Below, piece by piece: positions 1 to 64,000 of a stretch of DNA of 64,000 nucleotides. Origin of the DNA: Sphingomonas sp. AR_OL41 (lineage in GTDB: Bacteria > Pseudomonadota > Alphaproteobacteria > Sphingomonadales > Sphingomonadaceae); assembly GCF_029911635.1 (NCBI RefSeq), contig NZ_JARYTI010000003.1, positions 171,716 through 235,715 on the forward strand. The letters are read 5' to 3'. Positions within the stretch are counted from its first letter, which is position 1; each line of letters begins with the position of its first letter. The notes beneath the pieces are model-generated. The model was not told where the DNA came from, did not search any database, and saw only the letters and a list, made by a program, of their open reading frames with translations. The translations under genes and the position numbers were made by a program.

Positions 1-16
1 GCGCAGATTTTTCTTG

Positions 17-44
17 CCAAGCGAGCGGGAAACCGGTCGCTTGG
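17..44 (+). other. Leader hairpin upstream of symporter gene
   Basis: An 8-bp perfect inverted repeat (CCAAGCGA / TCGCTTGG) encloses CGG/CCG and a GAAA tetraloop. It lies 23 nt before the symporter start. No T-run follows on either strand, so it does not look like an intrinsic terminator. It may be a 5'-UTR stem of the symporter mRNA or the end of an upstream feature outside the window. Confidence 0.3.
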
Positions 45-66
45 GCGAGACAAACAGGGAGGGCAA

Positions 67-1332
67 ATGTCGCAGGCTACACGGATTTTGCTGGCGCTGG
101 TCGCCGGGTTGCTGGTCGGCATCGCCGCGCGGGCCTTCGCACCCGGTGCGGCGATCGACGCGATCGCCTGGGTTCAGCCGGTCGGCCACGCCTGGCTGCA
201 CGGGCTGCAGATGGTGATCGTGCCGTTGATCATCGGCTTGCTGGTGACCGGAATCGGCGCGGCAGCCAATGCGGCGCGTGCCGGGCGGATCGCGCTGCGA
301 TCGGTGCTGAGCTTCGTCGCGATCCTGTGGACGACGACAATCATGTCGGCGCTGGTCATGCCTGTGCTGCTCGAAATGTGGCCGCTATCCGCCACGCTGT
401 CGCATGACCTGCGCCAGGCGCTGACCGGTGCGACGCCGGTCGGCACGGTACCGACGCTGGGTGATTTCTTCGACAAGATCGTGCCGTCGAATGTGGTGGC
501 GGCGGCGGCGAGTGACGCGTTCCTGCCGCTGACGATCTTCAGTCTCGCGCTCGCCTTCGCGATCACCCAGCTCGATCCTGCGCCGCGCAAGCAGCTGACC
601 GACCTGTTCCAGGCCTTCACCGACGCGATGCTGGTAATCATCGGCTGGGTGCTCAAGCTGGCGCCGATCGGCGTTTTCGCGCTGGCGTACGGTGTCGGCG
701 CGCAAACCGGGGTCGGCGCGGTCGCCGCGCTGGTGCATTATATCGTGATGGTTTCGTCGATCGGCTTCATCGTCCTGCTCGCTGCCTATCCGCTGGCGAT
801 GATCGTCGGCCGCGTCTCATTGGTGCGATTCGCCCGCACCGTGGCGCCGGCGCAGGCAGTGGCGATCAGCACGCAATCGTCGCTCGCGACGCTTCCGGCG
901 ATGCTGGCCGCGTCGGAGGACCTAGGCGCCTCCCCCGCCACCGCAGGCATCGTGCTGCCGATCGCGGTGGCGGTCTTCCGCGCGACCAGCCCCGCTATGA
1001 ACCTCGCCGTCGCGCTGTACATCGCGCACTGGCTCGGCGTCCCGATCGGACCCGGCGCGATGTTCTTCGGCGTCGTCACCGCCGCGATCACCACGATGGG
1101 CTCGATCAGCCTGCCGGGCACGATCAGCTACATCGCCTCGGTCGCGCCGGTCGCGCTGGCGATGCACGTGCCGATTGAGGCGCTCGGCCTGCTGATCGCG
1201 GTCGAGACGATCCCCGACCTGTTCCGCACGGTCGGCAATGTCACGATGGATGTCGCGGTGACGATCGGCGTGGCGCGGCGCTCGAAGGACGATGTCGCGC
1301 CGAACGAGATTCCGACGCTGACGCTGCAATGA
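67..1332 (+). CDS. Dicarboxylate/amino acid:cation symporter (DAACS family)
   Basis: The 421-residue polytopic inner-membrane protein resembles GltP/DctA-type transporters, which import acidic amino acids or C4-dicarboxylates with H+ or Na+. The re-entrant hairpin serine motif is visible as SSLATLP near residue 270, and the C-terminal transport-core segment contains a VGNVTMDVAV stretch near residue 390. The length matches the family (400-440). The ATG follows a strong GGAGG a few bases upstream. Ion coupling and substrate cannot be read from the sequence. The gene stands alone, followed by a hairpin and a convergent tRNA. Confidence 0.88.
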   Translation: MSQATRILLALVAGLLVGIAARAFAPGAAIDAIAWVQPVGHAWLHGLQMVIVPLIIGLLVTGIGAAANAARAGRIALRSVLSFVAILWTTTIMSALVMPVLLEMWPLSATLSHDLRQALTGATPVGTVPTLGDFFDKIVPSNVVAAAASDAFLPLTIFSLALAFAITQLDPAPRKQLTDLFQAFTDAMLVIIGWVLKLAPIGVFALAYGVGAQTGVGAVAALVHYIVMVSSIGFIVLLAAYPLAMIVGRVSLVRFARTVAPAQAVAISTQSSLATLPAMLAASEDLGASPATAGIVLPIAVAVFRATSPAMNLAVALYIAHWLGVPIGPGAMFFGVVTAAITTMGSISLPGTISYIASVAPVALAMHVPIEALGLLIAVETIPDLFRTVGNVTMDVAVTIGVARRSKDDVAPNEIPTLTLQ

Positions 1333-1351
1333 TGCTGCCCGGAAAAACAAA

Positions 1352-1381
1352 CCCCCGCCAGGTCGATGACCTTGGCGGGGG
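1352..1381 (-). terminator. Intrinsic terminator of tRNA-Arg
   Basis: A CCCCCGCCA / TGGCGGGGG hairpin extends inward through GGTC/GACC with one bulged base. On the minus strand the stem is followed by a T-rich tract (rc of ggaaaaacaaa), which fits termination of the minus-strand tRNA. There is no T-run on the plus strand, though the stem may still slow transcription from the symporter. Confidence 0.7.
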
Positions 1382-1385
1382 ATGT

Positions 1386-1462
1386 TGGTGCGCCCGGAAC
1401 GATTCGAACGTCCGACCCTCAGATTCGTAGTCTGATGCTCTATCCAGCTGAGCTACGGGCGC
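1386..1462 (-). tRNA. tRNA-Arg (anticodon ACG)
   Basis: A full cloverleaf is visible on the minus strand. The acceptor pairs GCGCCCG with CGGGCGC, the D arm contains GCTCAGCTGGATAGAGC, the anticodon stem TCAGA/TCTGA holds loop CTACGAA (anticodon ACG), and the T arm contains GTTCGAATC. The 3' CCA is encoded. The ACG anticodon is expected to be deaminated to ICG and read CGU/CGC/CGA. Confidence 0.96.
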
Positions 1463-1545
1463 TTGGGAAGTGGGTCCATAGAGGCGACATTCGGCGGGCG
1501 CAAGTGCGTTGCTTGTATCTTCTGCGCACAATAGACGGTGGCGCG

Positions 1546-2049
1546 ATGAAACAGCTTTTCCCCCTCGCCGGTCTCGCGCTGCTGATCGGCGGCTGCGTCA
1601 GCCCCGACACGTCGCGCTATCCCTCCTTGCTGCCGCGGCCGATCGAATCGCGCAGCGACGCCGAACCAGTGGTGACGCCGCCGGCTTTGGCCGCGGCCGA
1701 CCCGGCGACCGAATCGAAGCTCGCCGCCTTCCGCACGACGCTGGGCGACACCGACATGGCGTTCGCCGCCGCCGCTGACCGCGCCGAGGCTGCGGCGCGG
1801 CTCGCCAAGGGCGATGCGGTCGGCAGCGACCGCTGGATCACGGCGCAGACCGCGCTGGCCGAGCTCGACGGGCATCGGGCCACGCTGTCGGGGGCGGTGA
1901 CCGATATCGAGCAGATGGCAATCGAGCGCGCGGCGGCCGGAGAGGCGGAATATCCCGGGCTGGAGGCGCTTCGCGGCGCGGTGCAGACCGCGCTCGATGC
2001 CGAATCGGCGCGAATCGCCACGATTCAGGCGATGCTTCCTGCCGGCTGA
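1546..2049 (+). CDS. Putative lipoprotein of unknown function
   Basis: The 167-residue product starts with a lipoprotein signal peptide whose lipobox is LIGGC (Cys17). The rest is Ala/Glu/Asp-rich with long stretches of helical, coiled-coil-like character (about residues 60-160), as in many small sphingomonad periplasmic lipoproteins. The frame is open upstream through the antisense of the tRNA, but the ATG at 1546 is the only start that puts the signal peptide at the N-terminus. I do not recognise a domain. Confidence 0.75.
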   Translation: MKQLFPLAGLALLIGGCVSPDTSRYPSLLPRPIESRSDAEPVVTPPALAAADPATESKLAAFRTTLGDTDMAFAAAADRAEAAARLAKGDAVGSDRWITAQTALAELDGHRATLSGAVTDIEQMAIERAAAGEAEYPGLEALRGAVQTALDAESARIATIQAMLPAG

Positions 2050-2074
2050 GTGATTCGCGAAGCCGCCGCCCGAA

Positions 2075-4285
2075 TCAGTGCAGCGCCTTGATCAGCGGCA
2101 GGATGGTCGAATAGTCGTCGGTCCAGGGCGTGAAGCCGGGATAGTGCCGCAACGGGCGCCATGTCGCGTCACGCGCGCGCAATGCCGCGAGCTTGGTCGG
2201 ATCACGCGACAGCGCGACCCATAAAGAACGCGTCGCCGCGCCGCCTTCGCCGGGCCTGGGCTGATAGAGCAGCTGGATCGCGTGCCAGCCGCCACCCTCC
2301 GCCGCCGCGGCGACGACCGGTTCGAGATCGAGAAAGCGGTTGGAGATGTGGACGAGCAACAGCCCGTCCGGCGCGAGGACGCGGGCATAGCCGGCAAAGG
2401 CCTCGCGCGTCATCAGGTGCATCGGGACGGCATCGGACGAAAAGGCGTCGAGCGTCAGCAGGTCGAACTGCGCTGCGGGCGCGGCGGCGAGACTGATTCG
2501 CGCGTCGCCGAGCACGATTCGCGCGTCGGGCAGGCAATCGCGCAGAAAGTGGAACTGGCCGGTGTCGCGCGCGATTCGCACGATCGCCGGATCGATCTCG
2601 TAGAAGACCCATTGCTGCCCGGGCTGGGCGTAACAGGCCAGCGTCCCCGCGCCGAGACCGACCACCGCGACACGCGCATGCGGCCCGTACAGCGCGGGCA
2701 GCGCCTTCATCGCCTGGCCGATCCCGGCGCCGCGCACATAATAGACGGTCGGTTCGCGCTCGCGCGCCGGCGTGCCGAACAGCTCGGTGCCGTGCGCCGT
2801 GGTGCCATGGGCAAGCTGGCGGACATGCGCGTCGCCGAGCACGGTATAGACCCCGAAATAACTCCGCGTCCGCGTGCCCGGCTGAACCGACAGGACCAGC
2901 GAGCGATAACCGCCAAAGGCGACCAGCGCGCCGATCAGCGCGATCCCGAAGGCGGGACGATAACCGATCGTCAGCAGGCCGAGCGGCACCATCACCGCGA
3001 GCACCAGCAGTTGCACCGCACCGGGCCGCTCCGCGCCCGCGCCGGGCAGCCTGAGCACGACGATCACCAACAGGGCGACGATCAACGCGGTCGCCAGCAC
3101 CCAGCGCCGGCGCGATGCCGGGTACCGCCCCCAAAACCGTCCGCTCCAGCGCAGCAGGAAACGGCGCGGCATCAACAGCCCCGCCGCGAGCAGCAGGATG
3201 GGATATTCCCATGTCCAGTTGAACAGGATCGGCGCGACGAGCGCGGCGAACACGCCGCCGAGCACACCGCCGACCGACATGGCGAGATAGAATCCCGTCA
3301 GCCGGTCGTTCGCCGGGCGCAGCCGGTACATCTCGCCGTGCAGCGTCACCGAGACGAGAAAAAGCAGGCCGAGCGCGAGCGCGGCATCGAACCACGGCCA
3401 GGCCGGCCCGCTGCCGACCAGCAGCCCGCCGATCAGCAACAGCGCCAGCGGGGTGATTCGCGCGATGAGATCGGTCGCGCGGCGATTCGCGGCGAAGGCG
3501 ATCGAGAAGCTCAGCAGATAAAGGCCGAGCGGCAATACCCAGAGCAGCGGCATCGCGACGATATCGGTGCTGATATAGGTCGAGGTGGCGAGCATCAGCC
3601 CCGACGGCACCAGCGCGAGCACGACCCAGCGCGCGACCAGCAGCGGCTTCGGACGGGCACTGGTCGGCGCCGCGACGGTGGCGCCCGACACGCCGCGCGG
3701 CAGCCGCAAGGCACAGGCCGCGACGAGCAACGCCACCACGGCGTAACCGATGCTCCACAACCAGCGCTGTCCGTTGACCGCCAGTTCCGGCTCGACCAGC
3801 AGCGGATAGGCGATCAGCCCGGCAAAGCTGCCGATGTTCGAAGCGGCGTAGAGCGGATAGGGATCGCCCTCCGGCGCGGCGAAGCTGAACCAGCGTTGCA
3901 GCAGCGGCGCCTGTGCCGAGATGGCGAAGAATAGCGGGCCGATCGACAGGCCGAGCAGCCACGGCACCCACAGGGCCGGCTCGGCATCGGCCGGCGGGGT
4001 CGCGGCGATCAGGCCGATCGGCAGCCACAGCGCGGCCAGCGCCAAGACGGCGAGATGCGTCCCTGCCTGGGCACGCGGCGACAGCTTGCCGAGCCAATGG
4101 GCATAGCCGTAGCCGGCGAGCAGCAGCGCCTGGTAGACCAGCATCGCCGAGTTCCACACCGCCGGCGCGCCGCCGAGCCGGGGCAGCGCCATGCGCGCGA
4201 TCATCGGCTGGACGAGGAAGAGCAGGAACGAACTGGCCAGCACCGCCGCGACGAACAACGGCCGCGCGCCCCGCGCCGTCGTCAT
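2075..4285 (-). CDS. Fused MFS-like membrane / spermidine synthase-like protein
   Basis: The 736-residue protein has an N-terminal half of many hydrophobic helices (to about residue 480) and a C-terminal spermidine-synthase-like Rossmann methyltransferase fold. The nucleotide-binding signature is VVGLGAGTLACYA, followed by an acidic FYEIDP and LGDARISL. It belongs to the 'fused MFS/spermidine synthase' family; whether these make polyamines is not established. Its ATG overlaps the stop of the preceding acetyltransferase by 4 nt, so it is the last gene of the hemB operon. Confidence 0.85.
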   Translation of the reverse strand: MTTARGARPLFVAAVLASSFLLFLVQPMIARMALPRLGGAPAVWNSAMLVYQALLLAGYGYAHWLGKLSPRAQAGTHLAVLALAALWLPIGLIAATPPADAEPALWVPWLLGLSIGPLFFAISAQAPLLQRWFSFAAPEGDPYPLYAASNIGSFAGLIAYPLLVEPELAVNGQRWLWSIGYAVVALLVAACALRLPRGVSGATVAAPTSARPKPLLVARWVVLALVPSGLMLATSTYISTDIVAMPLLWVLPLGLYLLSFSIAFAANRRATDLIARITPLALLLIGGLLVGSGPAWPWFDAALALGLLFLVSVTLHGEMYRLRPANDRLTGFYLAMSVGGVLGGVFAALVAPILFNWTWEYPILLLAAGLLMPRRFLLRWSGRFWGRYPASRRRWVLATALIVALLVIVVLRLPGAGAERPGAVQLLVLAVMVPLGLLTIGYRPAFGIALIGALVAFGGYRSLVLSVQPGTRTRSYFGVYTVLGDAHVRQLAHGTTAHGTELFGTPAREREPTVYYVRGAGIGQAMKALPALYGPHARVAVVGLGAGTLACYAQPGQQWVFYEIDPAIVRIARDTGQFHFLRDCLPDARIVLGDARISLAAAPAAQFDLLTLDAFSSDAVPMHLMTREAFAGYARVLAPDGLLLVHISNRFLDLEPVVAAAAEGGGWHAIQLLYQPRPGEGGAATRSLWVALSRDPTKLAALRARDATWRPLRHYPGFTPWTDDYSTILPLIKALH

Positions 4286-4809
4286 GCCGGGCGGTCGATC
4301 CGATAGAGGATATGCGGGTTGAGCGGCGGCGCGGCCAGCGGATGATGAAAGTCGCCGCCAACGATCCGCGTCAGGCCGATCCGCTCCATCAGCCCCCAGC
4401 TGGCGGTGTTGGCCTGCACGGTGATCGCCGAGATCAAAGGCGCCGTCGTGTTTGCCCAGCCCCAGGCCAGGCTCGCCTCAGCCGCCTCACGGGCATAGCC
4501 CTGCCCCCAATGCGCGCGACCGAGGCGCCAGCCGATCTCGATATCCTGTTCGATCGGCGTGCCGGCCGCGCCGGGCTTGATCCCGCAGAAACCGAGCAAG
4601 ACGCCATCGGCACGGCGCTCGACCGCCCAGAAGCAATGGCCGAGGCTGGCGAGAAAGCCGTTCTGGCGGTCGAGCGCGGCGGCGGTCTGCTCGCGGCTTT
4701 CGGGCGGACCGAGATAACGCATCACCTCGGGGTCGCGACACATGGCGTTGAACGGATCGACGTCGGTCGCGCGCCAGCCGCGCAGGATCAGCCGCTCGGT
4801 GTCGATCAC
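4282..4809 (-). CDS. GNAT N-acetyltransferase (RimJ/RimL type)
   Basis: The 175-residue product begins MIDTERLILRGW, the usual start of RimJ/RimL-like acetyltransferases, and contains an acetyl-CoA loop region around GQGYAREAAEAS (about residues 105-115). GTG at 4809 is chosen because it puts this strand at the N-terminus and overlaps the upstream GNAT stop by 4 nt (GTGA). The open frame continues upstream only as a shadow. It is a close paralogue of the next upstream gene, so a local duplication is likely. The substrate is unknown. Confidence 0.85.
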   Translation of the reverse strand: MIDTERLILRGWRATDVDPFNAMCRDPEVMRYLGPPESREQTAAALDRQNGFLASLGHCFWAVERRADGVLLGFCGIKPGAAGTPIEQDIEIGWRLGRAHWGQGYAREAAEASLAWGWANTTAPLISAITVQANTASWGLMERIGLTRIVGGDFHHPLAAPPLNPHILYRIDRPA

Positions 4810-5333
4810 GGCCGCGCGATCCGATAGGTCACGGTGTCGCGCAGCGGATCGCCCTCGGCGAACAGCGGGTGCGCGAAATCGAGTTGCGGGACGTGCGTCA
4901 TGCCCAGGCGCACCATCAGGCCGCGGCTTTTGGCATTCTGTCGCGAGGTAATCGCGACGATCGCGGCATCGTCGCGGTTGGCCCAGGCCCAGGCCATGCT
5001 GGCCGCCGCCGCCTCGCGCGCGAAACCCTGCTTCCAATAAGGCACGGCGAGCATCCAGCCGATTTCGAGCGCGCCGACGATCGGCGTGTCGGGGGCGCCC
5101 GGCTTCAGCCCGCAAAAACCCATCACGGCACCATCGGCGCGATGCTCGACGACCCAGAAACCGAGCCCCTGCGGGTGGTAGGAAGCGTGCTTGACCAGCG
5201 CCGCCTTACTGTCCGCCGCCGACTTGACCGGGCCGAGATCGGCCATCACGCGCGGGTCCGCCCACATCGCGTACAACGCGGGGTGATCAGCCGGCGTGTC
5301 GCGGCGCAGGATCAGCCGCTCGGTCTCGATCAT
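4806..5333 (-). CDS. GNAT N-acetyltransferase (RimJ/RimL type), paralogue
   Basis: The 175-residue product begins MIETERLILRRDTPAD and has the acetyl-CoA-binding segment KQGFAREAAAAS. It is the same length as its downstream neighbour and similar throughout, which indicates tandem duplication. The ATG at 5333 overlaps the hemB stop codon (ATGA), so it is translationally coupled to hemB. It could be a small-molecule or ribosomal-protein N-acetyltransferase; nothing in the sequence decides this. Confidence 0.86.
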   Translation of the reverse strand: MIETERLILRRDTPADHPALYAMWADPRVMADLGPVKSAADSKAALVKHASYHPQGLGFWVVEHRADGAVMGFCGLKPGAPDTPIVGALEIGWMLAVPYWKQGFAREAAAASMAWAWANRDDAAIVAITSRQNAKSRGLMVRLGMTHVPQLDFAHPLFAEGDPLRDTVTYRIARP

Positions 5334-6319
5334 CGGCCGAGCAGGCGCGCCGCATGCAGCGCGTGATAGCTCAGCACGCCCGAGCACCCCGCGCGCTTGA
5401 ACGCCAGCAGCGTCTCGAGCACCATCGCGTCGCGCTCGGCCGCACCGGCCGCAACCGCCGCCTCGATCATCGCATATTCGCCCGACACCTGGTACGCGAA
5501 CACCGGCACCGCGAACTCCGCCTTCACGCGCACGATGATGTCGAGATAGGGCAGGCCCGGCTTGACCATCACGCTGTCGGCGCCCTCGTCGAGGTCGAGC
5601 GCGACCTCGCGCAGCGCCTCCTCGGCATTGGCCGAGTCCATCTGATAGGTCTTCTTGTCGCCCTTCAGCAGGCCGCGCGAGCCGACCGCATCGCGGAACG
5701 GGCCGTAAAAGGCGCTGGCGTACTTGGCGGCGTACGACATGATCTGGACGTTGACATGGCCGGCGCCCTCAAGCGCATCGCGGATCAGTCCGACGCGGCC
5801 ATCCATCATGTCGGACGGCGCGATGATGTCGGCCCCCGCCGCCGCCTGATTGAGCGCCTGGCCGACCAGCACGTCGGCGGTGCGGTCGTTGAGCACATAG
5901 CCCTGCGGATCGAGCAGCCCGTCATGGCCATGCGCGGTATAGGGGTCGAGCGCGACATCGGTCAGTACGCCGATGTCGGGCACGGCATCTTTCAGCGCCT
6001 TGATCGCGCGGCACATCAGATTGTCGGGGTTGAGCGCTTCCTCGCCGCCGTCGCTGCGCAGCGCGTGCGGGGTGTTGGGGAACAAGGCGATGCAGGCGAT
6101 GCCTGCGTCGCGCGCTTCCTTGGCGCGGGAGACGATGCCGTCGACCGACCAGCGCGAAACGCCGGGCAGGCTGGCGATCGGTTCCTCGATCCCCTGCCCT
6201 TCGGCGATGAACAGCGGCCAGATCAGATCGGCGGGGGTGAGCACCGTTTCGGCATGGAGCCGGCGGCTCCAGGCGGTGGCACGGGTGCGACGCAGGCGGA
6301 GTGCGGGATAGTGACTCAT
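5330..6319 (-). CDS. hemB: Delta-aminolevulinic acid dehydratase (porphobilinogen synthase)
   Basis: The enzyme condenses two 5-aminolevulinate molecules to porphobilinogen, the second common step of haem synthesis. The 329-residue length is typical. Schiff-base lysines are Lys199 (in SYAAKYAS) and Lys253 (in MVKPGLPY). The metal site reads DVALDPYTAHGHDG (121-134) instead of the three-cysteine zinc site, so this is the Mg/K-dependent class. It heads a four-gene string (hemB, two GNATs, MFS/spermidine synthase) joined by 4-nt overlaps. Haem supply matters here because the window encodes many c-type haems. Confidence 0.97.
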   Translation of the reverse strand: MSHYPALRLRRTRATAWSRRLHAETVLTPADLIWPLFIAEGQGIEEPIASLPGVSRWSVDGIVSRAKEARDAGIACIALFPNTPHALRSDGGEEALNPDNLMCRAIKALKDAVPDIGVLTDVALDPYTAHGHDGLLDPQGYVLNDRTADVLVGQALNQAAAGADIIAPSDMMDGRVGLIRDALEGAGHVNVQIMSYAAKYASAFYGPFRDAVGSRGLLKGDKKTYQMDSANAEEALREVALDLDEGADSVMVKPGLPYLDIIVRVKAEFAVPVFAYQVSGEYAMIEAAVAAGAAERDAMVLETLLAFKRAGCSGVLSYHALHAARLLGR

Positions 6320-6337
6320 GCCGCGCTCAATGCTCGT

Positions 6338-7801
6338 TTAGCCGCTCGGCTGCAAGCGTCCGGCGGGTTCTCCTCCGGCATTGGTGTGCTCATGGCCGCC
6401 ATCGGGCTCGCGTGGCACGACCAGCATCTGGCTGCGCCATTTGCCGAAGCGGTAGAACAAGGCGGCAAGCCCGAGGGACACCGCCGAGCCGATCGGGAAC
6501 GCCCACCACAGCGCATCGGCGCCGATCACCGGCTGGCCCGCCATCGCGATGCCGATGCGCACCGGGTAGAGCGAGACGATCAGGATGATCAGCGGCGCGA
6601 GCGTCGAGCCATTGGCGCGAACGGTCGAGAACAGCACCATCGTCGCGCCGAACATCACGAAGGTCCAGCTGGCGATCAGCTGGATGTGCCGCGCGATCGG
6701 GATCGCCGGGCTGTCGCTGCCGACGAACAACGTCATCACCGGGCGGTCGAACAGGATGATCGCGACGATCACCACCAGCGTGATGGCCGTGTTGGAGAGA
6801 ATGCCGGCGCGGGTGATCGCATCGACCCGGTCCCAGCGGCCGGCGCCGATATTCTGCGCCGCCATCGAGCTGACAGCGACGCCGATCGCCATCGCCGGCA
6901 TCTGGATATAGGTCCATAGCTGCTGCGACACGGCATAGGCCGCGGCAGTGTCGACGCCGAGCCGGTTGACCAGCCCGACCATCGTCAGCCCGGCTGTCGA
7001 CATGACCAGCATCTGCGCGCCCATCGGCAGGCCCTTGGCGACGATCGTGCGGACGAGCGCGCGCTCGGGAAACAGCCAGCGGAACTCCCGCCCGCGCAGC
7101 CGGATCGGCAGGTCGCGGGCATAGACGTAGATGACGAGGCCGGTGGTCGAGATCGCCGCGGCGAGCAGCGTGGCGGTTGCCGAGCCGGCGATGCCCATGC
7201 GCGGGAACGGGCCGATGCCTTCGATCAGCAAGGGGTTCATCGTGCTGTCGATGATCACGCTCAGCACCATGAACCACATCGGCGTGATCGAATCGCCGGC
7301 GCCGCGCAGCCCCATCTGGATCAGCACGCCGAGCATCGACAGCGGCAGGCCGAGAAAGATGACGCGCAGATAGACCAGCGCCAGTGCCTGGGCGTCGCCC
7401 GGGGTGGCGAGCAGGCGCAGGATGTTGGGCGCGAATATCCAGCCGAGGATCGAGATCAGCACCGCGCCACCGACCACCATGCCGATCGCCGAACCGAAGG
7501 CGCGTCGCGCCGCCTCGATGTCGCGCCGTCCGATCGACTGACCGACGAGGATCGTCGCCGCCATGCCGAAGCCGAATACCGCGCTGAACATCAGGAACAT
7601 GATGATGTTGGCGTTGGACGTCGCGGCGAGCGCACCCTCCCCCAGGAAGCGCCCGACCCAGATCGAGTTGATCGAGCCGTTGAGCGACTGGAGAATGTTG
7701 GACGCGAGCGTCGGCAGCGCGAAGGTCAGCAACGTCGTGCCGATCGGGCCGACGGTCAGGTCCCTGCGGCCTGCCGGCCCAAGTTGCGGCGCGTCTGCCA
7801 C
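6338..7801 (-). CDS. MATE family efflux transporter
   Basis: The 487-residue polytopic protein has about 12 hydrophobic helices in two related halves and MATE-like loops (FALPTLASNILQ early, GLRGAGDSITPMW about residue 165, AAQNIGAGRWDR in the second half). It exports cationic drugs or metabolites in exchange for Na+ or H+. GTG at 7801 is preceded by GGAAG at good spacing. It is transcribed divergently from the next gene and ends just upstream of hemB. Confidence 0.9.
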   Translation of the reverse strand: MADAPQLGPAGRRDLTVGPIGTTLLTFALPTLASNILQSLNGSINSIWVGRFLGEGALAATSNANIIMFLMFSAVFGFGMAATILVGQSIGRRDIEAARRAFGSAIGMVVGGAVLISILGWIFAPNILRLLATPGDAQALALVYLRVIFLGLPLSMLGVLIQMGLRGAGDSITPMWFMVLSVIIDSTMNPLLIEGIGPFPRMGIAGSATATLLAAAISTTGLVIYVYARDLPIRLRGREFRWLFPERALVRTIVAKGLPMGAQMLVMSTAGLTMVGLVNRLGVDTAAAYAVSQQLWTYIQMPAMAIGVAVSSMAAQNIGAGRWDRVDAITRAGILSNTAITLVVIVAIILFDRPVMTLFVGSDSPAIPIARHIQLIASWTFVMFGATMVLFSTVRANGSTLAPLIILIVSLYPVRIGIAMAGQPVIGADALWWAFPIGSAVSLGLAALFYRFGKWRSQMLVVPREPDGGHEHTNAGGEPAGRLQPSG

Positions 7802-7956
7802 GAATCATCTTCCTTTGCCGCCCGCAGGCCAATTCACCGTGCGAGCGTTGGCCGATAGGGAAATGTGCGCGGAGCGACCAGCCCTGACGGCAACTTGTTA
7901 CGCTAGCGAATTGACTTCGCGGCTGCGCTGTGATGCCCTCGCGGTGGGGGGACATC

Positions 7957-8709
7957 ATGACAGCAACGCTTGCCACGCGGCCGGGTTTCGCCGCGCGCCG
8001 ACCATCGGACCGCGCATTCTCATTGGTGTATCTGCTGATCATCTGGGCAGCGATGGTCGGCGGCTTCGGCCTAGACATGATCCACAAGGCGGCGAAGGGG
8101 CAGCTCTCCTATCCGTGGATCATCCACCTTCATGCCGTGGTGTTCGGCGCGTGGCTTGTGCTCCTGACGGTGCAGATGCTGTTGATCCGCCGCAATCAGG
8201 TTCGCCTCCATCGCCAACTCGGCGTTGCCGCGCTCGTCATCCTGCCGCTGATGCTGATCCTCGGCCCTGCGGCATCGATGACGATGCTGCGGCTGCATTT
8301 CAACGATCCCCATCTCGACACCGCGTTCATGGCCACACAATTGACCAATGTCTTCGGGTCCGTCGCGCTGTCGATCACGGGCCTGCTGATGCGACGCGAC
8401 GCGGCAGCGCACAAAAGGCTGATGCTGCTCGGCATGGTCGCGCTGGCTGAACCGGGCTTCAGCCGGCTTCTTGCCGATCCGTTGTACGCGGCGCTTGGCG
8501 ACGGTTTCATCAACTACATCGCTTTCACCTATATCGGCAGCATCGCGCTGGTGATCGGCATGGGTGTCTATGACCAGGTCACGCGCCGGCGCCTGCACCC
8601 GGCCTATGTCGCCGGCGCGCTGTGGATCTTCGCCAACGAGGTCACCGCGGCTTTTCTCTACTACCAGCCATGGTGGGCAGCGTTCACGCGGGGGCTGATC
8701 GCACCCTGA
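7957..8709 (+). CDS. Seven-helix membrane protein of unknown function
   Basis: The 250-residue product has about seven hydrophobic segments with several His residues near helix ends (for example HLHAVVFGAW). A role in binding haem or metal is possible but unproven. ATG at 7957 is preferred over 7930 because it has a purine-rich GGGGGGA just upstream; a TTGACT about 40 nt upstream could be a -35 element. Its stop abuts the valS stop with no gap. I do not recognise a named family. Confidence 0.7.
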   Translation: MTATLATRPGFAARRPSDRAFSLVYLLIIWAAMVGGFGLDMIHKAAKGQLSYPWIIHLHAVVFGAWLVLLTVQMLLIRRNQVRLHRQLGVAALVILPLMLILGPAASMTMLRLHFNDPHLDTAFMATQLTNVFGSVALSITGLLMRRDAAAHKRLMLLGMVALAEPGFSRLLADPLYAALGDGFINYIAFTYIGSIALVIGMGVYDQVTRRRLHPAYVAGALWIFANEVTAAFLYYQPWWAAFTRGLIAP

Positions 8710-11400
8710 TCAACCCAGGCGCGAGAGCGCCGCGCCAAGCCGTTCTGCCTCGGCAGCCTTTTCGGCGTGGTCGGCGCGCGCCTTGTCGACCGCCTCGGGC
8801 TTGGCGCGTTCGACGAAGCTCGGATTGTTGAGCCGCCCGGCGAGCCCGTCGCGTTCCTTTTCGGCCGCAGCAATCGCCTTGGTCAGGCGGGTGCGCTCGG
8901 CGTCGAGGTCGATCACGCCTTCCAGCGGCAGCACGAAGGTCGCCTCGTCGACGACCACCTGTAGCGCGCCGCCGCTTGCCTCGCCCTCGGCGATATCGAT
9001 CCGGGCGAGGCGCGCGATGACGGCGCCCTGTGCGGCAAGCCGCGCGGTCGTCTCGGGGCCGGCGTCGCGGACATAGGCGGTCAGGCGCGCGCCCGGCGGG
9101 ACGTTGAGTTCGGTGCGCGCGCCGCGAACCTCGCCGACCAGCCGGATCAGCCAATCGATCTCCTTGCTCGCCGCCGGATCGATCGCACGCGCATCGGCCA
9201 TCGGCCATTTCGCGACGATCAGGTCGTTCTCGCGAGGGTGGGCGGAATCGGCGAGCGCGTGCCACAGCTCTTCGGTGATGAAGGGCATGAAGGGGTGGAG
9301 CAGCACGAGGATCTGGTCGAGCACCCAGCCGGCAACTGCCTTGCTCTCGTCGTCGATCGACCCGCGTTCCTCGCCGCTGAACACCGGCTTGATCAGTTCG
9401 AGATACCAGTCGCAGAAACGGCTCCACACGAACTGGTAGATCGCGTTGGCGGCACCGTCGAAGCGGTAGTCGGCCAAAGCGAGGTCGACCGCCTGCACCG
9501 TCGCGATCGTCTCGGCAATGATCCATTTGTTGACCGCTAGCGTCGCCTCCGGCGCCTCCACCTGGCTGCTCGCGCCGATGCCGTTGGCCTGGCAGAAACG
9601 CGCCGCATTCCACAGCTTGGTGGCGAAGTTGCGGTATCCCTCGACGCGCTTCTCATCCATCTTGATGTCGCGGCCCTGGCTTTCCATCGCCGCCATGAAG
9701 AAGCGCAGCGCATCGGCGCCATATTGGTCGATCAGCCCGAGCGGGTTGACGACATTGCCCTTCGACTTGGACATTTTCTGCCCGTCGGCGGCGCGCACGA
9801 GGCCGTGCAGATAGAGCGTGCGGAACGGCACGTCCTTCATGAAGTGCATGCCCTGCATCATCATCCGCGCATCCCAGAAGAACAGGATGTCGAAGCCCGA
9901 GATCAGCACGTCATTGGGGTAACGGCCGTGGAGCTTGGGGTCGCTTTCCTCGGGCCAGCCCATCGTGGCGAAGGGCCACAGCGCGGAGGAAAACCAGGTG
10001 TCGAGCACGTCGCTGTCCTGGGTCAGCGCGACACCGGCTCCGGCCTGGGCCTGCGCCTCTTCCTCGCTCAGCGCGACGAAGATGCGGCCATCCTCGGCGA
10101 ACCACGCCGGGATGCGATGCCCCCACCAGAGCTGACGCGACACGCACCAGGGCTGGATATTCTCCATCCAGTTGAAGAAGGTCTTCTCCCAGCTTTTCGG
10201 CACGATCTTGATCGCGCCCGACTGCACCGCCTCGATCGGCCCCTTGGCCAGCGTCGCGGCGTCGACATACCATTGGTCGGTCAGCCACGGCTCGATCACC
10301 TCGCCCGAGCGATCGCCATAAGGCGTCTGGATGGTGCGCGGCTCGGCGTCATGCTCGACGCCGTCCTTGTCGACATGCGGGATCAGGAAGCCGTCCTGCT
10401 TGAGCCGTTCGACCACCTGCTTGCGCGCCCAGAAGCGGTCGACGCCGAGCAGGTCATCGGGGATCAGCCCGTCCGCCGTCTGCGTGACCTTGGCCGCGGC
10501 GTCGAGCATGTTGAGCATCTCGCCCGCCTTGAACCCGGCGCGCTTGCCGACCTCGAAGTCGTTGAAGTCGTGGCCGGGCGTGATCTTCACCGCGCCGGTG
10601 CCGAGCGCCGGATCGGCATGCTCGTCGGCGATGATGGGGATCAGGCGACCGGTGATCGGCAGCCTGACCTGCTTGCCGATCATCGCCTTGTAGCGCGCGT
10701 CCTCGGGATGCACCGCGACCGCCATGTCGGCGAGCATTGTCTCGGGCCGCGTTGTCGCGACGATGATCGATCCCGAACCATCGGCCAGCGGATAGCGGAT
10801 CTGCCAGAAGCTGCCCTTGATCTCCTTGGTTTCCACCTCGAGGTCGCTGATCGCGGTGCCGAGACCCGGGTCCCAGTTCACCAGCCGCTTGTCGCGGTAA
10901 ATCAGGCCCTGCTTGTGGAGGTCGACGAACACCTTCAGCACGGCGCGGCTGAAGCCCTCGTCCATCGTGAAGCGCTCGTTCGCCCAATCCATCGAGCAGC
11001 CGAGGCGGCGGAGCTGCTGCGTGATCTCCCCGCCGCTCTCTTCCTTCCACTCCCATACCTTGGCGATGAACTCGTCGCGGGTAAAATCGGTGCGCTTCTG
11101 CTGGCGCGTCGCCATCTGGCGCTCGACCACCATCTGCGTCGCGATGCCGGCATGGTCGGTGCCGACCACCCACAGCGCGTCCTTGCCCTTCAAGCGCGCG
11201 TGGCGTGTCAGGATATCCTGCAGCGTGTTGTCGAGCGCATGCCCGATATGCAGCGAGCCGGTGACGTTGGGCGGCGGGTTGACGATCGTCCACGGTTCGG
11301 CACCGGGCCGATCGGGGCGGAACAGGCCTTCGCTTTCCCAATACTGGTACCAGCGGGATTCGATGTCGGCGGGGTCGAAGGTTTTCGGGAGTTCGGTCAT
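8710..11400 (-). CDS. valS: Valyl-tRNA synthetase
   Basis: This class I aminoacyl-tRNA synthetase charges tRNA-Val. The 896-residue length fits. The HIGH signature is at residues 51-54 after [10 protein letters not shown], and the KMSKS loop appears as [12 protein letters not shown]-terminal coiled-coil arm ([19 protein letters not shown]) closes the protein, as in bacterial ValRS. The gene lies downstream of the S9 peptidase and meets the upstream + gene stop-to-stop. Confidence 0.97.
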
Positions 11401-11433
11401 AGCGCCCCGCCTTTAGACAGAACGACCCCCGTC

Positions 11434-11523
11434 CGTCACCCCGGACTTGTTCCGGGGTCCACTGATCCGCAAAATAAGACGATCGCGGTACGGTGGATGC
11501 CGGAACAAATCCGGCATGACGGG
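11434..11523. repeat. BIME-like paired palindromic element
   Basis: Two palindromes face each other. The left reads CGTCA, a CCCCGGA..TCCGGGG hairpin, then TCCA. The right reads TGGA, a TGCCGGA..TCCGGCA hairpin, then TGACG. The outer ends are inverted repeats of each other. It fills the interval between the S9 peptidase and valS. It shares its CGTCA...TCCA / TGGA...TGACG layout with the element at 22470-22639 and may act as an mRNA-stabilising or terminating stem. Confidence 0.75.
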
Positions 11524-11528
11524 TGGGC

Positions 11529-13571
11529 TTATTGGACGGCCTTACCCGTCCATCTGTCCATCCAGCCCAGCACCTCATGATACCATTGCCGGCTGTTCTT
11601 CGGCTTGAGGACCCAGTGATTCTCGCTGGGGTTGACCAGCAGGCGCGAGGGAATGCCGCGACGCTGCAGCGCGGTGAACGCCGCCAGCCCCTGCGTGTAC
11701 GGAATACGGAAATCCTTCTCGCCGGTGATTACCAGCATCGGGGTCTTCCAGTTCTGCACGTAATTGACCGGGTTCCATTTCTCGAACGCGGCGGGGTCCT
11801 CATAATAAGCCTTGCCGCCATGTTCCCACTCGTCGAACCACAGTTCCTCGGTCTCGTAAGCCATGGCGCGGGCATCGAACACGCCGTCATGCTGGACGAT
11901 GCACTTGAAGCGGTCGGGCCACTGGCCCTCGATCCAGTTCATCATATAGCCGCCATAGGAGGCGCCGAGCGCGCAGGCATTGTCGGCGTTGAGCCAGGCG
12001 AATTTGTCGGTCGCGGCCTTGAGGCCCTTTTGCAGGTCCTCCAACGGCCAGCCGCCCCAATTGTTGCGGATCGCGTCACTAAAGCCCTGACCGTAGCCGG
12101 TCGAGCCGTGGAAATCGATCGCCACCAGGCCATAGCCCGCACCGGCGAACAGCGCCGGGTTCCAGCGATAGGACCAGCTGTTGTTGCTGCTGCCCTGCGG
12201 CCCACCATGGACCATGAAGGCGATCGGCACCTTGCCGGTCGTGCCCGAAGGCTTCACGGCATAACCCCAGACGGTGTCGTTATTGGCGCCGGCGAAGCTG
12301 AAGCGGGTGACGCTCGGCATGTCGATGCCGGCGAGCTTCTCGGCGTTGACCGAGGTCAGCCGCGCGATCTTCTTGCCGCTGAGCAGGTAGAAATCGTCGG
12401 GCGCGGTCAGGCTGTTCATGCTGAACACGGCGCCCTTGGCGGTCGGCAGCACGGCGGTGACATTGCCCGTGTCGGTCAGGCGCGTGACCTTGCCGCCGAC
12501 CGGATCGACCGACCAGATCGGATTTTCCTGCGTGTCCTCGGCGGTGACGATGATGCGCTTCGAATCGGGCGACCAGGCGATCGAGCCGACCGAGCGATCC
12601 CAGCCCGCGGTAACCGCGCGTACCTTGCCGGTGGCAAGTTCGCGCAGCATCAGCACCTGACGATCGGCCTCATAGCCGGCGCGCGCCATCGCGAACCAGG
12701 CGAGGCTGCGGCCGTCGGGCGAGACGGTCGGCAGATTGTCCATCCCCTTGTTGTCGACGGTCAGGTTGGTCGGCGCGGCCGAGCCGTCGGCGGGCGCCGC
12801 GAAGATATCGAGATTGGTCGACAGCGGCTCGATCCGCCCCGCCTCGCGCAGCGCGAAATAGACCGTCTTGCCGTCGGCCGACCACGACACCTCCTCGCCG
12901 CCGCCCGAGGGCTTTGACGGCGTGTCGCCGACCAGACTATGTTCGATCGCCACCCCGTCGCCCGGCGCGCCGTCGGTCGTCAGCGGCAGCACGAACAGCT
13001 GCGAGCGCGTGCCGTCGGCCCATGTGTCCCAGTGGCGCACGAACATTTTGTCATAGGTCCGCCCCCCGCCCGCGTCGGCGGCCCTCTTGATCATCGGCGG
13101 CGCGAGACTCGGTGCGCCGGGCAGGCGATCGGCCCAGATCAACAGCTTGTCGCCGGTCGGCGCGACCTTGAAGCCGCCAAAGCCACCCTGAAAGCCGGTC
13201 AGTTTCTTGGGTGCGCCCCCTGACACATTGATCGCCCAGACCGCGTCGTCGCCGCCCTTGTCCGACTGGAAATAGACCGTCTTGCCATCGGCCGAGAATT
13301 GCGGCGCTGTCTCGTTGACGTCGGGTTCGGCGAGCAGCTTTTCGGGCTTGGCACCCTTCTTCGCCAGGTCGAGACGCCAAAGATCATAGCGCCCCCTGTC
13401 GGCGGCGATATCGGTCTCGCGCTGTTGCCAGACGAGCCAGTGCCCGTCGGCGGAGACGGCCGGTGCGCCGACGCGCGACAGCATCGTCACGTCTTCGATG
13501 GTGAGTTGGCGGGCGGCGACGGGAGTCGCGACGGCGATGGCGAGCAGGCTCGCGAACGACAGATATTTCAT
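11529..13571 (-). CDS. S9 family serine peptidase (acylaminoacyl/dipeptidyl peptidase type)
   Basis: The 680-residue secreted peptidase has an N-terminal signal peptide (cleavage likely after VAARQ-region Ala), a WD-like beta-propeller to about residue 420, and an alpha/beta hydrolase domain. The nucleophile elbow is GASYGGYM, followed by Asp in TGEKDFRIP and His in SENHWV, so a Ser-Asp-His triad is intact. It probably trims peptides in the periplasm. It sits between popZ and valS on the same strand. Confidence 0.92.
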   Translation of the reverse strand: MKYLSFASLLAIAVATPVAARQLTIEDVTMLSRVGAPAVSADGHWLVWQQRETDIAADRGRYDLWRLDLAKKGAKPEKLLAEPDVNETAPQFSADGKTVYFQSDKGGDDAVWAINVSGGAPKKLTGFQGGFGGFKVAPTGDKLLIWADRLPGAPSLAPPMIKRAADAGGGRTYDKMFVRHWDTWADGTRSQLFVLPLTTDGAPGDGVAIEHSLVGDTPSKPSGGGEEVSWSADGKTVYFALREAGRIEPLSTNLDIFAAPADGSAAPTNLTVDNKGMDNLPTVSPDGRSLAWFAMARAGYEADRQVLMLRELATGKVRAVTAGWDRSVGSIAWSPDSKRIIVTAEDTQENPIWSVDPVGGKVTRLTDTGNVTAVLPTAKGAVFSMNSLTAPDDFYLLSGKKIARLTSVNAEKLAGIDMPSVTRFSFAGANNDTVWGYAVKPSGTTGKVPIAFMVHGGPQGSSNNSWSYRWNPALFAGAGYGLVAIDFHGSTGYGQGFSDAIRNNWGGWPLEDLQKGLKAATDKFAWLNADNACALGASYGGYMMNWIEGQWPDRFKCIVQHDGVFDARAMAYETEELWFDEWEHGGKAYYEDPAAFEKWNPVNYVQNWKTPMLVITGEKDFRIPYTQGLAAFTALQRRGIPSRLLVNPSENHWVLKPKNSRQWYHEVLGWMDRWTGKAVQ

Positions 13572-13620
13572 GGAGCGAGATTAAGCAGATGCCGCGCGCG
13601 ACGGCAATCTCGGCCGCGGA

Positions 13621-14121
13621 TCAGCGCTGCTGGCCGGTGATCCGTGAAATCTCGCGCGCCACCATCGATTCGACCATGGCCGGCAGATTGGCGTCGAGCC
13701 AGTCGCGCAACATCGGCCGGATCATCTCGCGCACCATGCCTTCGAGCGTATCGCTGCCGGCAACTTCCGGCTTCACCACCATGCGCGACAGGGCGTCGAG
13801 CGGGCCGCGAGTCGCTTCAGCGGTCCGCGGCGACAGCAATGAAGGCGCGGCAACGGCGGGAGTCGCTGCCACTTCCGGCGGCGCCGGCCGGGGCTCGGGT
13901 GCCGGGCGCGGCGGCGCGGGCATTTCAGCCGCGATTCGCTCGCTCAGTTCGAGCACCTCGTCATCGTCATATGGTTCGGGCTCGGGCGCCGGCGCCGGCG
14001 TCGGTCGCGGCTGGCGGCGGGCACGCGCGGCCGCCATCGCCCCATCGCCCTCTTCGGCGATGATACGTTTGATCGAGGAGAGAATCTCCTCCATCGACGG
14101 CTCGGCGCTGATGTCCCCCAT
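13621..14121 (-). CDS. popZ: DUF2497 / PopZ-like polar organising protein
   Basis: The 166-residue protein has the PopZ layout: an N-terminal helix (MGDISAEPSMEEILSSIKRI) used for client binding, a Pro/Glu/Ala-rich disordered middle (about 35-90), and a C-terminal helical oligomerisation region (MVREMIRPMLRDWLDANLP). In Caulobacter PopZ anchors the ParB-parS complex at the pole. ATG at 14121 is preceded by AAGGA; the longer open frame overlaps the end of tolC and is not needed. Gene symbol by homology of architecture. Confidence 0.85.
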   Translation of the reverse strand: MGDISAEPSMEEILSSIKRIIAEEGDGAMAAARARRQPRPTPAPAPEPEPYDDDEVLELSERIAAEMPAPPRPAPEPRPAPPEVAATPAVAAPSLLSPRTAEATRGPLDALSRMVVKPEVAGSDTLEGMVREMIRPMLRDWLDANLPAMVESMVAREISRITGQQR

Positions 14122-14164
14122 CGGCAGTCCTTGCGAAAACCAAAGCGCGCGGTCGAAAACCGAC

Positions 14165-15682
14165 CTACTTTGGGCCACCTGCGGGATTTTGGGTATCGGT
14201 GTCAACAGGAGCGGTTAACAACGGATCGAGTTTCGTCGTTACCAGCGCATTTTGTGCCGGGGTGCCGATCGTGCTGGTGCCCACCGCCCGGGCCGGCTTG
14301 CCATCGCTCCAGTCGGAAATCCGGTGCTGGACGGCGTTGAAGTTCGCCACAGGGTCATAAAGCGCGCCCCCATCGAGCCCGAGGTCTCGCGCCTCCGCAT
14401 GGCCCATCGCGGCGAGCAAGGCGAAGCCGGCGACATAGGCATCGCGCTGCGCCGTCACCAAGGTAACCTGCGAATTGAGCAGTTCCTGCTCGGCATTGAG
14501 GATGTCGAGGATGGTGCGATTGCCGACGCTGTTCTCGGCGCGGACGCCTTCGAGCGACAGCTTGTTGGCGCTGACCGCGGTCTGAGACGAGGCAATCACC
14601 TCGAGCGACGACTGCCACACGGCATAGGCCGAGCGCGTATTGGCGATCACGGTGCGTTCGGCGGCCGTCGCCTGCTCGATCGCCTGGCCGCGCAGTGCCT
14701 GCGCCTGGCGCACCTGCGCCGCCGGGCGACCGCCCTGGAACAGCGGCACGGTCAGCGTCAGGCCGCCGCTGGCCGATTTGCCCGACTGGCCGACGGCAAC
14801 GCCCGTCCCCGAGCCGAGGGAACCGAGATAATTGTAATAGTTGCCGCCGACCCCGACGCTGAGCTTCGGCAAGCGCGCCGCCCGGGCGACGTCGACATCG
14901 TAGCGCGTCGCATCGCGCGACTTTTGCGCGGCGAGCAGCGACGGATTATCCTTCAGCGCGACATCGACCGCGGTGTCGGGCGAGGTCGGCAGGTTCGGTA
15001 ATAAAGGCGGGGTCTCGAGCTTTTCCGGCGGCGCGCCGACAAGGCGGATGTAATTCTCACGGCTCGAGATCAACCGTGACTGGGCGGTCTGCAACTGGCC
15101 GCGCGCAACGGCGAGGCGCGCGTCCGACTGGGCGACATCGGTGCGGGTCAGGTCGCCGACCTGGAAACGATCCTTCGACGCCTGCAAATTGACGTCGAGA
15201 ACATGGACGTTCTGCTGGTTGAGGCTGACGATCGCCTCGTCGCGGATCACGTCCATATAGGCGCCAACCACTGCGGTGAACAAATCGCTCTCGGTACCGC
15301 GCAACGAATCGCGCCCCGCCTCGACCCGCGTGCGCGCGGCCGCAACCGAGTTGCGCACGGCGCCGCCCGAGTAGATCGGCACGCTAAGCTGCGTCTGCCC
15401 GGCGAGCTGGCGATCGGGCGAGACGAAGCTGTTCGCCGCCTTGACGAAGTCTTCGGTATAGCTGCCCGACGCGTTCAGCGACGGCAGCCCGCTCGCCCGC
15501 GCGATCGGCACATTCTCGTCATTGGCGCGCTGCGCATCGCGCTGCGCGTTGATCGTCGGATTGGTGTTATAGGCCTTGACCAATGCCTCACGCAGCGTCT
15601 CGGCCGACGCCGGCGGCACGATCAACGCCACAGCGACAGTGCCGAGCAACAGCCGGCGCAAGGGCGAAATCCGGTCGGTCAT
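14165..15682 (-). CDS. tolC: TolC family outer-membrane efflux protein
   Basis: The 505-residue product has a cleavable signal peptide (cut after PPASA, about residue 27) and two OEP repeats with long periplasmic coiled-coil helices, the outer-membrane channel of tripartite exporters and type I secretion. ATG at 15682 shares one base with the pcm stop (TGATG). A TTG one codon upstream is less likely. No inner-membrane pump or adaptor is adjacent, so its partner lies elsewhere. Confidence 0.92.
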   Translation of the reverse strand: MTDRISPLRRLLLGTVAVALIVPPASAETLREALVKAYNTNPTINAQRDAQRANDENVPIARASGLPSLNASGSYTEDFVKAANSFVSPDRQLAGQTQLSVPIYSGGAVRNSVAAARTRVEAGRDSLRGTESDLFTAVVGAYMDVIRDEAIVSLNQQNVHVLDVNLQASKDRFQVGDLTRTDVAQSDARLAVARGQLQTAQSRLISSRENYIRLVGAPPEKLETPPLLPNLPTSPDTAVDVALKDNPSLLAAQKSRDATRYDVDVARAARLPKLSVGVGGNYYNYLGSLGSGTGVAVGQSGKSASGGLTLTVPLFQGGRPAAQVRQAQALRGQAIEQATAAERTVIANTRSAYAVWQSSLEVIASSQTAVSANKLSLEGVRAENSVGNRTILDILNAEQELLNSQVTLVTAQRDAYVAGFALLAAMGHAEARDLGLDGGALYDPVANFNAVQHRISDWSDGKPARAVGTSTIGTPAQNALVTTKLDPLLTAPVDTDTQNPAGGPK

Positions 15683-16350
15683 CAAAAGGTGAAACTCCTT
15701 GGCCGGTCGAAGCCCGGCAAAACCACACAGTCGATGTCGGCGAACGGCAGCAGCGCGAAGCCGCCTTCGCTGCGCCGACCATAAGCAAGGCGGGTGATGC
15801 CGCGGTCGGCGAGACCCGCGACGACGCGACCGCCGACCTTGACCTGCGCGACCAGCGTGTCGGGCAGTTGCTCCACGGCACCGTCGACCACCAGCACGTC
15901 ATAGGGCGCGCCGGCCGCATGCCCCGCGCCGAGTGGCCCTTCGACCAGCGTCACAGAACGATATCCTGCCAGCGTCGTGCGGGCGATCGCGGCCAGGACC
16001 GGATCGACCTCGACCGCCACCACCTCGGCGACGAGCTCCGACAGCACCGCCGCAGTATAGCCACCCGCCGCGCCGATCAGCAGCACGCGGTCGGTCGCGA
16101 CGAGGCTCGCCGCCGTGAGCAGCTTGCCGGTCGCGATCGGGACGTTCTGCGCGCGGCCATGCGTCAGCGGTACCGCGGTATCGCGATAAGCGAGTGCCGC
16201 CACCTCGCCGGGCAGGAAAGCCTCGCGCGGCACTTCCGCCATGGCAGCGACGACACGCGCATCGCTGACCGCGTTGGTGCGCAGCTGGCTGGCCACCATC
16301 GCGTGGCGCATCGCGTGATAACGATCGGTCTGTGTCGCGGTCGAATTCAT
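15682..16350 (-). CDS. pcm: Protein-L-isoaspartate O-methyltransferase-like protein
   Basis: The 222-residue SAM-dependent methyltransferase resembles Pcm, which repairs isoaspartyl residues. The SAM-binding motif appears as LLIGAAGGYTAAVLSELV, and the N-terminal MRHAMVASQLRTNAVSD is typical of the alphaproteobacterial branch that lies upstream of tolC. That branch is often divergent at the isoaspartate site, so the enzymatic role is less certain than the fold. Translationally coupled to tolC. Confidence 0.85.
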   Translation of the reverse strand: MNSTATQTDRYHAMRHAMVASQLRTNAVSDARVVAAMAEVPREAFLPGEVAALAYRDTAVPLTHGRAQNVPIATGKLLTAASLVATDRVLLIGAAGGYTAAVLSELVAEVVAVEVDPVLAAIARTTLAGYRSVTLVEGPLGAGHAAGAPYDVLVVDGAVEQLPDTLVAQVKVGGRVVAGLADRGITRLAYGRRSEGGFALLPFADIDCVVLPGFDRPRSFTF

Positions 16351-16476
16351 GAATCACCCTGTCGCACAACTGTTTTAGTCATGCAATACACTTCTGCATG
16401 CTTCGACCATCTATAGCGCGCGTCGCGCAACGCCAAGCGCGCGCCGGAGATTTTGTTGCCGCGGATCGCGTGGCGG

Positions 16477-16505
16477 TTGACACGAGCCCAAGTCCCGCGC
16501 ATCTG
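16477..16505 (+). promoter_or_regulatory. Likely promoter of tRNA-Cys
   Basis: A perfect TTGACA (16477-16482) lies 33 nt before the tRNA. A -10 at about 16500-16505 is poorly conserved (CATCTG), so only the -35 is convincing. Confidence 0.4.
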
Positions 16506-16515
16506 CGCCCGCCTT

Positions 16516-16589
16516 GGCCCGATGGCGGAGTGGTGACGTAGAGGACTGCAAATCCTCGCACCCGGGTTCGATTCCCGGTCGGGCCTCCA
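16516..16589 (+). tRNA. tRNA-Cys (anticodon GCA)
   Basis: The cloverleaf is clear. Acceptor GGCCCGA pairs with TCGGGCC, the anticodon stem GAGGA/TCCTC encloses loop CTGCAAA (GCA), and the T arm CCGGGTTCGATTCCCGG is complete. The discriminator is T, as expected for tRNA-Cys, and CCA is encoded. Confidence 0.97.
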
Positions 16590-16606
16590 TCTTATTGTCC
16601 TGAAAT

Positions 16607-16646
16607 CGACCGGTACGGCGCGCGTTGCGCCCGAACCGGTCGTTTT
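16607..16646 (+). terminator. Intrinsic terminator of tRNA-Cys
   Basis: CGACCGGT / ACCGGTCG form an 8-bp outer stem with an inner GGCGC/GCGCC stem, followed by TTTT. It lies 18 nt after the CCA end and isolates the tRNA from the next gene. Confidence 0.8.
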
Positions 16647-16726
16647 GTCCAAGCTTCCTCGCCCTGCTTCGGAGCAAGGGGTCTCCCAAGGTCCGACCAA
16701 GTACGGACGCGCGAACGGGGGCTGGC

Positions 16727-18001
16727 ATGCACAATATGCGAATGAGTCGGATGCTGACGATCGGCATGGCGGGCGCCGCCATGGCGCTGGGCGCGTTGCC
16801 GGCGATGGCGCAGGACGCCGCTGCCGACATCGACCGAATGATCGACGCGACGGCATCGCCCGATGGCGCGCTCAAGCTGGCGCGCACACAGGCCGATCAG
16901 GGCGACCTGACGGGTGCGGCGGCAACGCTCGAACGCGCGCTGCTCGCGCATCCGGACACGGGCAGCGCCGATGTGCGGCTCTATTATGTCGCGGTCCTGT
17001 GCCGGCTCGACGATCACGGTCGCGCGCGGATCGAGGCAAGCCGCATCGATTCCAGCAGCGCATCGACCGCCGCAATCGGCGAGGCCCGAACCGCCTGCGG
17101 GTCGCTCGACCTGCCCGCCAGCGGCGGCGCCGCCGCGAACAGCGGCGTGATCGGCAATGTTGCGCTGGGTTTCGCCTATGACACCGACAACAGCGCCGCG
17201 CTCAGCCCGGCCTTTGCCCTTCCCGGTATTGCCGTGCCGAGCAATGACGGCCTGTCGATCGTCGCATCGGCGCAGGTCGACGCGCGCACGCCGGTCGGCA
17301 GCGGTTATGCCTATGGCGGCTTGTCGGGCATGACCAAGAACGCGATCGGCGGACCGAACCTCGATTATCAATTGGGTTCGCTGCGCGCCGGCTTCGGCGC
17401 GCAAGGCAGCGGCGTCGGTTTCGAACTCGGCGGCGTGCTCCGGCATGGCCGGTTGTTCGGCCATCCTTTCTACAGCGAATATGGCGGCCAGGGCGAGCTG
17501 AGCACGGCCGCCGGCGACAGCGCGCGCGTCGCGCTGCGCGGTGAGGTTACGCATCAGGATTATGTCGGCTCGAACGCCTTTTTCGACCGCGACGGAACGC
17601 GCTTCGACCTCGCGGTCGAATATCGCGCCGGCGTGGCGCGCGACCATGGCTGGGTGATCGGCGCCGCGTTCGAGGACAAGACCGCACGCACCCGCAATCT
17701 CGGCTATCAGGGCTGGCGGCTCTACGCGGCGGCGCGGCTGCCGCTGAACCAGGCCGGCACCTACAGCGCGCTGTCGGCAACCGTCCGCCATGTCGATTAT
17801 CGCAACGTCGCGCTGATCAGCGACCGGGTCGAGACACGCTGGTTCGCCCGCGCCGCGCTCGGCACGCCGCTCGGGTCGAGCCCGGTCGATCTCGAAGGCG
17901 CGGTCAGCTACACACACCGCAGCTATAACGCCGCCAGTCTGCTGCATGACTATGGCAGCTTCGGCGCCGAGCTTCGGCTCGTGCTGAACTTCGGCCGCTA
18001 A
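16727..18001 (+). CDS. TPR/outer-membrane beta-barrel protein (SLAM/DUF560-like layout)
   Basis: The 424-residue exported protein has a signal peptide ending AMAQD (about residue 32). A helical TPR-like region (about 35-130, ASPDGALKLARTQADQGDL...) is followed by about 280 residues of alternating, Gly/aromatic-rich beta strands that end LVLNFGR. This arrangement resembles surface-lipoprotein assembly modulators, in which a periplasmic TPR domain precedes a barrel; that is inference from layout only. ATG 16727 is used; 16736 and 16742 are alternatives. The FecR-domain gene follows after 13 nt, so they form a pair. Paralogous pairs often accompany CHASE2 cyclases, and one lies at the far end of this island. 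Confidence 0.65.
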   Translation: MHNMRMSRMLTIGMAGAAMALGALPAMAQDAAADIDRMIDATASPDGALKLARTQADQGDLTGAAATLERALLAHPDTGSADVRLYYVAVLCRLDDHGRARIEASRIDSSSASTAAIGEARTACGSLDLPASGGAAANSGVIGNVALGFAYDTDNSAALSPAFALPGIAVPSNDGLSIVASAQVDARTPVGSGYAYGGLSGMTKNAIGGPNLDYQLGSLRAGFGAQGSGVGFELGGVLRHGRLFGHPFYSEYGGQGELSTAAGDSARVALRGEVTHQDYVGSNAFFDRDGTRFDLAVEYRAGVARDHGWVIGAAFEDKTARTRNLGYQGWRLYAAARLPLNQAGTYSALSATVRHVDYRNVALISDRVETRWFARAALGTPLGSSPVDLEGAVSYTHRSYNAASLLHDYGSFGAELRLVLNFGR

Positions 18002-18014
18002 GGGGACACGTACC

Positions 18015-18836
18015 ATGAACCATCGTTTCACCTTGCTCGCCACGGCTGCTCTGGTCGCAGCCTCCCCCCTTCCAGCCGCCGCGCAGACGGTCGGAGTCAA
18101 CGCCGCCGTGGTCAACGACGTGCGCATGAAGACCGACGCCAATCCGAGCGTCCACCGCGCGGCGGTCAAGGAGCGAGTCGCGCTCGGCAACGACATCGCC
18201 ACCGGACCGTCGAGCCGGCTGCAGGTGCTGCTGCTCGACCACACCAACTTCACCGTCGGCGCGAATGCGCGGTTGAAGGTCGATCGCTTCGTCTATGACC
18301 CCGCGAAGAGCGCCAGCGCGGTCGGCCTGTCGGTGACGAAGGGTGCGTTCCGCTTCATGTCGGGCAAGCCGCTCCACGCCAATCCCGGCCAGTCGCAGAT
18401 CACCACGCCGGTCGCCTCGATCGGCATTCGCGGTACGATCGTCGAACTGGCGGTCGGTGCCGACGCGCTGGCGGTGATCGGTCATCAGCCCGGCCTGCCG
18501 TCCTTCACCGCCGACCCCGAGACGGCAACACTGATCTTTCTGCGCGGCCCCGGTACCGGCGCGCAGGGCGGTGAGCAACAGGGTGCGATCGACGTGACCG
18601 CCGGCGGCACCACCGGCTCGATCGCCGGATCCGGCCAGGCCTTTTTCGTAGCCGGCCCCAACCAGGCGCCGATCGGGCCCTTCACCCTCTCGGCCGAAGC
18701 ATCCGAACAGCTTGCCATGCTGCTTGGCCGACGCGGCAAGAGCGCCGGTCGCTTCGATAGTCCACTGGTCCAGAATCCGATCATCGATCAGTTCTTCGAG
18801 GCCGGCGAAGGCGATCCGGCCGCCCAGATCCCCTGA
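18015..18836 (+). CDS. FecR-domain periplasmic protein
   Basis: The 273-residue protein has a signal peptide (cut after AAAQ, about residue 24) and a FecR-like beta domain: VALGNDIATGPSSRLQVLL, then LKVDRFVYDP, then TPVASIGIRGT (about residues 50-150). The C-terminal third is Gly-rich and then helical. Here FecR is not attached to a sigma-factor or TonB receptor pair; it is exported and linked to the TPR/barrel gene. It is probably a periplasmic or surface structural domain and not an anti-sigma factor. Confidence 0.8.
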   Translation: MNHRFTLLATAALVAASPLPAAAQTVGVNAAVVNDVRMKTDANPSVHRAAVKERVALGNDIATGPSSRLQVLLLDHTNFTVGANARLKVDRFVYDPAKSASAVGLSVTKGAFRFMSGKPLHANPGQSQITTPVASIGIRGTIVELAVGADALAVIGHQPGLPSFTADPETATLIFLRGPGTGAQGGEQQGAIDVTAGGTTGSIAGSGQAFFVAGPNQAPIGPFTLSAEASEQLAMLLGRRGKSAGRFDSPLVQNPIIDQFFEAGEGDPAAQIP

Positions 18837-18880
18837 GACCGAAATCGGGACCGCCACGGCATAATCTTTTGCTGTTCGAC

Positions 18881-18913
18881 GCCCCGTGATTGAGGCAGAA
18901 AGCCTGCCGGGGC
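18881..18913 (+). other. Stem-loop in the leader of the pentaheme gene
   Basis: GCCCCG / CGGGGC enclose an inner GGC-AGAAA-GCC stem in the 129-nt interval between the FecR gene and the cytochrome gene. It does not match a riboswitch I know. It may attenuate read-through or stabilise the downstream message. Confidence 0.35.
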
Positions 18914-18965
18914 GGCGGGCCCGCGCGATCGGTCACCGGCTACCGCAAAGGGGAGTAGGCGTTGC

Positions 18966-20363
18966 ATGGGCCTTGGGCGCCCCGGCATCGAATTTGGGCA
19001 GGGCGCGTCGGTGCTGGGGGCAGCGTTGGCGCTCGGTGCCTTGTTGCTATCGCTGTTCATCACGCCGCCGAGCGGCGCCGGGGCAGCGGACCGCGTCGCG
19101 CCGGCCTTTCAAGGCGTAGCGAGCTGCGCCGGCACGACCTGTCACGGGCGGCTCGAGGCGGACGGCGCGGTGGTGCGCCAGGACGAGCTCAAGCTTTGGC
19201 AGGAACCCTCGACCCCCGGCGGAGCGCATAGCCGCGCGTTCACCGTGCTCAATGGGACGCGCGCGCATCAGATCACCGCGACGCTCGGGCTCGGCGAGCC
19301 GGCCAGCGCGCCGGCCTGCCTCGGTTGCCATGCCACGCCGGCCGGCGACCCGCGTGGCGCACGCTTTTTGACCAGTGACGGCGTCGGTTGCGAGGCCTGC
19401 CATGGCGCGGCCGGCGGCTGGATAGCGTCGCACTACAGCGTCGGCGCCAGCCACGCCGCCAATGTGTCGCGCGGCATGGTCGCGCTCGATCGCCCGGCGA
19501 CGCGCGCCGCGCTGTGCCTCGATTGTCATTTCGGCAGCGCCCGCAACGGCCAGTTCGTCAGCCACCGCATGATGGCCGCCGGCCATCCGCGCATCGCCTT
19601 CGAGCTCGACCTGTTCTCGACGCTGCAGCTCCACCACAATGAAGACGCTGACTATGCCGCGCGAAAAGGCCGTAGCGACAGCGTACGGATGTGGGCGGTC
19701 GGCCAGGCGATGGCACTCGGCCGTGAAATGGCGCTGTTCGCCAACCCGGCGCGCGGCAGCGAGGGTGCCTTTCCGGAATTCACTTTCTTCGACTGCCACA
19801 GCTGCCACCGGCGCATCTTCGACCAAGCCGATCGCGTGAAGACATGGGAGGCCAATCCCGGCCGCCCGATCCCCGCCGGCATGCCGCCGTTCAACGACGA
19901 GAACATGATCCTGCTCGCCGCCGCCGCGCGCGTCGGCGCGCCCGGCCTCGCGCCGCGGCTCGATGCCGACAGCCGTGCCTTCCACGCCGCCATCGCGCGC
20001 GATCGCGGCGCGGCGGTTGCCGCCGCCAACCGGCTCGGTGCGACCGCCAATGCGCTCGCGGCGGCGCTCGGCAATGCGCCGACCGGTGGCGACAGCGCCT
20101 TCGCGATGGTCGATGTCGTCGCCGGCCCGGTACTGTCGCCGCGCTTCACCGATTATGAAGGATCGGCACAGGGCGTGATGGCGATCGACACGCTGCTCAA
20201 CGCGCTGGTCAGGCAGGGCCGCGTCACGACCGGCGCGGCCGCCGGCATCCGCGCCAACATCAACCGTGCCTATGCGGCAGTGAAGGACCCCAACGCCTAT
20301 CGACCGGGCGACTTCCGCGCGTCGCTCGCCGAGGCAGTGCGCGCGATCAGGGCGCTGCGATGA
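18966..20363 (+). CDS. Pentaheme cytochrome c family protein
   Basis: The 465-residue exported protein has a hydrophobic N-terminal segment (about 14-33, signal peptide or anchor) and five haem-c motifs: CAGTTCH (54-60, the rarer CX4CH), CLGCH (118-122), CEACH (142-146), CLDCH (184-188) and CHSCH (277-281). Extra His residues (His86, His101, His156 and the HH at 223-224) could be distal ligands. The layout resembles cytochrome c554-type multihaem proteins. The last 170 residues are helical without haem motifs. It is the first haem protein of the island; a periplasmic electron carrier is the likely role. ATG 18966 is placed just after AGGCGTTGC. Confidence 0.85.
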   Translation: MGLGRPGIEFGQGASVLGAALALGALLLSLFITPPSGAGAADRVAPAFQGVASCAGTTCHGRLEADGAVVRQDELKLWQEPSTPGGAHSRAFTVLNGTRAHQITATLGLGEPASAPACLGCHATPAGDPRGARFLTSDGVGCEACHGAAGGWIASHYSVGASHAANVSRGMVALDRPATRAALCLDCHFGSARNGQFVSHRMMAAGHPRIAFELDLFSTLQLHHNEDADYAARKGRSDSVRMWAVGQAMALGREMALFANPARGSEGAFPEFTFFDCHSCHRRIFDQADRVKTWEANPGRPIPAGMPPFNDENMILLAAAARVGAPGLAPRLDADSRAFHAAIARDRGAAVAAANRLGATANALAAALGNAPTGGDSAFAMVDVVAGPVLSPRFTDYEGSAQGVMAIDTLLNALVRQGRVTTGAAAGIRANINRAYAAVKDPNAYRPGDFRASLAEAVRAIRALR

Positions 20364-20396
20364 GAGATGTATCACTCACATCCGCGATATATTGCT

Positions 20397-20486
20397 CCTC
20401 CCTTTCAGAGAGGGGTCGGGGTGGGTGGCGGCCTCGCAGAGACCTGCGCCTGTGGCACCCACCCCACCCCCCCCCTGAAAGGGAGG
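20397..20486. repeat. Palindromic repeat inside the 5' end of the lipoprotein gene
   Basis: The left arm (CCTCCCTTTCAG..) and right arm (..CTGAAAGGGAGG) are inverted repeats, each followed inward by a GGGGTGGGTG / CACCCACCCC stem. The element starts 34 nt after the pentaheme stop and ends exactly at the GTG chosen for the next gene. It is unlike the two other repeat families in this window. Confidence 0.75.
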
Positions 20487-22447
20487 TGCCAGGAAGGAGA
20501 AGCCGCTCCACCACTCTCCTCGCGAGTATCGCATTGATCCTCTCGGGCTGCGGCGGCGGCGGGTCAGGCGGCAGCACGCCGACGCCCACCCCTGCCCCGG
20601 CACCCGCGCCAACCGGCCTCTATACAGTTCCGGCCGCCGAGGCGCTGAGCATCGCCGACGTGCAGTCGGTCATCGCCCATGCCGCCGCCGAGGCGAACGC
20701 GCGCCATCTGCCCGGTGTGATCGCCGTCACCGACCGGGTCGGCAATGTCCTCGCCGTGTTCCGCATGACCGGCGCGCGCGCCACCGCCGTGACCAGCCCC
20801 GCGCCCAACGGCGTCAACATGGACGCGCAGAACCTCACCATCCCGGCCGAGGCCGGTGCGATCGCCAAGGCGGTTACCGGCGCGTACTTGTCGAGCAGCG
20901 GCAATGCCTTTTCGACGCGCACGGCGAGCCAGATCGTCCAGCAGAATTTTCCGCCCGGTTCCTCCACGCTCGGTCTCGAAAGCGGCCCGTTGTTCGGCGT
21001 GCAGTTCAGCCAGTTGCCCTGCTCAGACCTGTCGGCGCGCTATGGCGCGAGCGGCGGTGCGGCGCTGATCGGGCCGAAACGCTCCCCACTCGGCTTGTCG
21101 GCCGACCCAGGCGGTTTCCCGCTCTACAAGAATGGCGTGGTGGTCGGCGGCATCGGCGTCATGGCGGATGGCGTCTATGGTTTTGACCCCAATGCGATCG
21201 ATATCGACAATGACCCGGAAGAAGCAATCGCGCTCGCCGGCACACTCGGTTTCGAGGCGCCCGAGAGCGTGCGCGCCGATCATGTCTATGTCGACGGCAC
21301 GCAACTGCGCTTCACCGACATGACCTATACCGGGCTGATTGCCACCGGCGCGGCAAGCTACGCCGGCACGGACCCGGCGCTGGGATCGCTCGTCGCGGTG
21401 CGCGGCTATGCCGTCGCGACGATTATCTCGGGCGCCGCCTATGGCAGCGAAGCATCGGGCGTGCGCGCGTCGACCACGAGCGAATTCTCCAACCGCGACG
21501 CCTTCGTGTTGACCGACGGCGCGGGCAACAACCGTTTCCCGGTCCGCGCCGGGACCGATGCCGGCGATGTCGCGGCACCGCTGAGCGCGACCGAGGCGCG
21601 CGCGATCCTCGAAGAAGCCTTCGGGGTGATGAGCCGCGCGCGGGCGCAGATCCGCCAGCCGCTCGACAGTCGCGCCCAGGTGACGATCTCGCTGGTCGAT
21701 ACGCGCGGCGCCGCGCTCGGCATCGTCCGCGCGCCCGACGCGCCGATTTTCGGCACCGACGTGGCGTTGCAGAAGGCGCGCACTGCGGCGTTCATGTCGA
21801 GCCGTTTTGCTGCGCCGCAATTGCTTGCGGACCCGAGCGCCGATGTGCAGCACTTCGTGGCGGCGACGCGGACGTTTCTGCATGATCCGAATGCGCTGAC
21901 TGGCGCATTTGCCTTCACCGATCGCGCCGGCGGTCTGTTGTCGCGCCCGCATTTTCCCGATGGCGAGATTGCGCGACCCAACGGGCCGTTGTCGCGCCCG
22001 ATCGCGCAGTTCAACCCGCTCTCGACCGGCCTGCAATCGGCTCTGATCCTGACCAATGTTGCGCAGCATCTGGGCTTCGTGACCGGTGCGAGCGGAACCG
22101 ACACCCCGCAGCGCTGCTCGTTCATCCCCGATGCCGCGCCAGGACAGAACCGCTTGCAGAACGGTCTGCAGATCTTCCCCGGCTCGGTACCCGTTTATCG
22201 CGGCAATGTGCTGGTTGGTGGGCTCGGCGTGTCCGGCGACGGCATCGACCAGGACGATATGGTCAGCTTTCTCGGGCTCTCGAACGCGGGGTTGCGCGTC
22301 GGCGGAATCAGCAATGCGCCGGTGGCGATCCGCGCCGACAATCTCGTCGTCGATCTCGGCGACGCGCAGGTGCGACTGCGATACGTCAACTGCCCGTTCG
22401 CGCCGTTCCTCGATACCAGTACGCAGAATGTGTGTGCCGGGCTATGA
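20486..22447 (+). CDS. Lipoprotein with two GlcG/HbpS-like haem-binding domains
   Basis: With GTG 20486 as start, the 653-residue product begins with an Arg-rich n-region, a hydrophobic core and the lipobox LSGC, then a Gly/Pro/Thr linker (GGGGSGG, PTPTPAPAPAP). Two GlcG/HbpS-type domains follow: the first begins VPAAEALSIADVQSVI, the second PLSATEARAILEEAFGVM, each with a GGIGV/GGLGV loop. The family includes the extracellular haem-binding HbpS. The frame is open back to an ATG at 20360 that overlaps the pentaheme stop (ATGA), but that start would put about 42 repeat-encoded residues before the signal peptide. It lies in the middle of the cytochrome cluster, so haem delivery or sensing is plausible. 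Confidence 0.75.
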   Translation: MPGRRSRSTTLLASIALILSGCGGGGSGGSTPTPTPAPAPAPTGLYTVPAAEALSIADVQSVIAHAAAEANARHLPGVIAVTDRVGNVLAVFRMTGARATAVTSPAPNGVNMDAQNLTIPAEAGAIAKAVTGAYLSSSGNAFSTRTASQIVQQNFPPGSSTLGLESGPLFGVQFSQLPCSDLSARYGASGGAALIGPKRSPLGLSADPGGFPLYKNGVVVGGIGVMADGVYGFDPNAIDIDNDPEEAIALAGTLGFEAPESVRADHVYVDGTQLRFTDMTYTGLIATGAASYAGTDPALGSLVAVRGYAVATIISGAAYGSEASGVRASTTSEFSNRDAFVLTDGAGNNRFPVRAGTDAGDVAAPLSATEARAILEEAFGVMSRARAQIRQPLDSRAQVTISLVDTRGAALGIVRAPDAPIFGTDVALQKARTAAFMSSRFAAPQLLADPSADVQHFVAATRTFLHDPNALTGAFAFTDRAGGLLSRPHFPDGEIARPNGPLSRPIAQFNPLSTGLQSALILTNVAQHLGFVTGASGTDTPQRCSFIPDAAPGQNRLQNGLQIFPGSVPVYRGNVLVGGLGVSGDGIDQDDMVSFLGLSNAGLRVGGISNAPVAIRADNLVVDLGDAQVRLRYVNCPFAPFLDTSTQNVCAGL

Positions 22448-22469
22448 CGGGCGGCGCCCTTTCCCCCTT

Positions 22470-22639
22470 CGTCACCCTGAACTTGTTTCAGGGTCCATGC
22501 GCGGTCAGCGGCCACCGGAGCGCCGCTCTTGGTTCATATGACCGCGCATGCGCTCGGGCGAGATTGTGTTCCCCGAACACAATCTTGGCTTGCCGGTGGC
22601 ACGCCAAAGCCCGAACGCTGAAACAAGTTCAGCATGACG
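22470..22639. repeat. BIME-like element with internal perfect hairpin
   Basis: Outer palindromic ends (CGTCACCCTGAACTTG..GGGTCCA and ..GAAACAAGTTCAGCATGACG) flank an internal hairpin AGATTGTGTT / AACACAATCT at 22561-22585. It fills the interval before the beta-barrel gene. The right end contributes an ATG (22634) that opens the barrel frame but is probably not the real start. Confidence 0.75.
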
Positions 22640-22663
22640 ACGTTGAAATGCGGCGGGGCTGAA

Positions 22664-24493
22664 ATGAGCTTCCCGTTATTCCTGCCTCTCGCACTTGTTG
22701 CCGGCCAGATAACGCCCGCGCCGCCACCCCAGGCGACGCCCGACGACCAGCCGATCAACGACAAGCCACCCGTCGACTCGATCCCCGACCGCCGCCGCCC
22801 GGGTTACAACAAGCCGCTGCCCGACGAGGTGACGCAGCGCAATATCGGCGCGGTTCGTCCGCCGCCGCCGACCGCCTTTCCGACCGACCAGATCCCGGTG
22901 CCCGACCGCTGGCGGCTGATCGAGAGCCTTGGCGTGGTGAAAGAGCGCTGGTTCGATCCCTATCATCAGAACACGCTCAAGGGTGACCGGCCGATCGACC
23001 GCGCCAGGGTCAAATGGCTGCCAATCCACGAGGACGACTGGTTCTTCACGCTCAACGCGGTCAGCGACACCGTGGTCGAGCCGCGTACCTTCCCGATCCC
23101 GGTCGGCGTCCAGACGACGAGCCGCCCGCAAAGCCTCGATGTCTTCGGTCAGCAATCGAGCATCGTCGCCTCGCAGACCTTCATCGTCGGCGCATCGCTG
23201 GTAAAGGGATCGACCGCGTTCAAGCCGCCCGAGATCGAGTACAAGCTGACGCTGGCGTTCAACGTCAACTATGCCCGCGTCCCAGAGCGGCGCGTGCTAT
23301 TCGTCGAGCCGAGCAAGCCGACCCACCGCACCGACCAGTTCCTCGGCGTGCAGGAAGCCTATATCGACTATCATCTGCGCAACCTGTCGGACCGTTATGA
23401 TTTCGACTCGCTGCGCGGCGGCATCCAGCCTTTCCAGAGCGATTTTCGCGGTTTCCTGTTCAACGACCAGGCGCTCGGCCTGCGGCTGTTCGGCAATCGC
23501 GACGGCAACCGCCTGCAATATAATCTCGCGGCCTTCTGGCGGCTGGAGAAGGACACCAATTCCGGGCTCAACGACCTGACCCAACGACCGCGCGACGACT
23601 GGGTGTTCGTCGCCAATGTCTATCGCCAGGATTTCCTCGTGCCGGGCTTCACCAGCCAGATTACCGCAGTCTACAACCGCAATCGCGAAGCCAGCCGCGT
23701 CCAGATCGACGACAATGGTTTTCCGGTGCGCCCGGCCCTGCTCGGCACGCTGCGCGGGCGCGACTATGACGTGGTCTATCTCGGCTACAATGCTGACGGG
23801 CATGTCGGCCGGCTCAACCTGACGCTCTCGGCCTATCAGGCGCTCGGATCGGACCGGAACAACTTCTTCACCGGGCGCAAGGCGCGGATCAGCGCGCAGT
23901 TCGCCGCCGCCGAGCTGAGCTACGATCGCGACTGGATGCGCTTTCGCCTGTCGGGGCTCTACGCCAGCGGCGACAGCAACCCGTATGACGACAAGGAGAC
24001 CGGCTTCGACGCGATCCTCGAAAACCCGATCTTCGCCGGCGCCGACACCAGCTACTGGATCCGCCAGTCGATCCCGTTCGCCGGCGGCGGCCGCGCGGTC
24101 GCGATCAGCGGGCGCAACGGCGTGCTCAACGCGCTGCGCTCGTCGAAGGACGAAGGACAGTCCAACTTCAACAATCCCGGCACCGTGCTGGCCGGGGTCG
24201 GCGCCGATTTCGACCTGACGCCGCGGCTGCGCCTGTCGGCCAATGCCAATCATTTGTGGTTCGCCAATACCGCCGTGTTGCAGACGTTGCGCAACGAGGG
24301 CAGCATTCCACGCGATATCGGCTGGGACCTGTCGACCGCGGCGATCTGGCGGCCCAAGGCGACGCAGAACATCGTTTTCCGCTTGTCGGGCGCGGTGCTG
24401 AGCCCGGGCAAGGGGCTGCGCGACCTGTTCGCCGCGACCGACCGCAGCAAACATTATTACTCGATTCTCGCCAATGTGATCCTGAGCTACTGA
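22664..24493 (+). CDS. Predicted outer-membrane beta-barrel protein of the redox island
   Basis: The 609-residue exported protein starts with a short hydrophobic signal (MSFPLFLPLALVAGQ), a Pro/Asp-rich spacer to about residue 75, and about 500 residues of amphipathic strands rich in Tyr, Trp and Arg, ending in Tyr (ILANVILSY) as outer-membrane barrels do. I do not recognise a porin family. Its stop shares one base with the ATG of the decaheme cytochrome (TGATG), so the two are coupled. A large barrel next to a decaheme protein is the layout of porin-cytochrome conduits such as MtrAB, but I see no sequence match to MtrB. ATG 22664 is chosen over 22634, which lies in a repeat. Confidence 0.7.
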   Translation: MSFPLFLPLALVAGQITPAPPPQATPDDQPINDKPPVDSIPDRRRPGYNKPLPDEVTQRNIGAVRPPPPTAFPTDQIPVPDRWRLIESLGVVKERWFDPYHQNTLKGDRPIDRARVKWLPIHEDDWFFTLNAVSDTVVEPRTFPIPVGVQTTSRPQSLDVFGQQSSIVASQTFIVGASLVKGSTAFKPPEIEYKLTLAFNVNYARVPERRVLFVEPSKPTHRTDQFLGVQEAYIDYHLRNLSDRYDFDSLRGGIQPFQSDFRGFLFNDQALGLRLFGNRDGNRLQYNLAAFWRLEKDTNSGLNDLTQRPRDDWVFVANVYRQDFLVPGFTSQITAVYNRNREASRVQIDDNGFPVRPALLGTLRGRDYDVVYLGYNADGHVGRLNLTLSAYQALGSDRNNFFTGRKARISAQFAAAELSYDRDWMRFRLSGLYASGDSNPYDDKETGFDAILENPIFAGADTSYWIRQSIPFAGGGRAVAISGRNGVLNALRSSKDEGQSNFNNPGTVLAGVGADFDLTPRLRLSANANHLWFANTAVLQTLRNEGSIPRDIGWDLSTAAIWRPKATQNIVFRLSGAVLSPGKGLRDLFAATDRSKHYYSILANVILSY

Positions 24494-27400
24494 TGCGCCG
24501 GCTGCTCGCCTCGTCCTTGGCCGCGCCAAGCTCCCCTGACCTTCCCCGGAGAAGGCCGGGGTCCAGCTGGGGGACGAATATTGTCGCGCGTTGCGCACAG
24601 TTACTGCGGCCATCCCAACTGGGCCCCGGCCTTCGCCGGGGAAGGACGTGGGCGCGCCAGTCCGTGGGCAGACTCGTGTCCCTTATCGCGCTGCTGCTGC
24701 TCCCGGCGGCGATCCTCTACGCCAGCGAAGGCGAGAAACCGGTCAAGCGCCACTATGTCACCGCGCCGCCGGCGCCGATGAGCCAGACCGAGGAACAGGC
24801 TGCCGCCAAGTCGACCGGCTGCTATTCCTGCCATACGAAGACCGACGAACCCTCAATGCACGCCTCGTCGGCCGTCATCCTTGGCTGCACAGATTGTCAT
24901 GGCGGCGACGCGACGGTGCGCGGCGACCCGTCACGCGGCTTTGCCGACGCCGCCTATATCGCGGCGCGCGACCGCGCGCATGTCCTGCCGCGCTATCCGC
25001 ACGACTGGAACTATCCCGACAGCGCCAACCCGAAGCGCAGCTACACCCTGCTCAATCGCGAGGCGCCCGAGTTCGTGCGTTTCGTCAATCCCGGCGACTA
25101 TCGCATCGTCCGGCAAAGCTGTGGCGCGTGCCATCTCGAGGTGATCGAGGCGTCGGAGCGCTCGATCATGGCGTCGGGCGCGATGCTGTTCGGCGGGGCG
25201 GCGTATAATAACGGCATCGTCCCGTTCAAAAGCTACATCTTCGGCGAGGCCTATACCGCGACCGGCGAACCGGCGAAGATCGTCTCGCCCGGCACGCCGC
25301 CGGGCACGGTCACGCCGCATCAGGCGGCGCGCGGCGCACTTGCCGCGCTCTATCCGCTGCCGACCTGGCAGGTCGTCCCGCCCGCCGATGTGTTCCGCGT
25401 GTTCGAGCAGGGTGGACGCAACAACGGCACCGGCTTTGCGGAGGTCGGCTTGCCCAACCCTTCGGGCTCGATCCAGCGGCTCGAAGAACCCGGGCGCCCA
25501 GATCTCAAACAGAGCAATCGCGGCCCCGGCACCGGTCTGCGCGTCGCCATCCCCGTGCTCAACATCCACAAGACGCGGCTAAACGATCCGCTGCTGTGGT
25601 TCATGGGCACCAACGACCAGCCCAGCGACTATCGCGGCTCGGGCTGCACCGGTTGCCACGTGATCTACGCCAATGACCGCGAGCCACGCCATTCGCTCAT
25701 CTACGCGCAATATGGCCGCGATGGGCAGAGCGTGACGGTCGACCCCACGATCGCCGCCAAGGCGAGCAACCATGGCGGGCTCGTCGTGCCCGACAGCGGC
25801 CACCCGCTGCGCCACGCCTTCTCGCGCTCGATCCCGACGTCGCAGTGCATGAGCTGCCACATGCACCAGCCCAATGTGTTCCTGAATTCCTATCTCGGCT
25901 ACACGATGTGGGACTATGAATCCGATGCGCCGGCGATGTGGCCCAAGGCGCAGAAATATCCGACCGCCGCCGAAACCCGCGCCGCCAACGACCGCAACCC
26001 GGAGGGCGCCGCGGTGCGCGGCAACTGGAGCGACACGGATTTTCTGCGCGGCGTCAACGACCTCAACCCGGCGCTGAAGGATACCCAGTTCGCCGACTAT
26101 CACGGCCATGGCTGGAATTTCCGCGGCGTGTTCAAGCGTGATCGCCAGGGCAACCTGCTCGACGCCGAGGGGCAGATCGTATCGCCCGACGATCCCGCCA
26201 AATGGCGCAAGCCTGGCGAAGGTCAGTTCGTCCCGCCGGGCACCAACCCCGGCAAGGCGGTCCATCTGATGGACATCCATGCCGAGAAGGGCCTGCAATG
26301 CGCCGACTGCCATTTCGCGCAGGACAGCCATGGCAACGGGCTGATATATGGCGAGGTCGCCAATGCGGTCGAGATCGGCTGCAAGGATTGCCACGGCACC
26401 GCAGACAAATACCCGACGCTGCGCACCTCCGGCCCCGCTGCGCGGCCGCAGGGCAACGATCTCGAACTGCTTCGCAACCCCGATGGGCAGCGGCGTTTCG
26501 AATGGATTGACGATGGCGGCGGCAGACGCCACCTGATCCAGCGCTCGATTGTCGATCCCAAGCTCGAATGGCGCGTGCATCTCGTGCGCGACAGCGTCGA
26601 CCCGACCAGCCCCTATTTCAACCTCAAGGCGGCACGCGCCAAGCTTATGAGTCGTTCCGGCGCCGAGGACGGCCGTTTCGGTTTCGGGCCCGGCGTCGCG
26701 CCGGGCGACCGCGCGCATGGCGACGACAAGATGGCGTGCTTCACTTGCCATCTCTCCTGGACGACGAGCTGTTCGGGGTGCCACCTGCCGATCGAGGCCA
26801 ACTGGAAAACCACCAGCCACCATTTCAACGGCGAGCAGACGCGCAACTTCGCGACCTACAACCCGCAGGCGGCGCGCGACGACATGTTCCAGCTCGGCAT
26901 CCACCAGACCACCAAGGGCAACGAGATCGCGCCAGTGCGCAGCAGTTCGGCGCTGATCCTGTCCTCGACCAATGCCAGCCGCGAGCGGATCTACGTCCAG
27001 CAACCGCCGATCAGCGCGATCGGCTTTTCCAGCCAGGCATTCGCGCCGCACTTCCCGCACACCGTACGCACCACCGAGACCAAGACGTGCGGCGACTGCC
27101 ACCTGTCGGCCGCCGACGACAATAATGCGATCATGGCGCAGCTGCTGCTGCTCGGGACCAACTACACCAACTTCATCGGCCTCCACGCCTGGACCGGGCT
27201 GGCCGGCGGGTTCGAGGCGGTGCGCGTCACCGAATGGGACGAACCGCAGGCGGTGATCGGTTCCTATCTCCAGCGCTATGCCTATCCCGATTACTGGAAG
27301 CTCCATGTCGAGAAGAACGGGCGCGAGCTGAAGGACTGGACGCGCGGTACGAGCTTCGATCGCCGCGGCTCGGGCGAGACGCACCCGATCGAAACCTTCC

Positions 27401-28587
27401 GCAACGTCGTCAAGGGCACCGTCGACCGCGTCGGCTGCCTGCAGCAGCGCGGGGAATATATGTATGTCGCCGAAGGACGCGGCGGTTTCCGCGTCTATGA
27501 CGTCGCCTCGATCGGCAACAAGGGCGTGTCGGCGCCGATCATCTCGGCACCCTTCTCGAAGCTCGGCCACGACACGCATATCGCCAGCAGCGACGCGACC
27601 TGCGTCGCGCTGCCGACCAACCAGCCGATCAACCCGTTGCGCAACACCGCGCCGATGCGGGAAATGAACCAGGAACAGCCTTTCCTGCCGATCTACAGCT
27701 ACGCCGCGGTGACCGACGCGCGCGAGGGGCTGATCCTCGTCAATGTCGAGACGATGGCGGACGGCAATTTCGCCAACAACTTCCTCAAGCGCTCGGCCAC
27801 CTGGAACCCGGACGGCGTGCTCAACGGCGCGCGGCATGTGATCCTCGCTGGCGAGGTAGCCTATGTCACCGCCGATGTCGGCCTCGTGGTGGTCGATCTC
27901 GCCGACCCGCTGCGCCCCAAACTCGCGGCGGTGCGCAAGCTGCGCGATGCGCGGGCGAGTGCGATCCAGTTCCGCTATCTCTGGGTTACGGACGCGACCG
28001 GCGTAACCCTGTTCGACGTGACCCGCATGCGTGATCCGGTCGAAATACCGTCGGGCCATATCGCGCTGGCCGACGCGCGGCGGCTCTATGTCGCGCGCAC
28101 CTATGCCTATGTCGCGGCCGGCGCCGAAGGGCTGGCGATCGTCGATGTGACCAACCCGACGCGGCCGGTTCGGTACCGGAATGTGACCTTCGACGGAAAG
28201 CTCAACGACGCGCAGGACGTGGTTGTCGGCGTCACCAACGCCTCGCTGTTCGCCTATGTCGCCGATGGCCGCAATGGTCTGAAGGTGATCCAGCTTACCG
28301 CGCCCGACAGCCAGCCGAATTTCTATGGATTTTCCCCTGCCCCCAAGCCTGAGCTGATCGCCTGGGCACGCACCCCGACCCCGGCGCTGGCGCTGTCCAA
28401 AGGCCTCGATCGCGACCGCGCGGTCGATGAGACCGGCGGGCAGATCGCGGTGTTCGGCCGGCTCGGCTCGCGGCCGTTCAACCGCGGCGAGATGGAGCGG
28501 CTGTTCCTCAATCGCAGCGGCGTGCCGTGGAAGGTCAATGACACGGGCACGATGCGCGACTGGCGGCCGCCGCTGAAGGCGCCCTGA
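24493..28587 (+). CDS. Decaheme cytochrome c with C-terminal LVIVD-type propeller
   Basis: From ATG 24493 the product is 1364 residues. Residues 1-55 are largely encoded by a repeat element; a hydrophobic segment (about 60-77, ending ILYAS) is the likely signal peptide or anchor. Ten haem-c motifs follow between about residues 110 and 870: CYSCH, CTDCH, CGACH, CTGCH, CMSCH, CADCH, CKDCH, CFTCH, CSGCH and CGDCH. From about residue 980 there are about five LVIVD-like blades, for example AYVAAGAEGLAIVDVTNP and AYVADGRNGLKVIQL. It probably moves electrons across or onto the outer membrane with the coupled barrel; the propeller may dock a partner. Downstream GTGs at 24664 and 24676 are alternative starts that would skip the repeat. 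Confidence 0.85.
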   Translation: MRRLLASSLAAPSSPDLPRRRPGSSWGTNIVARCAQLLRPSQLGPGLRRGRTWARQSVGRLVSLIALLLLPAAILYASEGEKPVKRHYVTAPPAPMSQTEEQAAAKSTGCYSCHTKTDEPSMHASSAVILGCTDCHGGDATVRGDPSRGFADAAYIAARDRAHVLPRYPHDWNYPDSANPKRSYTLLNREAPEFVRFVNPGDYRIVRQSCGACHLEVIEASERSIMASGAMLFGGAAYNNGIVPFKSYIFGEAYTATGEPAKIVSPGTPPGTVTPHQAARGALAALYPLPTWQVVPPADVFRVFEQGGRNNGTGFAEVGLPNPSGSIQRLEEPGRPDLKQSNRGPGTGLRVAIPVLNIHKTRLNDPLLWFMGTNDQPSDYRGSGCTGCHVIYANDREPRHSLIYAQYGRDGQSVTVDPTIAAKASNHGGLVVPDSGHPLRHAFSRSIPTSQCMSCHMHQPNVFLNSYLGYTMWDYESDAPAMWPKAQKYPTAAETRAANDRNPEGAAVRGNWSDTDFLRGVNDLNPALKDTQFADYHGHGWNFRGVFKRDRQGNLLDAEGQIVSPDDPAKWRKPGEGQFVPPGTNPGKAVHLMDIHAEKGLQCADCHFAQDSHGNGLIYGEVANAVEIGCKDCHGTADKYPTLRTSGPAARPQGNDLELLRNPDGQRRFEWIDDGGGRRHLIQRSIVDPKLEWRVHLVRDSVDPTSPYFNLKAARAKLMSRSGAEDGRFGFGPGVAPGDRAHGDDKMACFTCHLSWTTSCSGCHLPIEANWKTTSHHFNGEQTRNFATYNPQAARDDMFQLGIHQTTKGNEIAPVRSSSALILSSTNASRERIYVQQPPISAIGFSSQAFAPHFPHTVRTTETKTCGDCHLSAADDNNAIMAQLLLLGTNYTNFIGLHAWTGLAGGFEAVRVTEWDEPQAVIGSYLQRYAYPDYWKLHVEKNGRELKDWTRGTSFDRRGSGETHPIETFRNVVKGTVDRVGCLQQRGEYMYVAEGRGGFRVYDVASIGNKGVSAPIISAPFSKLGHDTHIASSDATCVALPTNQPINPLRNTAPMREMNQEQPFLPIYSYAAVTDAREGLILVNVETMADGNFANNFLKRSATWNPDGVLNGARHVILAGEVAYVTADVGLVVVDLADPLRPKLAAVRKLRDARASAIQFRYLWVTDATGVTLFDVTRMRDPVEIPSGHIALADARRLYVARTYAYVAAGAEGLAIVDVTNPTRPVRYRNVTFDGKLNDAQDVVVGVTNASLFAYVADGRNGLKVIQLTAPDSQPNFYGFSPAPKPELIAWARTPTPALALSKGLDRDRAVDETGGQIAVFGRLGSRPFNRGEMERLFLNRSGVPWKVNDTGTMRDWRPPLKAP
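24541..24645. repeat. Inverted-repeat element (CTTCCCCGG family) within a gene 5' end
   Basis: The ends CTTCCCCGGAGAAGGCCGGG and the facing GGCCTTCGCCGGGGAAG are inverted repeats, followed inward by CCAGCTGGGG / CCCAACTGGG. The same element occurs at 62810-62913. Here it lies inside the open frame of the decaheme gene and is translated if ATG 24493 is used. Confidence 0.8.
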
Positions 28588-28588
28588 C

Positions 28589-29437
28589 CTAAACCGGCCA
28601 CTCCGCGCGCATGCCGCGCACCAGCGGCTGCAGCTTGGCGTCGAAGCGTGCCAGCACGACATGGTCCTCGACCGTGTCGAACAAGGTGACGAGGTCGCGT
28701 CCGGTCCAGCGATGCAGCGCATAGCCCGGCGGCTCGGCGACGATCATCTCGCGGTTATCGGGCCGCTCGGGATCAATCGGGTTGAGGTCGAGCGCGACCT
28801 GCGGTGCGGTCGAGGGGCAGATCGTGACGGTGGTGCCACGCCACGGCGCGACGATCGCGCGGTGAAGGTGGCCGCACAGGATCGCCTCGATCTGGCGATG
28901 GCCCGCGATCGCCGCGGCGAAGCGTGCAACCCACGGCTCGTCGGCATGCGTCGCCATCCACTCGATCCCGACATCGAGCGGCGGGTGGTGCATCACGATC
29001 ACCGTCGGTGTGTCGCGATCCTCGGCCAGTCGCGCGGCGAGCCACGCCGCGCGCCGCGCGCAGAAGCCGCCGCCGTGCCGGCCGGGCTCCAGCGTATCGA
29101 GCACGATCAGCCGCAACCCTTCATGCCGCAAGCTGTACTGCACGAACCCCTCGCTCGCCGGCACCTTGGGGAAGTGCCGCGCAAAGGCAGCGCGAGCGTC
29201 ATGATTGCCGAGACACGGATAAACCGGGAAGGGGCACGCCGCGAGCGCCTCGGCACAGCGGCGGTAACTCTCGTCGTCGCCGCCGTCGGTGAGGTCGCCG
29301 GTGGCCAGCAGCAGGTCCGGGCGGTTGGGTCCCTCGATCAGCACCTTGAGTACGGCGTCGAGCCGCTGGCGGTTGAACTCCGCCGGGTTCGACGGATCGA
29401 ACCCCAGATGCAGATCGGTGATCTGCGCGATCAGCAT
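28589..29437 (-). CDS. Calcineurin-like phosphodiesterase (CpdA-like)
   Basis: The 282-residue metallophosphoesterase has all class motifs: Asp8-x-His10 (ITDLHLG), Asp48 in GDLTDGG, GNHD (77-80), His in VMHHPP and the GHLH pair. It looks most like cAMP phosphodiesterase CpdA. ATG 29437 gives the canonical MLIAQITDLH start; the longer frame overlaps the upstream cytochrome gene. It is the last of four minus-strand genes after the FAD/cNMP, cytochrome-b and FHA-cytochrome genes and converges on the decaheme gene with a 1-nt gap. Cyclic nucleotide hydrolysis would fit the cyclase and cNMP domains in the same locus. Confidence 0.88.
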   Translation of the reverse strand: MLIAQITDLHLGFDPSNPAEFNRQRLDAVLKVLIEGPNRPDLLLATGDLTDGGDDESYRRCAEALAACPFPVYPCLGNHDARAAFARHFPKVPASEGFVQYSLRHEGLRLIVLDTLEPGRHGGGFCARRAAWLAARLAEDRDTPTVIVMHHPPLDVGIEWMATHADEPWVARFAAAIAGHRQIEAILCGHLHRAIVAPWRGTTVTICPSTAPQVALDLNPIDPERPDNREMIVAEPPGYALHRWTGRDLVTLFDTVEDHVVLARFDAKLQPLVRGMRAEWPV

Positions 29438-29453
29438 TGCCCAGATGGCATGC

Positions 29454-31250
29454 TCATGACGCTCGCCCTCCTCCCGACAGGCCTGGCGCGGACGGTGCCG
29501 CCGGTGACAACCGACGCCGGCTCCGCCACGGCGCATCCTGTTTCTGGTGGTAGCTGTGACACATCGCGCAGGACGAGGGAACCTTGGCGGAAGAGCCTTC
29601 GCCGCCATGACAGGAACGACAGGTCTCGATGCCGGGCACGAGCACGTCGGCGGCATCGCGCGATTTCGCCGCGGCGTGACATGAAGCGCAGGTTTGGGTG
29701 GTGTGGGCGGCATGGTCGAACCAGCCATGCATCAGATAGCGCGCCGGCTGGCGCACCGGCACGACACCCCAGTCGATCGCGCCGTTCGCCCCCGGCGGCG
29801 TGACGGAATGGCAGTCGTAGCAGGCGCCACCCGGCGAGAAGACCTGTCGGATCGCGGCATCGGCGCTGTCGGGCCTGGTCGCAACCGCGCCGAAATAAGC
29901 GTGATAGACCTGGCCCTGTGCATATTGCCCGGGCCGCCGCCGGGCCATGCCGCCCAGTTCGAGCGGGCGATCCGGCCCCGTGCTGCGATACAGTGCGCGC
30001 AGGTCGGCGATCATCTGGGCGATGTCGCCGTGGCGCAGCGTGCGCACCGTGCCGCCGATCCGGTCGAAGCCGAGGCTGTGACACATCTTGCAATCGCGCT
30101 CCATGTCGACCGGCATGAAGCGCGCGCCGTCGGCGGTCGGCTTGTGGCAATCGGCACAGACGAGCGCGTCGCCAAAGCCATATTGCCCCCTCAGCGTGCG
30201 TGCCATCTGGGCCACGCCGCCGCGTCCGTCGAGATGGAGCGCGTGCGGGAATTTCAGGCCGTTCGCCTCGTGCAATTGCGGGCCTATTGTCCCGCGCCCC
30301 AGCACCGGCTTCGTCCCCGGCACGAGCGCGACCAACGGGCGGAATTGCGGATGGGCCGTGCCGAAATCGCCGGCATTGCCGATCTTCGCATCGGTCAGTC
30401 GACTCTTGAGCGCGGTGTGGCAATCGGCGCAGAAGACCTGCGGCGTCGGCGGCATCGCCCCCGCCCCTTCATGCTCGCGGTGGCAATCGACGCAGGCGCC
30501 GCGTCCGGGCTTGTTGAATGCTTTCGCCCAGCCGTCGAGGATCTGCCCGCCAAGGCCGAGCGGTGCGCGCGCCGCCGCCAGTCGCGCCGGCGAGGCATGA
30601 TCATGAACCTGTTTGTGGCACGCGACGCACGCCGTATCACGCACCGCGACGAACGCCTCGGTGTGGCATGCCTTGCAATTGCCCTCGAGGCCGTGATGCG
30701 CCGCGCTGAGCGGCCCTGGCGTCCAGCTGCGATCGGCCTGGATATGGCCAACAACTGGATTGCTGCCAGCATGCGTGAAGTGCCAGACGGGCCAGGCGAG
30801 GAACAGCGCCAGCACTGTCGCGATCAGCAACCATGCCATGGGCCGCTTTCCCGGCAGAACGTGGGCGAGCGAGAAGACGCGTTCGTCGGCGGGCGAAGCA
30901 TCGGCGGCAGCGCGGGTGACGGTCAGCACCGTCGCGCCCTCGGCCTCGCGCGCCACCATGATCCGCGCGTCGCCGATCACCAGCTCGCCACCGCGCATAA
31001 CGTCGATCGCGCCGGCTGCGGTGCTGCGCCCATCGATCTCGACGGTGAAACCGCTTTCGGCGGTGATCGTGACGCGTCGTTCGCCGTCGCGGGCAATCAC
31101 GGCGTGATGCGGCGCGACGGCGAGATCGGGCACGACGATATCGCACCCGGCCGCGCGCCCGATGGTGACGCTGTCGCGCTCGATGCGCGTCGCGCGGACG
31201 ATCTCGCGGCCATCGGCGGTGCGGCTGAGCTGGCGGAGGAGAAAGGTCAT
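29454..31250 (-). CDS. FHA domain - transmembrane - decaheme cytochrome c fusion
   Basis: The 598-residue protein has an N-terminal FHA-like beta domain (about 1-112) with Gly31-Arg32 and the ...PHHAVI turn, a Pro/Ala linker, one transmembrane helix (about 138-157), and a C-terminal region with ten haem-c motifs: CKACH, CVACH, CVDCH, CADCH, CADCH, CKMCH, CYDCH, CASCH, CRSCH and CAMCH. The expected topology is FHA in the cytoplasm and haems in the periplasm. FHA domains bind phosphothreonine, but the usual Ser before the His reads Ala here (VAPHHA for VSRRHA), so binding may be altered. It is 7 nt from the cytochrome-b-like gene and probably receives electrons from it. I know no described protein with this fusion. 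Confidence 0.85.
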   Translation of the reverse strand: MTFLLRQLSRTADGREIVRATRIERDSVTIGRAAGCDIVVPDLAVAPHHAVIARDGERRVTITAESGFTVEIDGRSTAAGAIDVMRGGELVIGDARIMVAREAEGATVLTVTRAAADASPADERVFSLAHVLPGKRPMAWLLIATVLALFLAWPVWHFTHAGSNPVVGHIQADRSWTPGPLSAAHHGLEGNCKACHTEAFVAVRDTACVACHKQVHDHASPARLAAARAPLGLGGQILDGWAKAFNKPGRGACVDCHREHEGAGAMPPTPQVFCADCHTALKSRLTDAKIGNAGDFGTAHPQFRPLVALVPGTKPVLGRGTIGPQLHEANGLKFPHALHLDGRGGVAQMARTLRGQYGFGDALVCADCHKPTADGARFMPVDMERDCKMCHSLGFDRIGGTVRTLRHGDIAQMIADLRALYRSTGPDRPLELGGMARRRPGQYAQGQVYHAYFGAVATRPDSADAAIRQVFSPGGACYDCHSVTPPGANGAIDWGVVPVRQPARYLMHGWFDHAAHTTQTCASCHAAAKSRDAADVLVPGIETCRSCHGGEGSSAKVPSSCAMCHSYHQKQDAPWRSRRRLSPAAPSAPGLSGGGRAS

Positions 31251-31257
31251 CCCGCGC

Positions 31258-32115
31258 TCACCAGTAGAAGAACACGCTGACGATATGCGCGGCGAGCGCA
31301 GCGATCAGCGCGAAGGTGATCGGCACATGCACGTAGAGCCAGACTTCCAGCATCGCCTTCAGTCGCAGATGGCGGCGCAGGCGCGCCAGCATCCCGGCCT
31401 TGCGCTCCAGCAGCGCATCGACCCGGTCGAGCGGATCGGTCGCGATATCGGGCCGGCTGCCGATCCGTGCGCGGATCGCATCCTGCGCGGCGTCGGTCGC
31501 ACAGCGCGGATCGCGCCCCGAGAGGCGCCGCCATAGCCCGCCGCCGAACGGATCCTGAGCGAGCGAACGCGCGACGATCACGGCATCGTCAGGTGCGAGT
31601 GGCTGTGCGGCGTCGTTCAACTGACGGTCGATCGCGTGCAGCGCATCGAGCATCTGCGGCTGGGTCAATTCCTCGCGATTGTCGCTCAGCAATTTCGGGA
31701 TGAAGGCATAGGCAACGATGCCCCACAGTCCCGAGGCAATCACCAGCATCATGAGCGCAAAGGCGAGCGTGTGGACGTTCCAGCCGAACTGGAAGCCGGT
31801 GTGCAGCGTCGCCACGACGATCAGGCTCAGCCCGAGATAGACATGCGCGCTGGTCCACGCCTTGAGCGACCAGCGCCCGCGCGTCATCGCGCGCTTGCGC
31901 ACGCCGAGCAGCGTCAGCCACAGGATCAGCAATGTCGCGATCGTGCCGAGCGTATAGCCGTACCAGCTTCCGCCATTAGGCCGCGGTCGCACGTCGATCA
32001 GCGCATAACCGAGGATCGCCACGCCGCTCAGCGCGAGCGCAACCTTGAGCCAGCGGAATCCGGCATGGCGCAGGAAACCGTCATGGCTCGGCCCGCCGCT
32101 GCGCCGCCGGCCCAT
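31258..32115 (-). CDS. Cytochrome-b-like integral membrane protein
   Basis: The 285-residue protein has about five hydrophobic helices: 22-42, 53-71, 87-107, 113-137 and a C-terminal one after residue 255. Histidines suited to haem b lie in or near them (His91, His105, His115 and two in the last helix, YVHVP and AAHIV). A cytoplasmic loop of about 110 residues separates helices four and five. The gene sits between the FAD/Fe-S oxidoreductase and the FHA-decaheme gene, so a quinol-oxidising or electron-transferring membrane subunit is inferred. ATG 32115 is the first clear start after the upstream stop, with no obvious Shine-Dalgarno; the frame is open further upstream. Confidence 0.7.
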   Translation of the reverse strand: MGRRRSGGPSHDGFLRHAGFRWLKVALALSGVAILGYALIDVRPRPNGGSWYGYTLGTIATLLILWLTLLGVRKRAMTRGRWSLKAWTSAHVYLGLSLIVVATLHTGFQFGWNVHTLAFALMMLVIASGLWGIVAYAFIPKLLSDNREELTQPQMLDALHAIDRQLNDAAQPLAPDDAVIVARSLAQDPFGGGLWRRLSGRDPRCATDAAQDAIRARIGSRPDIATDPLDRVDALLERKAGMLARLRRHLRLKAMLEVWLYVHVPITFALIAALAAHIVSVFFYW

Positions 32116-32132
32116 CGCGGGGGCGCGCGCGG

Positions 32133-34580
32133 CTATGATTCGGTCTCCGTTTCGAGCCGCGACACGCTCAGGAACTCCTCCGGCGCGACACGGATTGCGG
32201 CGCCGGTCGGGCAGGCACGCACACAGGCCGGGCCGCCATCGATGCCCGAGCACATGTCGCACTTGATCGCCTTTTTGGGGTGCTCGATCCCCGGCACGTC
32301 ATGCGCGTGGCGCCACTCCTGCGACGGTTCGCCGGGACCGGGGCCGCGCCCGAACAACAGCCACCCGAGCAAACCGGGTTTCTTCGGCGGCACGCTGTCC
32401 ATGCGGATCACGCCATAGGGGCAGTTGCGCTGGCAATTGCCGCAGCCGATGCAGCTGTCGTCGATCACCACCTCGCCATCCGGGCCGCGATGTATCGCGT
32501 TGGGTGGACAATCGGCCATGCACGCCGGGTTCTCGCAATGCCGGCAACTGGTCGGCACATGGAGATGGGCATAGGTTCGCCCGGTTTCGCGATCCAGCCG
32601 CGACAGGCCATCATGGCTGTCGGCGCAGGCCTTCTCGCAATTGTCACAGCCGACGCAGAGATTTTCGTCGATCAGCAGCACGTCGGTCGCCTCGCCGATG
32701 CCATTGTCGACGAGGAATTTTGCGGTCTGCGAATACATGTCGACCACGCCCGAGAAACTGCCCTTGCGGCCCTCGATGAACGCATTGAGGTCCTGCCGCG
32801 CCGCCATGTCGGCGCGCGCCTTTTCGAGCAGGCGGGGTTTGGCGTCGAGCAGCCGGCGGAACGCCTTGCCGTCGAGCCGGATCACCTCGGACTTGATCGC
32901 CGCCCTGACCGTCGCGGTACGCTTGCCGCCAGCGATCAGCGCCATCTCGCCAACATAGGAACCTGCCGGGAGGTACGACAGGAACACCGGCTTTCCACCG
33001 ACATTCTTCTCAACGATCATCGAGCCGAGCCGGATGACATAGATGTCGTCGCCGTCCTCGCCCTCGGTGAGGATCGCCTCGCCGGCGCGGACGGTCCTGA
33101 TCTCCGACGTGTCGAGAATCTCGGTGATGTCGGCCGAGTTCAGGCCCGAGCCGAACATCTGCAGCAATTGCCGCTCGACCGAGATGCGCGTCACCGCGCG
33201 CGCCGCCGCCGGCACCGAGGCCATCAGCTTGAGCGCGGCGGTGCGCGATACCTCGATGGCGATGACGTCGCCGCCGGCGCGCACCGTCGCACCGCGCCGC
33301 CGGCCCGAGATCAACCCGACCTCGCCGACGATCGAGCCCTGCGCGATCGGCACGGTGATGGCGGGATCGTTGCGATCGACCTCGACCAGCACCTCGCCCT
33401 GGACGATCGCGAACAGCGACGAGCCGGGATCGTTGCGGCGAAAGAGCACGTCACCGGCGGCGAACAGCCGCATCTCGGAATCGAGCATGAACTCGCGCAG
33501 CTGGAGCGGAGAGAGCTCGTTGAGGATCATGACGTCGCGCTTGAGCAGGGCGAGCCACTCATCGACCGAGCGCCGCGCGCGAAACTTCTCGAATTTCTTG
33601 GCGAGGATCGGCTCGTCGGCCGGCTTCAGCGTCGTGTTGCCGTTGATGAACTCGACCACGTCATGGCCCTGGTTCATGCAGTGCTTGATCAACGGGTAGC
33701 CGGCGAGCGCACCGATGACGTAGATGCCCGGCCGGGTCGTTTCGAAGGTCGATGACAGGCGGGGGAATGCCTCGCGATCCTTGCTGGTGAATTCGATTCC
33801 GCACGCCTCGATGAAGGCGCGCGGTGCGGCCGAGCCCATGCGCGCGATCACCCGATCGCAGCGGATCGTCTGCTGCCCATCGCGCGTGTCGAGCATCAGT
33901 TCGCCGGGGCGCACCGCCACGGGCGTGGTTTCGGTACGGATCGTCAGCCGTCCCGACGCAGCCGCCTCGTTGAGCAACTTGACGTTCGCCGCCTTGGCAC
34001 GCGCGAAATCGGCTGACCGGTTGAGGATGGTGACGACATTGCCCTGCGCCGGATCGGCGGCGAGCCCGAGCGCGTTCTCGATCCCCGCATCGCCCGAGCC
34101 GATGACGGTGATGTGTTCATCGACATATTCGCCGGGATCATCGAGCTGATACTGGACATGGGCGCTGTCGGCGCCTTCGCAGCGCATCAGGTTCGGGTTG
34201 CCCTGTGTGCCGATCGCCAGCACCACGGTGTCGGCCGCGATCGTCGCGCCGTCCTTCAACGTCAGCGTGAAATCACCCTTTTCGCCGGAGATGGCGGTGA
34301 CTTCGCTGCGATAACGAACGGCAATCTTCGTCGCGCCGTGGTTCCAGGCTTCGAGAATGACCTCGCGCTTGCCCGCGGCGAACGGCAGGTCGGCACGCAG
34401 CACCAGCTGGCTGGGCGTCGCCATGACATGCTTGCCCTTCTGGTATTTGTAGATCGTGTCGGAGAGGTGATCGGTCTTTTCGAGCAGCACATGGCTGAGC
34501 CCGAGCGCGGCCGCGCGTGCCGCAGCGCTCAGCCCCGCCGGCCCCGAGCCGATGATCGCGATCCGGACGCGGTCACTCAA
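32133..34580 (-). CDS. FAD oxidoreductase fused to two cNMP-binding domains and a four-cluster [4Fe-4S] module
   Basis: From TTG 34580 the product is 815 residues. Residues 1-330 are an FAD/NAD(P)-binding fold with two Rossmann motifs (IIGSGPAG at 9-16 and VIGSGDAG near 168) but no CxxC disulphide. Two cyclic-nucleotide-binding domains follow (about 375-490 and 500-610); both keep the phosphate-binding Gly-Glu...Arg signature (VGEVGLISGRRRGATV, VGEMALIAGGKRTATV). The C-terminus is a NapG/DmsB-like ferredoxin with CVGCDNCEKAC, CRHCENPACMADC, CIGCGNCQRNCPYG and CDMC...CVRACP, enough for four clusters. It is a cytoplasmic electron-input enzyme whose activity could depend on cAMP or cGMP. GGGGGAG 8 nt upstream supports the TTG start. 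First of four minus-strand genes. Confidence 0.87.
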   Translation of the reverse strand: MSDRVRIAIIGSGPAGLSAAARAAALGLSHVLLEKTDHLSDTIYKYQKGKHVMATPSQLVLRADLPFAAGKREVILEAWNHGATKIAVRYRSEVTAISGEKGDFTLTLKDGATIAADTVVLAIGTQGNPNLMRCEGADSAHVQYQLDDPGEYVDEHITVIGSGDAGIENALGLAADPAQGNVVTILNRSADFARAKAANVKLLNEAAASGRLTIRTETTPVAVRPGELMLDTRDGQQTIRCDRVIARMGSAAPRAFIEACGIEFTSKDREAFPRLSSTFETTRPGIYVIGALAGYPLIKHCMNQGHDVVEFINGNTTLKPADEPILAKKFEKFRARRSVDEWLALLKRDVMILNELSPLQLREFMLDSEMRLFAAGDVLFRRNDPGSSLFAIVQGEVLVEVDRNDPAITVPIAQGSIVGEVGLISGRRRGATVRAGGDVIAIEVSRTAALKLMASVPAAARAVTRISVERQLLQMFGSGLNSADITEILDTSEIRTVRAGEAILTEGEDGDDIYVIRLGSMIVEKNVGGKPVFLSYLPAGSYVGEMALIAGGKRTATVRAAIKSEVIRLDGKAFRRLLDAKPRLLEKARADMAARQDLNAFIEGRKGSFSGVVDMYSQTAKFLVDNGIGEATDVLLIDENLCVGCDNCEKACADSHDGLSRLDRETGRTYAHLHVPTSCRHCENPACMADCPPNAIHRGPDGEVVIDDSCIGCGNCQRNCPYGVIRMDSVPPKKPGLLGWLLFGRGPGPGEPSQEWRHAHDVPGIEHPKKAIKCDMCSGIDGGPACVRACPTGAAIRVAPEEFLSVSRLETETES

Positions 34581-34697
34581 CCGCCCCACTCCCCCGTTTG
34601 CCGAAACGGCCGCGACGAACGCTTGCCGCCGCGCCCCACACCTAGCATGGATGTCGGCGCAGACCAGCCATGGCATTGGCACGGAACGGGGGATAGG

Positions 34698-35609
34698 ATG
34701 GCAGCGACATCTCGATTTGGGATCGCCGCGCTGGCGGGTGCGGGGGTATTGCTCGCCGGAACGATCGGCTGGAGGCTGACGTCGCACGACGACGCGACGC
34801 CTGCCCCGACCGCGTCAACCACGCCCACGGCAGACCCTGTCTCCGAACTGCGCGACGCCGTACGCCGAAACCCGAACAATGCCGACGCCTGGATGGCACT
34901 GGGCGATGCACAGGCGGCGACCAACGATTTCGGCAGTGCGGTTCCGAGCTTTCGTCGTGCCACGACACTCGCGCCGGAACGTGCCTTACCATGGTCGGCG
35001 CTCGGCGAAGCGCTGGTCAAGGCCGATCCGCGCGATCCCTTTCCGGCCGCAGCGCTCGACGCGTTCAAGCGCGCGGCGGCGATCGACCCCAAGGATCCGC
35101 GCGCGCGATATTTCCTCGGCGTGCGGCGCGATCTCGATGGCGACCATAAGGGCGCGATCGATGCGTGGTTCGCCATTCTCAAGGATTCACCGCCGGGCGC
35201 GCCGTGGGTCGCCGACATCCGGCGCACGATCGAACAGGTCGCGCAGATCAACAAGATCGATGTCGCGAAGCGCCTTGCAGCCTTGCCGACGCCCGCGCCG
35301 CACGACGCGCTCGGCACAACCGCGGGGAGCGCGATCCCGGGGCCGACGGCTGAGCAGATGCAGTCGGCACAATCGCTGACCCCATCGCAACAGCAGGCGA
35401 TGATCGCCGGCATGGTCGACCAGCTCGAGGCGCGGCTGGCGAAGGAGAAGACCAATGTCGATGGCTGGGTGATGCTGATGCGCAGCCGCATCCAGCTGCG
35501 CGAGCCCGACAAGGCGAAGGCGGCGCTGCGCGCAGCGCTCGCCGCCAATCCCGGGGCAGCGGCACGACTGAACGCCGAGGCGGCGACATTGGGCATCCCT
35601 GCCTCCTGA
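34698..35609 (+). CDS. TPR protein resembling cytochrome c biogenesis CcmI/NrfG
   Basis: The 303-residue protein has one N-terminal membrane helix (about 7-25) and a periplasmic TPR region. One repeat pair is at about 50-150 (NNADAWMALGDAQAATNDF) and another at the C-terminus (EKTNVDGWVMLMRSRIQL), the segment typical of CcmI/CycH and NrfG, which present apocytochrome c to the haem lyase. No other ccm genes are here, so it may be a dedicated chaperone for the island's multihaem proteins. ATG 34698 follows GGGGGATA. It is divergent from the FAD/Fe-S gene (117 nt) and convergent with the cyclase. Confidence 0.75.
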   Translation: MAATSRFGIAALAGAGVLLAGTIGWRLTSHDDATPAPTASTTPTADPVSELRDAVRRNPNNADAWMALGDAQAATNDFGSAVPSFRRATTLAPERALPWSALGEALVKADPRDPFPAAALDAFKRAAAIDPKDPRARYFLGVRRDLDGDHKGAIDAWFAILKDSPPGAPWVADIRRTIEQVAQINKIDVAKRLAALPTPAPHDALGTTAGSAIPGPTAEQMQSAQSLTPSQQQAMIAGMVDQLEARLAKEKTNVDGWVMLMRSRIQLREPDKAKAALRAALAANPGAAARLNAEAATLGIPAS

Positions 35610-35612
35610 CCG

Positions 35613-37856
35613 TTACTTCTCGGTCGCCGAGAAGACACCATCCCAATCGGCACCCGGCGGGTGGGCGGCAAAGTAAGCCGCCCGCTCCCGCATCAGCAGG
35701 TAGAATTTGCGCAGGCCGCAGCTGACCGCCGCGCCCTGCCCTTCGACCGCCAGCCGGTCGGCCAGCGCCCAATCCTGCGCGCGATAGGCATCGAGCATCG
35801 CCTGATGGCGGACGGCAAAGTCGCGAAAGCCGGGTTCCTGTTCGAGACTTTCGTCGCCGAGCAGGCCGAAAATCTCCTCGGGCGCCTCGCGGCCGACGAC
35901 CTTGACGTGATCGAGCGACACGATCGCGAAATGCGGCAAATGACGGCGCAGCTCGCTGCCGATCGCGATCTGCAGGCCGTAATATTTGGTCATCCCCTCA
36001 ATGCGCGAGGCGAGGTTTACCGTGTCGCCGATCAGCGAATAGGACAGTCGCTGCGCCGACCCCATATTGCCGACGCAGCACGGGCCGGCATTCAGCCCGA
36101 TGCCGATGCTGACATTGCCGGGCCATAGCGGATCGTCCGCGCTACGCTTCTCGACATTGATCTCGCGCAGCCGCCGCGTCATCGCCAGCGCGCTGCGCGC
36201 GGCATTGGCATATTGATCGGGGTCGTCGAGCGGCGCGTTCCAGAAGGCCAGCACGGCGTCACCGATGAACTTGTCGATCGTCGCCTTGTTGGCCAGCAGG
36301 ATGTCGCACATCGGGGTAAGGAAGGCAATCAGGAACTGGATGATCTCCTGCGGGGTCAGCTTCTCCGACAGCCGCGAAAAGCCGCGGATATCGCAGAACA
36401 GCACGGTCATCTGGCGCTCCTCGCCGCCGAGCTGGAGCCGGCCGGGATCGTCGACGATCTGTCGGACCATTTCCGGCGAAAGATAGCGGTCGAAGGCGTT
36501 GTGGATATAGGCGCGCTGGCGCTCCTCGCGATAAAAGGTGATGCCGGTTTCGATGACATAGACGAAGATCAGGCCGAGCACCGGCCAGGTCGGATCGAGC
36601 AGCAACCGCGCCCGGCTGAACGCCTCCCAGCTGCCGAGCAGGAGCCCGCCGACCATCACCAGCCCGAGGATCGCACCGCGCGTCGCACCAAGCCATGGGA
36701 GCGAGAAAGCCATGACCAGCCCGAGCAACAGCAGGGCGGCGCGCTCCGCGCCGGTCGCCCAGTCGGGCTGGCTGAGAAAGGTCTTGGTGATGATCTGCTC
36801 GAGCGCCTGGGCGTGAATGACGACGCCCAGTTCGGTGTCCGCCAGCGGGGTCGATTTCAGGTCGTACAACCCTGCCGCGCTGGTCCCGACCAGCACGATC
36901 TGCCCGGCGAAGTCGCGTTCCATCTCGGCCGGGGAAAGCTGGCCGGTCAGCACCTTCCAGGCCGGCACGACGCGCGCCGGATGCGGCGCGGTATAATACA
37001 TCAACAGCCGGCCCTCGGCGGTGGTCGGCACCTCGGAATCGCCGACCTTGAGCGACACGACATTGGCGCCATCGCCACCATGTTCGCCGCTCGCATCGCT
37101 CGATTTCACGATCACCGACTGGGTCTGGTACGCGACACGCAGCGCCTCGAGCGAGAAGGCCGGCAGCAACTGGCCGTTCTCGGTCGAGATCAGCGGCGCC
37201 TTGCGGATGATGCCGTCGCTGTCGGGCGGCAGGCTGACGAAGCCGAGTCCCCTGGCCGCGGCGCGGAGAGCCGGAAGCGGCTGGATCGCGCCGGTATAGG
37301 TCGCCTTGCCGGTTCGAGGTTGGGAGCCGGCATAGGCAAAGCCCATCTTCGGCTCGACCTGCCCGCCCTTGCCGTCGCCGGTCAGGAAATAGGACAGCAC
37401 GACATTGGTCTTGCCGAACGCATCGGCGAGCACCGCGTCATTGTCGGGAAGCTTGCCCAGCACCGCGAGCTCAGCGTCGCGCCCACCCTCGCGACGCAAC
37501 CGCCCGGCGAGCTGCGCTGGCGAGGTGCGGTCGGGCTCGGAAAAGACGATATCATAGCCGATCGCCGCGGCGCCGGCATCGGCGAGCCGGGTGTTGAGCG
37601 CGGCAAGATCGGTGCGCGGCCACGGCCATTGGCCGAAGCGGCGCAGCGTCTCGTCGTCGATGTCGATGACGCGGACGCCGGCGTCCTGATAGGCGCGTGG
37701 CTTGGCGCGCTGATAGCTGTCAAACAGCGGCGCCGAGGCGCGGTCGATCGCCGACACGCCGATCGCCTGCAACAACAGGGCGACGAACAGCGCGGCGAGA
37801 CCGGGCAGGATTGCCCCACCCCGCTTGCGCAACGCCTGCCGCAACCGTCCCCCCAT
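35613..37856 (-). CDS. CHASE2-domain class III adenylate cyclase
   Basis: The 747-residue protein has an N-terminal membrane helix (about 14-38), a periplasmic CHASE2 sensor (about 40-360), three membrane helices (about 372-438) and a class III cyclase domain. Metal-binding Asp residues are visible in FCDIRGF (about 488) and FIGDAVLAF (about 532). The purine-specifying Lys (IDKFIGD) and Asp (IGDTVNLAS) favour ATP, so cAMP is the likely product. The CHASE2 ligand is unknown. ATG 37856 puts the first helix near the N-terminus; the frame stays open to 38021. The cyclase, the cNMP-binding oxidoreductase and the CpdA-like phosphodiesterase make a complete local second-messenger set. Confidence 0.9.
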   Translation of the reverse strand: MGGRLRQALRKRGGAILPGLAALFVALLLQAIGVSAIDRASAPLFDSYQRAKPRAYQDAGVRVIDIDDETLRRFGQWPWPRTDLAALNTRLADAGAAAIGYDIVFSEPDRTSPAQLAGRLRREGGRDAELAVLGKLPDNDAVLADAFGKTNVVLSYFLTGDGKGGQVEPKMGFAYAGSQPRTGKATYTGAIQPLPALRAAARGLGFVSLPPDSDGIIRKAPLISTENGQLLPAFSLEALRVAYQTQSVIVKSSDASGEHGGDGANVVSLKVGDSEVPTTAEGRLLMYYTAPHPARVVPAWKVLTGQLSPAEMERDFAGQIVLVGTSAAGLYDLKSTPLADTELGVVIHAQALEQIITKTFLSQPDWATGAERAALLLLGLVMAFSLPWLGATRGAILGLVMVGGLLLGSWEAFSRARLLLDPTWPVLGLIFVYVIETGITFYREERQRAYIHNAFDRYLSPEMVRQIVDDPGRLQLGGEERQMTVLFCDIRGFSRLSEKLTPQEIIQFLIAFLTPMCDILLANKATIDKFIGDAVLAFWNAPLDDPDQYANAARSALAMTRRLREINVEKRSADDPLWPGNVSIGIGLNAGPCCVGNMGSAQRLSYSLIGDTVNLASRIEGMTKYYGLQIAIGSELRRHLPHFAIVSLDHVKVVGREAPEEIFGLLGDESLEQEPGFRDFAVRHQAMLDAYRAQDWALADRLAVEGQGAAVSCGLRKFYLLMRERAAYFAAHPPGADWDGVFSATEK

Positions 37857-38280
37857 CGGCCTGCCCGCCCCCGTTGTTTCGCCCACGTTATGGCCGAGGC
37901 GGGACGAACCGACAATGGCGTCGCCGCGATCGCGCGCGGCAAATATTCGGCAAGTCATCGGCGTGTCCAACGCCAAGTATAAGGGGTATTTTGACGACCG
38001 ACGGGGGTTATGCTTGATCACAGCGCGTTACTTGCTGTCTGCAGATTACGCGGAGGTGACGGCGTCTTGTCCAACAGCGAATAGTGCGGCCGTGCTATGG
38101 CGCGCGCGATTTTTGGGGGCGCGAGGATTGGATCTCTACTGGACCAGTTATAGGAGACTGTGACGATGTTCGCGGCGTTCACTGGCAGGCTCCGTCGGAC
38201 CGACCGGCGATTTCCCAACACGAAATGCGTCGCGAGCGCGGTGGCGCCGGCATAGTGCGCGCGGAGCCGCGCGTAGTGAA
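37857..38280. other. Gene-poor interval upstream of the cyclase
   Basis: This holds the cyclase leader and no convincing gene. A 29-codon ORF (38166-38255, +) has GGAG 11 nt upstream but no recognisable product. AT-richer sequence around 37965-38030 probably contains the cyclase promoter; I see no clear -35/-10 pair. Confidence 0.4.
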
Positions 38281-39225
38281 TCAGTCTGGCTGGCCCGCCG
38301 TCTCGGCGAGCGTCTTACAAAGGATCACATTGCTGTGGCCGTCGGGCCAGCCGGGAAACTCGGCCATGCGCGCGAATCCGGCCTGCTCGTAAAAGGCCGG
38401 CGCCTGGAAGTCGTGGCTCTGTACCCAGATGCGGCGCACACCGCGCCGCCGCGCCTCGCCGACAAACGCATCGAGCAGGGCGCGCGCGTGGCCACGCCCG
38501 CGATGTGCCTCGGCGACCCACATCTGCTTGAGCTCCGAGGTCCGCGCCCAGCTGTAACCGGCGGCGGCCGCGATCATCTCCCCTACTTCGTCGCGCATGA
38601 CGAAGCCGAGGCCCTGCGCGTCGTCCTGCCCGGTCGCGCCGCTGTTGTGGCGATAAAGGTGATCCTCGATCGCGTCGATCTCGTCGGGGGAAAGATCGTG
38701 GCGTGGTTCGACGGAAGCCGCGTGCGCCGGCAGATCGAGCCGCATGGCGCAGCGACGCTCGCCGGGCAGGCCGTTCGCTACCTCGGCGCGCAGCGTTTCG
38801 GCGAGGCGCTGCGTCAGGTCGTGATCCGGCAGCGTGTGGAAGCCGGCACGCCGGTAAAAGGGCTCGTTCCAGGCGACCTCGCGAAACGTCGTCAGCGTAA
38901 CGGCGGGCAGCCGCCTCGCCACAGCCCATGACGTCGCGGTTGCGAGCAGGCGTCTGCCCAGCCCCGCCTGCTGCCTGTCGTGGCGCACCGACATCTCCCA
39001 GATGTGCAGCGCATCGCGAAAAACCTCTCCGCATACAAAGCCGGCGATATCGCCCACCGCGTCGCTGGCGACCCACGCCGCGCCGCCGGCAATCAGCGCG
39101 GCATAACGATCGACCGACATATCGTCCGCATCGGCGATCCACGCCAGATCGGCGATCGCGCGAAACGCCTCGCCCGCCGAACGCTCGATCGCGGGCAGGA
39201 AAGGCGCGTCTGCCGCATGTGCCAA
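38281..39225 (-). CDS. Tandem-domain GNAT acetyltransferase
   Basis: The protein (314 residues from TTG 39225) contains two GNAT folds. The first (1-150) has acetyl-CoA loop QQAGLGRRLL and FYRRAGF; the second (about 180-310) has HRGRGHARALL and FYEQAGF. The substrate is unknown. The start is uncertain: TTG 39225 has no Shine-Dalgarno, while the residues just upstream (three Ile codons then Arg-Leu-Ala) match the usual GNAT N-terminus, and AAGGAAGAG lies 9 nt before the first of them, an ATC at 39237. Confidence 0.82.
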   Translation of the reverse strand: MAHAADAPFLPAIERSAGEAFRAIADLAWIADADDMSVDRYAALIAGGAAWVASDAVGDIAGFVCGEVFRDALHIWEMSVRHDRQQAGLGRRLLATATSWAVARRLPAVTLTTFREVAWNEPFYRRAGFHTLPDHDLTQRLAETLRAEVANGLPGERRCAMRLDLPAHAASVEPRHDLSPDEIDAIEDHLYRHNSGATGQDDAQGLGFVMRDEVGEMIAAAAGYSWARTSELKQMWVAEAHRGRGHARALLDAFVGEARRRGVRRIWVQSHDFQAPAFYEQAGFARMAEFPGWPDGHSNVILCKTLAETAGQPD

Positions 39226-39439
39226 CCGGATGATGATCTGCGCTCTTCCTTTGCTGTCGCGGGGTAGCGGGGTGACACCGTCAGCGACGAGTCAGGTGCC
39301 GCGCTTTGGTGACGGCGACGGAACGGCAACGCAATCGCCGGGTAGCTGCGCATCGGCATCGTGCGATCCAGCGGCACGCAATTGGGCGGCACGGACACGC
39401 CCCAATCCGGGGCGCGAGCGCCGATCTAGCGGTGGACTC

Positions 39440-39486
39440 AAATAGCGGCCGTTCTGCTTCCGCCCCACTTGCTGACGTTCAGTGGC
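39440..39486 (+). repeat. Dispersed repeat, copy A (3' end only)
   Basis: The segment AATAGCGGCCGTTCTGCTTC, then CGCCCCACTTGCTGACGTTC, matches the two ends of the longer repeat at 43065-43230 (AAATGGCCGC ... CGCCCCACTTGCGGACATT) with the middle missing. It lies 17 nt before the first orphan gene. Confidence 0.6.
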
Positions 39487-39503
39487 TAGTGCAAGTGAAC
39501 GCT

Positions 39504-39926
39504 ATGTCGCTGATTCTAGACCTTGAGCCATGGGGAATGCTGGTCGATGACCCCGCAATTCTCGCAGTAGGGTGGATTGGGCGGGATACGCCATTTCCGA
39601 CAGGTCCTACACCGGCGGCCGTTCTCCAGACGCTCGCGAAACTGTGCAAGCATCCATGGGCGCCCGCCGTCACAGCCGGTTACCATTTTTGTCAGGTTTG
39701 CCAATACGATGGCCCTAAGATGAAGGACGAAGTCTATATCCCCGGGCAGGGGTGCATCTACGTCGCGCCGACCGGGATAATCCACTTCATTGCTGCACAC
39801 TGGTACGCACCACCTGCGGCTTTCGTCCAAGCGGTTCTAGATTGTCCGCCAATGCGAAGTATGGAGTACAAGCGCGCATTGCTTCAAAATGGCGGCCGGG
39901 CTTTGCTAGCAGCGAACAGGAAGTAG
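39504..39926 (+). CDS. Orphan protein of unknown function
   Basis: The 140-residue soluble protein starts MSLILDLEPWGMLVDDPAIL. It contains a CQVC pair near residue 70 that could bind metal, then a conserved-looking IPGQGCIYVAPTGIIHFI. It resembles a scattered family of uncharacterised bacterial proteins with the same 'pG..yvaP.li.hYi..H.Y.PP..F..avl.CP' pattern. It has lower GC than the housekeeping genes and is flanked on both sides by copies of the dispersed repeat. ATG 39504 is the start nearest the conserved region. Confidence 0.6.
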   Translation: MSLILDLEPWGMLVDDPAILAVGWIGRDTPFPTGPTPAAVLQTLAKLCKHPWAPAVTAGYHFCQVCQYDGPKMKDEVYIPGQGCIYVAPTGIIHFIAAHWYAPPAAFVQAVLDCPPMRSMEYKRALLQNGGRALLAANRK

Positions 39927-39940
39927 CCGCCAGTCCGTTT

Positions 39941-40054
39941 TCCATCAGGTCGAGCCGTTCTCGGTCTGTCGAACGCCGCGACCCACCTTAGAGCCGACTG
40001 GCAGGTATCGGGAGGAAAGCAGCCGGACCGGACACGCCCCAGTTGTGGACGTTG
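39941..40054 (+). repeat. Dispersed repeat, copy B
   Basis: It carries TCGAGCCGTTCTCGGTCTGTC, then GAGCCGACTGGCAGGTATCG and CGCCCCAGTTGTGGACGTT, in the same order and orientation as copies C and E. It sits between two orphan genes. Confidence 0.75.
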
Positions 40055-40153
40055 GTCACAGCAACTAAGCCAACTTTAAGCGGACATAGGTTATAGCCGG
40101 GTGCTTTGAATGAACGCCTTATAACGCCACCCACTGCGGAATAGGATTATTAA

Positions 40154-40783
40154 ATGGCCCAGCTAACGGTCGAGGACATTTCCACCCATCTGCTACGTGG
40201 CCAAGGCGTACCGTTCGATCTAAAAAGCCTGATCGAAATACGCGCTTCTAGGGATACGGGCGGCATTACGCTCCCAATCGACCCTCTTGCTGCCACAGGT
40301 TTTGATTTGATCGTTCCTGGCCATCTGCCTGCCCTATTAGGCCACAGCTACCTCAATGAACGCGACCGGGCTGACCCCGATATCATGGCCAATATCCGCG
40401 CGTTCGACGAGGTGTTCGCGCTGAGTGCATTCGTCGCTGTTGGAGATAACGATGAGGTCGTAGGTTATTGGCAGGGACCTGATCACGTCCCGCTCGATCA
40501 AGCTCCGTTTGTGATCCTTGATACGGAGGGTCAGTTCTCGCTTCTGCCCGGTGCCACCATCACTGAAGCCATGGTTATATACTCACTGCAAATACGTTTT
40601 GATGAGGCGGAATTGCAACGCCGGTTTGAAGAGATGTGCGAGAGCTTCCGCGCCGTCGGCATCGATATGGCGATCAGGGACCTATCTACGGTTAAGGTGC
40701 ATCCTACCCGCGTCGGTCCCGCCGAGATCCACAGCGGTGCATACACAAAGTTCCGGACCGAGGCTGGCCTGCCGCCGATCTGA
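40154..40783 (+). CDS. Orphan protein, possibly SMI1/KNR4-like
   Basis: The 209-residue soluble protein (MAQLTVEDISTHLL...) has a central segment (about 95-145) of the form 'hydrophobic strand, VVGYWQGPD, FVILDTEGQFSLLP' that resembles SMI1/KNR4 (SUKH) immunity-type folds; the match is weak. AGGA lies 8-11 nt before ATG 40154. It has lower GC than its surroundings and is bracketed by repeat copies B and C. No toxin gene is adjacent. Confidence 0.6.
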   Translation: MAQLTVEDISTHLLRGQGVPFDLKSLIEIRASRDTGGITLPIDPLAATGFDLIVPGHLPALLGHSYLNERDRADPDIMANIRAFDEVFALSAFVAVGDNDEVVGYWQGPDHVPLDQAPFVILDTEGQFSLLPGATITEAMVIYSLQIRFDEAELQRRFEEMCESFRAVGIDMAIRDLSTVKVHPTRVGPAEIHSGAYTKFRTEAGLPPI

Positions 40784-40785
40784 TC

Positions 40786-40944
40786 AATGGCCGCCTCTAT
40801 CGATTTCTACCCAAAACCTGCCAGTCGGCAATCCACCACGTCGAGCCGTTCCCGGCCTGTCGATCGACACGATCCGCCTGAAAGCCGACCGTCAGGTATC
40901 GGGACGAAAAGCTGCCCGGCGAGAACCGCCCCAAAAGCCGACAT
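40786..40944 (+). repeat. Dispersed repeat, copy C (near full length)
   Basis: Modules in order: AATGGCCGCC, CCCAAAACCTGCCAGTCGGC, AATCCACCACGTCGAGCCGT, GAAAGCCGACCGTCAGGTAT, AAGCTGCCCGGCG and CGCCCCAAAAGCCGAC. It begins 3 nt after the stop of the preceding orphan gene. Confidence 0.8.
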
Positions 40945-40961
40945 GCACGACGTGCAACGAA

Positions 40962-41258
40962 TTATGTTTTTGAAGCTGCTATAATCTTTAGATCGCTCAC
41001 TCGCATCGTGATGTGGATCGGCGTAGGCGACGCCTGCCTCGGTCCAATATCGGCGATCAGCGTATCACCCGCCTGACGAAGGCTGTATTTCCAATTTGAG
41101 TTAGGGTCGCTGCAACGGGGAGCCCCATAGTGACTAGTCGCGTAATCGGACGCGATGTTGATCGCGTCACGTGCCTTGTCCCCGCTCATATCGATGCTCG
41201 CCGGCGACGCATTTGAACAGGCTGACAGCACGACGAACGCGGCATAGAGTATCCTCAT
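40962..41258 (-). CDS. Small putative lipoprotein
   Basis: The 98-residue product starts MRILYAAFVVLSAC with Cys14 as the lipidated residue. The mature part (SNASPASIDMSGDKARDAIN...) has one internal Cys and no domain I recognise. ATG 41258 places the lipobox correctly; an in-frame ATG at 41276 would lengthen the n-region. It lies opposite to the other orphan genes, between repeat copies C and D. Confidence 0.6.
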   Translation of the reverse strand: MRILYAAFVVLSACSNASPASIDMSGDKARDAINIASDYATSHYGAPRCSDPNSNWKYSLRQAGDTLIADIGPRQASPTPIHITMRVSDLKIIAASKT

Positions 41259-41390
41259 AGTTTCAGCCCTCATCAACTTTCGGAAATTTGAGATTAGCGA
41301 GTAGTTGGTCGTCGTTCCACCATTCCGAATCGTCTGCTCGCCAACGTTTTTTTCTGTTTTTCTCCTGCGATCTAATCATCTCGCCTGGAA

Positions 41391-41514
41391 GCCAACCGGC
41401 AGGTATTGAGACGCAACGCTGCCCGGCGGCAAGGCCCCATAATCGGTCGTCCAGGCATCAATGCTATTCGCCGAAAGGCCGCCTGTCGGCTATCGCCCCA
41501 TTCGCGGACTCATG
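41391..41514 (+). repeat. Dispersed repeat, copy D (degenerate, split)
   Basis: GGAAGCCAACCGGCAGGTAT with GCTGCCCGGCGGCAAG is followed, after a short insert, by GAAAGGCCGCCTGTCGGC and CGCCCCATTCGCGGAC. These are the middle and 3' modules of copy E, partly duplicated. Confidence 0.65.
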
Positions 41515-41538
41515 GTCTGCGAGATCGATCCGACGCGG

Positions 41539-42498
41539 TTACCGCTCCCCCGATCGGCTTCGTGCTATCCGCCAGAGTTCGGACAGGCACTGTACCGTCC
41601 ACACGACAGCCGCCACGACGATGGCAATCTTTAGGCTAAGGTTGAGGCTGTCCTGCAGCCGCGCCGCCTGAGCCGCCGGCATGTGAAGCGGCATCACCGT
41701 CACCCAACTGCCGGCGCGATACATCAGCGCAAGGATTGCGAGCCCCAAAACAGCAGTCCCCGCGCTCAACGACCCGCGTAGCAGCTTCCACCGGGGCCGG
41801 AGCCACTGGATCAGATTGTGGATCAGCCGCACGGCAGCCAGCGCGAAGATCGGCCAGTACAGTTGCGCCAAGACGGGGCTGGGTTCGATCCGGAACTCGG
41901 GGTTCGCGCCTATATTCGGCAACCGTAACACGCCGCTCCACCACAGGAGGAAGGCGCAGCCTAATGCGACTTCGATCGCTGATTCCCACGGTCCCGGTTG
42001 TTTGTCGGAAAGTTCGGGCAGCTGATCCGGCACCCACCCCACCAAATGCGCAGCGGGGAAGCCCGCGCGCTCCAGTACCGCGAATATGATCGTGATGATC
42101 GCGGAGGTGATCAGCACGGCGGGCCAAATTCCCATCATCGACTGCATCCAGGCCTGCATCATGCCTTCGCTGCCGAACAGGGCCCTGCCGACGCCGACTG
42201 CGAGCAGGACTGTGACGAGCGTCATCAAGACGATACGCATTACGAAGAGATAGAAGGGGAAGACTTCAGGTCCGACCAGATACTGGTGTGTACGGAAGCG
42301 CGAGGCGACAACCAGAGGGTGGCCGAACTCCTTGATCAGCAGGCTGATTTCGTCCTTGGTCAAGGCGCGCTCCAACACCGCTTCGCGATCCTCCTGGCGC
42401 GAGCAGAGATCGTCGCGCAACTCGGCGACGATGTCGTCGGCCTTGGCGGGTGGAAGGTTGCGGCGCACGGCCGCGAGATAGCGTTCAACCAGGTCCAT
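41539..42498 (-). CDS. HAAS-domain membrane protein paired with PadR regulator
   Basis: The 319-residue protein has an N-terminal HAAS-like helical domain (about 1-85: MDLVERYLAAVRRNLPP, FGHPLVVASRFR) and about six hydrophobic helices. HAAS proteins are usually encoded next to PadR regulators and are thought to be membrane stress or permease-linked partners. ATG 42498 shares its A with the PadR stop (TGATG), so the two are coupled. The exact function is unknown. Confidence 0.78.
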   Translation of the reverse strand: MDLVERYLAAVRRNLPPAKADDIVAELRDDLCSRQEDREAVLERALTKDEISLLIKEFGHPLVVASRFRTHQYLVGPEVFPFYLFVMRIVLMTLVTVLLAVGVGRALFGSEGMMQAWMQSMMGIWPAVLITSAIITIIFAVLERAGFPAAHLVGWVPDQLPELSDKQPGPWESAIEVALGCAFLLWWSGVLRLPNIGANPEFRIEPSPVLAQLYWPIFALAAVRLIHNLIQWLRPRWKLLRGSLSAGTAVLGLAILALMYRAGSWVTVMPLHMPAAQAARLQDSLNLSLKIAIVVAAVVWTVQCLSELWRIARSRSGER

Positions 42499-42845
42499 CA
42501 CATTTTCCCTCCGTTAAGGCGAAGGATTGATTCGGAGATCGCGTTCCATTCGCCGAGAAGTTGCGCGAAGATTGCCTCGCCTTCGGGGTTGAGGCGGTAG
42601 AAGCGTTTGTTCCGCTTCGCCTCCTCGCGCCATTCACTCTCGAGCAGGCCCTGCGCCTCGAGACGGCGCAGCAACGGATAAAGCGCGCCTTCATCGATCG
42701 GCAGGCCAGCATCCTCGAGGCTTTTCCTCAGCGTGTAGCCGTATCGCTCCTCGCGCAGCGCGCCGAGTACGGCGAGGACCAGGGATCCTCGCCGCAACTC
42801 AATGCGCATTTTCTCGAACTGGTCTTCCTCTACCGGCACTGCCAT
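42498..42845 (-). CDS. PadR family transcriptional regulator
   Basis: The 115-residue winged-helix protein reads MRIELRRGSLVLAVLGAL... GYTLRKSLEDAGLPIDEGAL YPLLRRLEAQGLLESEW, the PadR DNA-binding domain, without a long C-terminal dimerisation domain. It is probably autoregulatory: tandem palindromes lie 11-37 nt upstream of its start. It is coupled to the HAAS membrane gene, which is its likely target. Confidence 0.9.
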   Translation of the reverse strand: MAVPVEEDQFEKMRIELRRGSLVLAVLGALREERYGYTLRKSLEDAGLPIDEGALYPLLRRLEAQGLLESEWREEAKRNKRFYRLNPEGEAIFAQLLGEWNAISESILRLNGGKM

Positions 42846-42855
42846 GTCTCACATC

Positions 42856-42882
42856 GTGTATGACGTACACTGTATGATACAC
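42856..42882 (-). promoter_or_regulatory. Tandem palindromes, likely PadR operator
   Basis: GTGTA-TGACG-TACAC (42856-42870) is directly followed by TGTAT-G-ATACA (42871-42881). Together they also form GTGTAT..ATACAC over the whole site. The position just before the padR start fits negative autoregulation. From here to 43064 I see no gene. Confidence 0.6.
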
Positions 42883-43064
42883 AGGCTTTTGCCATGCAAG
42901 CGCGTTTTTGAGCGGCAAATCTGTCGGTCACCGGCAGGCTGCTCCTGCGCTCTGTCGCAGCAAATTTGATACCGCTGCTTCGCAAGCGGCGGCTTTTGGG
43001 GTTGCTTGCAACGACGCTCAACGCCCGCGAATGGGGGCTTAGCCGTCAAGCGATCAGCGGCTTC

Positions 43065-43230
43065 AAATGGCCGCTATCGCAATCTTAACACCCCAAAACC
43101 TGTCAGACGGGATTCCACCACATGTTACCGTTCAGGTGCCATGGACCGACGCGACCCGCTTGAAAGCCGACCGGCAGGTATCGGGACGGAAAGCTGCCCG
43201 GCGGCAGTCGCCCCACTTGCGGACATTTAC
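43065..43230 (+). repeat. Dispersed repeat, copy E (most complete)
   Basis: Modules in order: AAATGGCCGCTATCG, CCCAAAACCTGTCAGACGG, ATTCCACCAC, GAAAGCCGACCGGCAGGTAT, CGGGACGGAAAGCTGCCCGG and CGCCCCACTTGCGGACATTT. The 407-nt interval between padR and the next gene consists of the PadR operator and this repeat. Confidence 0.8.
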
Positions 43231-43251
43231 AACAAGCACCAAACCGGCAGC

Positions 43252-43539
43252 ATGAAAGAACGTCGCGAAGTTTACGAGCAACTCATCGCCCTGCGAGCGA
43301 TCCTGCTCCGTGAACGGCAGAACGTCCTCGCGAGAAATGTACAGAACGTCCTCGCAATTTTGGATGAGCGGCAACCAAGCAGCTTTAACGAAGCTCAAGA
43401 GGCCTGGGCAGCAATGATGAATTTCCCGCGTGGACTTCCTGATTTTGGGGTTTGGCGCGAGAATCAGGAAGAAAGGTTTCGGTTGAACGCCGAGTTGGAT
43501 CGATACCTTCAAGCGATAAGTTGCACCTTTGGTGAGTGA
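43252..43539 (+). CDS. Small orphan protein of unknown function
   Basis: The 95-residue product (MKERREVYEQLIALRAILL...) is helical, with the pattern 'NEAQEAWAAMMNFPRGLPDF...NAELDRYL' near the C-terminus, which recalls small uncharacterised families in which a Gly-rich loop and a final 'LN.eLd.L' helix are conserved. ATG 43252 is 22 nt after repeat copy E; there is no clear Shine-Dalgarno. Confidence 0.5.
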   Translation: MKERREVYEQLIALRAILLRERQNVLARNVQNVLAILDERQPSSFNEAQEAWAAMMNFPRGLPDFGVWRENQEERFRLNAELDRYLQAISCTFGE

Positions 43540-43602
43540 CCGCTACCCACCAACCCCGGTCGTTCCGCGTCTACGCGCCACAACGATCAAGTTCTCCCGG
43601 GA

Positions 43603-44748
43603 TCAGGACGTCTTCCGCCGCCGGAACGGATAGGCCAGTTGCGCGCGATAGCCGCGCGGGACCTCCTCGGCGACGCCATAGCCGCTCGGCCATGCGCCCC
43701 TGGGCAGATAATAGGTGCCGAACAGGCGATCGAGCAGCGGGAAGTGGATCGCGAAATTCTTGTCGATCGCGACCTCCTCGATGCCGTGGTGCCAGTGGTG
43801 GAAACGCGGCGTGACGAGGAAGCGGCCGAGCGTATCGAAATTGCCGCGCAGATTGGCGTGGACCAGCGAGGCGTAGATATAGACCATCGCGACATAGGCC
43901 TGCATCACCGACGGCGCGAAACCCAGCGTCAGCAGCGGCAGCGAGGTAACGCCGCGCAGCAGCACGATCTCGACGAAATGCATGCGCGAGCCGGCGAGCC
44001 AGTCCATCGCCTTGGCCGAATGATGCACCGCATGGAAACCCCACAGGAACGGCCAGCGGTGGAAGGCGCGGTGGAACCAATATTGCGTCAGGTCGGTGAG
44101 GAACATCGCCTCGACGAACTGCAGCAGCCAGGGCTGGCTGGCGACGGCGGCGCGGAAGCTGCCGAACGAACCGGTCGAGGCCATGATCCATGACGACGGG
44201 GCCAGCGCGAGGAAGGTGATCAATTGCACCATCATCGAGCTGACGAGGTAATAGAACAGATCTTCGCGCCATTCGGTGCGGAACAGGCGCTGGTCGGGGC
44301 GGTGCGGCAGCAGCCGCTCGATCGGTGCGAACATCAGCCCGGTGGCGATCATGTTGAGCGCGAAGAAATCGACGCCGAAGAAGATGCCCCAGTCATGTGC
44401 CTCGCGCGGCTGCACGCCGGCGCCGCCAAGCAGCGTCGCCGCGAGCGCGATGGCGAGCGCGGTGGCACCCAGCGCTTTGCGCGGCCGCAGCAACAGGCTG
44501 AGCAGCGCCAGGGCATAGCCGGCGACCAGCGTGACATGGACGACAAGGCGGAACGACGCCGCGCCGCGCACGGTGGCGAGCTGCGGCATGGCGAAATATT
44601 CCGGCCAGCGCAGCGCGACGACGAAGCAGAGACCCGCCACCGCGAAAACCAGCGCGAAGAAGCCCGAAAACCAGCCGGTGCCGAAACCGCGCGCCGCGAT
44701 CGGCGCCTCGAGATCGCGAACCAGCGATGACAGGAAAGTACGCTTCAT
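43603..44748 (-). CDS. Sterol desaturase / fatty acid hydroxylase family membrane protein
   Basis: The 381-residue polytopic protein carries the di-iron His clusters of the family: HRAFH, HAVHHS and HHWHH (about residues 230-330). About six hydrophobic helices precede and surround them. These enzymes use O2 to hydroxylate or desaturate lipids; in sphingomonads sphingolipid or carotenoid substrates are plausible but unproven. ATG 44748 follows GGGGGGC. Confidence 0.9.
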   Translation of the reverse strand: MKRTFLSSLVRDLEAPIAARGFGTGWFSGFFALVFAVAGLCFVVALRWPEYFAMPQLATVRGAASFRLVVHVTLVAGYALALLSLLLRPRKALGATALAIALAATLLGGAGVQPREAHDWGIFFGVDFFALNMIATGLMFAPIERLLPHRPDQRLFRTEWREDLFYYLVSSMMVQLITFLALAPSSWIMASTGSFGSFRAAVASQPWLLQFVEAMFLTDLTQYWFHRAFHRWPFLWGFHAVHHSAKAMDWLAGSRMHFVEIVLLRGVTSLPLLTLGFAPSVMQAYVAMVYIYASLVHANLRGNFDTLGRFLVTPRFHHWHHGIEEVAIDKNFAIHFPLLDRLFGTYYLPRGAWPSGYGVAEEVPRGYRAQLAYPFRRRKTS

Positions 44749-44889
44749 CGATTTGCCCCCCGGCTACATCGCGCGCGGCGACGCGCTCTACCTCTTACCT
44801 ATCGCGCTCACATCCTAAGGAATAGCCGCCGGGCGCTAAAAGATCGTGCCGCCGCGTAGAAGCGCATGCAACGCCTCGAAACCGGGGGC

Positions 44890-45312
44890 TCAGCCGCGGA
44901 GAAACGCTACCAGGGGCAGATCGGCCGGCGGCATCGGCAGGTCGGCCATGTCGTCGGGGCGGCGCCACAGCAGAGCGTCGGCATCGAGCGGCTTTGGTTC
45001 CCCGCTCCACGCCGTGCAGCGATACAGCAGCAGCAAGAGATGGCGATCGGCGAGCGGCTGGCTGGCGAAGGTCAGCGGCACGAGATCGCCCGGCGCGACG
45101 ACGATGCCGAGTTCCTCCCCCAGCTCGCGCGCCAAAGCGCACTCCGGCGTCTCGCCGATTTCGAGCTTGCCGCCGGGAAACTCCCACAGGCCCGCCATCG
45201 CCTTTCCCGGCGGCCGGCGTTGGACAAGCACGCGTCCGGACGTGTCGGTCAGCGCCGCGGCAACCACCGTGAGAATATGGCCGCCTGCTTCTTTACCCAC
45301 CACTTCAGTCAT
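44890..45312 (-). CDS. mutT: Nudix hydrolase, 8-oxo-dGTP diphosphatase (MutT type)
   Basis: The 140-residue protein has a full Nudix box (GGKLEIGETPECALARELGE, continuing ELGI, about 46-69) preceded by QRRPPGKAMAGLWEFP. MutT removes oxidised dGTP from the nucleotide pool. The length and the LWEFPGGK signature fit MutT rather than an Ap4A hydrolase. Divergent from the first flp gene with a 62-nt spacer. Confidence 0.88.
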   Translation of the reverse strand: MTEVVGKEAGGHILTVVAAALTDTSGRVLVQRRPPGKAMAGLWEFPGGKLEIGETPECALARELGEELGIVVAPGDLVPLTFASQPLADRHLLLLLYRCTAWSGEPKPLDADALLWRRPDDMADLPMPPADLPLVAFLRG

Positions 45313-45374
45313 TCGTTAACCCTGGTCGCATTATGCTTGCCTGTCACGGTCTTGCCGTTGGGAGCGGAAACCGC

Positions 45375-45554
45375 ATGTTGAAGAAGATCATTATCCTGCT
45401 GCGCGACACGCGTGGCGGCACCGCCATCGAATATGGCCTGATCATTTCGCTGGTCGTTATCACCATGGTGGTTGCGCTGGTCGATGTCGCGAACACGACG
45501 ACCACGATGTGGGGCAACGTCAACAACAAGATGCTTGTTGCGCGCGGTGGTTAA
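45375..45554 (+). CDS. Flp/Fap type IVb pilin
   Basis: The 59-residue prepilin (MLKKIIILLRDTRG) has the processing site G|GTAIEYGL with Glu at +5 and Tyr at +6, then a hydrophobic helix. Flp pilins are cut by TadV/CpaA-type peptidase and assembled by the Tad machinery, which is not in this window. GGAGCGG lies upstream of ATG 45375. Confidence 0.88.
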   Translation: MLKKIIILLRDTRGGTAIEYGLIISLVVITMVVALVDVANTTTTMWGNVNNKMLVARGG

Positions 45555-45683
45555 TATCCGTGCACCACATTTTGGTCGCGCCGTTTAAATCTTTGTCAAC
45601 CTCACCCCGATAAACCGATGTTGTCGACCCGGAAGTCCGGGAAGGCCGGGTAACTGAAGCTTTAGAAACCACGGAGACAGATC

Positions 45684-45851
45684 ATGAAGACCATCCGCAA
45701 CTTCATCAAGAACAGCAAGGGCGCCACCGCAATCGAGTACGGCCTGATCGCCGCGCTGATCGCCGTCGCCGCGATCGCCGCGATGCAGGGCCTGGGCAAC
45801 CAGCTCAAGACCACCTTCACCAACGTATCTTCGAACATGAAGGCTTCGTAA
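45684..45851 (+). CDS. Flp family type IVb pilin
   Basis: The 55-residue prepilin (MKTIRNFIKNSKGATAIEYG) has a canonical G|ATAIEYGL cleavage site and a single hydrophobic helix. GGAGA lies 8 nt before the ATG. An intrinsic terminator follows 24 nt after the stop. This is probably the major pilin of the three. It is too short for a 60-residue ORF cut-off but is certain by sequence. Confidence 0.93.
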   Translation: MKTIRNFIKNSKGATAIEYGLIAALIAVAAIAAMQGLGNQLKTTFTNVSSNMKAS

Positions 45852-45875
45852 GCTTTCAAGTCGCGAAGAAGATTG

Positions 45876-45908
45876 GGGCGGCGGAACATGGTTTCGCCGC
45901 CCTTTTCT
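45876..45908 (+). terminator. Intrinsic terminator after flp
   Basis: A 12-bp stem (GGGCGGCGGAAC / GTTTCGCCGCCC, one wobble) with a 3-nt loop is followed by TTTT. It ends the flp transcript. Confidence 0.9.
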
Positions 45909-46159
45909 GTGTCTGAACGAGATCGTCGCATCAGCGAACTTGCAGATGTTCGTCCTGCCGGGCCAACGCGACGATATCGGTCGTTCAAGCAGCCAACATG
46001 TCGAGGAGAAATCCTACCGCTTGAACCGCCAAGCGGTGCGATAGTGTAGTTTTCCCGAACCCTTGGCGTAACTTTCCGTAATGTACGTTCAATCAAGATG
46101 ATTCGATCTTGCGATCTTGCAAAATACGGACGTTTCAATCCATCGCAAGGAAAGGATCG
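45909..46159. other. Leader region of the third flp-like gene
   Basis: I see no gene. The sequence becomes AT-richer from about 46050, where the promoter of the third pilin-like gene is expected. AAGGAAAGG at 46147-46155 is a strong ribosome-binding site for the ATG at 46160. Confidence 0.4.
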
Positions 46160-46327
46160 ATGCACCTACATCGCAAATATTCGAGCGATGGACACAGTTG
46201 GACGGCGATCGAAAAAGGTCTGATCGTCACCCTTCTGTCAATCGCCGCACTCGTCGCCATTCCGACGGTGAAGGATCACCTGTCGAAGTTAGTGACCAAC
46301 ATGATGCTGAATCTCAAGGCCAGTTGA
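46160..46327 (+). CDS. Degenerate Flp-like pilin
   Basis: The 55-residue protein (MHLHRKYSSDGHSWTAIEKG) aligns end to end with the pilin at 45684, sharing TAIE-GLI, the hydrophobic helix and the C-terminal LKAS / MKAS. At the processing site the -1 Gly is Ser and the +6 Tyr is Lys, so cleavage by the prepilin peptidase is doubtful. A good Shine-Dalgarno suggests it is expressed. It may be a non-assembled or regulatory paralogue. Confidence 0.75.
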   Translation: MHLHRKYSSDGHSWTAIEKGLIVTLLSIAALVAIPTVKDHLSKLVTNMMLNLKAS

Positions 46328-46347
46328 CTCAAAGGAGCCCGCGCGAC

Positions 46348-47295
46348 TCACACCCGGCCGATCGCCAGGAATTTCTCGCGCCGCGACCGGCGGAGCTCGC
46401 CCGCGTCCTGGTTGCTCAGTCCCACAAGCGCACCCTCCAGCGCGTTACCCAGCGAGGCGATCGCCACTGCCGGATCGCGGTGCGCGCCGCCGAGCGGCTC
46501 GGGGACGATCGTGTCGATCACGCCGAGTGTCTTGAGATCCTGCGCGGTGACCTTCATCGCCTCGGCCGCGTCGGGCGCCTTGTCCGCGGTACGCCACAGG
46601 ATCGAGGCGCAGCCCTCGGGCGAGATCACCGCATAGACGGCATGCTCGAACATCAGCACCTTGTTACCAGCGGCGAGCGCGATGGCGCCGCCCGAGCCGC
46701 CCTCGCCCACCACCGCCGAAACCATCGGTACGCCCAGCGCTAGGCATGCCTCGGTCGAGCGCGCGATCGCCTCGGCCTGGCCGCGCTCCTCGGCCTGAAC
46801 GCCGGGGAAAGCGCCCGACGTATCGACCAGCGTGATGACGGGAAGACCGAAACGATCGGCGAGCTGCATCAGGCGAATCGCCTTGCGATAGCCCTCGGGC
46901 TTGCCCATGCCGAAATTGTGGCGGAGGCGGCTCGCCGTGTCGTCGCCCTTTTCATGGCCGATGACCATGACGCGCTTCCCGCGAAAGGTCGCGAAACCGC
47001 CGAGAATCGCCTGATCGTCGCCGAACGCGCGGTCGCCCGACAACAGCATGAAATCGTCGAACAGCCCGGCGACATAATCCTTGAAATGCGGGCGCTCGCC
47101 GTGCCGGGCGACCTGCGTCTTCTGCCACGGGGTTAGCCGCGCATAGGTGTCGCGCAGCAGCTTGTCGGACTTGGCCTGGAGCCGCCCGACCTCGGCGTCG
47201 ATATCGACCGTGCCGCCCTCGGCGGTCTCGCGCAGTTCGTCGATCCGGCCTTGCAGCTCGGCGATCGGTTTTTCGAAATCGAGAAAGCTTGCCAT
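46348..47295 (-). CDS. accA: Acetyl-CoA carboxylase carboxyltransferase subunit alpha
   Basis: AccA with AccD transfers carboxyl from carboxybiotin to acetyl-CoA, the first step of fatty acid synthesis. The 315-residue product starts [18 protein letters not shown] and contains the crotonase-fold motifs [20 protein letters not shown] and [17 protein letters not shown] 47295 is the family start; the frame reads on upstream only as a shadow of xerD. It lies 13 nt after xerD. Confidence 0.97.
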
Positions 47296-47308
47296 ATGGC
47301 GCCGGCGG

Positions 47309-48217
47309 TTAGGGCCGGCGTCGCGCCACGTCAACGAGCGGGTGGCGCGCGTTGACCAGTTCGACCAGCCGGCTGGCATCGACATGGGTGTAGATTTCGG
47401 TCGTGGCGATGTCGGCATGGCCGAGCATCGACTGCAGTGCGCGGAGATCGGCACCGCCGGCGAGCAGGTGCGTGGCGAAGGCGTGACGCAGCACGTGCGG
47501 GCTGACGCGATCGGGCGGGATGCCAGCCTCTGCCGCGAGTGCCTTGAGGATTTGATGGAGCCGGACGCGCGACAGATGGGTGCGGCCCGACGGGAACAGC
47601 CAGGGCCGGTCGGTTGCGACCTGGGCACGCCATAGCGCCACCGCGGCGCGTGCGCGGTCCGACAGCGGCACGAGTCGCTCGCGCCCGCCCTTGCCGCGCA
47701 GGATGAGATAAGGGCGGTCCGGGGCGATGGCGTTGCGCGGCAGCGAGACGAGTTCGGTCGCGCGCAGGCCCGAGCCATAGAGCAATTCAACCAGCGCCGA
47801 GAGGCGCAGATCGTTTGGGTCTGGCGGGTCGCGGGCGATTCGTGCGGCGATCGCGGCGAACAGCCGGTCGACATCGTCATGGCTGAGGATTTTGGGCAAC
47901 CCGCGTTGCGCGCCGGGTCGCGGCAGGGCTGCGCCCGGATCGTCGGCGCGATGCCCCTCATCGGCGAGGAAGGCGTAGAAGCGCCGTAGTGCCGCCGCCT
48001 TGCGCGCGACGGTGGCGCGCGCGAAATCGTGCCAGCTGTCGGCGAGCCGGGCGATGTCGCGCGTATCGGCCGCGGCCAGGCGCCCCTCGAGCAGGCGCGA
48101 CGCCAGCACGAGATCGGTGCGATAGGCGGCGAGCGTATTGGGTGCTGCCCCCGCCTCCGCCGCCATCATCTCGAGGAAGCGCTCGATCAGCGCCGTGTCG
48201 CTGCCGGGCGGCGTCAA
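47309..48217 (-). CDS. xerD: Tyrosine recombinase XerD
   Basis: The 302-residue recombinase resolves chromosome dimers with XerC at dif. Catalytic residues are visible: Arg in SGLRATELV, Lys in [10 protein letters not shown], HxxR in [10 protein letters not shown], His in [12 protein letters not shown] and the Tyr itself. An N-terminal SAM-like domain (about 1-100) is complete. Its start overlaps the stop of the upstream gene by 4 nt. It is housekeeping, not an integrase of a mobile element. Confidence 0.93.
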
Positions 48218-50043
48218 AGCCGCGTCATCGCCTCGACGGCGACCATCCGCGCCTCACCCTCGAGCCCCACGGCGCGCAACGACGCGACGATGTGGAACAG
48301 CGCTTCGGGCGAGATGCCGCGCCATAGCGGCGTCTGCATGCCGATGCCGGCAAGCAGCAGCACGGTGCCGGGCTGGCCGGCCAGCGCGGCGCGCGAGATC
48401 GCCCGGGTCCAGGCATTCTGGCTGCCGATCGCGATGTCGAGCGAGCGAGCGCCTTTTTCGATTTCGGCGACCGGTAGGCGACCGAGCCCGGCAAGACCGG
48501 CGAACAGCATGCGGCGCTTCTGCCCGCTGGGATCGCTGCCGGCATAGGCGCTGATGTCGGCGAAGCTGTAACTGATCCGCTGCGGATCGGCGAGGGTGAG
48601 CATCGCCCAGGCGTCGCTGCCGCGCGACGCCTTGTCGCGCCAGCGCAGCGCCTGCGTGTCGAGCCCGGCGGTCAGCATCGCGGCGACGAGCCGGTCGATA
48701 TCGGGATCGGCGGCGTCGAGCGGAATGCGCGCGGCAGCGCGGGCGGTGAGGATCAGCCGGGCATATCTGCCGTCGGCCGTCTTCGGCTCGTCCCACAATT
48801 GCCTGAGCGCGCCGAGCCGGGTCGGCGCATCGGCACCGTTGAAGGCGGTTGCGAGATCACGCGCCACGCCGACCTCGGCAAGCGACTGATCGTCGTCGCC
48901 GAGCACCGAGGCGTAGAGATCGACCAGCGCCGAGCTCGACAGGACGCCGCGCACGGCCGCCGCATCGGCGAAACGGGCGCGCACGGGACTCGGCAGACCG
49001 GGGGCCAGTGCACGCCAGACGCGCATTTCGGGGCGCAGACCCGACAACAACGAATCGGGAATCGCCACATTGCCGGCCGTGGCCAAGCCTAAACGCCACG
49101 GATTGAGGTGATCGACGCCATCCCATTCGATCGTCACCGACTGACGGCCGCCGGCGCCGCTGCCGGCGATCTTTTGCGCCAGCAACAGATCGATGCCGCC
49201 GGCTGCGCCGTCATTGCGCGCTGCGGTCAACAATTGCGTTGCATGCGCCGGCTGGCCGGCAAGGCCGGCGCACATGCCGCGTGCGAGGATCCAGCCCGCC
49301 TCATGCGTCTTGTCGAAGCCGGTATCGGCGAGCGCACACAGCCCTGCCGGATCTCCGGTCGCAAGCGACGCCTGCATCGCCATCTGGTAGAGTTTCGGGG
49401 TGTAATCGATCGTATCGACCGACTGCACGACATCGCGTGCGGCGACCGATTCGCCCATGCGCAGCAACAGCCAGGCGCGCTCCGCCGCGAAATCGGCACC
49501 ATCGACATGCGGCGGCGTTATGACGCGCGAGACGAGCGCGCGGCGCAGCCCGATCGCCACCCAGCGCGACGTGATCGGCGTATCGAGCCGGCGCATCAGC
49601 GTTTCGAGGAAGCGCCCATCGGTCCGGCCAAAGGCATGCACGCCGAACGCGCCATCGGCCGGCCCGGCCGCGCCGAGCAGGCCGATCGGTCGACGCGCAT
49701 AAGGCGGCACCTCGTAGCGCGCCAGCATTGCCTGATCGACCGACACGACGGGTGCCGTGGCGGTCGGGCTCGCATCGGGCACTGGGAGCGGCGCGCTACC
49801 GAGCGGAGCGGCGGGTACGGTGGTGATCACCGTGCCGTCCTGCGGGCGCGGCGAGGTACTCGGTGCGGGCGCAGGCGCCGGCGCGGGGGTCGTGACGGGA
49901 TCGTTGAAACCGGGCGGCAGAATCGATTCGGGCCGGTCGCGGTTGCGCCCGCTGTCCTGGCCGAGCGCGACGCTCCCGCACAGCGCGGCGAGCGCCGCTC
50001 CAGCGAGCAAGGCAATCGCGCGGTGGCGCCGCGCCGTCGCCAT
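48214..50043 (-). CDS. Exported alpha-solenoid protein of unknown function
   Basis: The 609-residue product has a signal peptide (cut after VALGQ, about residue 29), a Pro/Ala/Thr-rich linker (about 45-95) and about 500 residues of Ala/Leu-rich helices that look like a solenoid. I recognise no catalytic motif. ATG 50043 gives the signal peptide. It is coupled to xerD by a 4-nt overlap and preceded by a 45-residue membrane protein; the arrangement next to aroKB is common in sphingomonads as far as I know. Confidence 0.7.
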   Translation of the reverse strand: MATARRHRAIALLAGAALAALCGSVALGQDSGRNRDRPESILPPGFNDPVTTPAPAPAPAPSTSPRPQDGTVITTVPAAPLGSAPLPVPDASPTATAPVVSVDQAMLARYEVPPYARRPIGLLGAAGPADGAFGVHAFGRTDGRFLETLMRRLDTPITSRWVAIGLRRALVSRVITPPHVDGADFAAERAWLLLRMGESVAARDVVQSVDTIDYTPKLYQMAMQASLATGDPAGLCALADTGFDKTHEAGWILARGMCAGLAGQPAHATQLLTAARNDGAAGGIDLLLAQKIAGSGAGGRQSVTIEWDGVDHLNPWRLGLATAGNVAIPDSLLSGLRPEMRVWRALAPGLPSPVRARFADAAAVRGVLSSSALVDLYASVLGDDDQSLAEVGVARDLATAFNGADAPTRLGALRQLWDEPKTADGRYARLILTARAAARIPLDAADPDIDRLVAAMLTAGLDTQALRWRDKASRGSDAWAMLTLADPQRISYSFADISAYAGSDPSGQKRRMLFAGLAGLGRLPVAEIEKGARSLDIAIGSQNAWTRAISRAALAGQPGTVLLLAGIGMQTPLWRGISPEALFHIVASLRAVGLEGEARMVAVEAMTRL

Positions 50044-50071
50044 ACCAGGGCTCACGCGCCGGTGCGAAGCG

Positions 50072-50209
50072 CTAGCTCGAAAGATTCGCAAGCGGCACCA
50101 CCTTCTCGACATGCGTCAGCGGCTTCTCGTGCGAGCGCCCCGCCAGCACGAACAGGCCGGCAACGAGCACGACCACGACAGCGATGAGAATGATCAGCGA
50201 GCGGGACAT
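50072..50209 (-). CDS. 45-residue single-span membrane protein
   Basis: MSRSLIILIAVVVVLVAGLF is a membrane anchor, followed by LAGRSHEKPLTHVEKVVPLA and a short tail. It lies 28 nt before the solenoid gene on the same strand and diverges from aroK (81 nt), so it heads that operon. Short but well formed; the function is unknown. Confidence 0.65.
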   Translation of the reverse strand: MSRSLIILIAVVVVLVAGLFVLAGRSHEKPLTHVEKVVPLANLSS

Positions 50210-50291
50210 GCGAAAAACCTTCAAACCGGGACCCACGACCCGGACGAGCTTCTTTGCCCGAGACGCAAGCGCGCTGTATAGCCCCCGCCTC

Positions 50292-50831
50292 ATGTTGCAA
50301 AGCCCCGCCCCCGCCGCGATCTGGACCGGTCAGCCGATTGTACTGGTCGGGCTGATGGGCGTCGGCAAATCGACCGTCGGCCGCCGGCTGGCGACGCGGC
50401 TCAACCTGCCGTTCGTCGACGCCGACACCGAGATCGAAACGGCTGCCGGCATGTCGATCCCCGACATTTTCGACCGCTTCGGCGAACCCTATTTCCGCGA
50501 TGGCGAGCGGCGGGTGATCTCCCGCCTGATCGACGGCCGGCGCAAGGTGATCGCGACCGGTGGCGGCGCGTTCATCAACGACGAGACGCGCGCGCTGATT
50601 CTCGATCATGCGCTGGCGATCTGGCTGCGCGCCGCGCCCGAGGTGCTGGCCGAGCGCGTCAAGCGGCGCGACAACCGCCCGCTACTACGCGACCGCGACG
50701 CGCTCAGCGTGCTGACCGATCTGGCGCAGGTCCGCGACCCGATCTATGCGCTCGCCCCGATCCATGTCGTCAGCCATCAGGCACCGCACGAATCGACCGT
50801 CAACGCGATCCTGAAAGCGCTTCGTCCATGA
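50292..50831 (+). CDS. aroK: Shikimate kinase
   Basis: Phosphorylates shikimate in aromatic amino acid synthesis. The 179-residue product has Walker A GLMGVGKST (about 20-28), the shikimate-binding DADTEIE and FRDGERR, GGGAF, and the lid RDNRPLL. ATG 50292 is used; the longer frame is not supported. Its end overlaps aroB by 4 nt, the usual aroK-aroB coupling. Confidence 0.96.
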   Translation: MLQSPAPAAIWTGQPIVLVGLMGVGKSTVGRRLATRLNLPFVDADTEIETAAGMSIPDIFDRFGEPYFRDGERRVISRLIDGRRKVIATGGGAFINDETRALILDHALAIWLRAAPEVLAERVKRRDNRPLLRDRDALSVLTDLAQVRDPIYALAPIHVVSHQAPHESTVNAILKALRP

Positions 50832-51925
50832 CCCGCATCCCCGTTGCGCTCGGTGAGCGTAGTTACGATGTCCTGATCGAATCGGGCTTGCTCGGGCGCG
50901 CCGGCGAGCATCTCGCGCCGTTGTCGCGCGGGCGGCGGATGGCGATCGTCAGCGATGCCAATGTCGCGGTGCACCTCGCCACGTTGCAGGCGTCGCTGGC
51001 GACATCGGGTGTTGCCAGCGAGTCGATCGTGTTGCCGCCCGGTGAGGGCAGCAAGAGCTGGGACATGCTCGAACAGCTGAGCGATACGCTGCTCGACCTC
51101 GGTGTCGAGCGCGGCGATCACGTGATTGCGCTTGGCGGCGGGGTGATCGGCGACCTGGTCGGCTTTGCCTGCAGCATCCTCAAGCGCGGCTGCGGCTTCG
51201 TCCAGGTGCCGACGACGTTGCTCGCCCAGGTCGATTCGTCGGTCGGCGGCAAAACCGCGATCAACACGCGCGCGGGCAAGAACCTGATCGGCGCGTTTCA
51301 CCAGCCGGCGCTGGTGCTGATCGACCCCGATGTGCTCGACACGCTGCCGGTCCGCGAGCTGCGCGCCGGTTATGCCGAGGTCGTCAAATATGGTCTGATC
51401 GACGACGCAGATTTCTTCGCCTGGTGCGAGGCGCATGGCGCCGCACTGCTCGCCGGCGACGCCGCAGCGCGCCGCCACGCCATCGCGCACGCCGTCGCCG
51501 CCAAGGCGCGGATCGTCGCCGAGGACGAGCGTGAGACGACCGGCAAGCGCGCGTTGCTCAACCTGGGCCACACCTTCGGTCACGCGCTCGAAGCGGAGAC
51601 GGGCTTTTCCAGCAAGCTGCTGCACGGCGAGGCGGTGGCCGCAGGAATGGCGATGGCTTTCGATTATTCGGCAGCGCGCGGGCTCGCGCCGGCGGGCGAC
51701 GCAGAACGTGTCCGCGCACATCTGCGCAGCGTGAGCTTGCCCGATGGCGCGGCCGCCGCCGGTGTCGGCGCCGATGGCGCGACGCTGGTCGCGCACATGC
51801 TGCACGACAAGAAGATGGACGGCGGCACCCTGCCCTTCCTGCTCGCGCGGGGCATCGGGGCGACCTATCTGGACAAGAATGTGGCGCTCGACGACGTCGC
51901 ACGGTTTCTTGGCCGCGCGAGGTGA
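50828..51925 (+). CDS. aroB: 3-dehydroquinate synthase
   Basis: Converts DAHP to 3-dehydroquinate, step two of the shikimate pathway, using NAD+ and a divalent metal. The 365-residue length fits. The NAD loop GGGVIGDLVGF, the PTTLLAQVDSSVGGKTAIN segment, and the metal His residues in LNLGHTFGHALE and LLHGEAVAAGM are visible. Confidence 0.97.
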   Translation: MTRIPVALGERSYDVLIESGLLGRAGEHLAPLSRGRRMAIVSDANVAVHLATLQASLATSGVASESIVLPPGEGSKSWDMLEQLSDTLLDLGVERGDHVIALGGGVIGDLVGFACSILKRGCGFVQVPTTLLAQVDSSVGGKTAINTRAGKNLIGAFHQPALVLIDPDVLDTLPVRELRAGYAEVVKYGLIDDADFFAWCEAHGAALLAGDAAARRHAIAHAVAAKARIVAEDERETTGKRALLNLGHTFGHALEAETGFSSKLLHGEAVAAGMAMAFDYSAARGLAPAGDAERVRAHLRSVSLPDGAAAAGVGADGATLVAHMLHDKKMDGGTLPFLLARGIGATYLDKNVALDDVARFLGRAR

Positions 51926-51985
51926 ATCGCCATGCTGCGCTGACACCTGAGGCGGTGTCGAGAATTCGTCGATTGTGAAGCGACC

Positions 51986-52306
51986 CTATGGCGCCATCCA
52001 TTTTACAGGAACGACGTAAGTCGATCGGACGGGGTTGCCTTTATCGTCTTTTGCCGGCGTAAAGCGCATGCGCTTGACCACCATCGCACAGCTCTGCGCG
52101 TCGACCGCTCCATTGCCGCTGCTGGCGACGACAACGCAATTTCCCGCTCTTCCCGTTTCCGTCACATCGACACGCACTCTTAAGACGTGCGCCTTGCCAT
52201 CGGCTGACTCACCTTGCTGTGCGGGAAATCGATCACCGGAAGCGGGTATCTCAGCTTGTTGCGCCCCCACGCCCGCAACTGCCAACAAAAGTGCGCCGAG
52301 CCACAT
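51986..52306 (-). CDS. Small exported TonB C-terminal-like protein
   Basis: The 106-residue product has a signal peptide (MWLGALLLAVAGVGA) and a domain of the TonB C-terminal type (LRVRVDVTETGRAGNCVVVA, continuing to STYVVPVKW) with a Cys pair. It lacks the proline-rich linker and a membrane anchor, so it is not a classical energy transducer. GGAGG lies 6 nt before ATG 52306. It converges with aroB. Confidence 0.7.
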   Translation of the reverse strand: MWLGALLLAVAGVGAQQAEIPASGDRFPAQQGESADGKAHVLRVRVDVTETGRAGNCVVVASSGNGAVDAQSCAMVVKRMRFTPAKDDKGNPVRSTYVVPVKWMAP

Positions 52307-52320
52307 CGCATCCTCCACAA

Positions 52321-52653
52321 CTATGAGTGGCGCAAGCGCCAGGCCAACCACAGCCATCCGCCAATCATCGCCGCGCCGCCGATCGGTGTGATCGCGCCGA
52401 GCCAGCGCGGCAGTCCGAGCGCCATCAGGTACAGCGTGCCGGCGAAGATCGCGCCGCCGGCAACGAAACACCATGCCGGGCCGCGCGCGTCGAGCTTCCA
52501 TGCGAGCAGCGCGATGACAGCGTGAATCAGCTGATACTGCCCGCCCGTCTTGAGCCACTCGGCGGCCTGCCCGCTGGCGCCATGCGCGCCGAACGCGCCG
52601 GCGGCGACGGCCATCGCGCCCGACAGCGCGGCGAGGATCGCAACGAGGTTCAT
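52321..52653 (-). CDS. DUF423 family membrane protein
   Basis: The 110-residue protein has four hydrophobic helices and the DUF423 signatures GAFGAHG, QYQLIHA and TPIGGAAMIGGW. The function is unknown. ATG 52653 overlaps the antiporter stop (ATGA), so it is the last gene of the cvpA-scaffold-kef operon. Confidence 0.9.
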   Translation of the reverse strand: MNLVAILAALSGAMAVAAGAFGAHGASGQAAEWLKTGGQYQLIHAVIALLAWKLDARGPAWCFVAGGAIFAGTLYLMALGLPRWLGAITPIGGAAMIGGWLWLAWRLRHS

Positions 52654-54431
52654 CCGCAATCACTTTCCCGGACATTGGGGGATTCGACCAGCGCGACGCC
52701 GCTCTCATCCTCGGTGATGATGTTGCCGATCTTGGCACGCAGGTCGCCGGTCTCGAACTGGGCGCGCAGCCGCTCATTGTCGCGCTTGCGATACAGGTCC
52801 TCGGTACGGTCGATATGCTCAGCCGAGATGCCGATATTGTCGAGCGCCATGCGCGCCATCCGCACCGCCGAATCGAGCACCTCGCGCACCACGCCGGCGA
52901 TCGGCGTGCCCTTGAGCTTGAGCAAGGCGCGGCGATCGAAGGTACGCGCGAAGATCGCCGCCTTGGGAAATGCCTCGTGGACGCTCTCGATCAGTTCGGC
53001 GCTGAGCTGGTCGCCATCGATGCAGAACAGGATCAGCTCGGCCTCCGCCGCGCCGGCCTGGCGCAGCAAGTCGAGCCGCGTGCCGTCGCCGTAATAGACC
53101 TTGGCGCCGAAGGTGCCGGCGACGTCGATCATCTCGATGTCCATGTCGATCAACGTGACGGGCACACCCGCGCCGTTGAGCATCTGGCTGACGGTCTGGC
53201 CGAAGCGCCCATAGCCGACGATCAGCGCGTTCGATCCGTCGGCGGTCGGCCCGTCGCGCACTTCCTTGCTGTCGGGCTCGGTGCGCAGCCGCGCGGTGGC
53301 CGACATCAGAAACGGCGTCGTCGCCATCGACAGCGTGACGATCGCGCCGAACAGGCTCGCCGCCTCGGGCTGGACGAGCATCGCGTTCTGCGCTTGCGCG
53401 AACAGCACAAAGCCGAATTCGCCGCCCTGGCTGAGCAACAGCCCGAGCGCGAGCGCGCCGCGCCAGCGCATTTTGAACAGCAGGCCGATCCTCATGATGA
53501 TCGCGGTCTTGGTGACGATAAGCGCCACCGCCATGCCGATGACGAAGAACGGCCGCTCGGCAATGGCGTGGAGATCGAGCATCATGCCGACGGCGAGGAA
53601 GAACAGGCCGAGCAGGATCGAGCGGAACGGCTCGACATCGGCCTCGAGCTCGTGGCGATAGGGGCTGTCGGCAAGCATCACGCCGGCGACGAAGGCCCCG
53701 AGCGCGGTCGACAGGCCGAGCGCCTGCATCGTCGCGGCGGCGGCGATGACGGTGAACAGGCCGGCAAAGACGAACATCTCGCGCTCGCCCATATTGCCGA
53801 TGGTGCGGAACAATGGACGCAGGATGAAGCGCCCGGCGAGGATCAAACCGACGATCGCGGCGATGGTGTACAGGCCGAGCAGCCAGCCCGGCGGCCCGGC
53901 TTGCGCGGCGGGGTTGCGCGACATCACCGCGACGATGGTGATCAGCGGGACGATCGACAGATCCTGAAACAGCAGGATCGAGAAAGCGCGCTCGCCGAAC
54001 GGGGTGCGCAGCCGCCCGGCGGACTGCAGCATCGGCAGCACCTGCGCGGTCGACGACAAGGCGAGCGGCAGGCCGAGCGCCAGCGCCGCCTCGATCGAAA
54101 AGCGCGTGGCGAGCCACACCACGGCCGATACCGCGAGCCCGCAAGCGACGACCTGCATCAGGCCGAGGCCGAAAATCTCCTGCTTGAGGCGCCACAGCCG
54201 CGTCGGGTTGAGTTCGAGCCCGACGATGAACAGCAGCAGCGTGATGCCGAGTTCGGCCACGCCGATCTTGGCTTCGGCACCGCCGACCAGCCCGAGCGCC
54301 TGCGGCCCGACCAGCGCGCCGGCAACGAGATAGCCCAGCGTCGCGCCGAGCCCGAGCTTGCGGAAGATCAGGACGAAGATCAGCCCCGAGCCGAGCAGGA
54401 TCACGCCGTCGAGGAGCAGTGATTCAGTCAT
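52650..54431 (-). CDS. CPA2 family cation:proton antiporter (KefB/KefC-like)
   Basis: The 593-residue protein has an N-terminal Na+/H+-exchanger domain of about 12 helices (about 1-390) and a C-terminal TrkA-N domain with the Rossmann motif IVGYGRFGQTVSQ and the acidic IDMDIEMID. It exports K+ in exchange for H+, gated by NAD(H) or glutathione adducts. No KefF/KefG partner is adjacent. Overlaps neighbours by 4 nt on both sides. Confidence 0.9.
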   Translation of the reverse strand: MTESLLLDGVILLGSGLIFVLIFRKLGLGATLGYLVAGALVGPQALGLVGGAEAKIGVAELGITLLLFIVGLELNPTRLWRLKQEIFGLGLMQVVACGLAVSAVVWLATRFSIEAALALGLPLALSSTAQVLPMLQSAGRLRTPFGERAFSILLFQDLSIVPLITIVAVMSRNPAAQAGPPGWLLGLYTIAAIVGLILAGRFILRPLFRTIGNMGEREMFVFAGLFTVIAAAATMQALGLSTALGAFVAGVMLADSPYRHELEADVEPFRSILLGLFFLAVGMMLDLHAIAERPFFVIGMAVALIVTKTAIIMRIGLLFKMRWRGALALGLLLSQGGEFGFVLFAQAQNAMLVQPEAASLFGAIVTLSMATTPFLMSATARLRTEPDSKEVRDGPTADGSNALIVGYGRFGQTVSQMLNGAGVPVTLIDMDIEMIDVAGTFGAKVYYGDGTRLDLLRQAGAAEAELILFCIDGDQLSAELIESVHEAFPKAAIFARTFDRRALLKLKGTPIAGVVREVLDSAVRMARMALDNIGISAEHIDRTEDLYRKRDNERLRAQFETGDLRAKIGNIITEDESGVALVESPNVRESDCG

Positions 54432-54859
54432 GTCGCGGGAACAAGCGCGGCGCGCGCGGCGTCTGCCGCCGCCTCGAACGGCAGGCGGACCGCACCATGG
54501 CGCGCGCTGTGCGGGACGACCCCCGCCAGCGCATCGAGGCCCGCCCAATCGGGCAGCGTGCCCTCACCCGCCAGCCAGCGCGCGACGGCGTCACGCATCG
54601 TGTCGAGCTCGCCGCTGGAGCGACCGATGATGTGGCGCGCGAGCAAGGTCGCCGCCGCCTGACCATAGGCGCAGGCATTGACCTGCATGCCGACCAGCGC
54701 GACGCGGCCGGCATCATCGAGATCGACATCGACGATGATACGACTGCCGCACAACATCGAGCGGCGCTCGGCCGAACCCATCGGATCGGTCAGCCGCGCA
54801 TCGCACGGATTGCCCGTCGCCAGCCGCAGCACCTCGGCGTTGTAGAGCGGCGCGTTCAT
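54428..54859 (-). CDS. Iron-sulfur cluster assembly scaffold protein (IscU/NifU N-domain)
   Basis: The 143-residue product (MNAPLYNAEVLRLATGNPCD) has conserved Cys at NPCDARL, MLCGSRI and NACAYGQAAA, the three ligand positions of IscU-type scaffolds. The third site is degenerate relative to IscU (no HCS), as in the alphaproteobacterial branch. Coupled by 4-nt overlaps to cvpA upstream and the antiporter downstream. Confidence 0.87.
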   Translation of the reverse strand: MNAPLYNAEVLRLATGNPCDARLTDPMGSAERRSMLCGSRIIVDVDLDDAGRVALVGMQVNACAYGQAAATLLARHIIGRSSGELDTMRDAVARWLAGEGTLPDWAGLDALAGVVPHSARHGAVRLPFEAAADAARAALVPAT

Positions 54860-55425
54860 TCGCGATTCTCCGCCGGCACGTCGCGCGGCGCGGTGAGATT
54901 GCCACCGGTGCCGAACACCGGCTCGCCCTTGCGCCGGCGATCGACGAAATCGGCGATGCTCGCACTGGTCGCGTTGAGCATCGGATAGGTGCGCGCGATG
55001 GTCAGCCATTCGGGGCGGTGCGACGGCCCACCGCGCATCGTATCGGTGACGAGCACGACGAGCAGGAAAGCGAGGCTCGCCAGAATCAACCCCTTGAACG
55101 CGCCGAAAGCGAAGCCGAGCGCGCGGTCGAGCGGGCCGAGGACCGAATCGCGCGTCCGCGACCCGAGTGCGCCGGCGATCATCCGCCCGCCGAAATAGGT
55201 CGCCGCGGTGATCAGCGCGAACGCGAGCACCGCCGCCCCGGTGACCGTGCCGACCATGCCCGACAGCATGTGCGTCACCGGCGTGTGGAAGATCTTGAGC
55301 AGGAAGACGATCGCCACCCAGGCGAACAGCGACAGCAATTCAGTAACGAAGCCGCGCGTGAAGCCGAGCACCGCCGCCCCGCCGATCGCGAGCAGCACGA
55401 GAATGTCGAGTGCGGTCAGTCCCAT
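54856..55425 (-). CDS. CvpA family membrane protein
   Basis: The 189-residue protein has four N-terminal helices (MGLTALDILVLLAIGG, RGFVTELLSLFAW) typical of CvpA, then a polar tail. CvpA is needed for colicin V production and envelope integrity in E. coli. First gene of the cvpA-scaffold-kef-DUF423 string. Confidence 0.88.
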   Translation of the reverse strand: MGLTALDILVLLAIGGAAVLGFTRGFVTELLSLFAWVAIVFLLKIFHTPVTHMLSGMVGTVTGAAVLAFALITAATYFGGRMIAGALGSRTRDSVLGPLDRALGFAFGAFKGLILASLAFLLVVLVTDTMRGGPSHRPEWLTIARTYPMLNATSASIADFVDRRRKGEPVFGTGGNLTAPRDVPAENRE

Positions 55426-55491
55426 CGCGTCAATCTGTTCCACCGTTCGGGTCGTGCTGACTCGACAGATAGGGCCCTAAGCCGAACGACG

Positions 55492-56868
55492 CTACCCGCG
55501 CCCGAGCATATGGTCGACGAAACCGCCCAGCGTGCGAAAACCGGTGAGGCTGAGGCCGCTCTTGTCGCCCGTCATGGCCGAGGGAACCAGCGCACGCTCG
55601 AACCCGAGCTTGCCCGCTTCCTTGAGCCGCAGCGGCCCGTGCGCCACGGGGCGGATCTCGCCCGACAGCGCGATCTCACCGAACGCCACGGCATCGACCG
55701 GAACCGGACGCTCGCTCAGCGCCGACACCAGCGCCGCCGCGACCGCGAGATCGGCGGCGGGATCCTGCACGCGGTAGCCGCCGGCAATGTTGAGATAGAC
55801 TTCGCAGGCCGAGAAACTCAGGCCGCAGCGCGCCTCCAGCACCGCCAGCACCATCGCCAGCCGCCCGGTATCCCAACCGACCACGGCGCGGCGCGGCGTC
55901 GCGCCCGAGGCGAGGCGGACGACCAGCGCCTGGATTTCGACCAGTACCGGCCGCGTGCCTTCGAGGGCGGGAAACACCGTCGTGCCGGTGACGCCTTCCT
56001 CGCGCTGGGTGAGAAACAGCGCCGACGGATTGGCAACCTCGGCCAGCCCCTCCGTCTGCATCGCGAACACGCCGATCTCGTCGGTGCCGCCGAAGCGGTT
56101 CTTGATCGCGCGCAGGATGCGATATTGGTGGCTGCGCTCGCCCTCGAAGCTGAGCACGGTATCGACCATATGCTCAAGCACGCGCGGGCCGGCGATGCTG
56201 CCGTCCTTGGTGACGTGGCCGACCAGCACCACCGCGGTGCCGCGCTCCTTGGCGAAACGAATCAGTTCCTGCGCCGAGGCACGGACCTGGCTGACGGTGC
56301 CCGGCGCGCCCTCGATCAGGTCGCTGTGCATCGTCTGGATCGAATCGATCACCAGCAGCGCCGGGGGACGCCCCTGCCCCAGCGTGGTCAGGATATCGCG
56401 GACCGAGGTCGCCGCGGCGAGCTGGACTGGTGCATTGCCCAGCCCGAGGCGCCGGGCGCGCAGCCGCACCTGGTCCGCCGCCTCCTCGCCCGAGACATAG
56501 GCGACCGGCAGCCCGGCGAGCGCCATCTTCGCCGCCGCCTGCAGCAGCAGTGTCGACTTGCCGATGCCCGGGTCGCCCCCGATCAAGGTCGCCGACGCCT
56601 CGACGAAACCGCCGCCCAGCGCACGGTCGAGTTCGGCGATGCCGCTCGGCATACGGTCAGGCAGCGCGATCTCGGCATCGAGCCCGACCATCACCACCGC
56701 GCGCCCGCCCGACTGGAGATTGTGCTTGGCCTGGAACGGCGTGACATTGCCGCCGCCAGCTTCCTCGACCAGCGTGTTCCATTCGGCACAATCGGCGCAC
56801 TGCCCCGCCCAGCGGTGCGACACCGAACCGCAGGATTGGCAGACATAGCGCTTCTGGATCTTGGCCAT
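55492..56868 (-). CDS. radA: DNA repair protein RadA
   Basis: RadA drives branch migration in recombinational repair. The 458-residue product has an N-terminal zinc finger (CQSCG...CADC), Walker A GGDPGIGKSTLLL, the RadA motif KNRFG and a C-terminal Lon-like domain (SGATPRRAVVGWD, SALSERPVP). ATG 56868 places the zinc finger at residues 10-27. Confidence 0.97.
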   Translation of the reverse strand: MAKIQKRYVCQSCGSVSHRWAGQCADCAEWNTLVEEAGGGNVTPFQAKHNLQSGGRAVVMVGLDAEIALPDRMPSGIAELDRALGGGFVEASATLIGGDPGIGKSTLLLQAAAKMALAGLPVAYVSGEEAADQVRLRARRLGLGNAPVQLAAATSVRDILTTLGQGRPPALLVIDSIQTMHSDLIEGAPGTVSQVRASAQELIRFAKERGTAVVLVGHVTKDGSIAGPRVLEHMVDTVLSFEGERSHQYRILRAIKNRFGGTDEIGVFAMQTEGLAEVANPSALFLTQREEGVTGTTVFPALEGTRPVLVEIQALVVRLASGATPRRAVVGWDTGRLAMVLAVLEARCGLSFSACEVYLNIAGGYRVQDPAADLAVAAALVSALSERPVPVDAVAFGEIALSGEIRPVAHGPLRLKEAGKLGFERALVPSAMTGDKSGLSLTGFRTLGGFVDHMLGRG

Positions 56869-56918
56869 GCGCGGGAGCTTAGCGAAACCGGAACGATTAG
56901 GGAACAGGCAAGCTGCGC

Positions 56919-57941
56919 CTACATCGCATGATGGCGCGCGATCGTCGCGGCATCGAGGCGCAGGAAGCGCGCGGCATTGTTGTAGAAGATGTCGCGCTTC
57001 TGCGCCTTGCTGAGAAACGGCGCCTGTTCGACCGCGTCGATCGCGCGCTCGATCGTCTCGGGCCACACCATCTGATCGGACCCGAACATGATCCGGTCGC
57101 CAAAGCCGGCATCGATCAGCGCCTGGAGATAGCGATAAAAGGCCGGGCGCGGCTGCGTATAGGCGATCACGCCGAGATCCACATAGACCTGCGGGTGGGC
57201 GTAGAGCAGCGCGAGCGTGTCATCGAGCATTGGGAAGCCGGCGTGCATCACGTCGAGGTGCAGCTTGGGGTGCTTCACCAGCACATCCTCGAGCAGCAAG
57301 GGGCTGCTCATTCGCGCGCGATACCCCAGGCCCGGGAGATAGGCCGCGCCGGGCGGGCCCGGCCCGACATGCAGCGCGACCGGCAGGTCCAGCGCCTCGG
57401 CCGTCGTCCACAAAGCTTCGAGCCGCGGGTCGTTCGGCGCGATGCCCATATATTGGGCGCCGATCTCGCCGATCACGGCAACGTCACCCGCCTTCTTCGC
57501 CGTGCCGAATTCCTTTGTCATCGCCGCCGCATCGGCCATCGTCGCATCGTCGGGAATCAGGCCGGGCAGGACGCGCTCAGGCGCCTGCTTGCGCCACGCC
57601 ATCACCCGCCGATAACTGCCGCTGACCACCCCTATGATGTTGTGCTTCGCCATGACGGCCAGCGTCCGGGTCATGATTTCATCGTCGGTCTTGGGCGACC
57701 AGACCGGATCCTTGCACAGCGGATGCTTGAAGAAATCGATCAGCGCCACCGGATAGGGCTTGTCCTGGTCCCAGCGCGGCATCGGCGAGAGCGGCGTACA
57801 CATCGCCAGCGGCGGCGGGCCCTGATCATCGGCGGCAAGTGCGTGAAGGTGGACGTCGAGGATCGGCTCGCGCGCGACCGACGGCTCCGGCACCATGGCG
57901 AGTAACATCGCCATGGCGGCCACCAACATCACCTTGTGCAT
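56919..57941 (-). CDS. Exported amidohydrolase-family metal hydrolase
   Basis: The 340-residue protein has a signal peptide (cut after PSVAR-region Ala, about residue 23) and an amidohydrolase-2-like TIM barrel: DVHLH (29-33), ALHVG about residue 193, DVMHAG and GSDQMVW. Substrates of this branch are unknown. It stands between radA and a GST gene. Confidence 0.85.
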   Translation of the reverse strand: MHKVMLVAAMAMLLAMVPEPSVAREPILDVHLHALAADDQGPPPLAMCTPLSPMPRWDQDKPYPVALIDFFKHPLCKDPVWSPKTDDEIMTRTLAVMAKHNIIGVVSGSYRRVMAWRKQAPERVLPGLIPDDATMADAAAMTKEFGTAKKAGDVAVIGEIGAQYMGIAPNDPRLEALWTTAEALDLPVALHVGPGPPGAAYLPGLGYRARMSSPLLLEDVLVKHPKLHLDVMHAGFPMLDDTLALLYAHPQVYVDLGVIAYTQPRPAFYRYLQALIDAGFGDRIMFGSDQMVWPETIERAIDAVEQAPFLSKAQKRDIFYNNAARFLRLDAATIARHHAM

Positions 57942-58020
57942 CGCGTCCCCCGCTGTCGCCCCTCGATGGTGCGAGGCTTGGAAAATGAGGTCAGAGAGTC
58001 AAGCCGTCGATGAGCGAGGA

Positions 58021-58725
58021 TCAGGGCCGTGCCGGAATGCCCAGGCCACGTTGCACTGCCGGCCTGGCGAGGCCGCGCTCCAGCCATGCCGCGACATTCC
58101 CATAGTCGTCGAACCCGACCAGTTCACGCGCCTCGTAAAAGCCGATGAGGTTGCGCACCCAGCCGAGCATGGAGATGTCGGCGATCGAATAATCGGCGCC
58201 GAGGAACCAGTCGCGCCCTTCGAGCTGCTTGTCCATGACACCCAGCAAACGCTTGGTTTCGGAGAGATATCGATCGCGCGGACGCTTGTCCTCCCAATCC
58301 TTGCCGGCGAATTTGTTGAAGAAGCCGAGCTGCCCGAGCATCGGCCCGACCCCACCCATCTGGAACATCACCCACTGGATCGCGTGCCAGCGGCCGGCTG
58401 GGTCGGCGGGAATGAACTTGCCGGTCTTGTCCGCAAGGTAGAGCAGGATCGCGCCGGATTCGAACAGGCCGATCGGTTCGCCGCCCGGGCCGTCGGGGTC
58501 GATCATCGCGGGGATCTTGCCGTTGGGGTTGAGGCTGACGAATTCGGGCGACTTCTGGTCGTCGGTCGCGAAATCGACGAGATGCGGCTCATAAGGAAGG
58601 CCGGTTTCTTCAAGCATGATCGACGCTTTCACGCCATTGGGCGTTGGCAGCGAATAGAGCTGGATGCGCTCGGGATGCCGCGCCGGCCAGCGCTGTGTGA
58701 TCGGAAAGGAGGTCAGGTCGGTCAT
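58021..58725 (-). CDS. Glutathione S-transferase (YghU/YfcG-like)
   Basis: The 234-residue protein has a thioredoxin-like N-domain (LYSLPTPNGVKASIMLEE, then NPNGKIPAMID and FESGAILLYLA) and a helical C-domain with DYSIADI. The TPNG turn is typical of the nu-class YfcG/YghU family with disulphide-bond reductase activity. ATG 58725 follows GGAG-rich sequence; a longer start at 58755 is possible. Divergent from the glycosyltransferase (67 nt). Confidence 0.9.
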   Translation of the reverse strand: MTDLTSFPITQRWPARHPERIQLYSLPTPNGVKASIMLEETGLPYEPHLVDFATDDQKSPEFVSLNPNGKIPAMIDPDGPGGEPIGLFESGAILLYLADKTGKFIPADPAGRWHAIQWVMFQMGGVGPMLGQLGFFNKFAGKDWEDKRPRDRYLSETKRLLGVMDKQLEGRDWFLGADYSIADISMLGWVRNLIGFYEARELVGFDDYGNVAAWLERGLARPAVQRGLGIPARP

Positions 58726-58792
58726 GTCGTTTCTCCGCAGCAACGACAGTGACATAGTAACGCCGCATTCGCATCGCTATGGCCCAAACATC

Positions 58793-60010
58793 ATGCTGCC
58801 GTCCGACCTGCGCGTTGCCCTTTTCAGCGGCAACTATAATTATGTTCGCGACGGGGCAAACCAGTCGCTGAACCTGCTCGTCGGGCATCTGCTCAAGCGC
58901 GGTGTGAAGGTGCGGATCTATTCGCCGACCATCCCGCGACCGGCCTTTCCGCCGACCGGCGATCTGGTCAGCGTCCCGGCCTTTTCCGTGCCCGGCGGGC
59001 GCGGCGAGTATAAGCTGGGTCGGTGGCTGCCGGCGGTGATCAAGCGCGACCTCGCGGACTTCGCGCCCAATCTGGTGCACGTCTCGGCGCCAGAATTTCT
59101 CGGGCACCGCGCGGTGACCTGGGCGCGCAAACACGACATTCCGATCGTCGCATCGTTCCACACGCGATTCGACACCTATCCGCGCTATTACGGCGTCGGC
59201 TTTCTCGAGCCGGTGGTGATCTGGGGGCTGACGCGCTTCTACAATCGGGTCGATACCACGCTGACCACCTGCCAGAGCATGACCGATCTGTTGCGCGACT
59301 GGGGTGTGACGACGCCGATGCGGATCTGGTCGCGCGGCGTAAGCCATTCGCGCTTCAATCCGGCGCGGCGTGATCTTGGCTGGCGACGCATGCTGGGCAT
59401 CGCCGACGACGAGATCGCGGTCGGTTTTCTCGGCCGGCTGGTGCTGGAAAAGGGCCTCGGCGTCTTCGCCGATGTGATCGCGGCGCTCGAACGGCGCGGG
59501 ATCAAGCACAAGGTCCTTGTCGTCGGCGAAGGCCCGGCGCGCGAATGGTTCGCCGAGCGCGTCCCCGACGCCGTATTCGCCGGCTTCCAGTCGGGCGACA
59601 ATCTCGGCCGCGCGGTCGCTTCGATGGATGTGTTCTTCAACCCCAGCGTGACCGAGACCTTCGGCAACGTCACGCTAGAGGCGATGGCGTCGAGCGTGCC
59701 GGTCGTCGCCGCCTATGCCACCGGCACGGTCGACCTGGTCGAAGACGGCGAGACCGGCTTCCTGATCGATCCCGCAAATATCGAAGGCTATGCCGCCGCG
59801 ATCGCGCGCATCGTCACCGAACCCGGGTTGCGGGATCGGCTCGGCGCGGCGGGGCACGCCAAGGCAGAGCGCTTTCACTGGGACGACATCAACGAGTCCG
59901 CGCTCGACGCCTATCTCGAAACGATGGCGCGCAAGGCATCCTTGCGCGAAAATCTGTCACCGCGACCGGCTTTCGTGACCGGCGCGTCGGGGATCACCGA
60001 GAAGGGCTGA
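58793..60010 (+). CDS. GT4-type glycosyltransferase
   Basis: The 405-residue GT-B enzyme has a donor-binding C-domain with GFLGRLVLEKG, VVGEGPARE and the EX7E motif ETFGNVTLEAMA. The N-domain begins VALFSGNYNYVRDGANQSLN. It resembles alpha-mannosyltransferases that glycosylate lipids; donor and acceptor are not determined. ATG 58793 is chosen at the start of the first beta strand; the frame is open upstream. Confidence 0.87.
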   Translation: MLPSDLRVALFSGNYNYVRDGANQSLNLLVGHLLKRGVKVRIYSPTIPRPAFPPTGDLVSVPAFSVPGGRGEYKLGRWLPAVIKRDLADFAPNLVHVSAPEFLGHRAVTWARKHDIPIVASFHTRFDTYPRYYGVGFLEPVVIWGLTRFYNRVDTTLTTCQSMTDLLRDWGVTTPMRIWSRGVSHSRFNPARRDLGWRRMLGIADDEIAVGFLGRLVLEKGLGVFADVIAALERRGIKHKVLVVGEGPAREWFAERVPDAVFAGFQSGDNLGRAVASMDVFFNPSVTETFGNVTLEAMASSVPVVAAYATGTVDLVEDGETGFLIDPANIEGYAAAIARIVTEPGLRDRLGAAGHAKAERFHWDDINESALDAYLETMARKASLRENLSPRPAFVTGASGITEKG

Positions 60011-60022
60011 ACGAACGCGCCG

Positions 60023-60343
60023 TCAGACGCCCTGCCAATCAAACGGCAACGGCGCCTCGCGAAAGGCGAACCGATCGAGATGACGCGCGACGGCGCCCTT
60101 CAACCCTTCGAGCTGTGCGTCGATGCTGGCGTCGATCCGCACCGTTAGCGCCTGATCGCCCGCGTCGAACGTGACCAGCGCATCGCCGGGCCAATCCGCG
60201 CCGCGCGCGTCCTTGGGAAACGTCACGGTGCCGTGGTCGGCGGTGAATTCAACCGCGAGATTGTGCTGCCAGTGCTTGCACAATTGCTGGAGATATTTGC
60301 TGGCACTCTCGGTCGGGACCGAGGCCGTTGCTGACAGGGTCAT
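60023..60343 (-). CDS. DUF2218 domain protein
   Basis: The 106-residue protein (ASKYLQQLCKHWQHNLAVEF) has the DUF2218 core with conserved KHW and a final HLDRFAFRE. DUF2218 genes are often near siderophore-interacting proteins, but no such gene is here. It follows the PadR gene by 81 nt, which hold a strong hairpin. Confidence 0.85.
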   Translation of the reverse strand: MTLSATASVPTESASKYLQQLCKHWQHNLAVEFTADHGTVTFPKDARGADWPGDALVTFDAGDQALTVRIDASIDAQLEGLKGAVARHLDRFAFREAPLPFDWQGV

Positions 60344-60365
60344 GGTCGGAATTTCCTGAAAGTGT

Positions 60366-60394
60366 GCCGGCGGCGGGAAGGCCCAGCCGCCGGC
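60366..60394 (-). other. Intergenic hairpin between padR and DUF2218 genes
   Basis: GCCGGCGGC / GCCGCCGGC form a 9-bp stem. No T-run follows in the minus direction, so it may attenuate or protect the mRNA rather than terminate it. Confidence 0.4.
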
Positions 60395-60424
60395 GAAGGA
60401 GCTGCAAGCGGGTTCGCACCCGGC

Positions 60425-61021
60425 TTACAGCCGTTCGATTTTCTGCGCCGCCTCGTCGATCAACGCGACCGCGGCGTGCAGTGTTTCAGCATCGACATCG
60501 CCGGCGGCGAGCCGGTTCTGCAACACCACGCGCAGGTTCATCATCGCGCGCCGCACCGAGCTATTGTCGCCACGCGCGCGTTCGGCGCCGACTTCGGCGA
60601 GGCGGGTCATCAGCGCGGCTACCAATTCGGCATTTTCCGCGAGATGCGTGGTTCCGGCCTCGGTGACCGCGAACAGCTTCTTCGCGCCTTCGGTCTGGCG
60701 CTCGCCGATCAGGCCCATCTCATCGAGCAGGGTGAGCGTCGGATAGACGATGCCCGGGCTCGGCGCATAGGCGCCGCCGGTGATCTCCTCGATCTGGCGG
60801 ATCAGGTCGTAGCCGTGGCGCGGCTCGTCGGCGATCAGCTTGAGCAGCACGAGCCGAAGCTCGCCCCCGTCGAACATGCGCCGACGACCACCGCCGCCGC
60901 GACCGCCGCGCGCGGATTCGGGATCGAATTCCCAGCGCACCTCGAACGGACCCCAATGGCGCGATCCACCGCGAGGCCCACAATGGCGGCCATGATGGCC
61001 GCCGCGTAATCCATGAAACAT
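60425..61021 (-). CDS. PadR family regulator with His/Gly-rich N-terminus
   Basis: The 198-residue protein has an unusual N-terminal 20 residues with six His and one Cys (FHGLRGGHHGRHCGPRGG), a PadR winged helix (LRLVLLKLIADEPRHGYDLI, then YPTLTLLDEMGLI) and a C-terminal helical dimerisation part. The His/Cys cluster could bind a transition metal. A 12-bp palindrome upstream is a likely operator. Probably controls the DUF2218 gene downstream. Confidence 0.87.
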   Translation of the reverse strand: MFHGLRGGHHGRHCGPRGGSRHWGPFEVRWEFDPESARGGRGGGGRRRMFDGGELRLVLLKLIADEPRHGYDLIRQIEEITGGAYAPSPGIVYPTLTLLDEMGLIGERQTEGAKKLFAVTEAGTTHLAENAELVAALMTRLAEVGAERARGDNSSVRRAMMNLRVVLQNRLAAGDVDAETLHAAVALIDEAAQKIERL

Positions 61022-61051
61022 TATATTCCTTTCATATGTCATGATGGCACT

Positions 61052-61063
61052 AAGATATATCTT
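61052..61063. promoter_or_regulatory. Palindrome AAGATATATCTT, likely PadR operator
   Basis: A perfect 12-bp palindrome 31 nt before the padR start and 58 nt before rarA. The AT-rich site in GC-rich DNA and its position suggest autoregulation; it could also affect rarA. Confidence 0.55.
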
Positions 61064-61120
61064 TGATCGTTCTTGACAAGCCCCGCTGCAAAAATTGTTC
61101 GCGAGGCCTATCTAGGGCGC

Positions 61121-62434
61121 ATGGCCGACCTCTTTGCTGCAGACGATCTCCCCGCGCCGACCGCCCTCGCCGCCGACGCGCCGCTGGCCGAGCGCCTGCG
61201 CCCCGCCGCGCTCGATCAGGTCGTGGGACAGGAGCATCTTACCGGTCCCGAAGGCGCGATCGGTCGAATGGTCAGCGCCGGGCGGCTGTCGTCGATGGTC
61301 CTGTGGGGACCGCCCGGCACCGGCAAGACGACGATCGCGCGGTTGCTGGCCGATGCGGTGGGCCTGCGCTTCACCGCGATCTCGGCGGTGTTCTCGGGCG
61401 TTGCCGACCTCAAAAAGGCGTTCGCCGAGGCGCGCGACCATGCGCGGATCGGCAAGCGGACCTTGCTGTTCGTCGATGAGATCCATCGCTTCAATCGCGC
61501 GCAGCAGGACGGCTTCCTGCCTTATGTCGAGGACGGCACGGTGACGTTGGTCGGCGCGACGACCGAGAATCCGTCCTTCGAGCTCAATGCCGCCTTGCTC
61601 AGCCGCGCCCAGGTGCTGATCCTCCACCGGCTCGACCGCGCCGCGCTGGAAAAGCTTGTCACCCGTGCGGAGGAAATCGAGGCGCGCCCCCTGCCCCTCA
61701 CCGCCGAGGCGCGCGACGCGATGCTGGCCAGCGCCGATGGCGACGGGCGCTTTCTGCTCAACCAGGTCGAAACGCTCTATTCGGTGGCGCTGCCCGAACC
61801 GCTCGATCCCGCCGGGCTGTCGGCCTTCCTGCAACGCCGCGTCGCAGTCTACGACAAGGACCGCGAGGGGCACTACAACCTGATCTCGGCGCTTCACAAG
61901 GCGATGCGCGGCTCCGACCCACAGGCCTCGCTCTATTATCTCGCGCGCATGCTGACCGCGGGCGAGGAACCGCTCTACGTGCTTCGGCGAATCACGCGTT
62001 TCGCCAGCGAGGATATCGGCCTCGCCGACCCGCAGGCGCTGGTGCAGTGCCTCGCCGCCAAGGACGCCTATGAGTTTCTCGGCTCGCCCGAAGGCGAACT
62101 GGCGATCGTCCAGGCGTGCCTCTATTGCGCCGTCGCGCCCAAATCGAACGCCGCTTACAAGGCCGCGAGCGCCGCATGGCGCAGCGCGAAGGAAACCGGC
62201 TCGCTGATGCCGCCCAAGAACATCCTCAACGCACCGACCCGGCTGATGAAGGATATCGGTTACGGCAAAGGATATGCCTATGATCATGATACCGCCGAGG
62301 GTTATTCGGGATCGAACTATTGGCCTGAAGAGATGAGCCCGCAGACCTTCTACAAGCCGACCGATCGCGGCGTGGAGAAGCGCATCGCCGAGCGCATGGC
62401 GTGGTGGGCGGAGCTGAAGGAGCGCGGGGAATGA
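61121..62434 (+). CDS. rarA: Replication-associated recombination protein A
   Basis: The 437-residue AAA+ ATPase (MgsA/WRNIP1 family) acts at stalled forks. Walker A is GPPGTGKTT (about 63-71), Walker B FVDEIHRFN, sensor GATTENPSFE, and the C-terminal tetramerisation domain contains ASEDIGLADPQAL. ATG 61121 gives the family start. Confidence 0.95.
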   Translation: MADLFAADDLPAPTALAADAPLAERLRPAALDQVVGQEHLTGPEGAIGRMVSAGRLSSMVLWGPPGTGKTTIARLLADAVGLRFTAISAVFSGVADLKKAFAEARDHARIGKRTLLFVDEIHRFNRAQQDGFLPYVEDGTVTLVGATTENPSFELNAALLSRAQVLILHRLDRAALEKLVTRAEEIEARPLPLTAEARDAMLASADGDGRFLLNQVETLYSVALPEPLDPAGLSAFLQRRVAVYDKDREGHYNLISALHKAMRGSDPQASLYYLARMLTAGEEPLYVLRRITRFASEDIGLADPQALVQCLAAKDAYEFLGSPEGELAIVQACLYCAVAPKSNAAYKAASAAWRSAKETGSLMPPKNILNAPTRLMKDIGYGKGYAYDHDTAEGYSGSNYWPEEMSPQTFYKPTDRGVEKRIAERMAWWAELKERGE

Positions 62435-62781
62435 CGATCGATTGGGATGCCGCCGTCGCCTTTGCGCTGTCGCTGCCCGACACCGAGCTGTCGACCAGCT
62501 ATGGCAGCCCGGCGGTCAAGATCGTGTCGAACGGCCGCGCCTTCCTGTTCACCGGTCGCGAAGGGCAGAGTTCGTTCGGGCTCGCGATCGACCTCGACAC
62601 CGTCGAAATGCTCAAGGAAACCGACCCCGATACCTTCTGGCAGACGCCGCATTATGAAGGGTGGCCCGGGGTCCTGGTACGCTATGACAGTCCCGATCCG
62701 GACCGCGTCCGCGCGATCATCGCGCGTTCGCACGACTGGGTCGCGGCGAAGAAGCCGGTAAAGCCGCGCAAGAAGAAGTGA
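62431..62781 (+). CDS. MmcQ/YjbR family protein
   Basis: The 116-residue protein reads WDAAVAFALSLPDTELSTSYGSPAVK ... and ends in a Lys/Arg-rich tail (KPVKPRKKK). It has the YjbR-like double-wing fold pattern, a family proposed to bind DNA. ATG overlaps the rarA stop (ATGA), so the two are coupled. Confidence 0.85.
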   Translation: MTIDWDAAVAFALSLPDTELSTSYGSPAVKIVSNGRAFLFTGREGQSSFGLAIDLDTVEMLKETDPDTFWQTPHYEGWPGVLVRYDSPDPDRVRAIIARSHDWVAAKKPVKPRKKK

Positions 62782-62809
62782 TGGGCGACGCGATTTTGGG
62801 TTTCCTTCT

Positions 62810-62913
62810 CTTCCCCGGCGGAGGCCGGGGCCCAGCTGAAAAGGCTCTGGTGACGATTCGCCGCGCTCCGTTACCAACGTCCCCCAACTGGGCCCCGGCC
62901 TCCGCCGGGGAAG
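62810..62913. repeat. Inverted-repeat element (CTTCCCCGG family)
   Basis: CTTCCCCGGCGGAGGCCGGG and the facing GGCCTCCGCCGGGGAAG are inverted repeats with CCCAGCTG / CAACTGGG inside, the same structure as 24541-24645. It lies 9 nt before the next start. Confidence 0.8.
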
Positions 62914-62921
62914 CGGTTTAA

Positions 62922-63788
62922 TTGGCCGAGCACCTTGGTCGTTTCGCGCGCTTCGCCGCTATCGACTGGTCGGGCGCGAAAGGCGTGCGGCACCCCGGGA
63001 TCGCGGTCGCGGTTTGCGATCCTGGTGACGCCGCGCCGACGCTGGTCGAGCCTCCGCACGGCGCCTGGTCGCGGCAGCAGGTGCTTCACTGGCTGAGGGA
63101 TCAACGCGACACGCCGCTGCTCGCCGGGTTCGACTTCAGCTTCGCCCCGCCGCTGGTCGAGCGCGGCGCCTATCTGCCGGGCGAGGACACCCCGCACACC
63201 GCGCGCGCCTTCTGGGCTTATGTCGATGCGCGCTGCGCCGATGCAGATCTCGGCGCGGCCTCGTTTCTCGAATCGCGGCGCGGCACGCATTTCTATCTCG
63301 GCGCGGCCGACGGCCCCAAGGCGCGGTTCATGCATTTCCGCCGCTGCGAGGCACGCTACAATGCGCAGGGTGGCGGCAAGCCATCGACCGTCTATGATGC
63401 GATCGGCGCGGCGCAGGTCGCCAAGGCGAGCTTTGCCGGGATGCGCCTGCTCCACCATCTCGGCCATGATATTGCGGTGTGGCCGTTCGACCGCGTGCCC
63501 GATCGCGGCGCGCTCGTCGTCGAGATCTACACCGCCATCGCCGCGCGCGCGGCGGGCATGCGCAAGGGCTTGAGCAAACTGCGCGACGGCACATCGCTCG
63601 ATGCCGCGCTGGCCGTCATTGGCAGCCAGCCGCACCGTCCGCTCGCGCGTTACACCGACCATGCGACCGATGTGATTCTCAGCGCAGCATGGCTGCGCGC
63701 CAACGCGGATCGTGCCGATCTCTGGCATCCATCAGCCCTTTCGCGCGAGATAACGCAAAGCGAGGGCTGGACCTTCGGCGTCGTCTGA
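62922..63788 (+). CDS. DUF429-like RNase H-fold protein of unknown function
   Basis: The 288-residue protein starts with a strand of RNase-H-like type (FAAIDWSGAKG), later GFDFSFAPPLV, VWPFDRVPDRGALVVEIYTA and a helical end. This order suggests a DUF429-type predicted nuclease, by pattern only. TTG 62922 is the earliest start before the conserved strand and lies directly after the repeat, so the true start is uncertain. Confidence 0.7.
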   Translation: MAEHLGRFARFAAIDWSGAKGVRHPGIAVAVCDPGDAAPTLVEPPHGAWSRQQVLHWLRDQRDTPLLAGFDFSFAPPLVERGAYLPGEDTPHTARAFWAYVDARCADADLGAASFLESRRGTHFYLGAADGPKARFMHFRRCEARYNAQGGGKPSTVYDAIGAAQVAKASFAGMRLLHHLGHDIAVWPFDRVPDRGALVVEIYTAIAARAAGMRKGLSKLRDGTSLDAALAVIGSQPHRPLARYTDHATDVILSAAWLRANADRADLWHPSALSREITQSEGWTFGVV

Positions 63789-63806
63789 CGCATTTGCAGT
63801 CGACGT

Positions 63807-63882
63807 GCCGGTTTAGCTCAGCTGGTAGAGCAGCGGTTTTGTAAACCGAAGGTCGCGGGTTCGATTCCTGCAACCGGCACCA
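63807..63882 (+). tRNA. tRNA-Thr (anticodon UGU)
   Basis: Acceptor GCCGGTT/AACCGGC, D arm GCTCAGCTGGTAGAGC, anticodon stem CGGTT/AACCG with loop TTGTAAA (TGT), T arm GCGGGTTCGATTCCTGC, discriminator A and encoded CCA are all present. Confidence 0.97.
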
Positions 63883-63903
63883 GGATCAACCACGGAAACC
63901 CGC

Positions 63904-64000
63904 TTGCCGACGACCGACGATCCTGACTTTGCCCTTGTCGCCGCGGCGTGCCGCTGGCCGCCTTCTGCCGCGCGCGACGCGGCGGTGCGGGCGGCGGCGG
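63904..64000 (+). CDS. Possible gene start, truncated by the window end
   Basis: From TTG 63904 an open frame runs to the window edge (MPTTDDPDFALVAAACRWPP...). It is Ala/Arg-rich and begins 21 nt after the tRNA. I cannot identify it from 32 codons. Confidence 0.35.
   Translation, partial: MPTTDDPDFALVAAACRWPPSAARDAAVRAAA

Follow-up and report, generated by a model that had tools for sequence, protein, structure and literature searches.

A locus of Sphingomonas sp. AR_OL41 plausibly, in our tentative judgement, encodes a conserved alphaproteobacterial redox module, in which electrons from cytoplasmic NAD(P)H would cross the cell envelope and reach a substrate that enters through a porin-like barrel, and the entry protein is predicted from its sequence to be gated by cAMP. 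The locus occupies positions 16727..37856 of the analysed stretch of DNA, 64 kb long (the window); its features are given in Table 1.

Table 1. Features of the multihaem locus, in window positions
Feature	Position	Strand	Basis
TPR protein, exported by look of its start	16727..18001	+	Pfam TPR_19, below cut-off
FecR-domain exported protein	18015..18836	+	PF04773, 35.8 bits
Pentahaem cytochrome c5, c554-like, 1 CX4CH and 4 CxxCH	18966..20363	+	motifs, PF13435
HbpS2, double HbpS/GlcG-domain protein, lipobox-like start (by eye)	20360..22447	+	PF03928
OMB, predicted outer-membrane barrel, AlgE/OprD-like	22634..24493 (start may be 22664)	+	structure model
Decahaem cytochrome with C-terminal LVIVD beta-propeller	24490..28587	+	10 CxxCH, PF08309; ATGA overlap with OMB
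Palindromic dispersed repeat, about 105 bp	24540..24645	+	in frame, signal-peptide region of decahaem gene
CpdA/SpdA-like metallophosphoesterase, predicted cyclic-nucleotide phosphodiesterase	28589..29437	-	PF00149, 69 bits
FHA10, FHA domain, one membrane helix (by eye) and 10-haem domain, predicted periplasmic	29454..31250	-	PF00498, PF14537, PF14522, PF22113 over cut-off
Cytochrome-b561-like membrane protein	31258..32115	-	PF01292, 24.1 bits, below cut-off 30.1
FADCNB, NAD(P)/FAD oxidoreductase, two cNMP-binding domains and 16-Cys domain	32133..34589	-	domain matches, alignment
cNMP-binding domains of FADCNB	33219-33470 and 32844-33098	-
CcmI/CycH-type TPR protein, predicted cytochrome c maturation helper	34698..35609	+	PF23914, 62 bits, cut-off 42
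CHASE2 and class III adenylate cyclase	35613..37856, catalytic domain 35883-36416	-	PF00211

Composition of the locus

Only three open reading frames of the window contain more than one CxxCH motif. They encode the pentahaem and the two decahaem cytochromes and hold 25 haem-c sites in total (24 CxxCH and one CX4CH), so that the motif count bears out the three multihaem cytochromes with 5, 10 and 10 sites reported in a first-pass annotation. These motifs are not a product of chance, because the sites are invariant across relatives of all three proteins: 5/5 in 16 pentahaem sequences, 10/10 in 13 sequences of the decahaem-propeller protein and 10/10 in 20 FHA10 sequences. Pfam agrees with the FecR, HbpS-like, CcmI/CycH-TPR and FAD/Fe-S assignments of the same annotation. 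Its cytochrome-b-like protein is borne out as well, by a b561-like match that stays below the cut-off; histidines 91, 105, 115, 263 and 277 of this protein are invariant in 16/16 sequences. Not mentioned in the annotation were the CHASE2-adenylate cyclase, the CpdA-like phosphodiesterase, the LVIVD propeller of the first decahaem protein, the FHA domain of the other and the two cNMP-binding domains of FADCNB. The cysteines of the 16-Cys domain of FADCNB are conserved across 139 sequences and are predicted to bind four [4Fe-4S] clusters.

Among the enzyme and conduit models of NCBIfam, those for Nrf, octahaem tetrathionate, CycA, DmsE, OmcA/MtrC and ExtM included, none is matched at its curated cut-off, in agreement with the earlier statement that the locus has no recognisable terminal reductase. 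Searches of NCBIfam and PDB likewise found no close characterised homologue in a known pathway; the existence of such homologues had been set beforehand as a ground for rejecting the first-pass reading. Matches in PDB are weak and limited to the pentahaem protein and HbpS2, the two decahaem proteins having no sequence relative there. Neither decahaem protein matches the OmcA/MtrC model of NCBIfam, and FHA10 and c5 score 15-16 bits with the MtrA/DmsE model, whose cut-off is 192. In the whole genome, the DNA pattern of haem-c sites occurs 385 times and the reversed pattern 204 times, and the MauG family has one match, outside the locus.

The start of the HbpS2 gene overlaps the stop of the c5 gene, and the coupling of an outer-membrane barrel to a decahaem gene, already proposed, is real, with an ATGA overlap at 24490-24493. 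The analogy to MtrAB/PCC barrels is not supported. OMB has no Pfam match to MtrB_PioB (PF11854) even at E<=10, and the one PF11854 match of the host genome lies elsewhere, with 19 bits below the cut-off of 23. The model of OMB has 18 strands at moderate confidence (pLDDT 67), with the conserved first 120 residues unmodelled, and resembles AlgE and OprD (Occ) channels at 9-15% identity; unlike these channels, OMB possesses the extra conserved N-terminus of 120 residues and is coupled to cytochromes. Without an MtrB/PioB match and with such an 18-strand model, OMB is unlikely to act as an MtrAB-style sheath of a decahaem wire. MtrB is not among the fold matches listed for OMB, an absence that is not evidence.

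In the model of the decahaem-propeller protein the propeller is confident and the haem domain is not modelled (pLDDT 47); for this reason no claim is made about the decahaem fold. A PDB fold search with this model returned generic beta-propellers. The best-scoring named family is ExtM, and by curated cut-offs the protein is not an Ext member (score/cut-off in bits: ExtM 68.2/800, ExtN 27.3/200, ExtO 27.6/200). Some of its relatives have an MtrC/MtrF-like Pfam domain according to precomputed domains. Both within the class and beyond it there are short matches to this protein that span about 46-52 residues round a CxxCH, and others fall in the propeller. Five proteins with such short matches (two outside the class, three within) have 762-854 residues and 10-12 CxxCH motifs, with no match to another core gene at E<=1e-4 within 19 kb; one lies near a CcmI-like TPR protein (28%), one beside a 5-haem protein, and one matches ExtM at 169 bits. 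The idea that the C-terminal stretch of the decahaem protein is a repeat was dropped, because this stretch is conserved in 13 aligned sequences. The palindromic repeat within the gene has 81 matches in its own genome, itself and both orientations counted.

Conservation in other genomes

Genes for the pentahaem protein, HbpS2, OMB and the decahaem-propeller protein occur all together in 51/51 fully flanked named relatives. In a second set of 20 relatives, HbpS2, OMB and the pair of OMB and decahaem gene are each present in 20/20 and the pentahaem gene in 15/20. In carriers outside the order, the inner-membrane and the outer-membrane genes are consecutive on one strand (10/10). The inner-membrane half is not within 10 kb in 8/51 loci and was not seen in the 28 kb examined of plasmid pMC4; in 9/25 genomes of the host's family a distance of over 20 kb or a contig boundary separates the two halves. 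The CcmI/CycH-TPR gene, divergent from FADCNB, is near 40 of the 51 fully flanked relatives. The TPR protein encoded first in the locus (3/51) and the FecR protein (4/51) are peripheral.

The search for this gene order in other genomes, suggested with the first-pass annotation, thus found the order conserved and the genes co-occurring, and because of both the genes behave as one system. The notion of an isolated sphingomonad island has to be given up, as the core is confined neither to sphingomonads nor to this place. From the complete conduit postulated earlier, the single system survives: on paper it starts with a flavoprotein in the cytoplasm, ends at the outer membrane and includes an MtrC/MtrF-like domain. 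The MtrAB-type barrel is not supported.

Cyclic-nucleotide components

The cyclase matches PF00211 with 74.5 bits (cut-off 21.9) and is the sole PF00211 match in the host genome; its catalytic residues are intact. Among locus-associated cyclases, both Asp, the Lys and the Arg are kept in 36/37 and the Asn in 35/37; we take these residues to be the two metal-binding Asp and the adenine Lys, Asn and Arg. The phosphodiesterase scores 128.8 with the SpdA model (cut-off 400) and 88.2 with CpdA (cut-off 225), below equivalog level, and its metal motifs are kept in 70-71/72 sequences. Both cNMP-binding domains of FADCNB have the Glu and Arg of the phosphate-binding cassette in 139/139 sequences, presumably the residues that matter in the pocket. 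The two pockets are intact, and gating of FADCNB by cAMP is predicted.

Within the host's family, a class III cyclase is present in 25/25 locus carriers versus 2/23 listed non-carriers, the latter being part of all non-carriers and related genomes not being independent samples; the six genera with both carriers and non-carriers agree with this pattern. Cyclase genes lie close to FADCNB in three genomes whose locus halves are split. No listed cyclase is found within 20 kb in 9/25 family carrier genomes, nor within 20 kb of either half in 5/9 split-half genomes, distances that cover all cyclase places except one in each of G080, G105 and G127. Co-occurrence says nothing outside the family, because the eight carriers searched there have 3-39 cyclases each.

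It is possible, and we hold this slightly more loosely than the module itself, that an electron chain across the membrane is under the direct control of a second messenger. A dedicated cyclase that senses the periplasm would supply cAMP, whose binding to the two pockets of the entry enzyme would open or shut the path of electrons towards the outer membrane, all this in a multihaem system widespread among Alphaproteobacteria, with a porin of its own and also present on conjugative plasmids. Direct cAMP control of such an electron chain was not found in the literature searched, and the term CNB is absent among the listed literature matches on multiheme, flavin and 4Fe-4S. In Shewanella, as far as the accessible texts go, cAMP likewise affects an envelope electron chain and acts through a transcription factor, CRP, whereas here the cNMP pockets, with their putative control, are within the redox protein.

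It is unlikely, in our estimate, that the cytochrome genes form one system to which the cyclase is linked only incidentally, serving CRP-type regulators and travelling with a FecR/TPR signalling set. Five other proteins with cNMP-binding domains are encoded in the host genome and could be served by the cyclase, the genes for FecR, TPR-barrel and cyclase adjoin in relatives' loci L140, L151 and L165, and the nine genomes without a nearby listed cyclase fit as well; against this stand the invariant pockets of FADCNB, the co-occurrence within the family and the cyclases near FADCNB in the split-half genomes.

Possible function and alternatives

In the mechanism that we favour, electrons would pass from NAD(P)H over FAD, four [4Fe-4S] clusters, cytochrome b, the FHA-decahaem protein and the pentahaem protein to the decahaem-propeller protein, to which the barrel would pass a soluble acceptor at the outer membrane, the candidates being a metalloid oxyanion, an Fe(III) chelate or a quinone. 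The cyclase would make cAMP upon a periplasmic signal sensed by CHASE2, the phosphodiesterase would remove it, and cAMP bound to FADCNB would switch electron entry on or off. In its organisation such a chain would resemble the ext cluster of Geobacter. Several findings count against this explanation: the ExtM score is far under its cut-off, the MtrC/MtrF-like domain of FHA10 and of some decahaem relatives would also suit a surface conduit, the structure models of the barrel and of the decahaem domain are limited as described, and there are loci with separated halves, with no inner-membrane half nearby or with no listed cyclase nearby.

Such a conduit of MtrAB/PCC type, in which the decahaem protein plugs the barrel and electrons reach insoluble outside acceptors, is improbable. 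As in MtrCAB/PioAB, the barrel is encoded with a decahaem protein, invariably so in both sets of relatives and with overlapping genes in the window, and FHA10 exceeds the cut-off for PF22113 (MtrC/MtrF-like domains II/IV; 38 bits, cut-off 30). Unlike MtrCAB/PioAB, the locus has no MtrB_PioB match, the DmsE/MtrA and OmcA/MtrC cut-offs of NCBIfam are not reached (the decahaem-propeller protein has no match to either at E<=0.001), the barrel is modelled with 18 strands and finds its relatives in AlgE/OprD, as opposed to 28 predicted segments in MtrB (accessible part of PMC5877670), and the compact MtrA contrasts with a 1,300-residue decahaem protein with propeller. In a variant of this reading, type II secretion would carry the decahaem-propeller protein to the cell surface. 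Consistent with it, GspE-type (4/10) and GspF-type (5/10) genes follow the pentahaem gene in carriers outside the order, Pfam-confirmed in one carrier genome, and a GspE-like gene of the host scores 624.8 bits, under the cut-off of 630.25.

That the acceptor is specifically tellurite or selenite, admitted by the porin and reduced by the cytochromes in a system of detoxification and electron spill, seems quite unlikely. ExtM is the nearest named family, and the organisation resembles the Geobacter selenite/tellurite cluster extHIJKLMNOPQS (PMC5877670), in architecture only: a non-PCC porin, one pentahaem and two larger multihaem cytochromes, a cytochrome b and an Fe-S protein are clustered. By the accessible text of that paper, ext differs in having rhodanese, Rieske and selenocysteine parts and in being without flavin/cNMP entry protein, FHA, propeller, HbpS2, cyclase and phosphodiesterase; Ext family scores of the locus proteins are far below cut-offs. 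Erythrobacter-type bacteria carry the locus, and the accessible parts of PMC5488091 and PMC5023272 describe tellurite reduction in related phototrophs as membrane-associated, NADH-dependent in a purified one and in one strain requiring intact cells, but do not link the purified 62+55 kDa enzyme to these genes. Moreover, the influence of extHIJKL in Geobacter extends to the reduction of Fe(III) and Mn(IV) (PMC6148476, accessible part). We consider it similarly doubtful that electrons run inwards, with the decahaem-propeller protein oxidising an outside donor and FADCNB making NAD(P)H. A chain of such make-up is reversible in principle, its sequence does not give the direction, and sphingomonads are mostly aerobes; on the other side, Pfam and NCBIfam revealed no donor-oxidising enzyme in the locus, and an entry protein that combines NAD(P)/FAD and Fe-S parts with switch domains would serve at least equally well to let reductant out under control. 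Least probable is an unrecognised member of a nitrogen or sulfur multihaem pathway (nitrite, hydroxylamine, tetrathionate): the pentahaem protein matches the c554/c-prime Pfam model (43 bits) and weakly the c552 structure 5ze8 (E 3e-4), but NrfH, octahaem-tetrathionate and CycA models give it 12-14 bits against cut-offs of 134-400, and neither decahaem protein has a PDB relative.

The literature searched, outside which most subscription papers lie, yielded nothing on this gene system, including the accessible parts of PMC9226611, PMC10654088 and PMC6344600, and no publication on LVIVD with a multiheme cytochrome; PMC11976967, in its accessible part, deals with ExtM relatives in cable bacteria and not with this locus.

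Multihaem envelope chains have mostly been studied in anaerobic metal reducers, and the present one is conserved in a large group of mostly aerobic bacteria that are known as pollutant degraders. The locus offers candidates for NADH-dependent reductions of erythrobacters and sphingomonads that lack assigned genes. If cyclic nucleotides do act directly on the enzyme through which electrons enter, this would be a new, fast and post-translational way of regulating respiration-like chains.

Gene content of the island and its conserved redox centres

In the host genome (5.88 Mb), the first-pass annotation had pointed to a multihaem redox island at 16727..37856 of the window, and this observation is borne out. 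A motif scan found more than one haem-c motif in three of the window's ORFs only, and all haem sites of these cytochromes are conserved in relatives. The remaining genes lie around the haem genes. Four-base overlaps join c5 to HbpS2 and the barrel gene to the decahaem gene, and the plus-strand and minus-strand gene sets converge head-on at 28587/28589. Among the matches listed, the closest named relatives of FADCNB (96% identity) and the barrel (97%) are found in Sphingomonas sp. RT2P30.

Features of the locus and of related loci in comparison genomes
Feature	Position	Description
c5		Pentahaem cytochrome; one CX4CH and four CxxCH
HbpS2		Double HbpS-type protein, lipobox-like start
HbpS2 N-terminus	about 20400-20500	Repeat-like in appearance
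Barrel		Predicted outer-membrane barrel
Decahaem-LVIVD	24490..28587 (+)	Decahaem cytochrome, C-terminal LVIVD propeller
Dispersed repeat	24540-24645	Palindromic, ~105 bp, in frame within the decahaem gene's signal-peptide region
FHA10		Decahaem cytochrome, N-terminal FHA domain, one membrane helix (by eye)
Cytochrome b		Cytochrome-b561-like protein
FADCNB	32133..34589 (-)	Flavin/cNMP/Fe-S protein
CcmI		CcmI-type TPR protein
Phosphodiesterase		CpdA-like
CHASE2-adenylate cyclase	35613-37856	Catalytic domain 35883-36416
Type II secretion genes	L061:13783-19976 (G174)	GspE, GspF, pseudopilins, GspK; after pentahaem gene
Small protein gene	L061:2177-2707	Exported-looking start; between FHA10 and HbpS2
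Two-partner secretion genes	L088:1-6689 (Sphingobium herbicidovorans), L085:1925-3733 (G146)	ShlB/FhaC-type, with long neighbour; directly upstream of pentahaem gene
10-haem protein	L173:8539-10827 (G568)	Outside the class; matches ExtM, 169 bits (cut-off 800)

The dispersed repeat has 81 matches in its own genome, itself and both orientations counted.

All ten CxxCH motifs of decahaem-LVIVD and more than ten additional histidines are invariant in 13 sequences with identity down to 60%. In FHA10, which matches PF22113 (MtrC/MtrF domains II/IV) above cut-off, the ten CxxCH motifs and ten other histidines are conserved in 19-20 of 20 sequences. The five haem sites of c5 (16 sequences) and five histidines of cytochrome b (16/16) are likewise invariant. 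FADCNB was compared in 139 sequences, 18 of them, with identity down to about 50%, from a separate set of 20 genomes: the 16 cysteines of its ferredoxin-type four-cluster domain are conserved in 138-139, and Glu and Arg of both cNMP cassettes are kept in all. A thioredoxin-reductase-type disulphide was ruled out, because the remaining four cysteines contain no CxxC.

Distribution and gene order

One database search yielded 6847 decahaem relatives among 7998 scored candidates and a separate one 5522 FADCNB relatives among 7997, details being taken from the best 120 of each. Within the order, 30 of 147 genomes have any decahaem match; 25 of these are full-length, and the remaining five are repeat or short-motif matches. 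Twenty of 240 genomes in the class sample gave a match. Near-full-length matches came from the own genome, from one other member of its family and from 12 genomes in scattered families (59-72% identity); one match was truncated by a contig end and five were short. Every near-full-length match in the phylum sample (349 genomes) falls inside the class. A pattern scan of named genomes confirmed at least 594 loci, and the 80 retained are titled Sphingomonadales, Caulobacteraceae, or alphaproteobacterial or proteobacterial bins. Module genes also occur on 13 plasmid records, where their products are labelled cytochrome, heme-binding, cNMP-binding or hypothetical. Two of these plasmids are typed conjugative: pMSHV of Sphingobium herbicidovorans, a carrier cultivated in the laboratory, has both halves, and the 28 kb read from Sphingopyxis indica pMC4 contain the half from c5 to decahaem.

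Gene order was counted in the 51 retained loci with full flanks and in the separate 20 genomes. In the former, c5, HbpS2, barrel and decahaem are each present in 51/51, phosphodiesterase, FHA10 and cytochrome b each in 43, FADCNB in 42 and CcmI in 40. The catalytic domain of a class III cyclase lies near 23, CHASE2 near 7, FecR near 4 and the TPR-barrel near 3, and eight loci show the c5-to-decahaem half alone. The corresponding counts in the 20 genomes are 20 for barrel, HbpS2 and decahaem, 19 for FHA10, 18 for cytochrome b and FADCNB, 15 for c5, 10 for phosphodiesterase and for CcmI, and 9 for the cyclase domain. Ten carriers of the module outside the order show the one-strand succession FADCNB, cytochrome b, FHA10, HbpS2, barrel, decahaem, in which the inner- and outer-membrane halves are joined as a single unit. 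The arrangement in G617, an eleventh genome from outside the family, is sphingomonad-like. The earlier interpretation, a complete conduit from cytoplasm to cell surface in a sphingomonad-type organism, holds in part. The island recurs among alphaproteobacteria as a module.

Several neighbours vary. Type II secretion genes, checked against Pfam in G174, have matching stretches in four other carriers outside the order (G304, G344, G232, G301). Two-partner secretion genes adjoin two loci. The small protein encoded in six of the ten outside-order carriers has no Pfam match.

Cyclase, phosphodiesterase and cAMP

The genome (5.9 Mb) has a single PF00211 match and no class III nucleotidyl cyclase besides the one at the locus, which supplies that match and carries a CHASE2 sensor. 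Each of the 25 family carriers, own genome counted, has FADCNB as well as one or more class III cyclases. Among 23 listed non-carriers, a part of the family's non-carriers, so that the comparison spans less than the whole family, FADCNB was found in none at E<=1e-100 and class III cyclases in two, both from one genus (Fisher 3e-14 and 1e-11, respectively). Agreement of the cyclase in all six genera with both carriers and non-carriers (g1, g2, g3, g5, g6, g15) counts against an association caused by shared descent alone. In 16/25 genomes a listed cyclase sits no more than 20 kb from the decahaem gene or the FADCNB gene, versus 1.2 expected under uniform placement, three cyclase places being left out of the distance count. 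The halves are split in nine of the 25 carriers. The sole cyclase of three of these lies 17-18 kb away from FADCNB and that of another lies 14 kb away from the decahaem gene; five have no listed cyclase near either half.

Locus-associated cyclases form two quite distinct groups (40-74% versus <40% identity to the window's catalytic domain), with catalytic residues conserved in 35-36/37; the phosphodiesterase metal motifs are conserved in 70-71/72. From these sequences we infer that cAMP would gate FADCNB. In L140, L151 and L165 the genes for TPR-barrel, FecR and class III cyclase form a group whose position around the module differs, and are perhaps a separate periplasmic signal set.

Proposed electron chain and its relatives

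Predicted locations and gene order suggest that electrons would pass from NAD(P)H to FADCNB, cytochrome b, FHA10, c5 and decahaem-LVIVD. Shewanella exports MtrC/OmcA by type II secretion; as type II secretion genes adjoin the locus in some carriers, the decahaem-propeller protein may lie at the cell surface. Of the organisations described so far, that of the Geobacter ext cluster comes closest, with a porin unrelated to PCC porins, 5-, 10- and 12-haem cytochromes, a Rieske protein and a cytochrome b; selenite and tellurite reduction is lowered in a porin mutant (PMC5877670), and extHIJKL contributes to metal reduction too (PMC6148476). Around the 10-haem protein of G568, other module genes were not found within 19 kb. 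In related phototrophs, tellurite reduction is membrane-associated in most tested strains, and the one tellurite-reducing enzyme purified, which has 62 and 55 kDa subunits, is NADH-dependent (PMC5488091, PMC5023272); this serves as a lead only. The module adds a new variant to the multihaem envelope electron chains, and its most unusual trait is probable direct second-messenger control.
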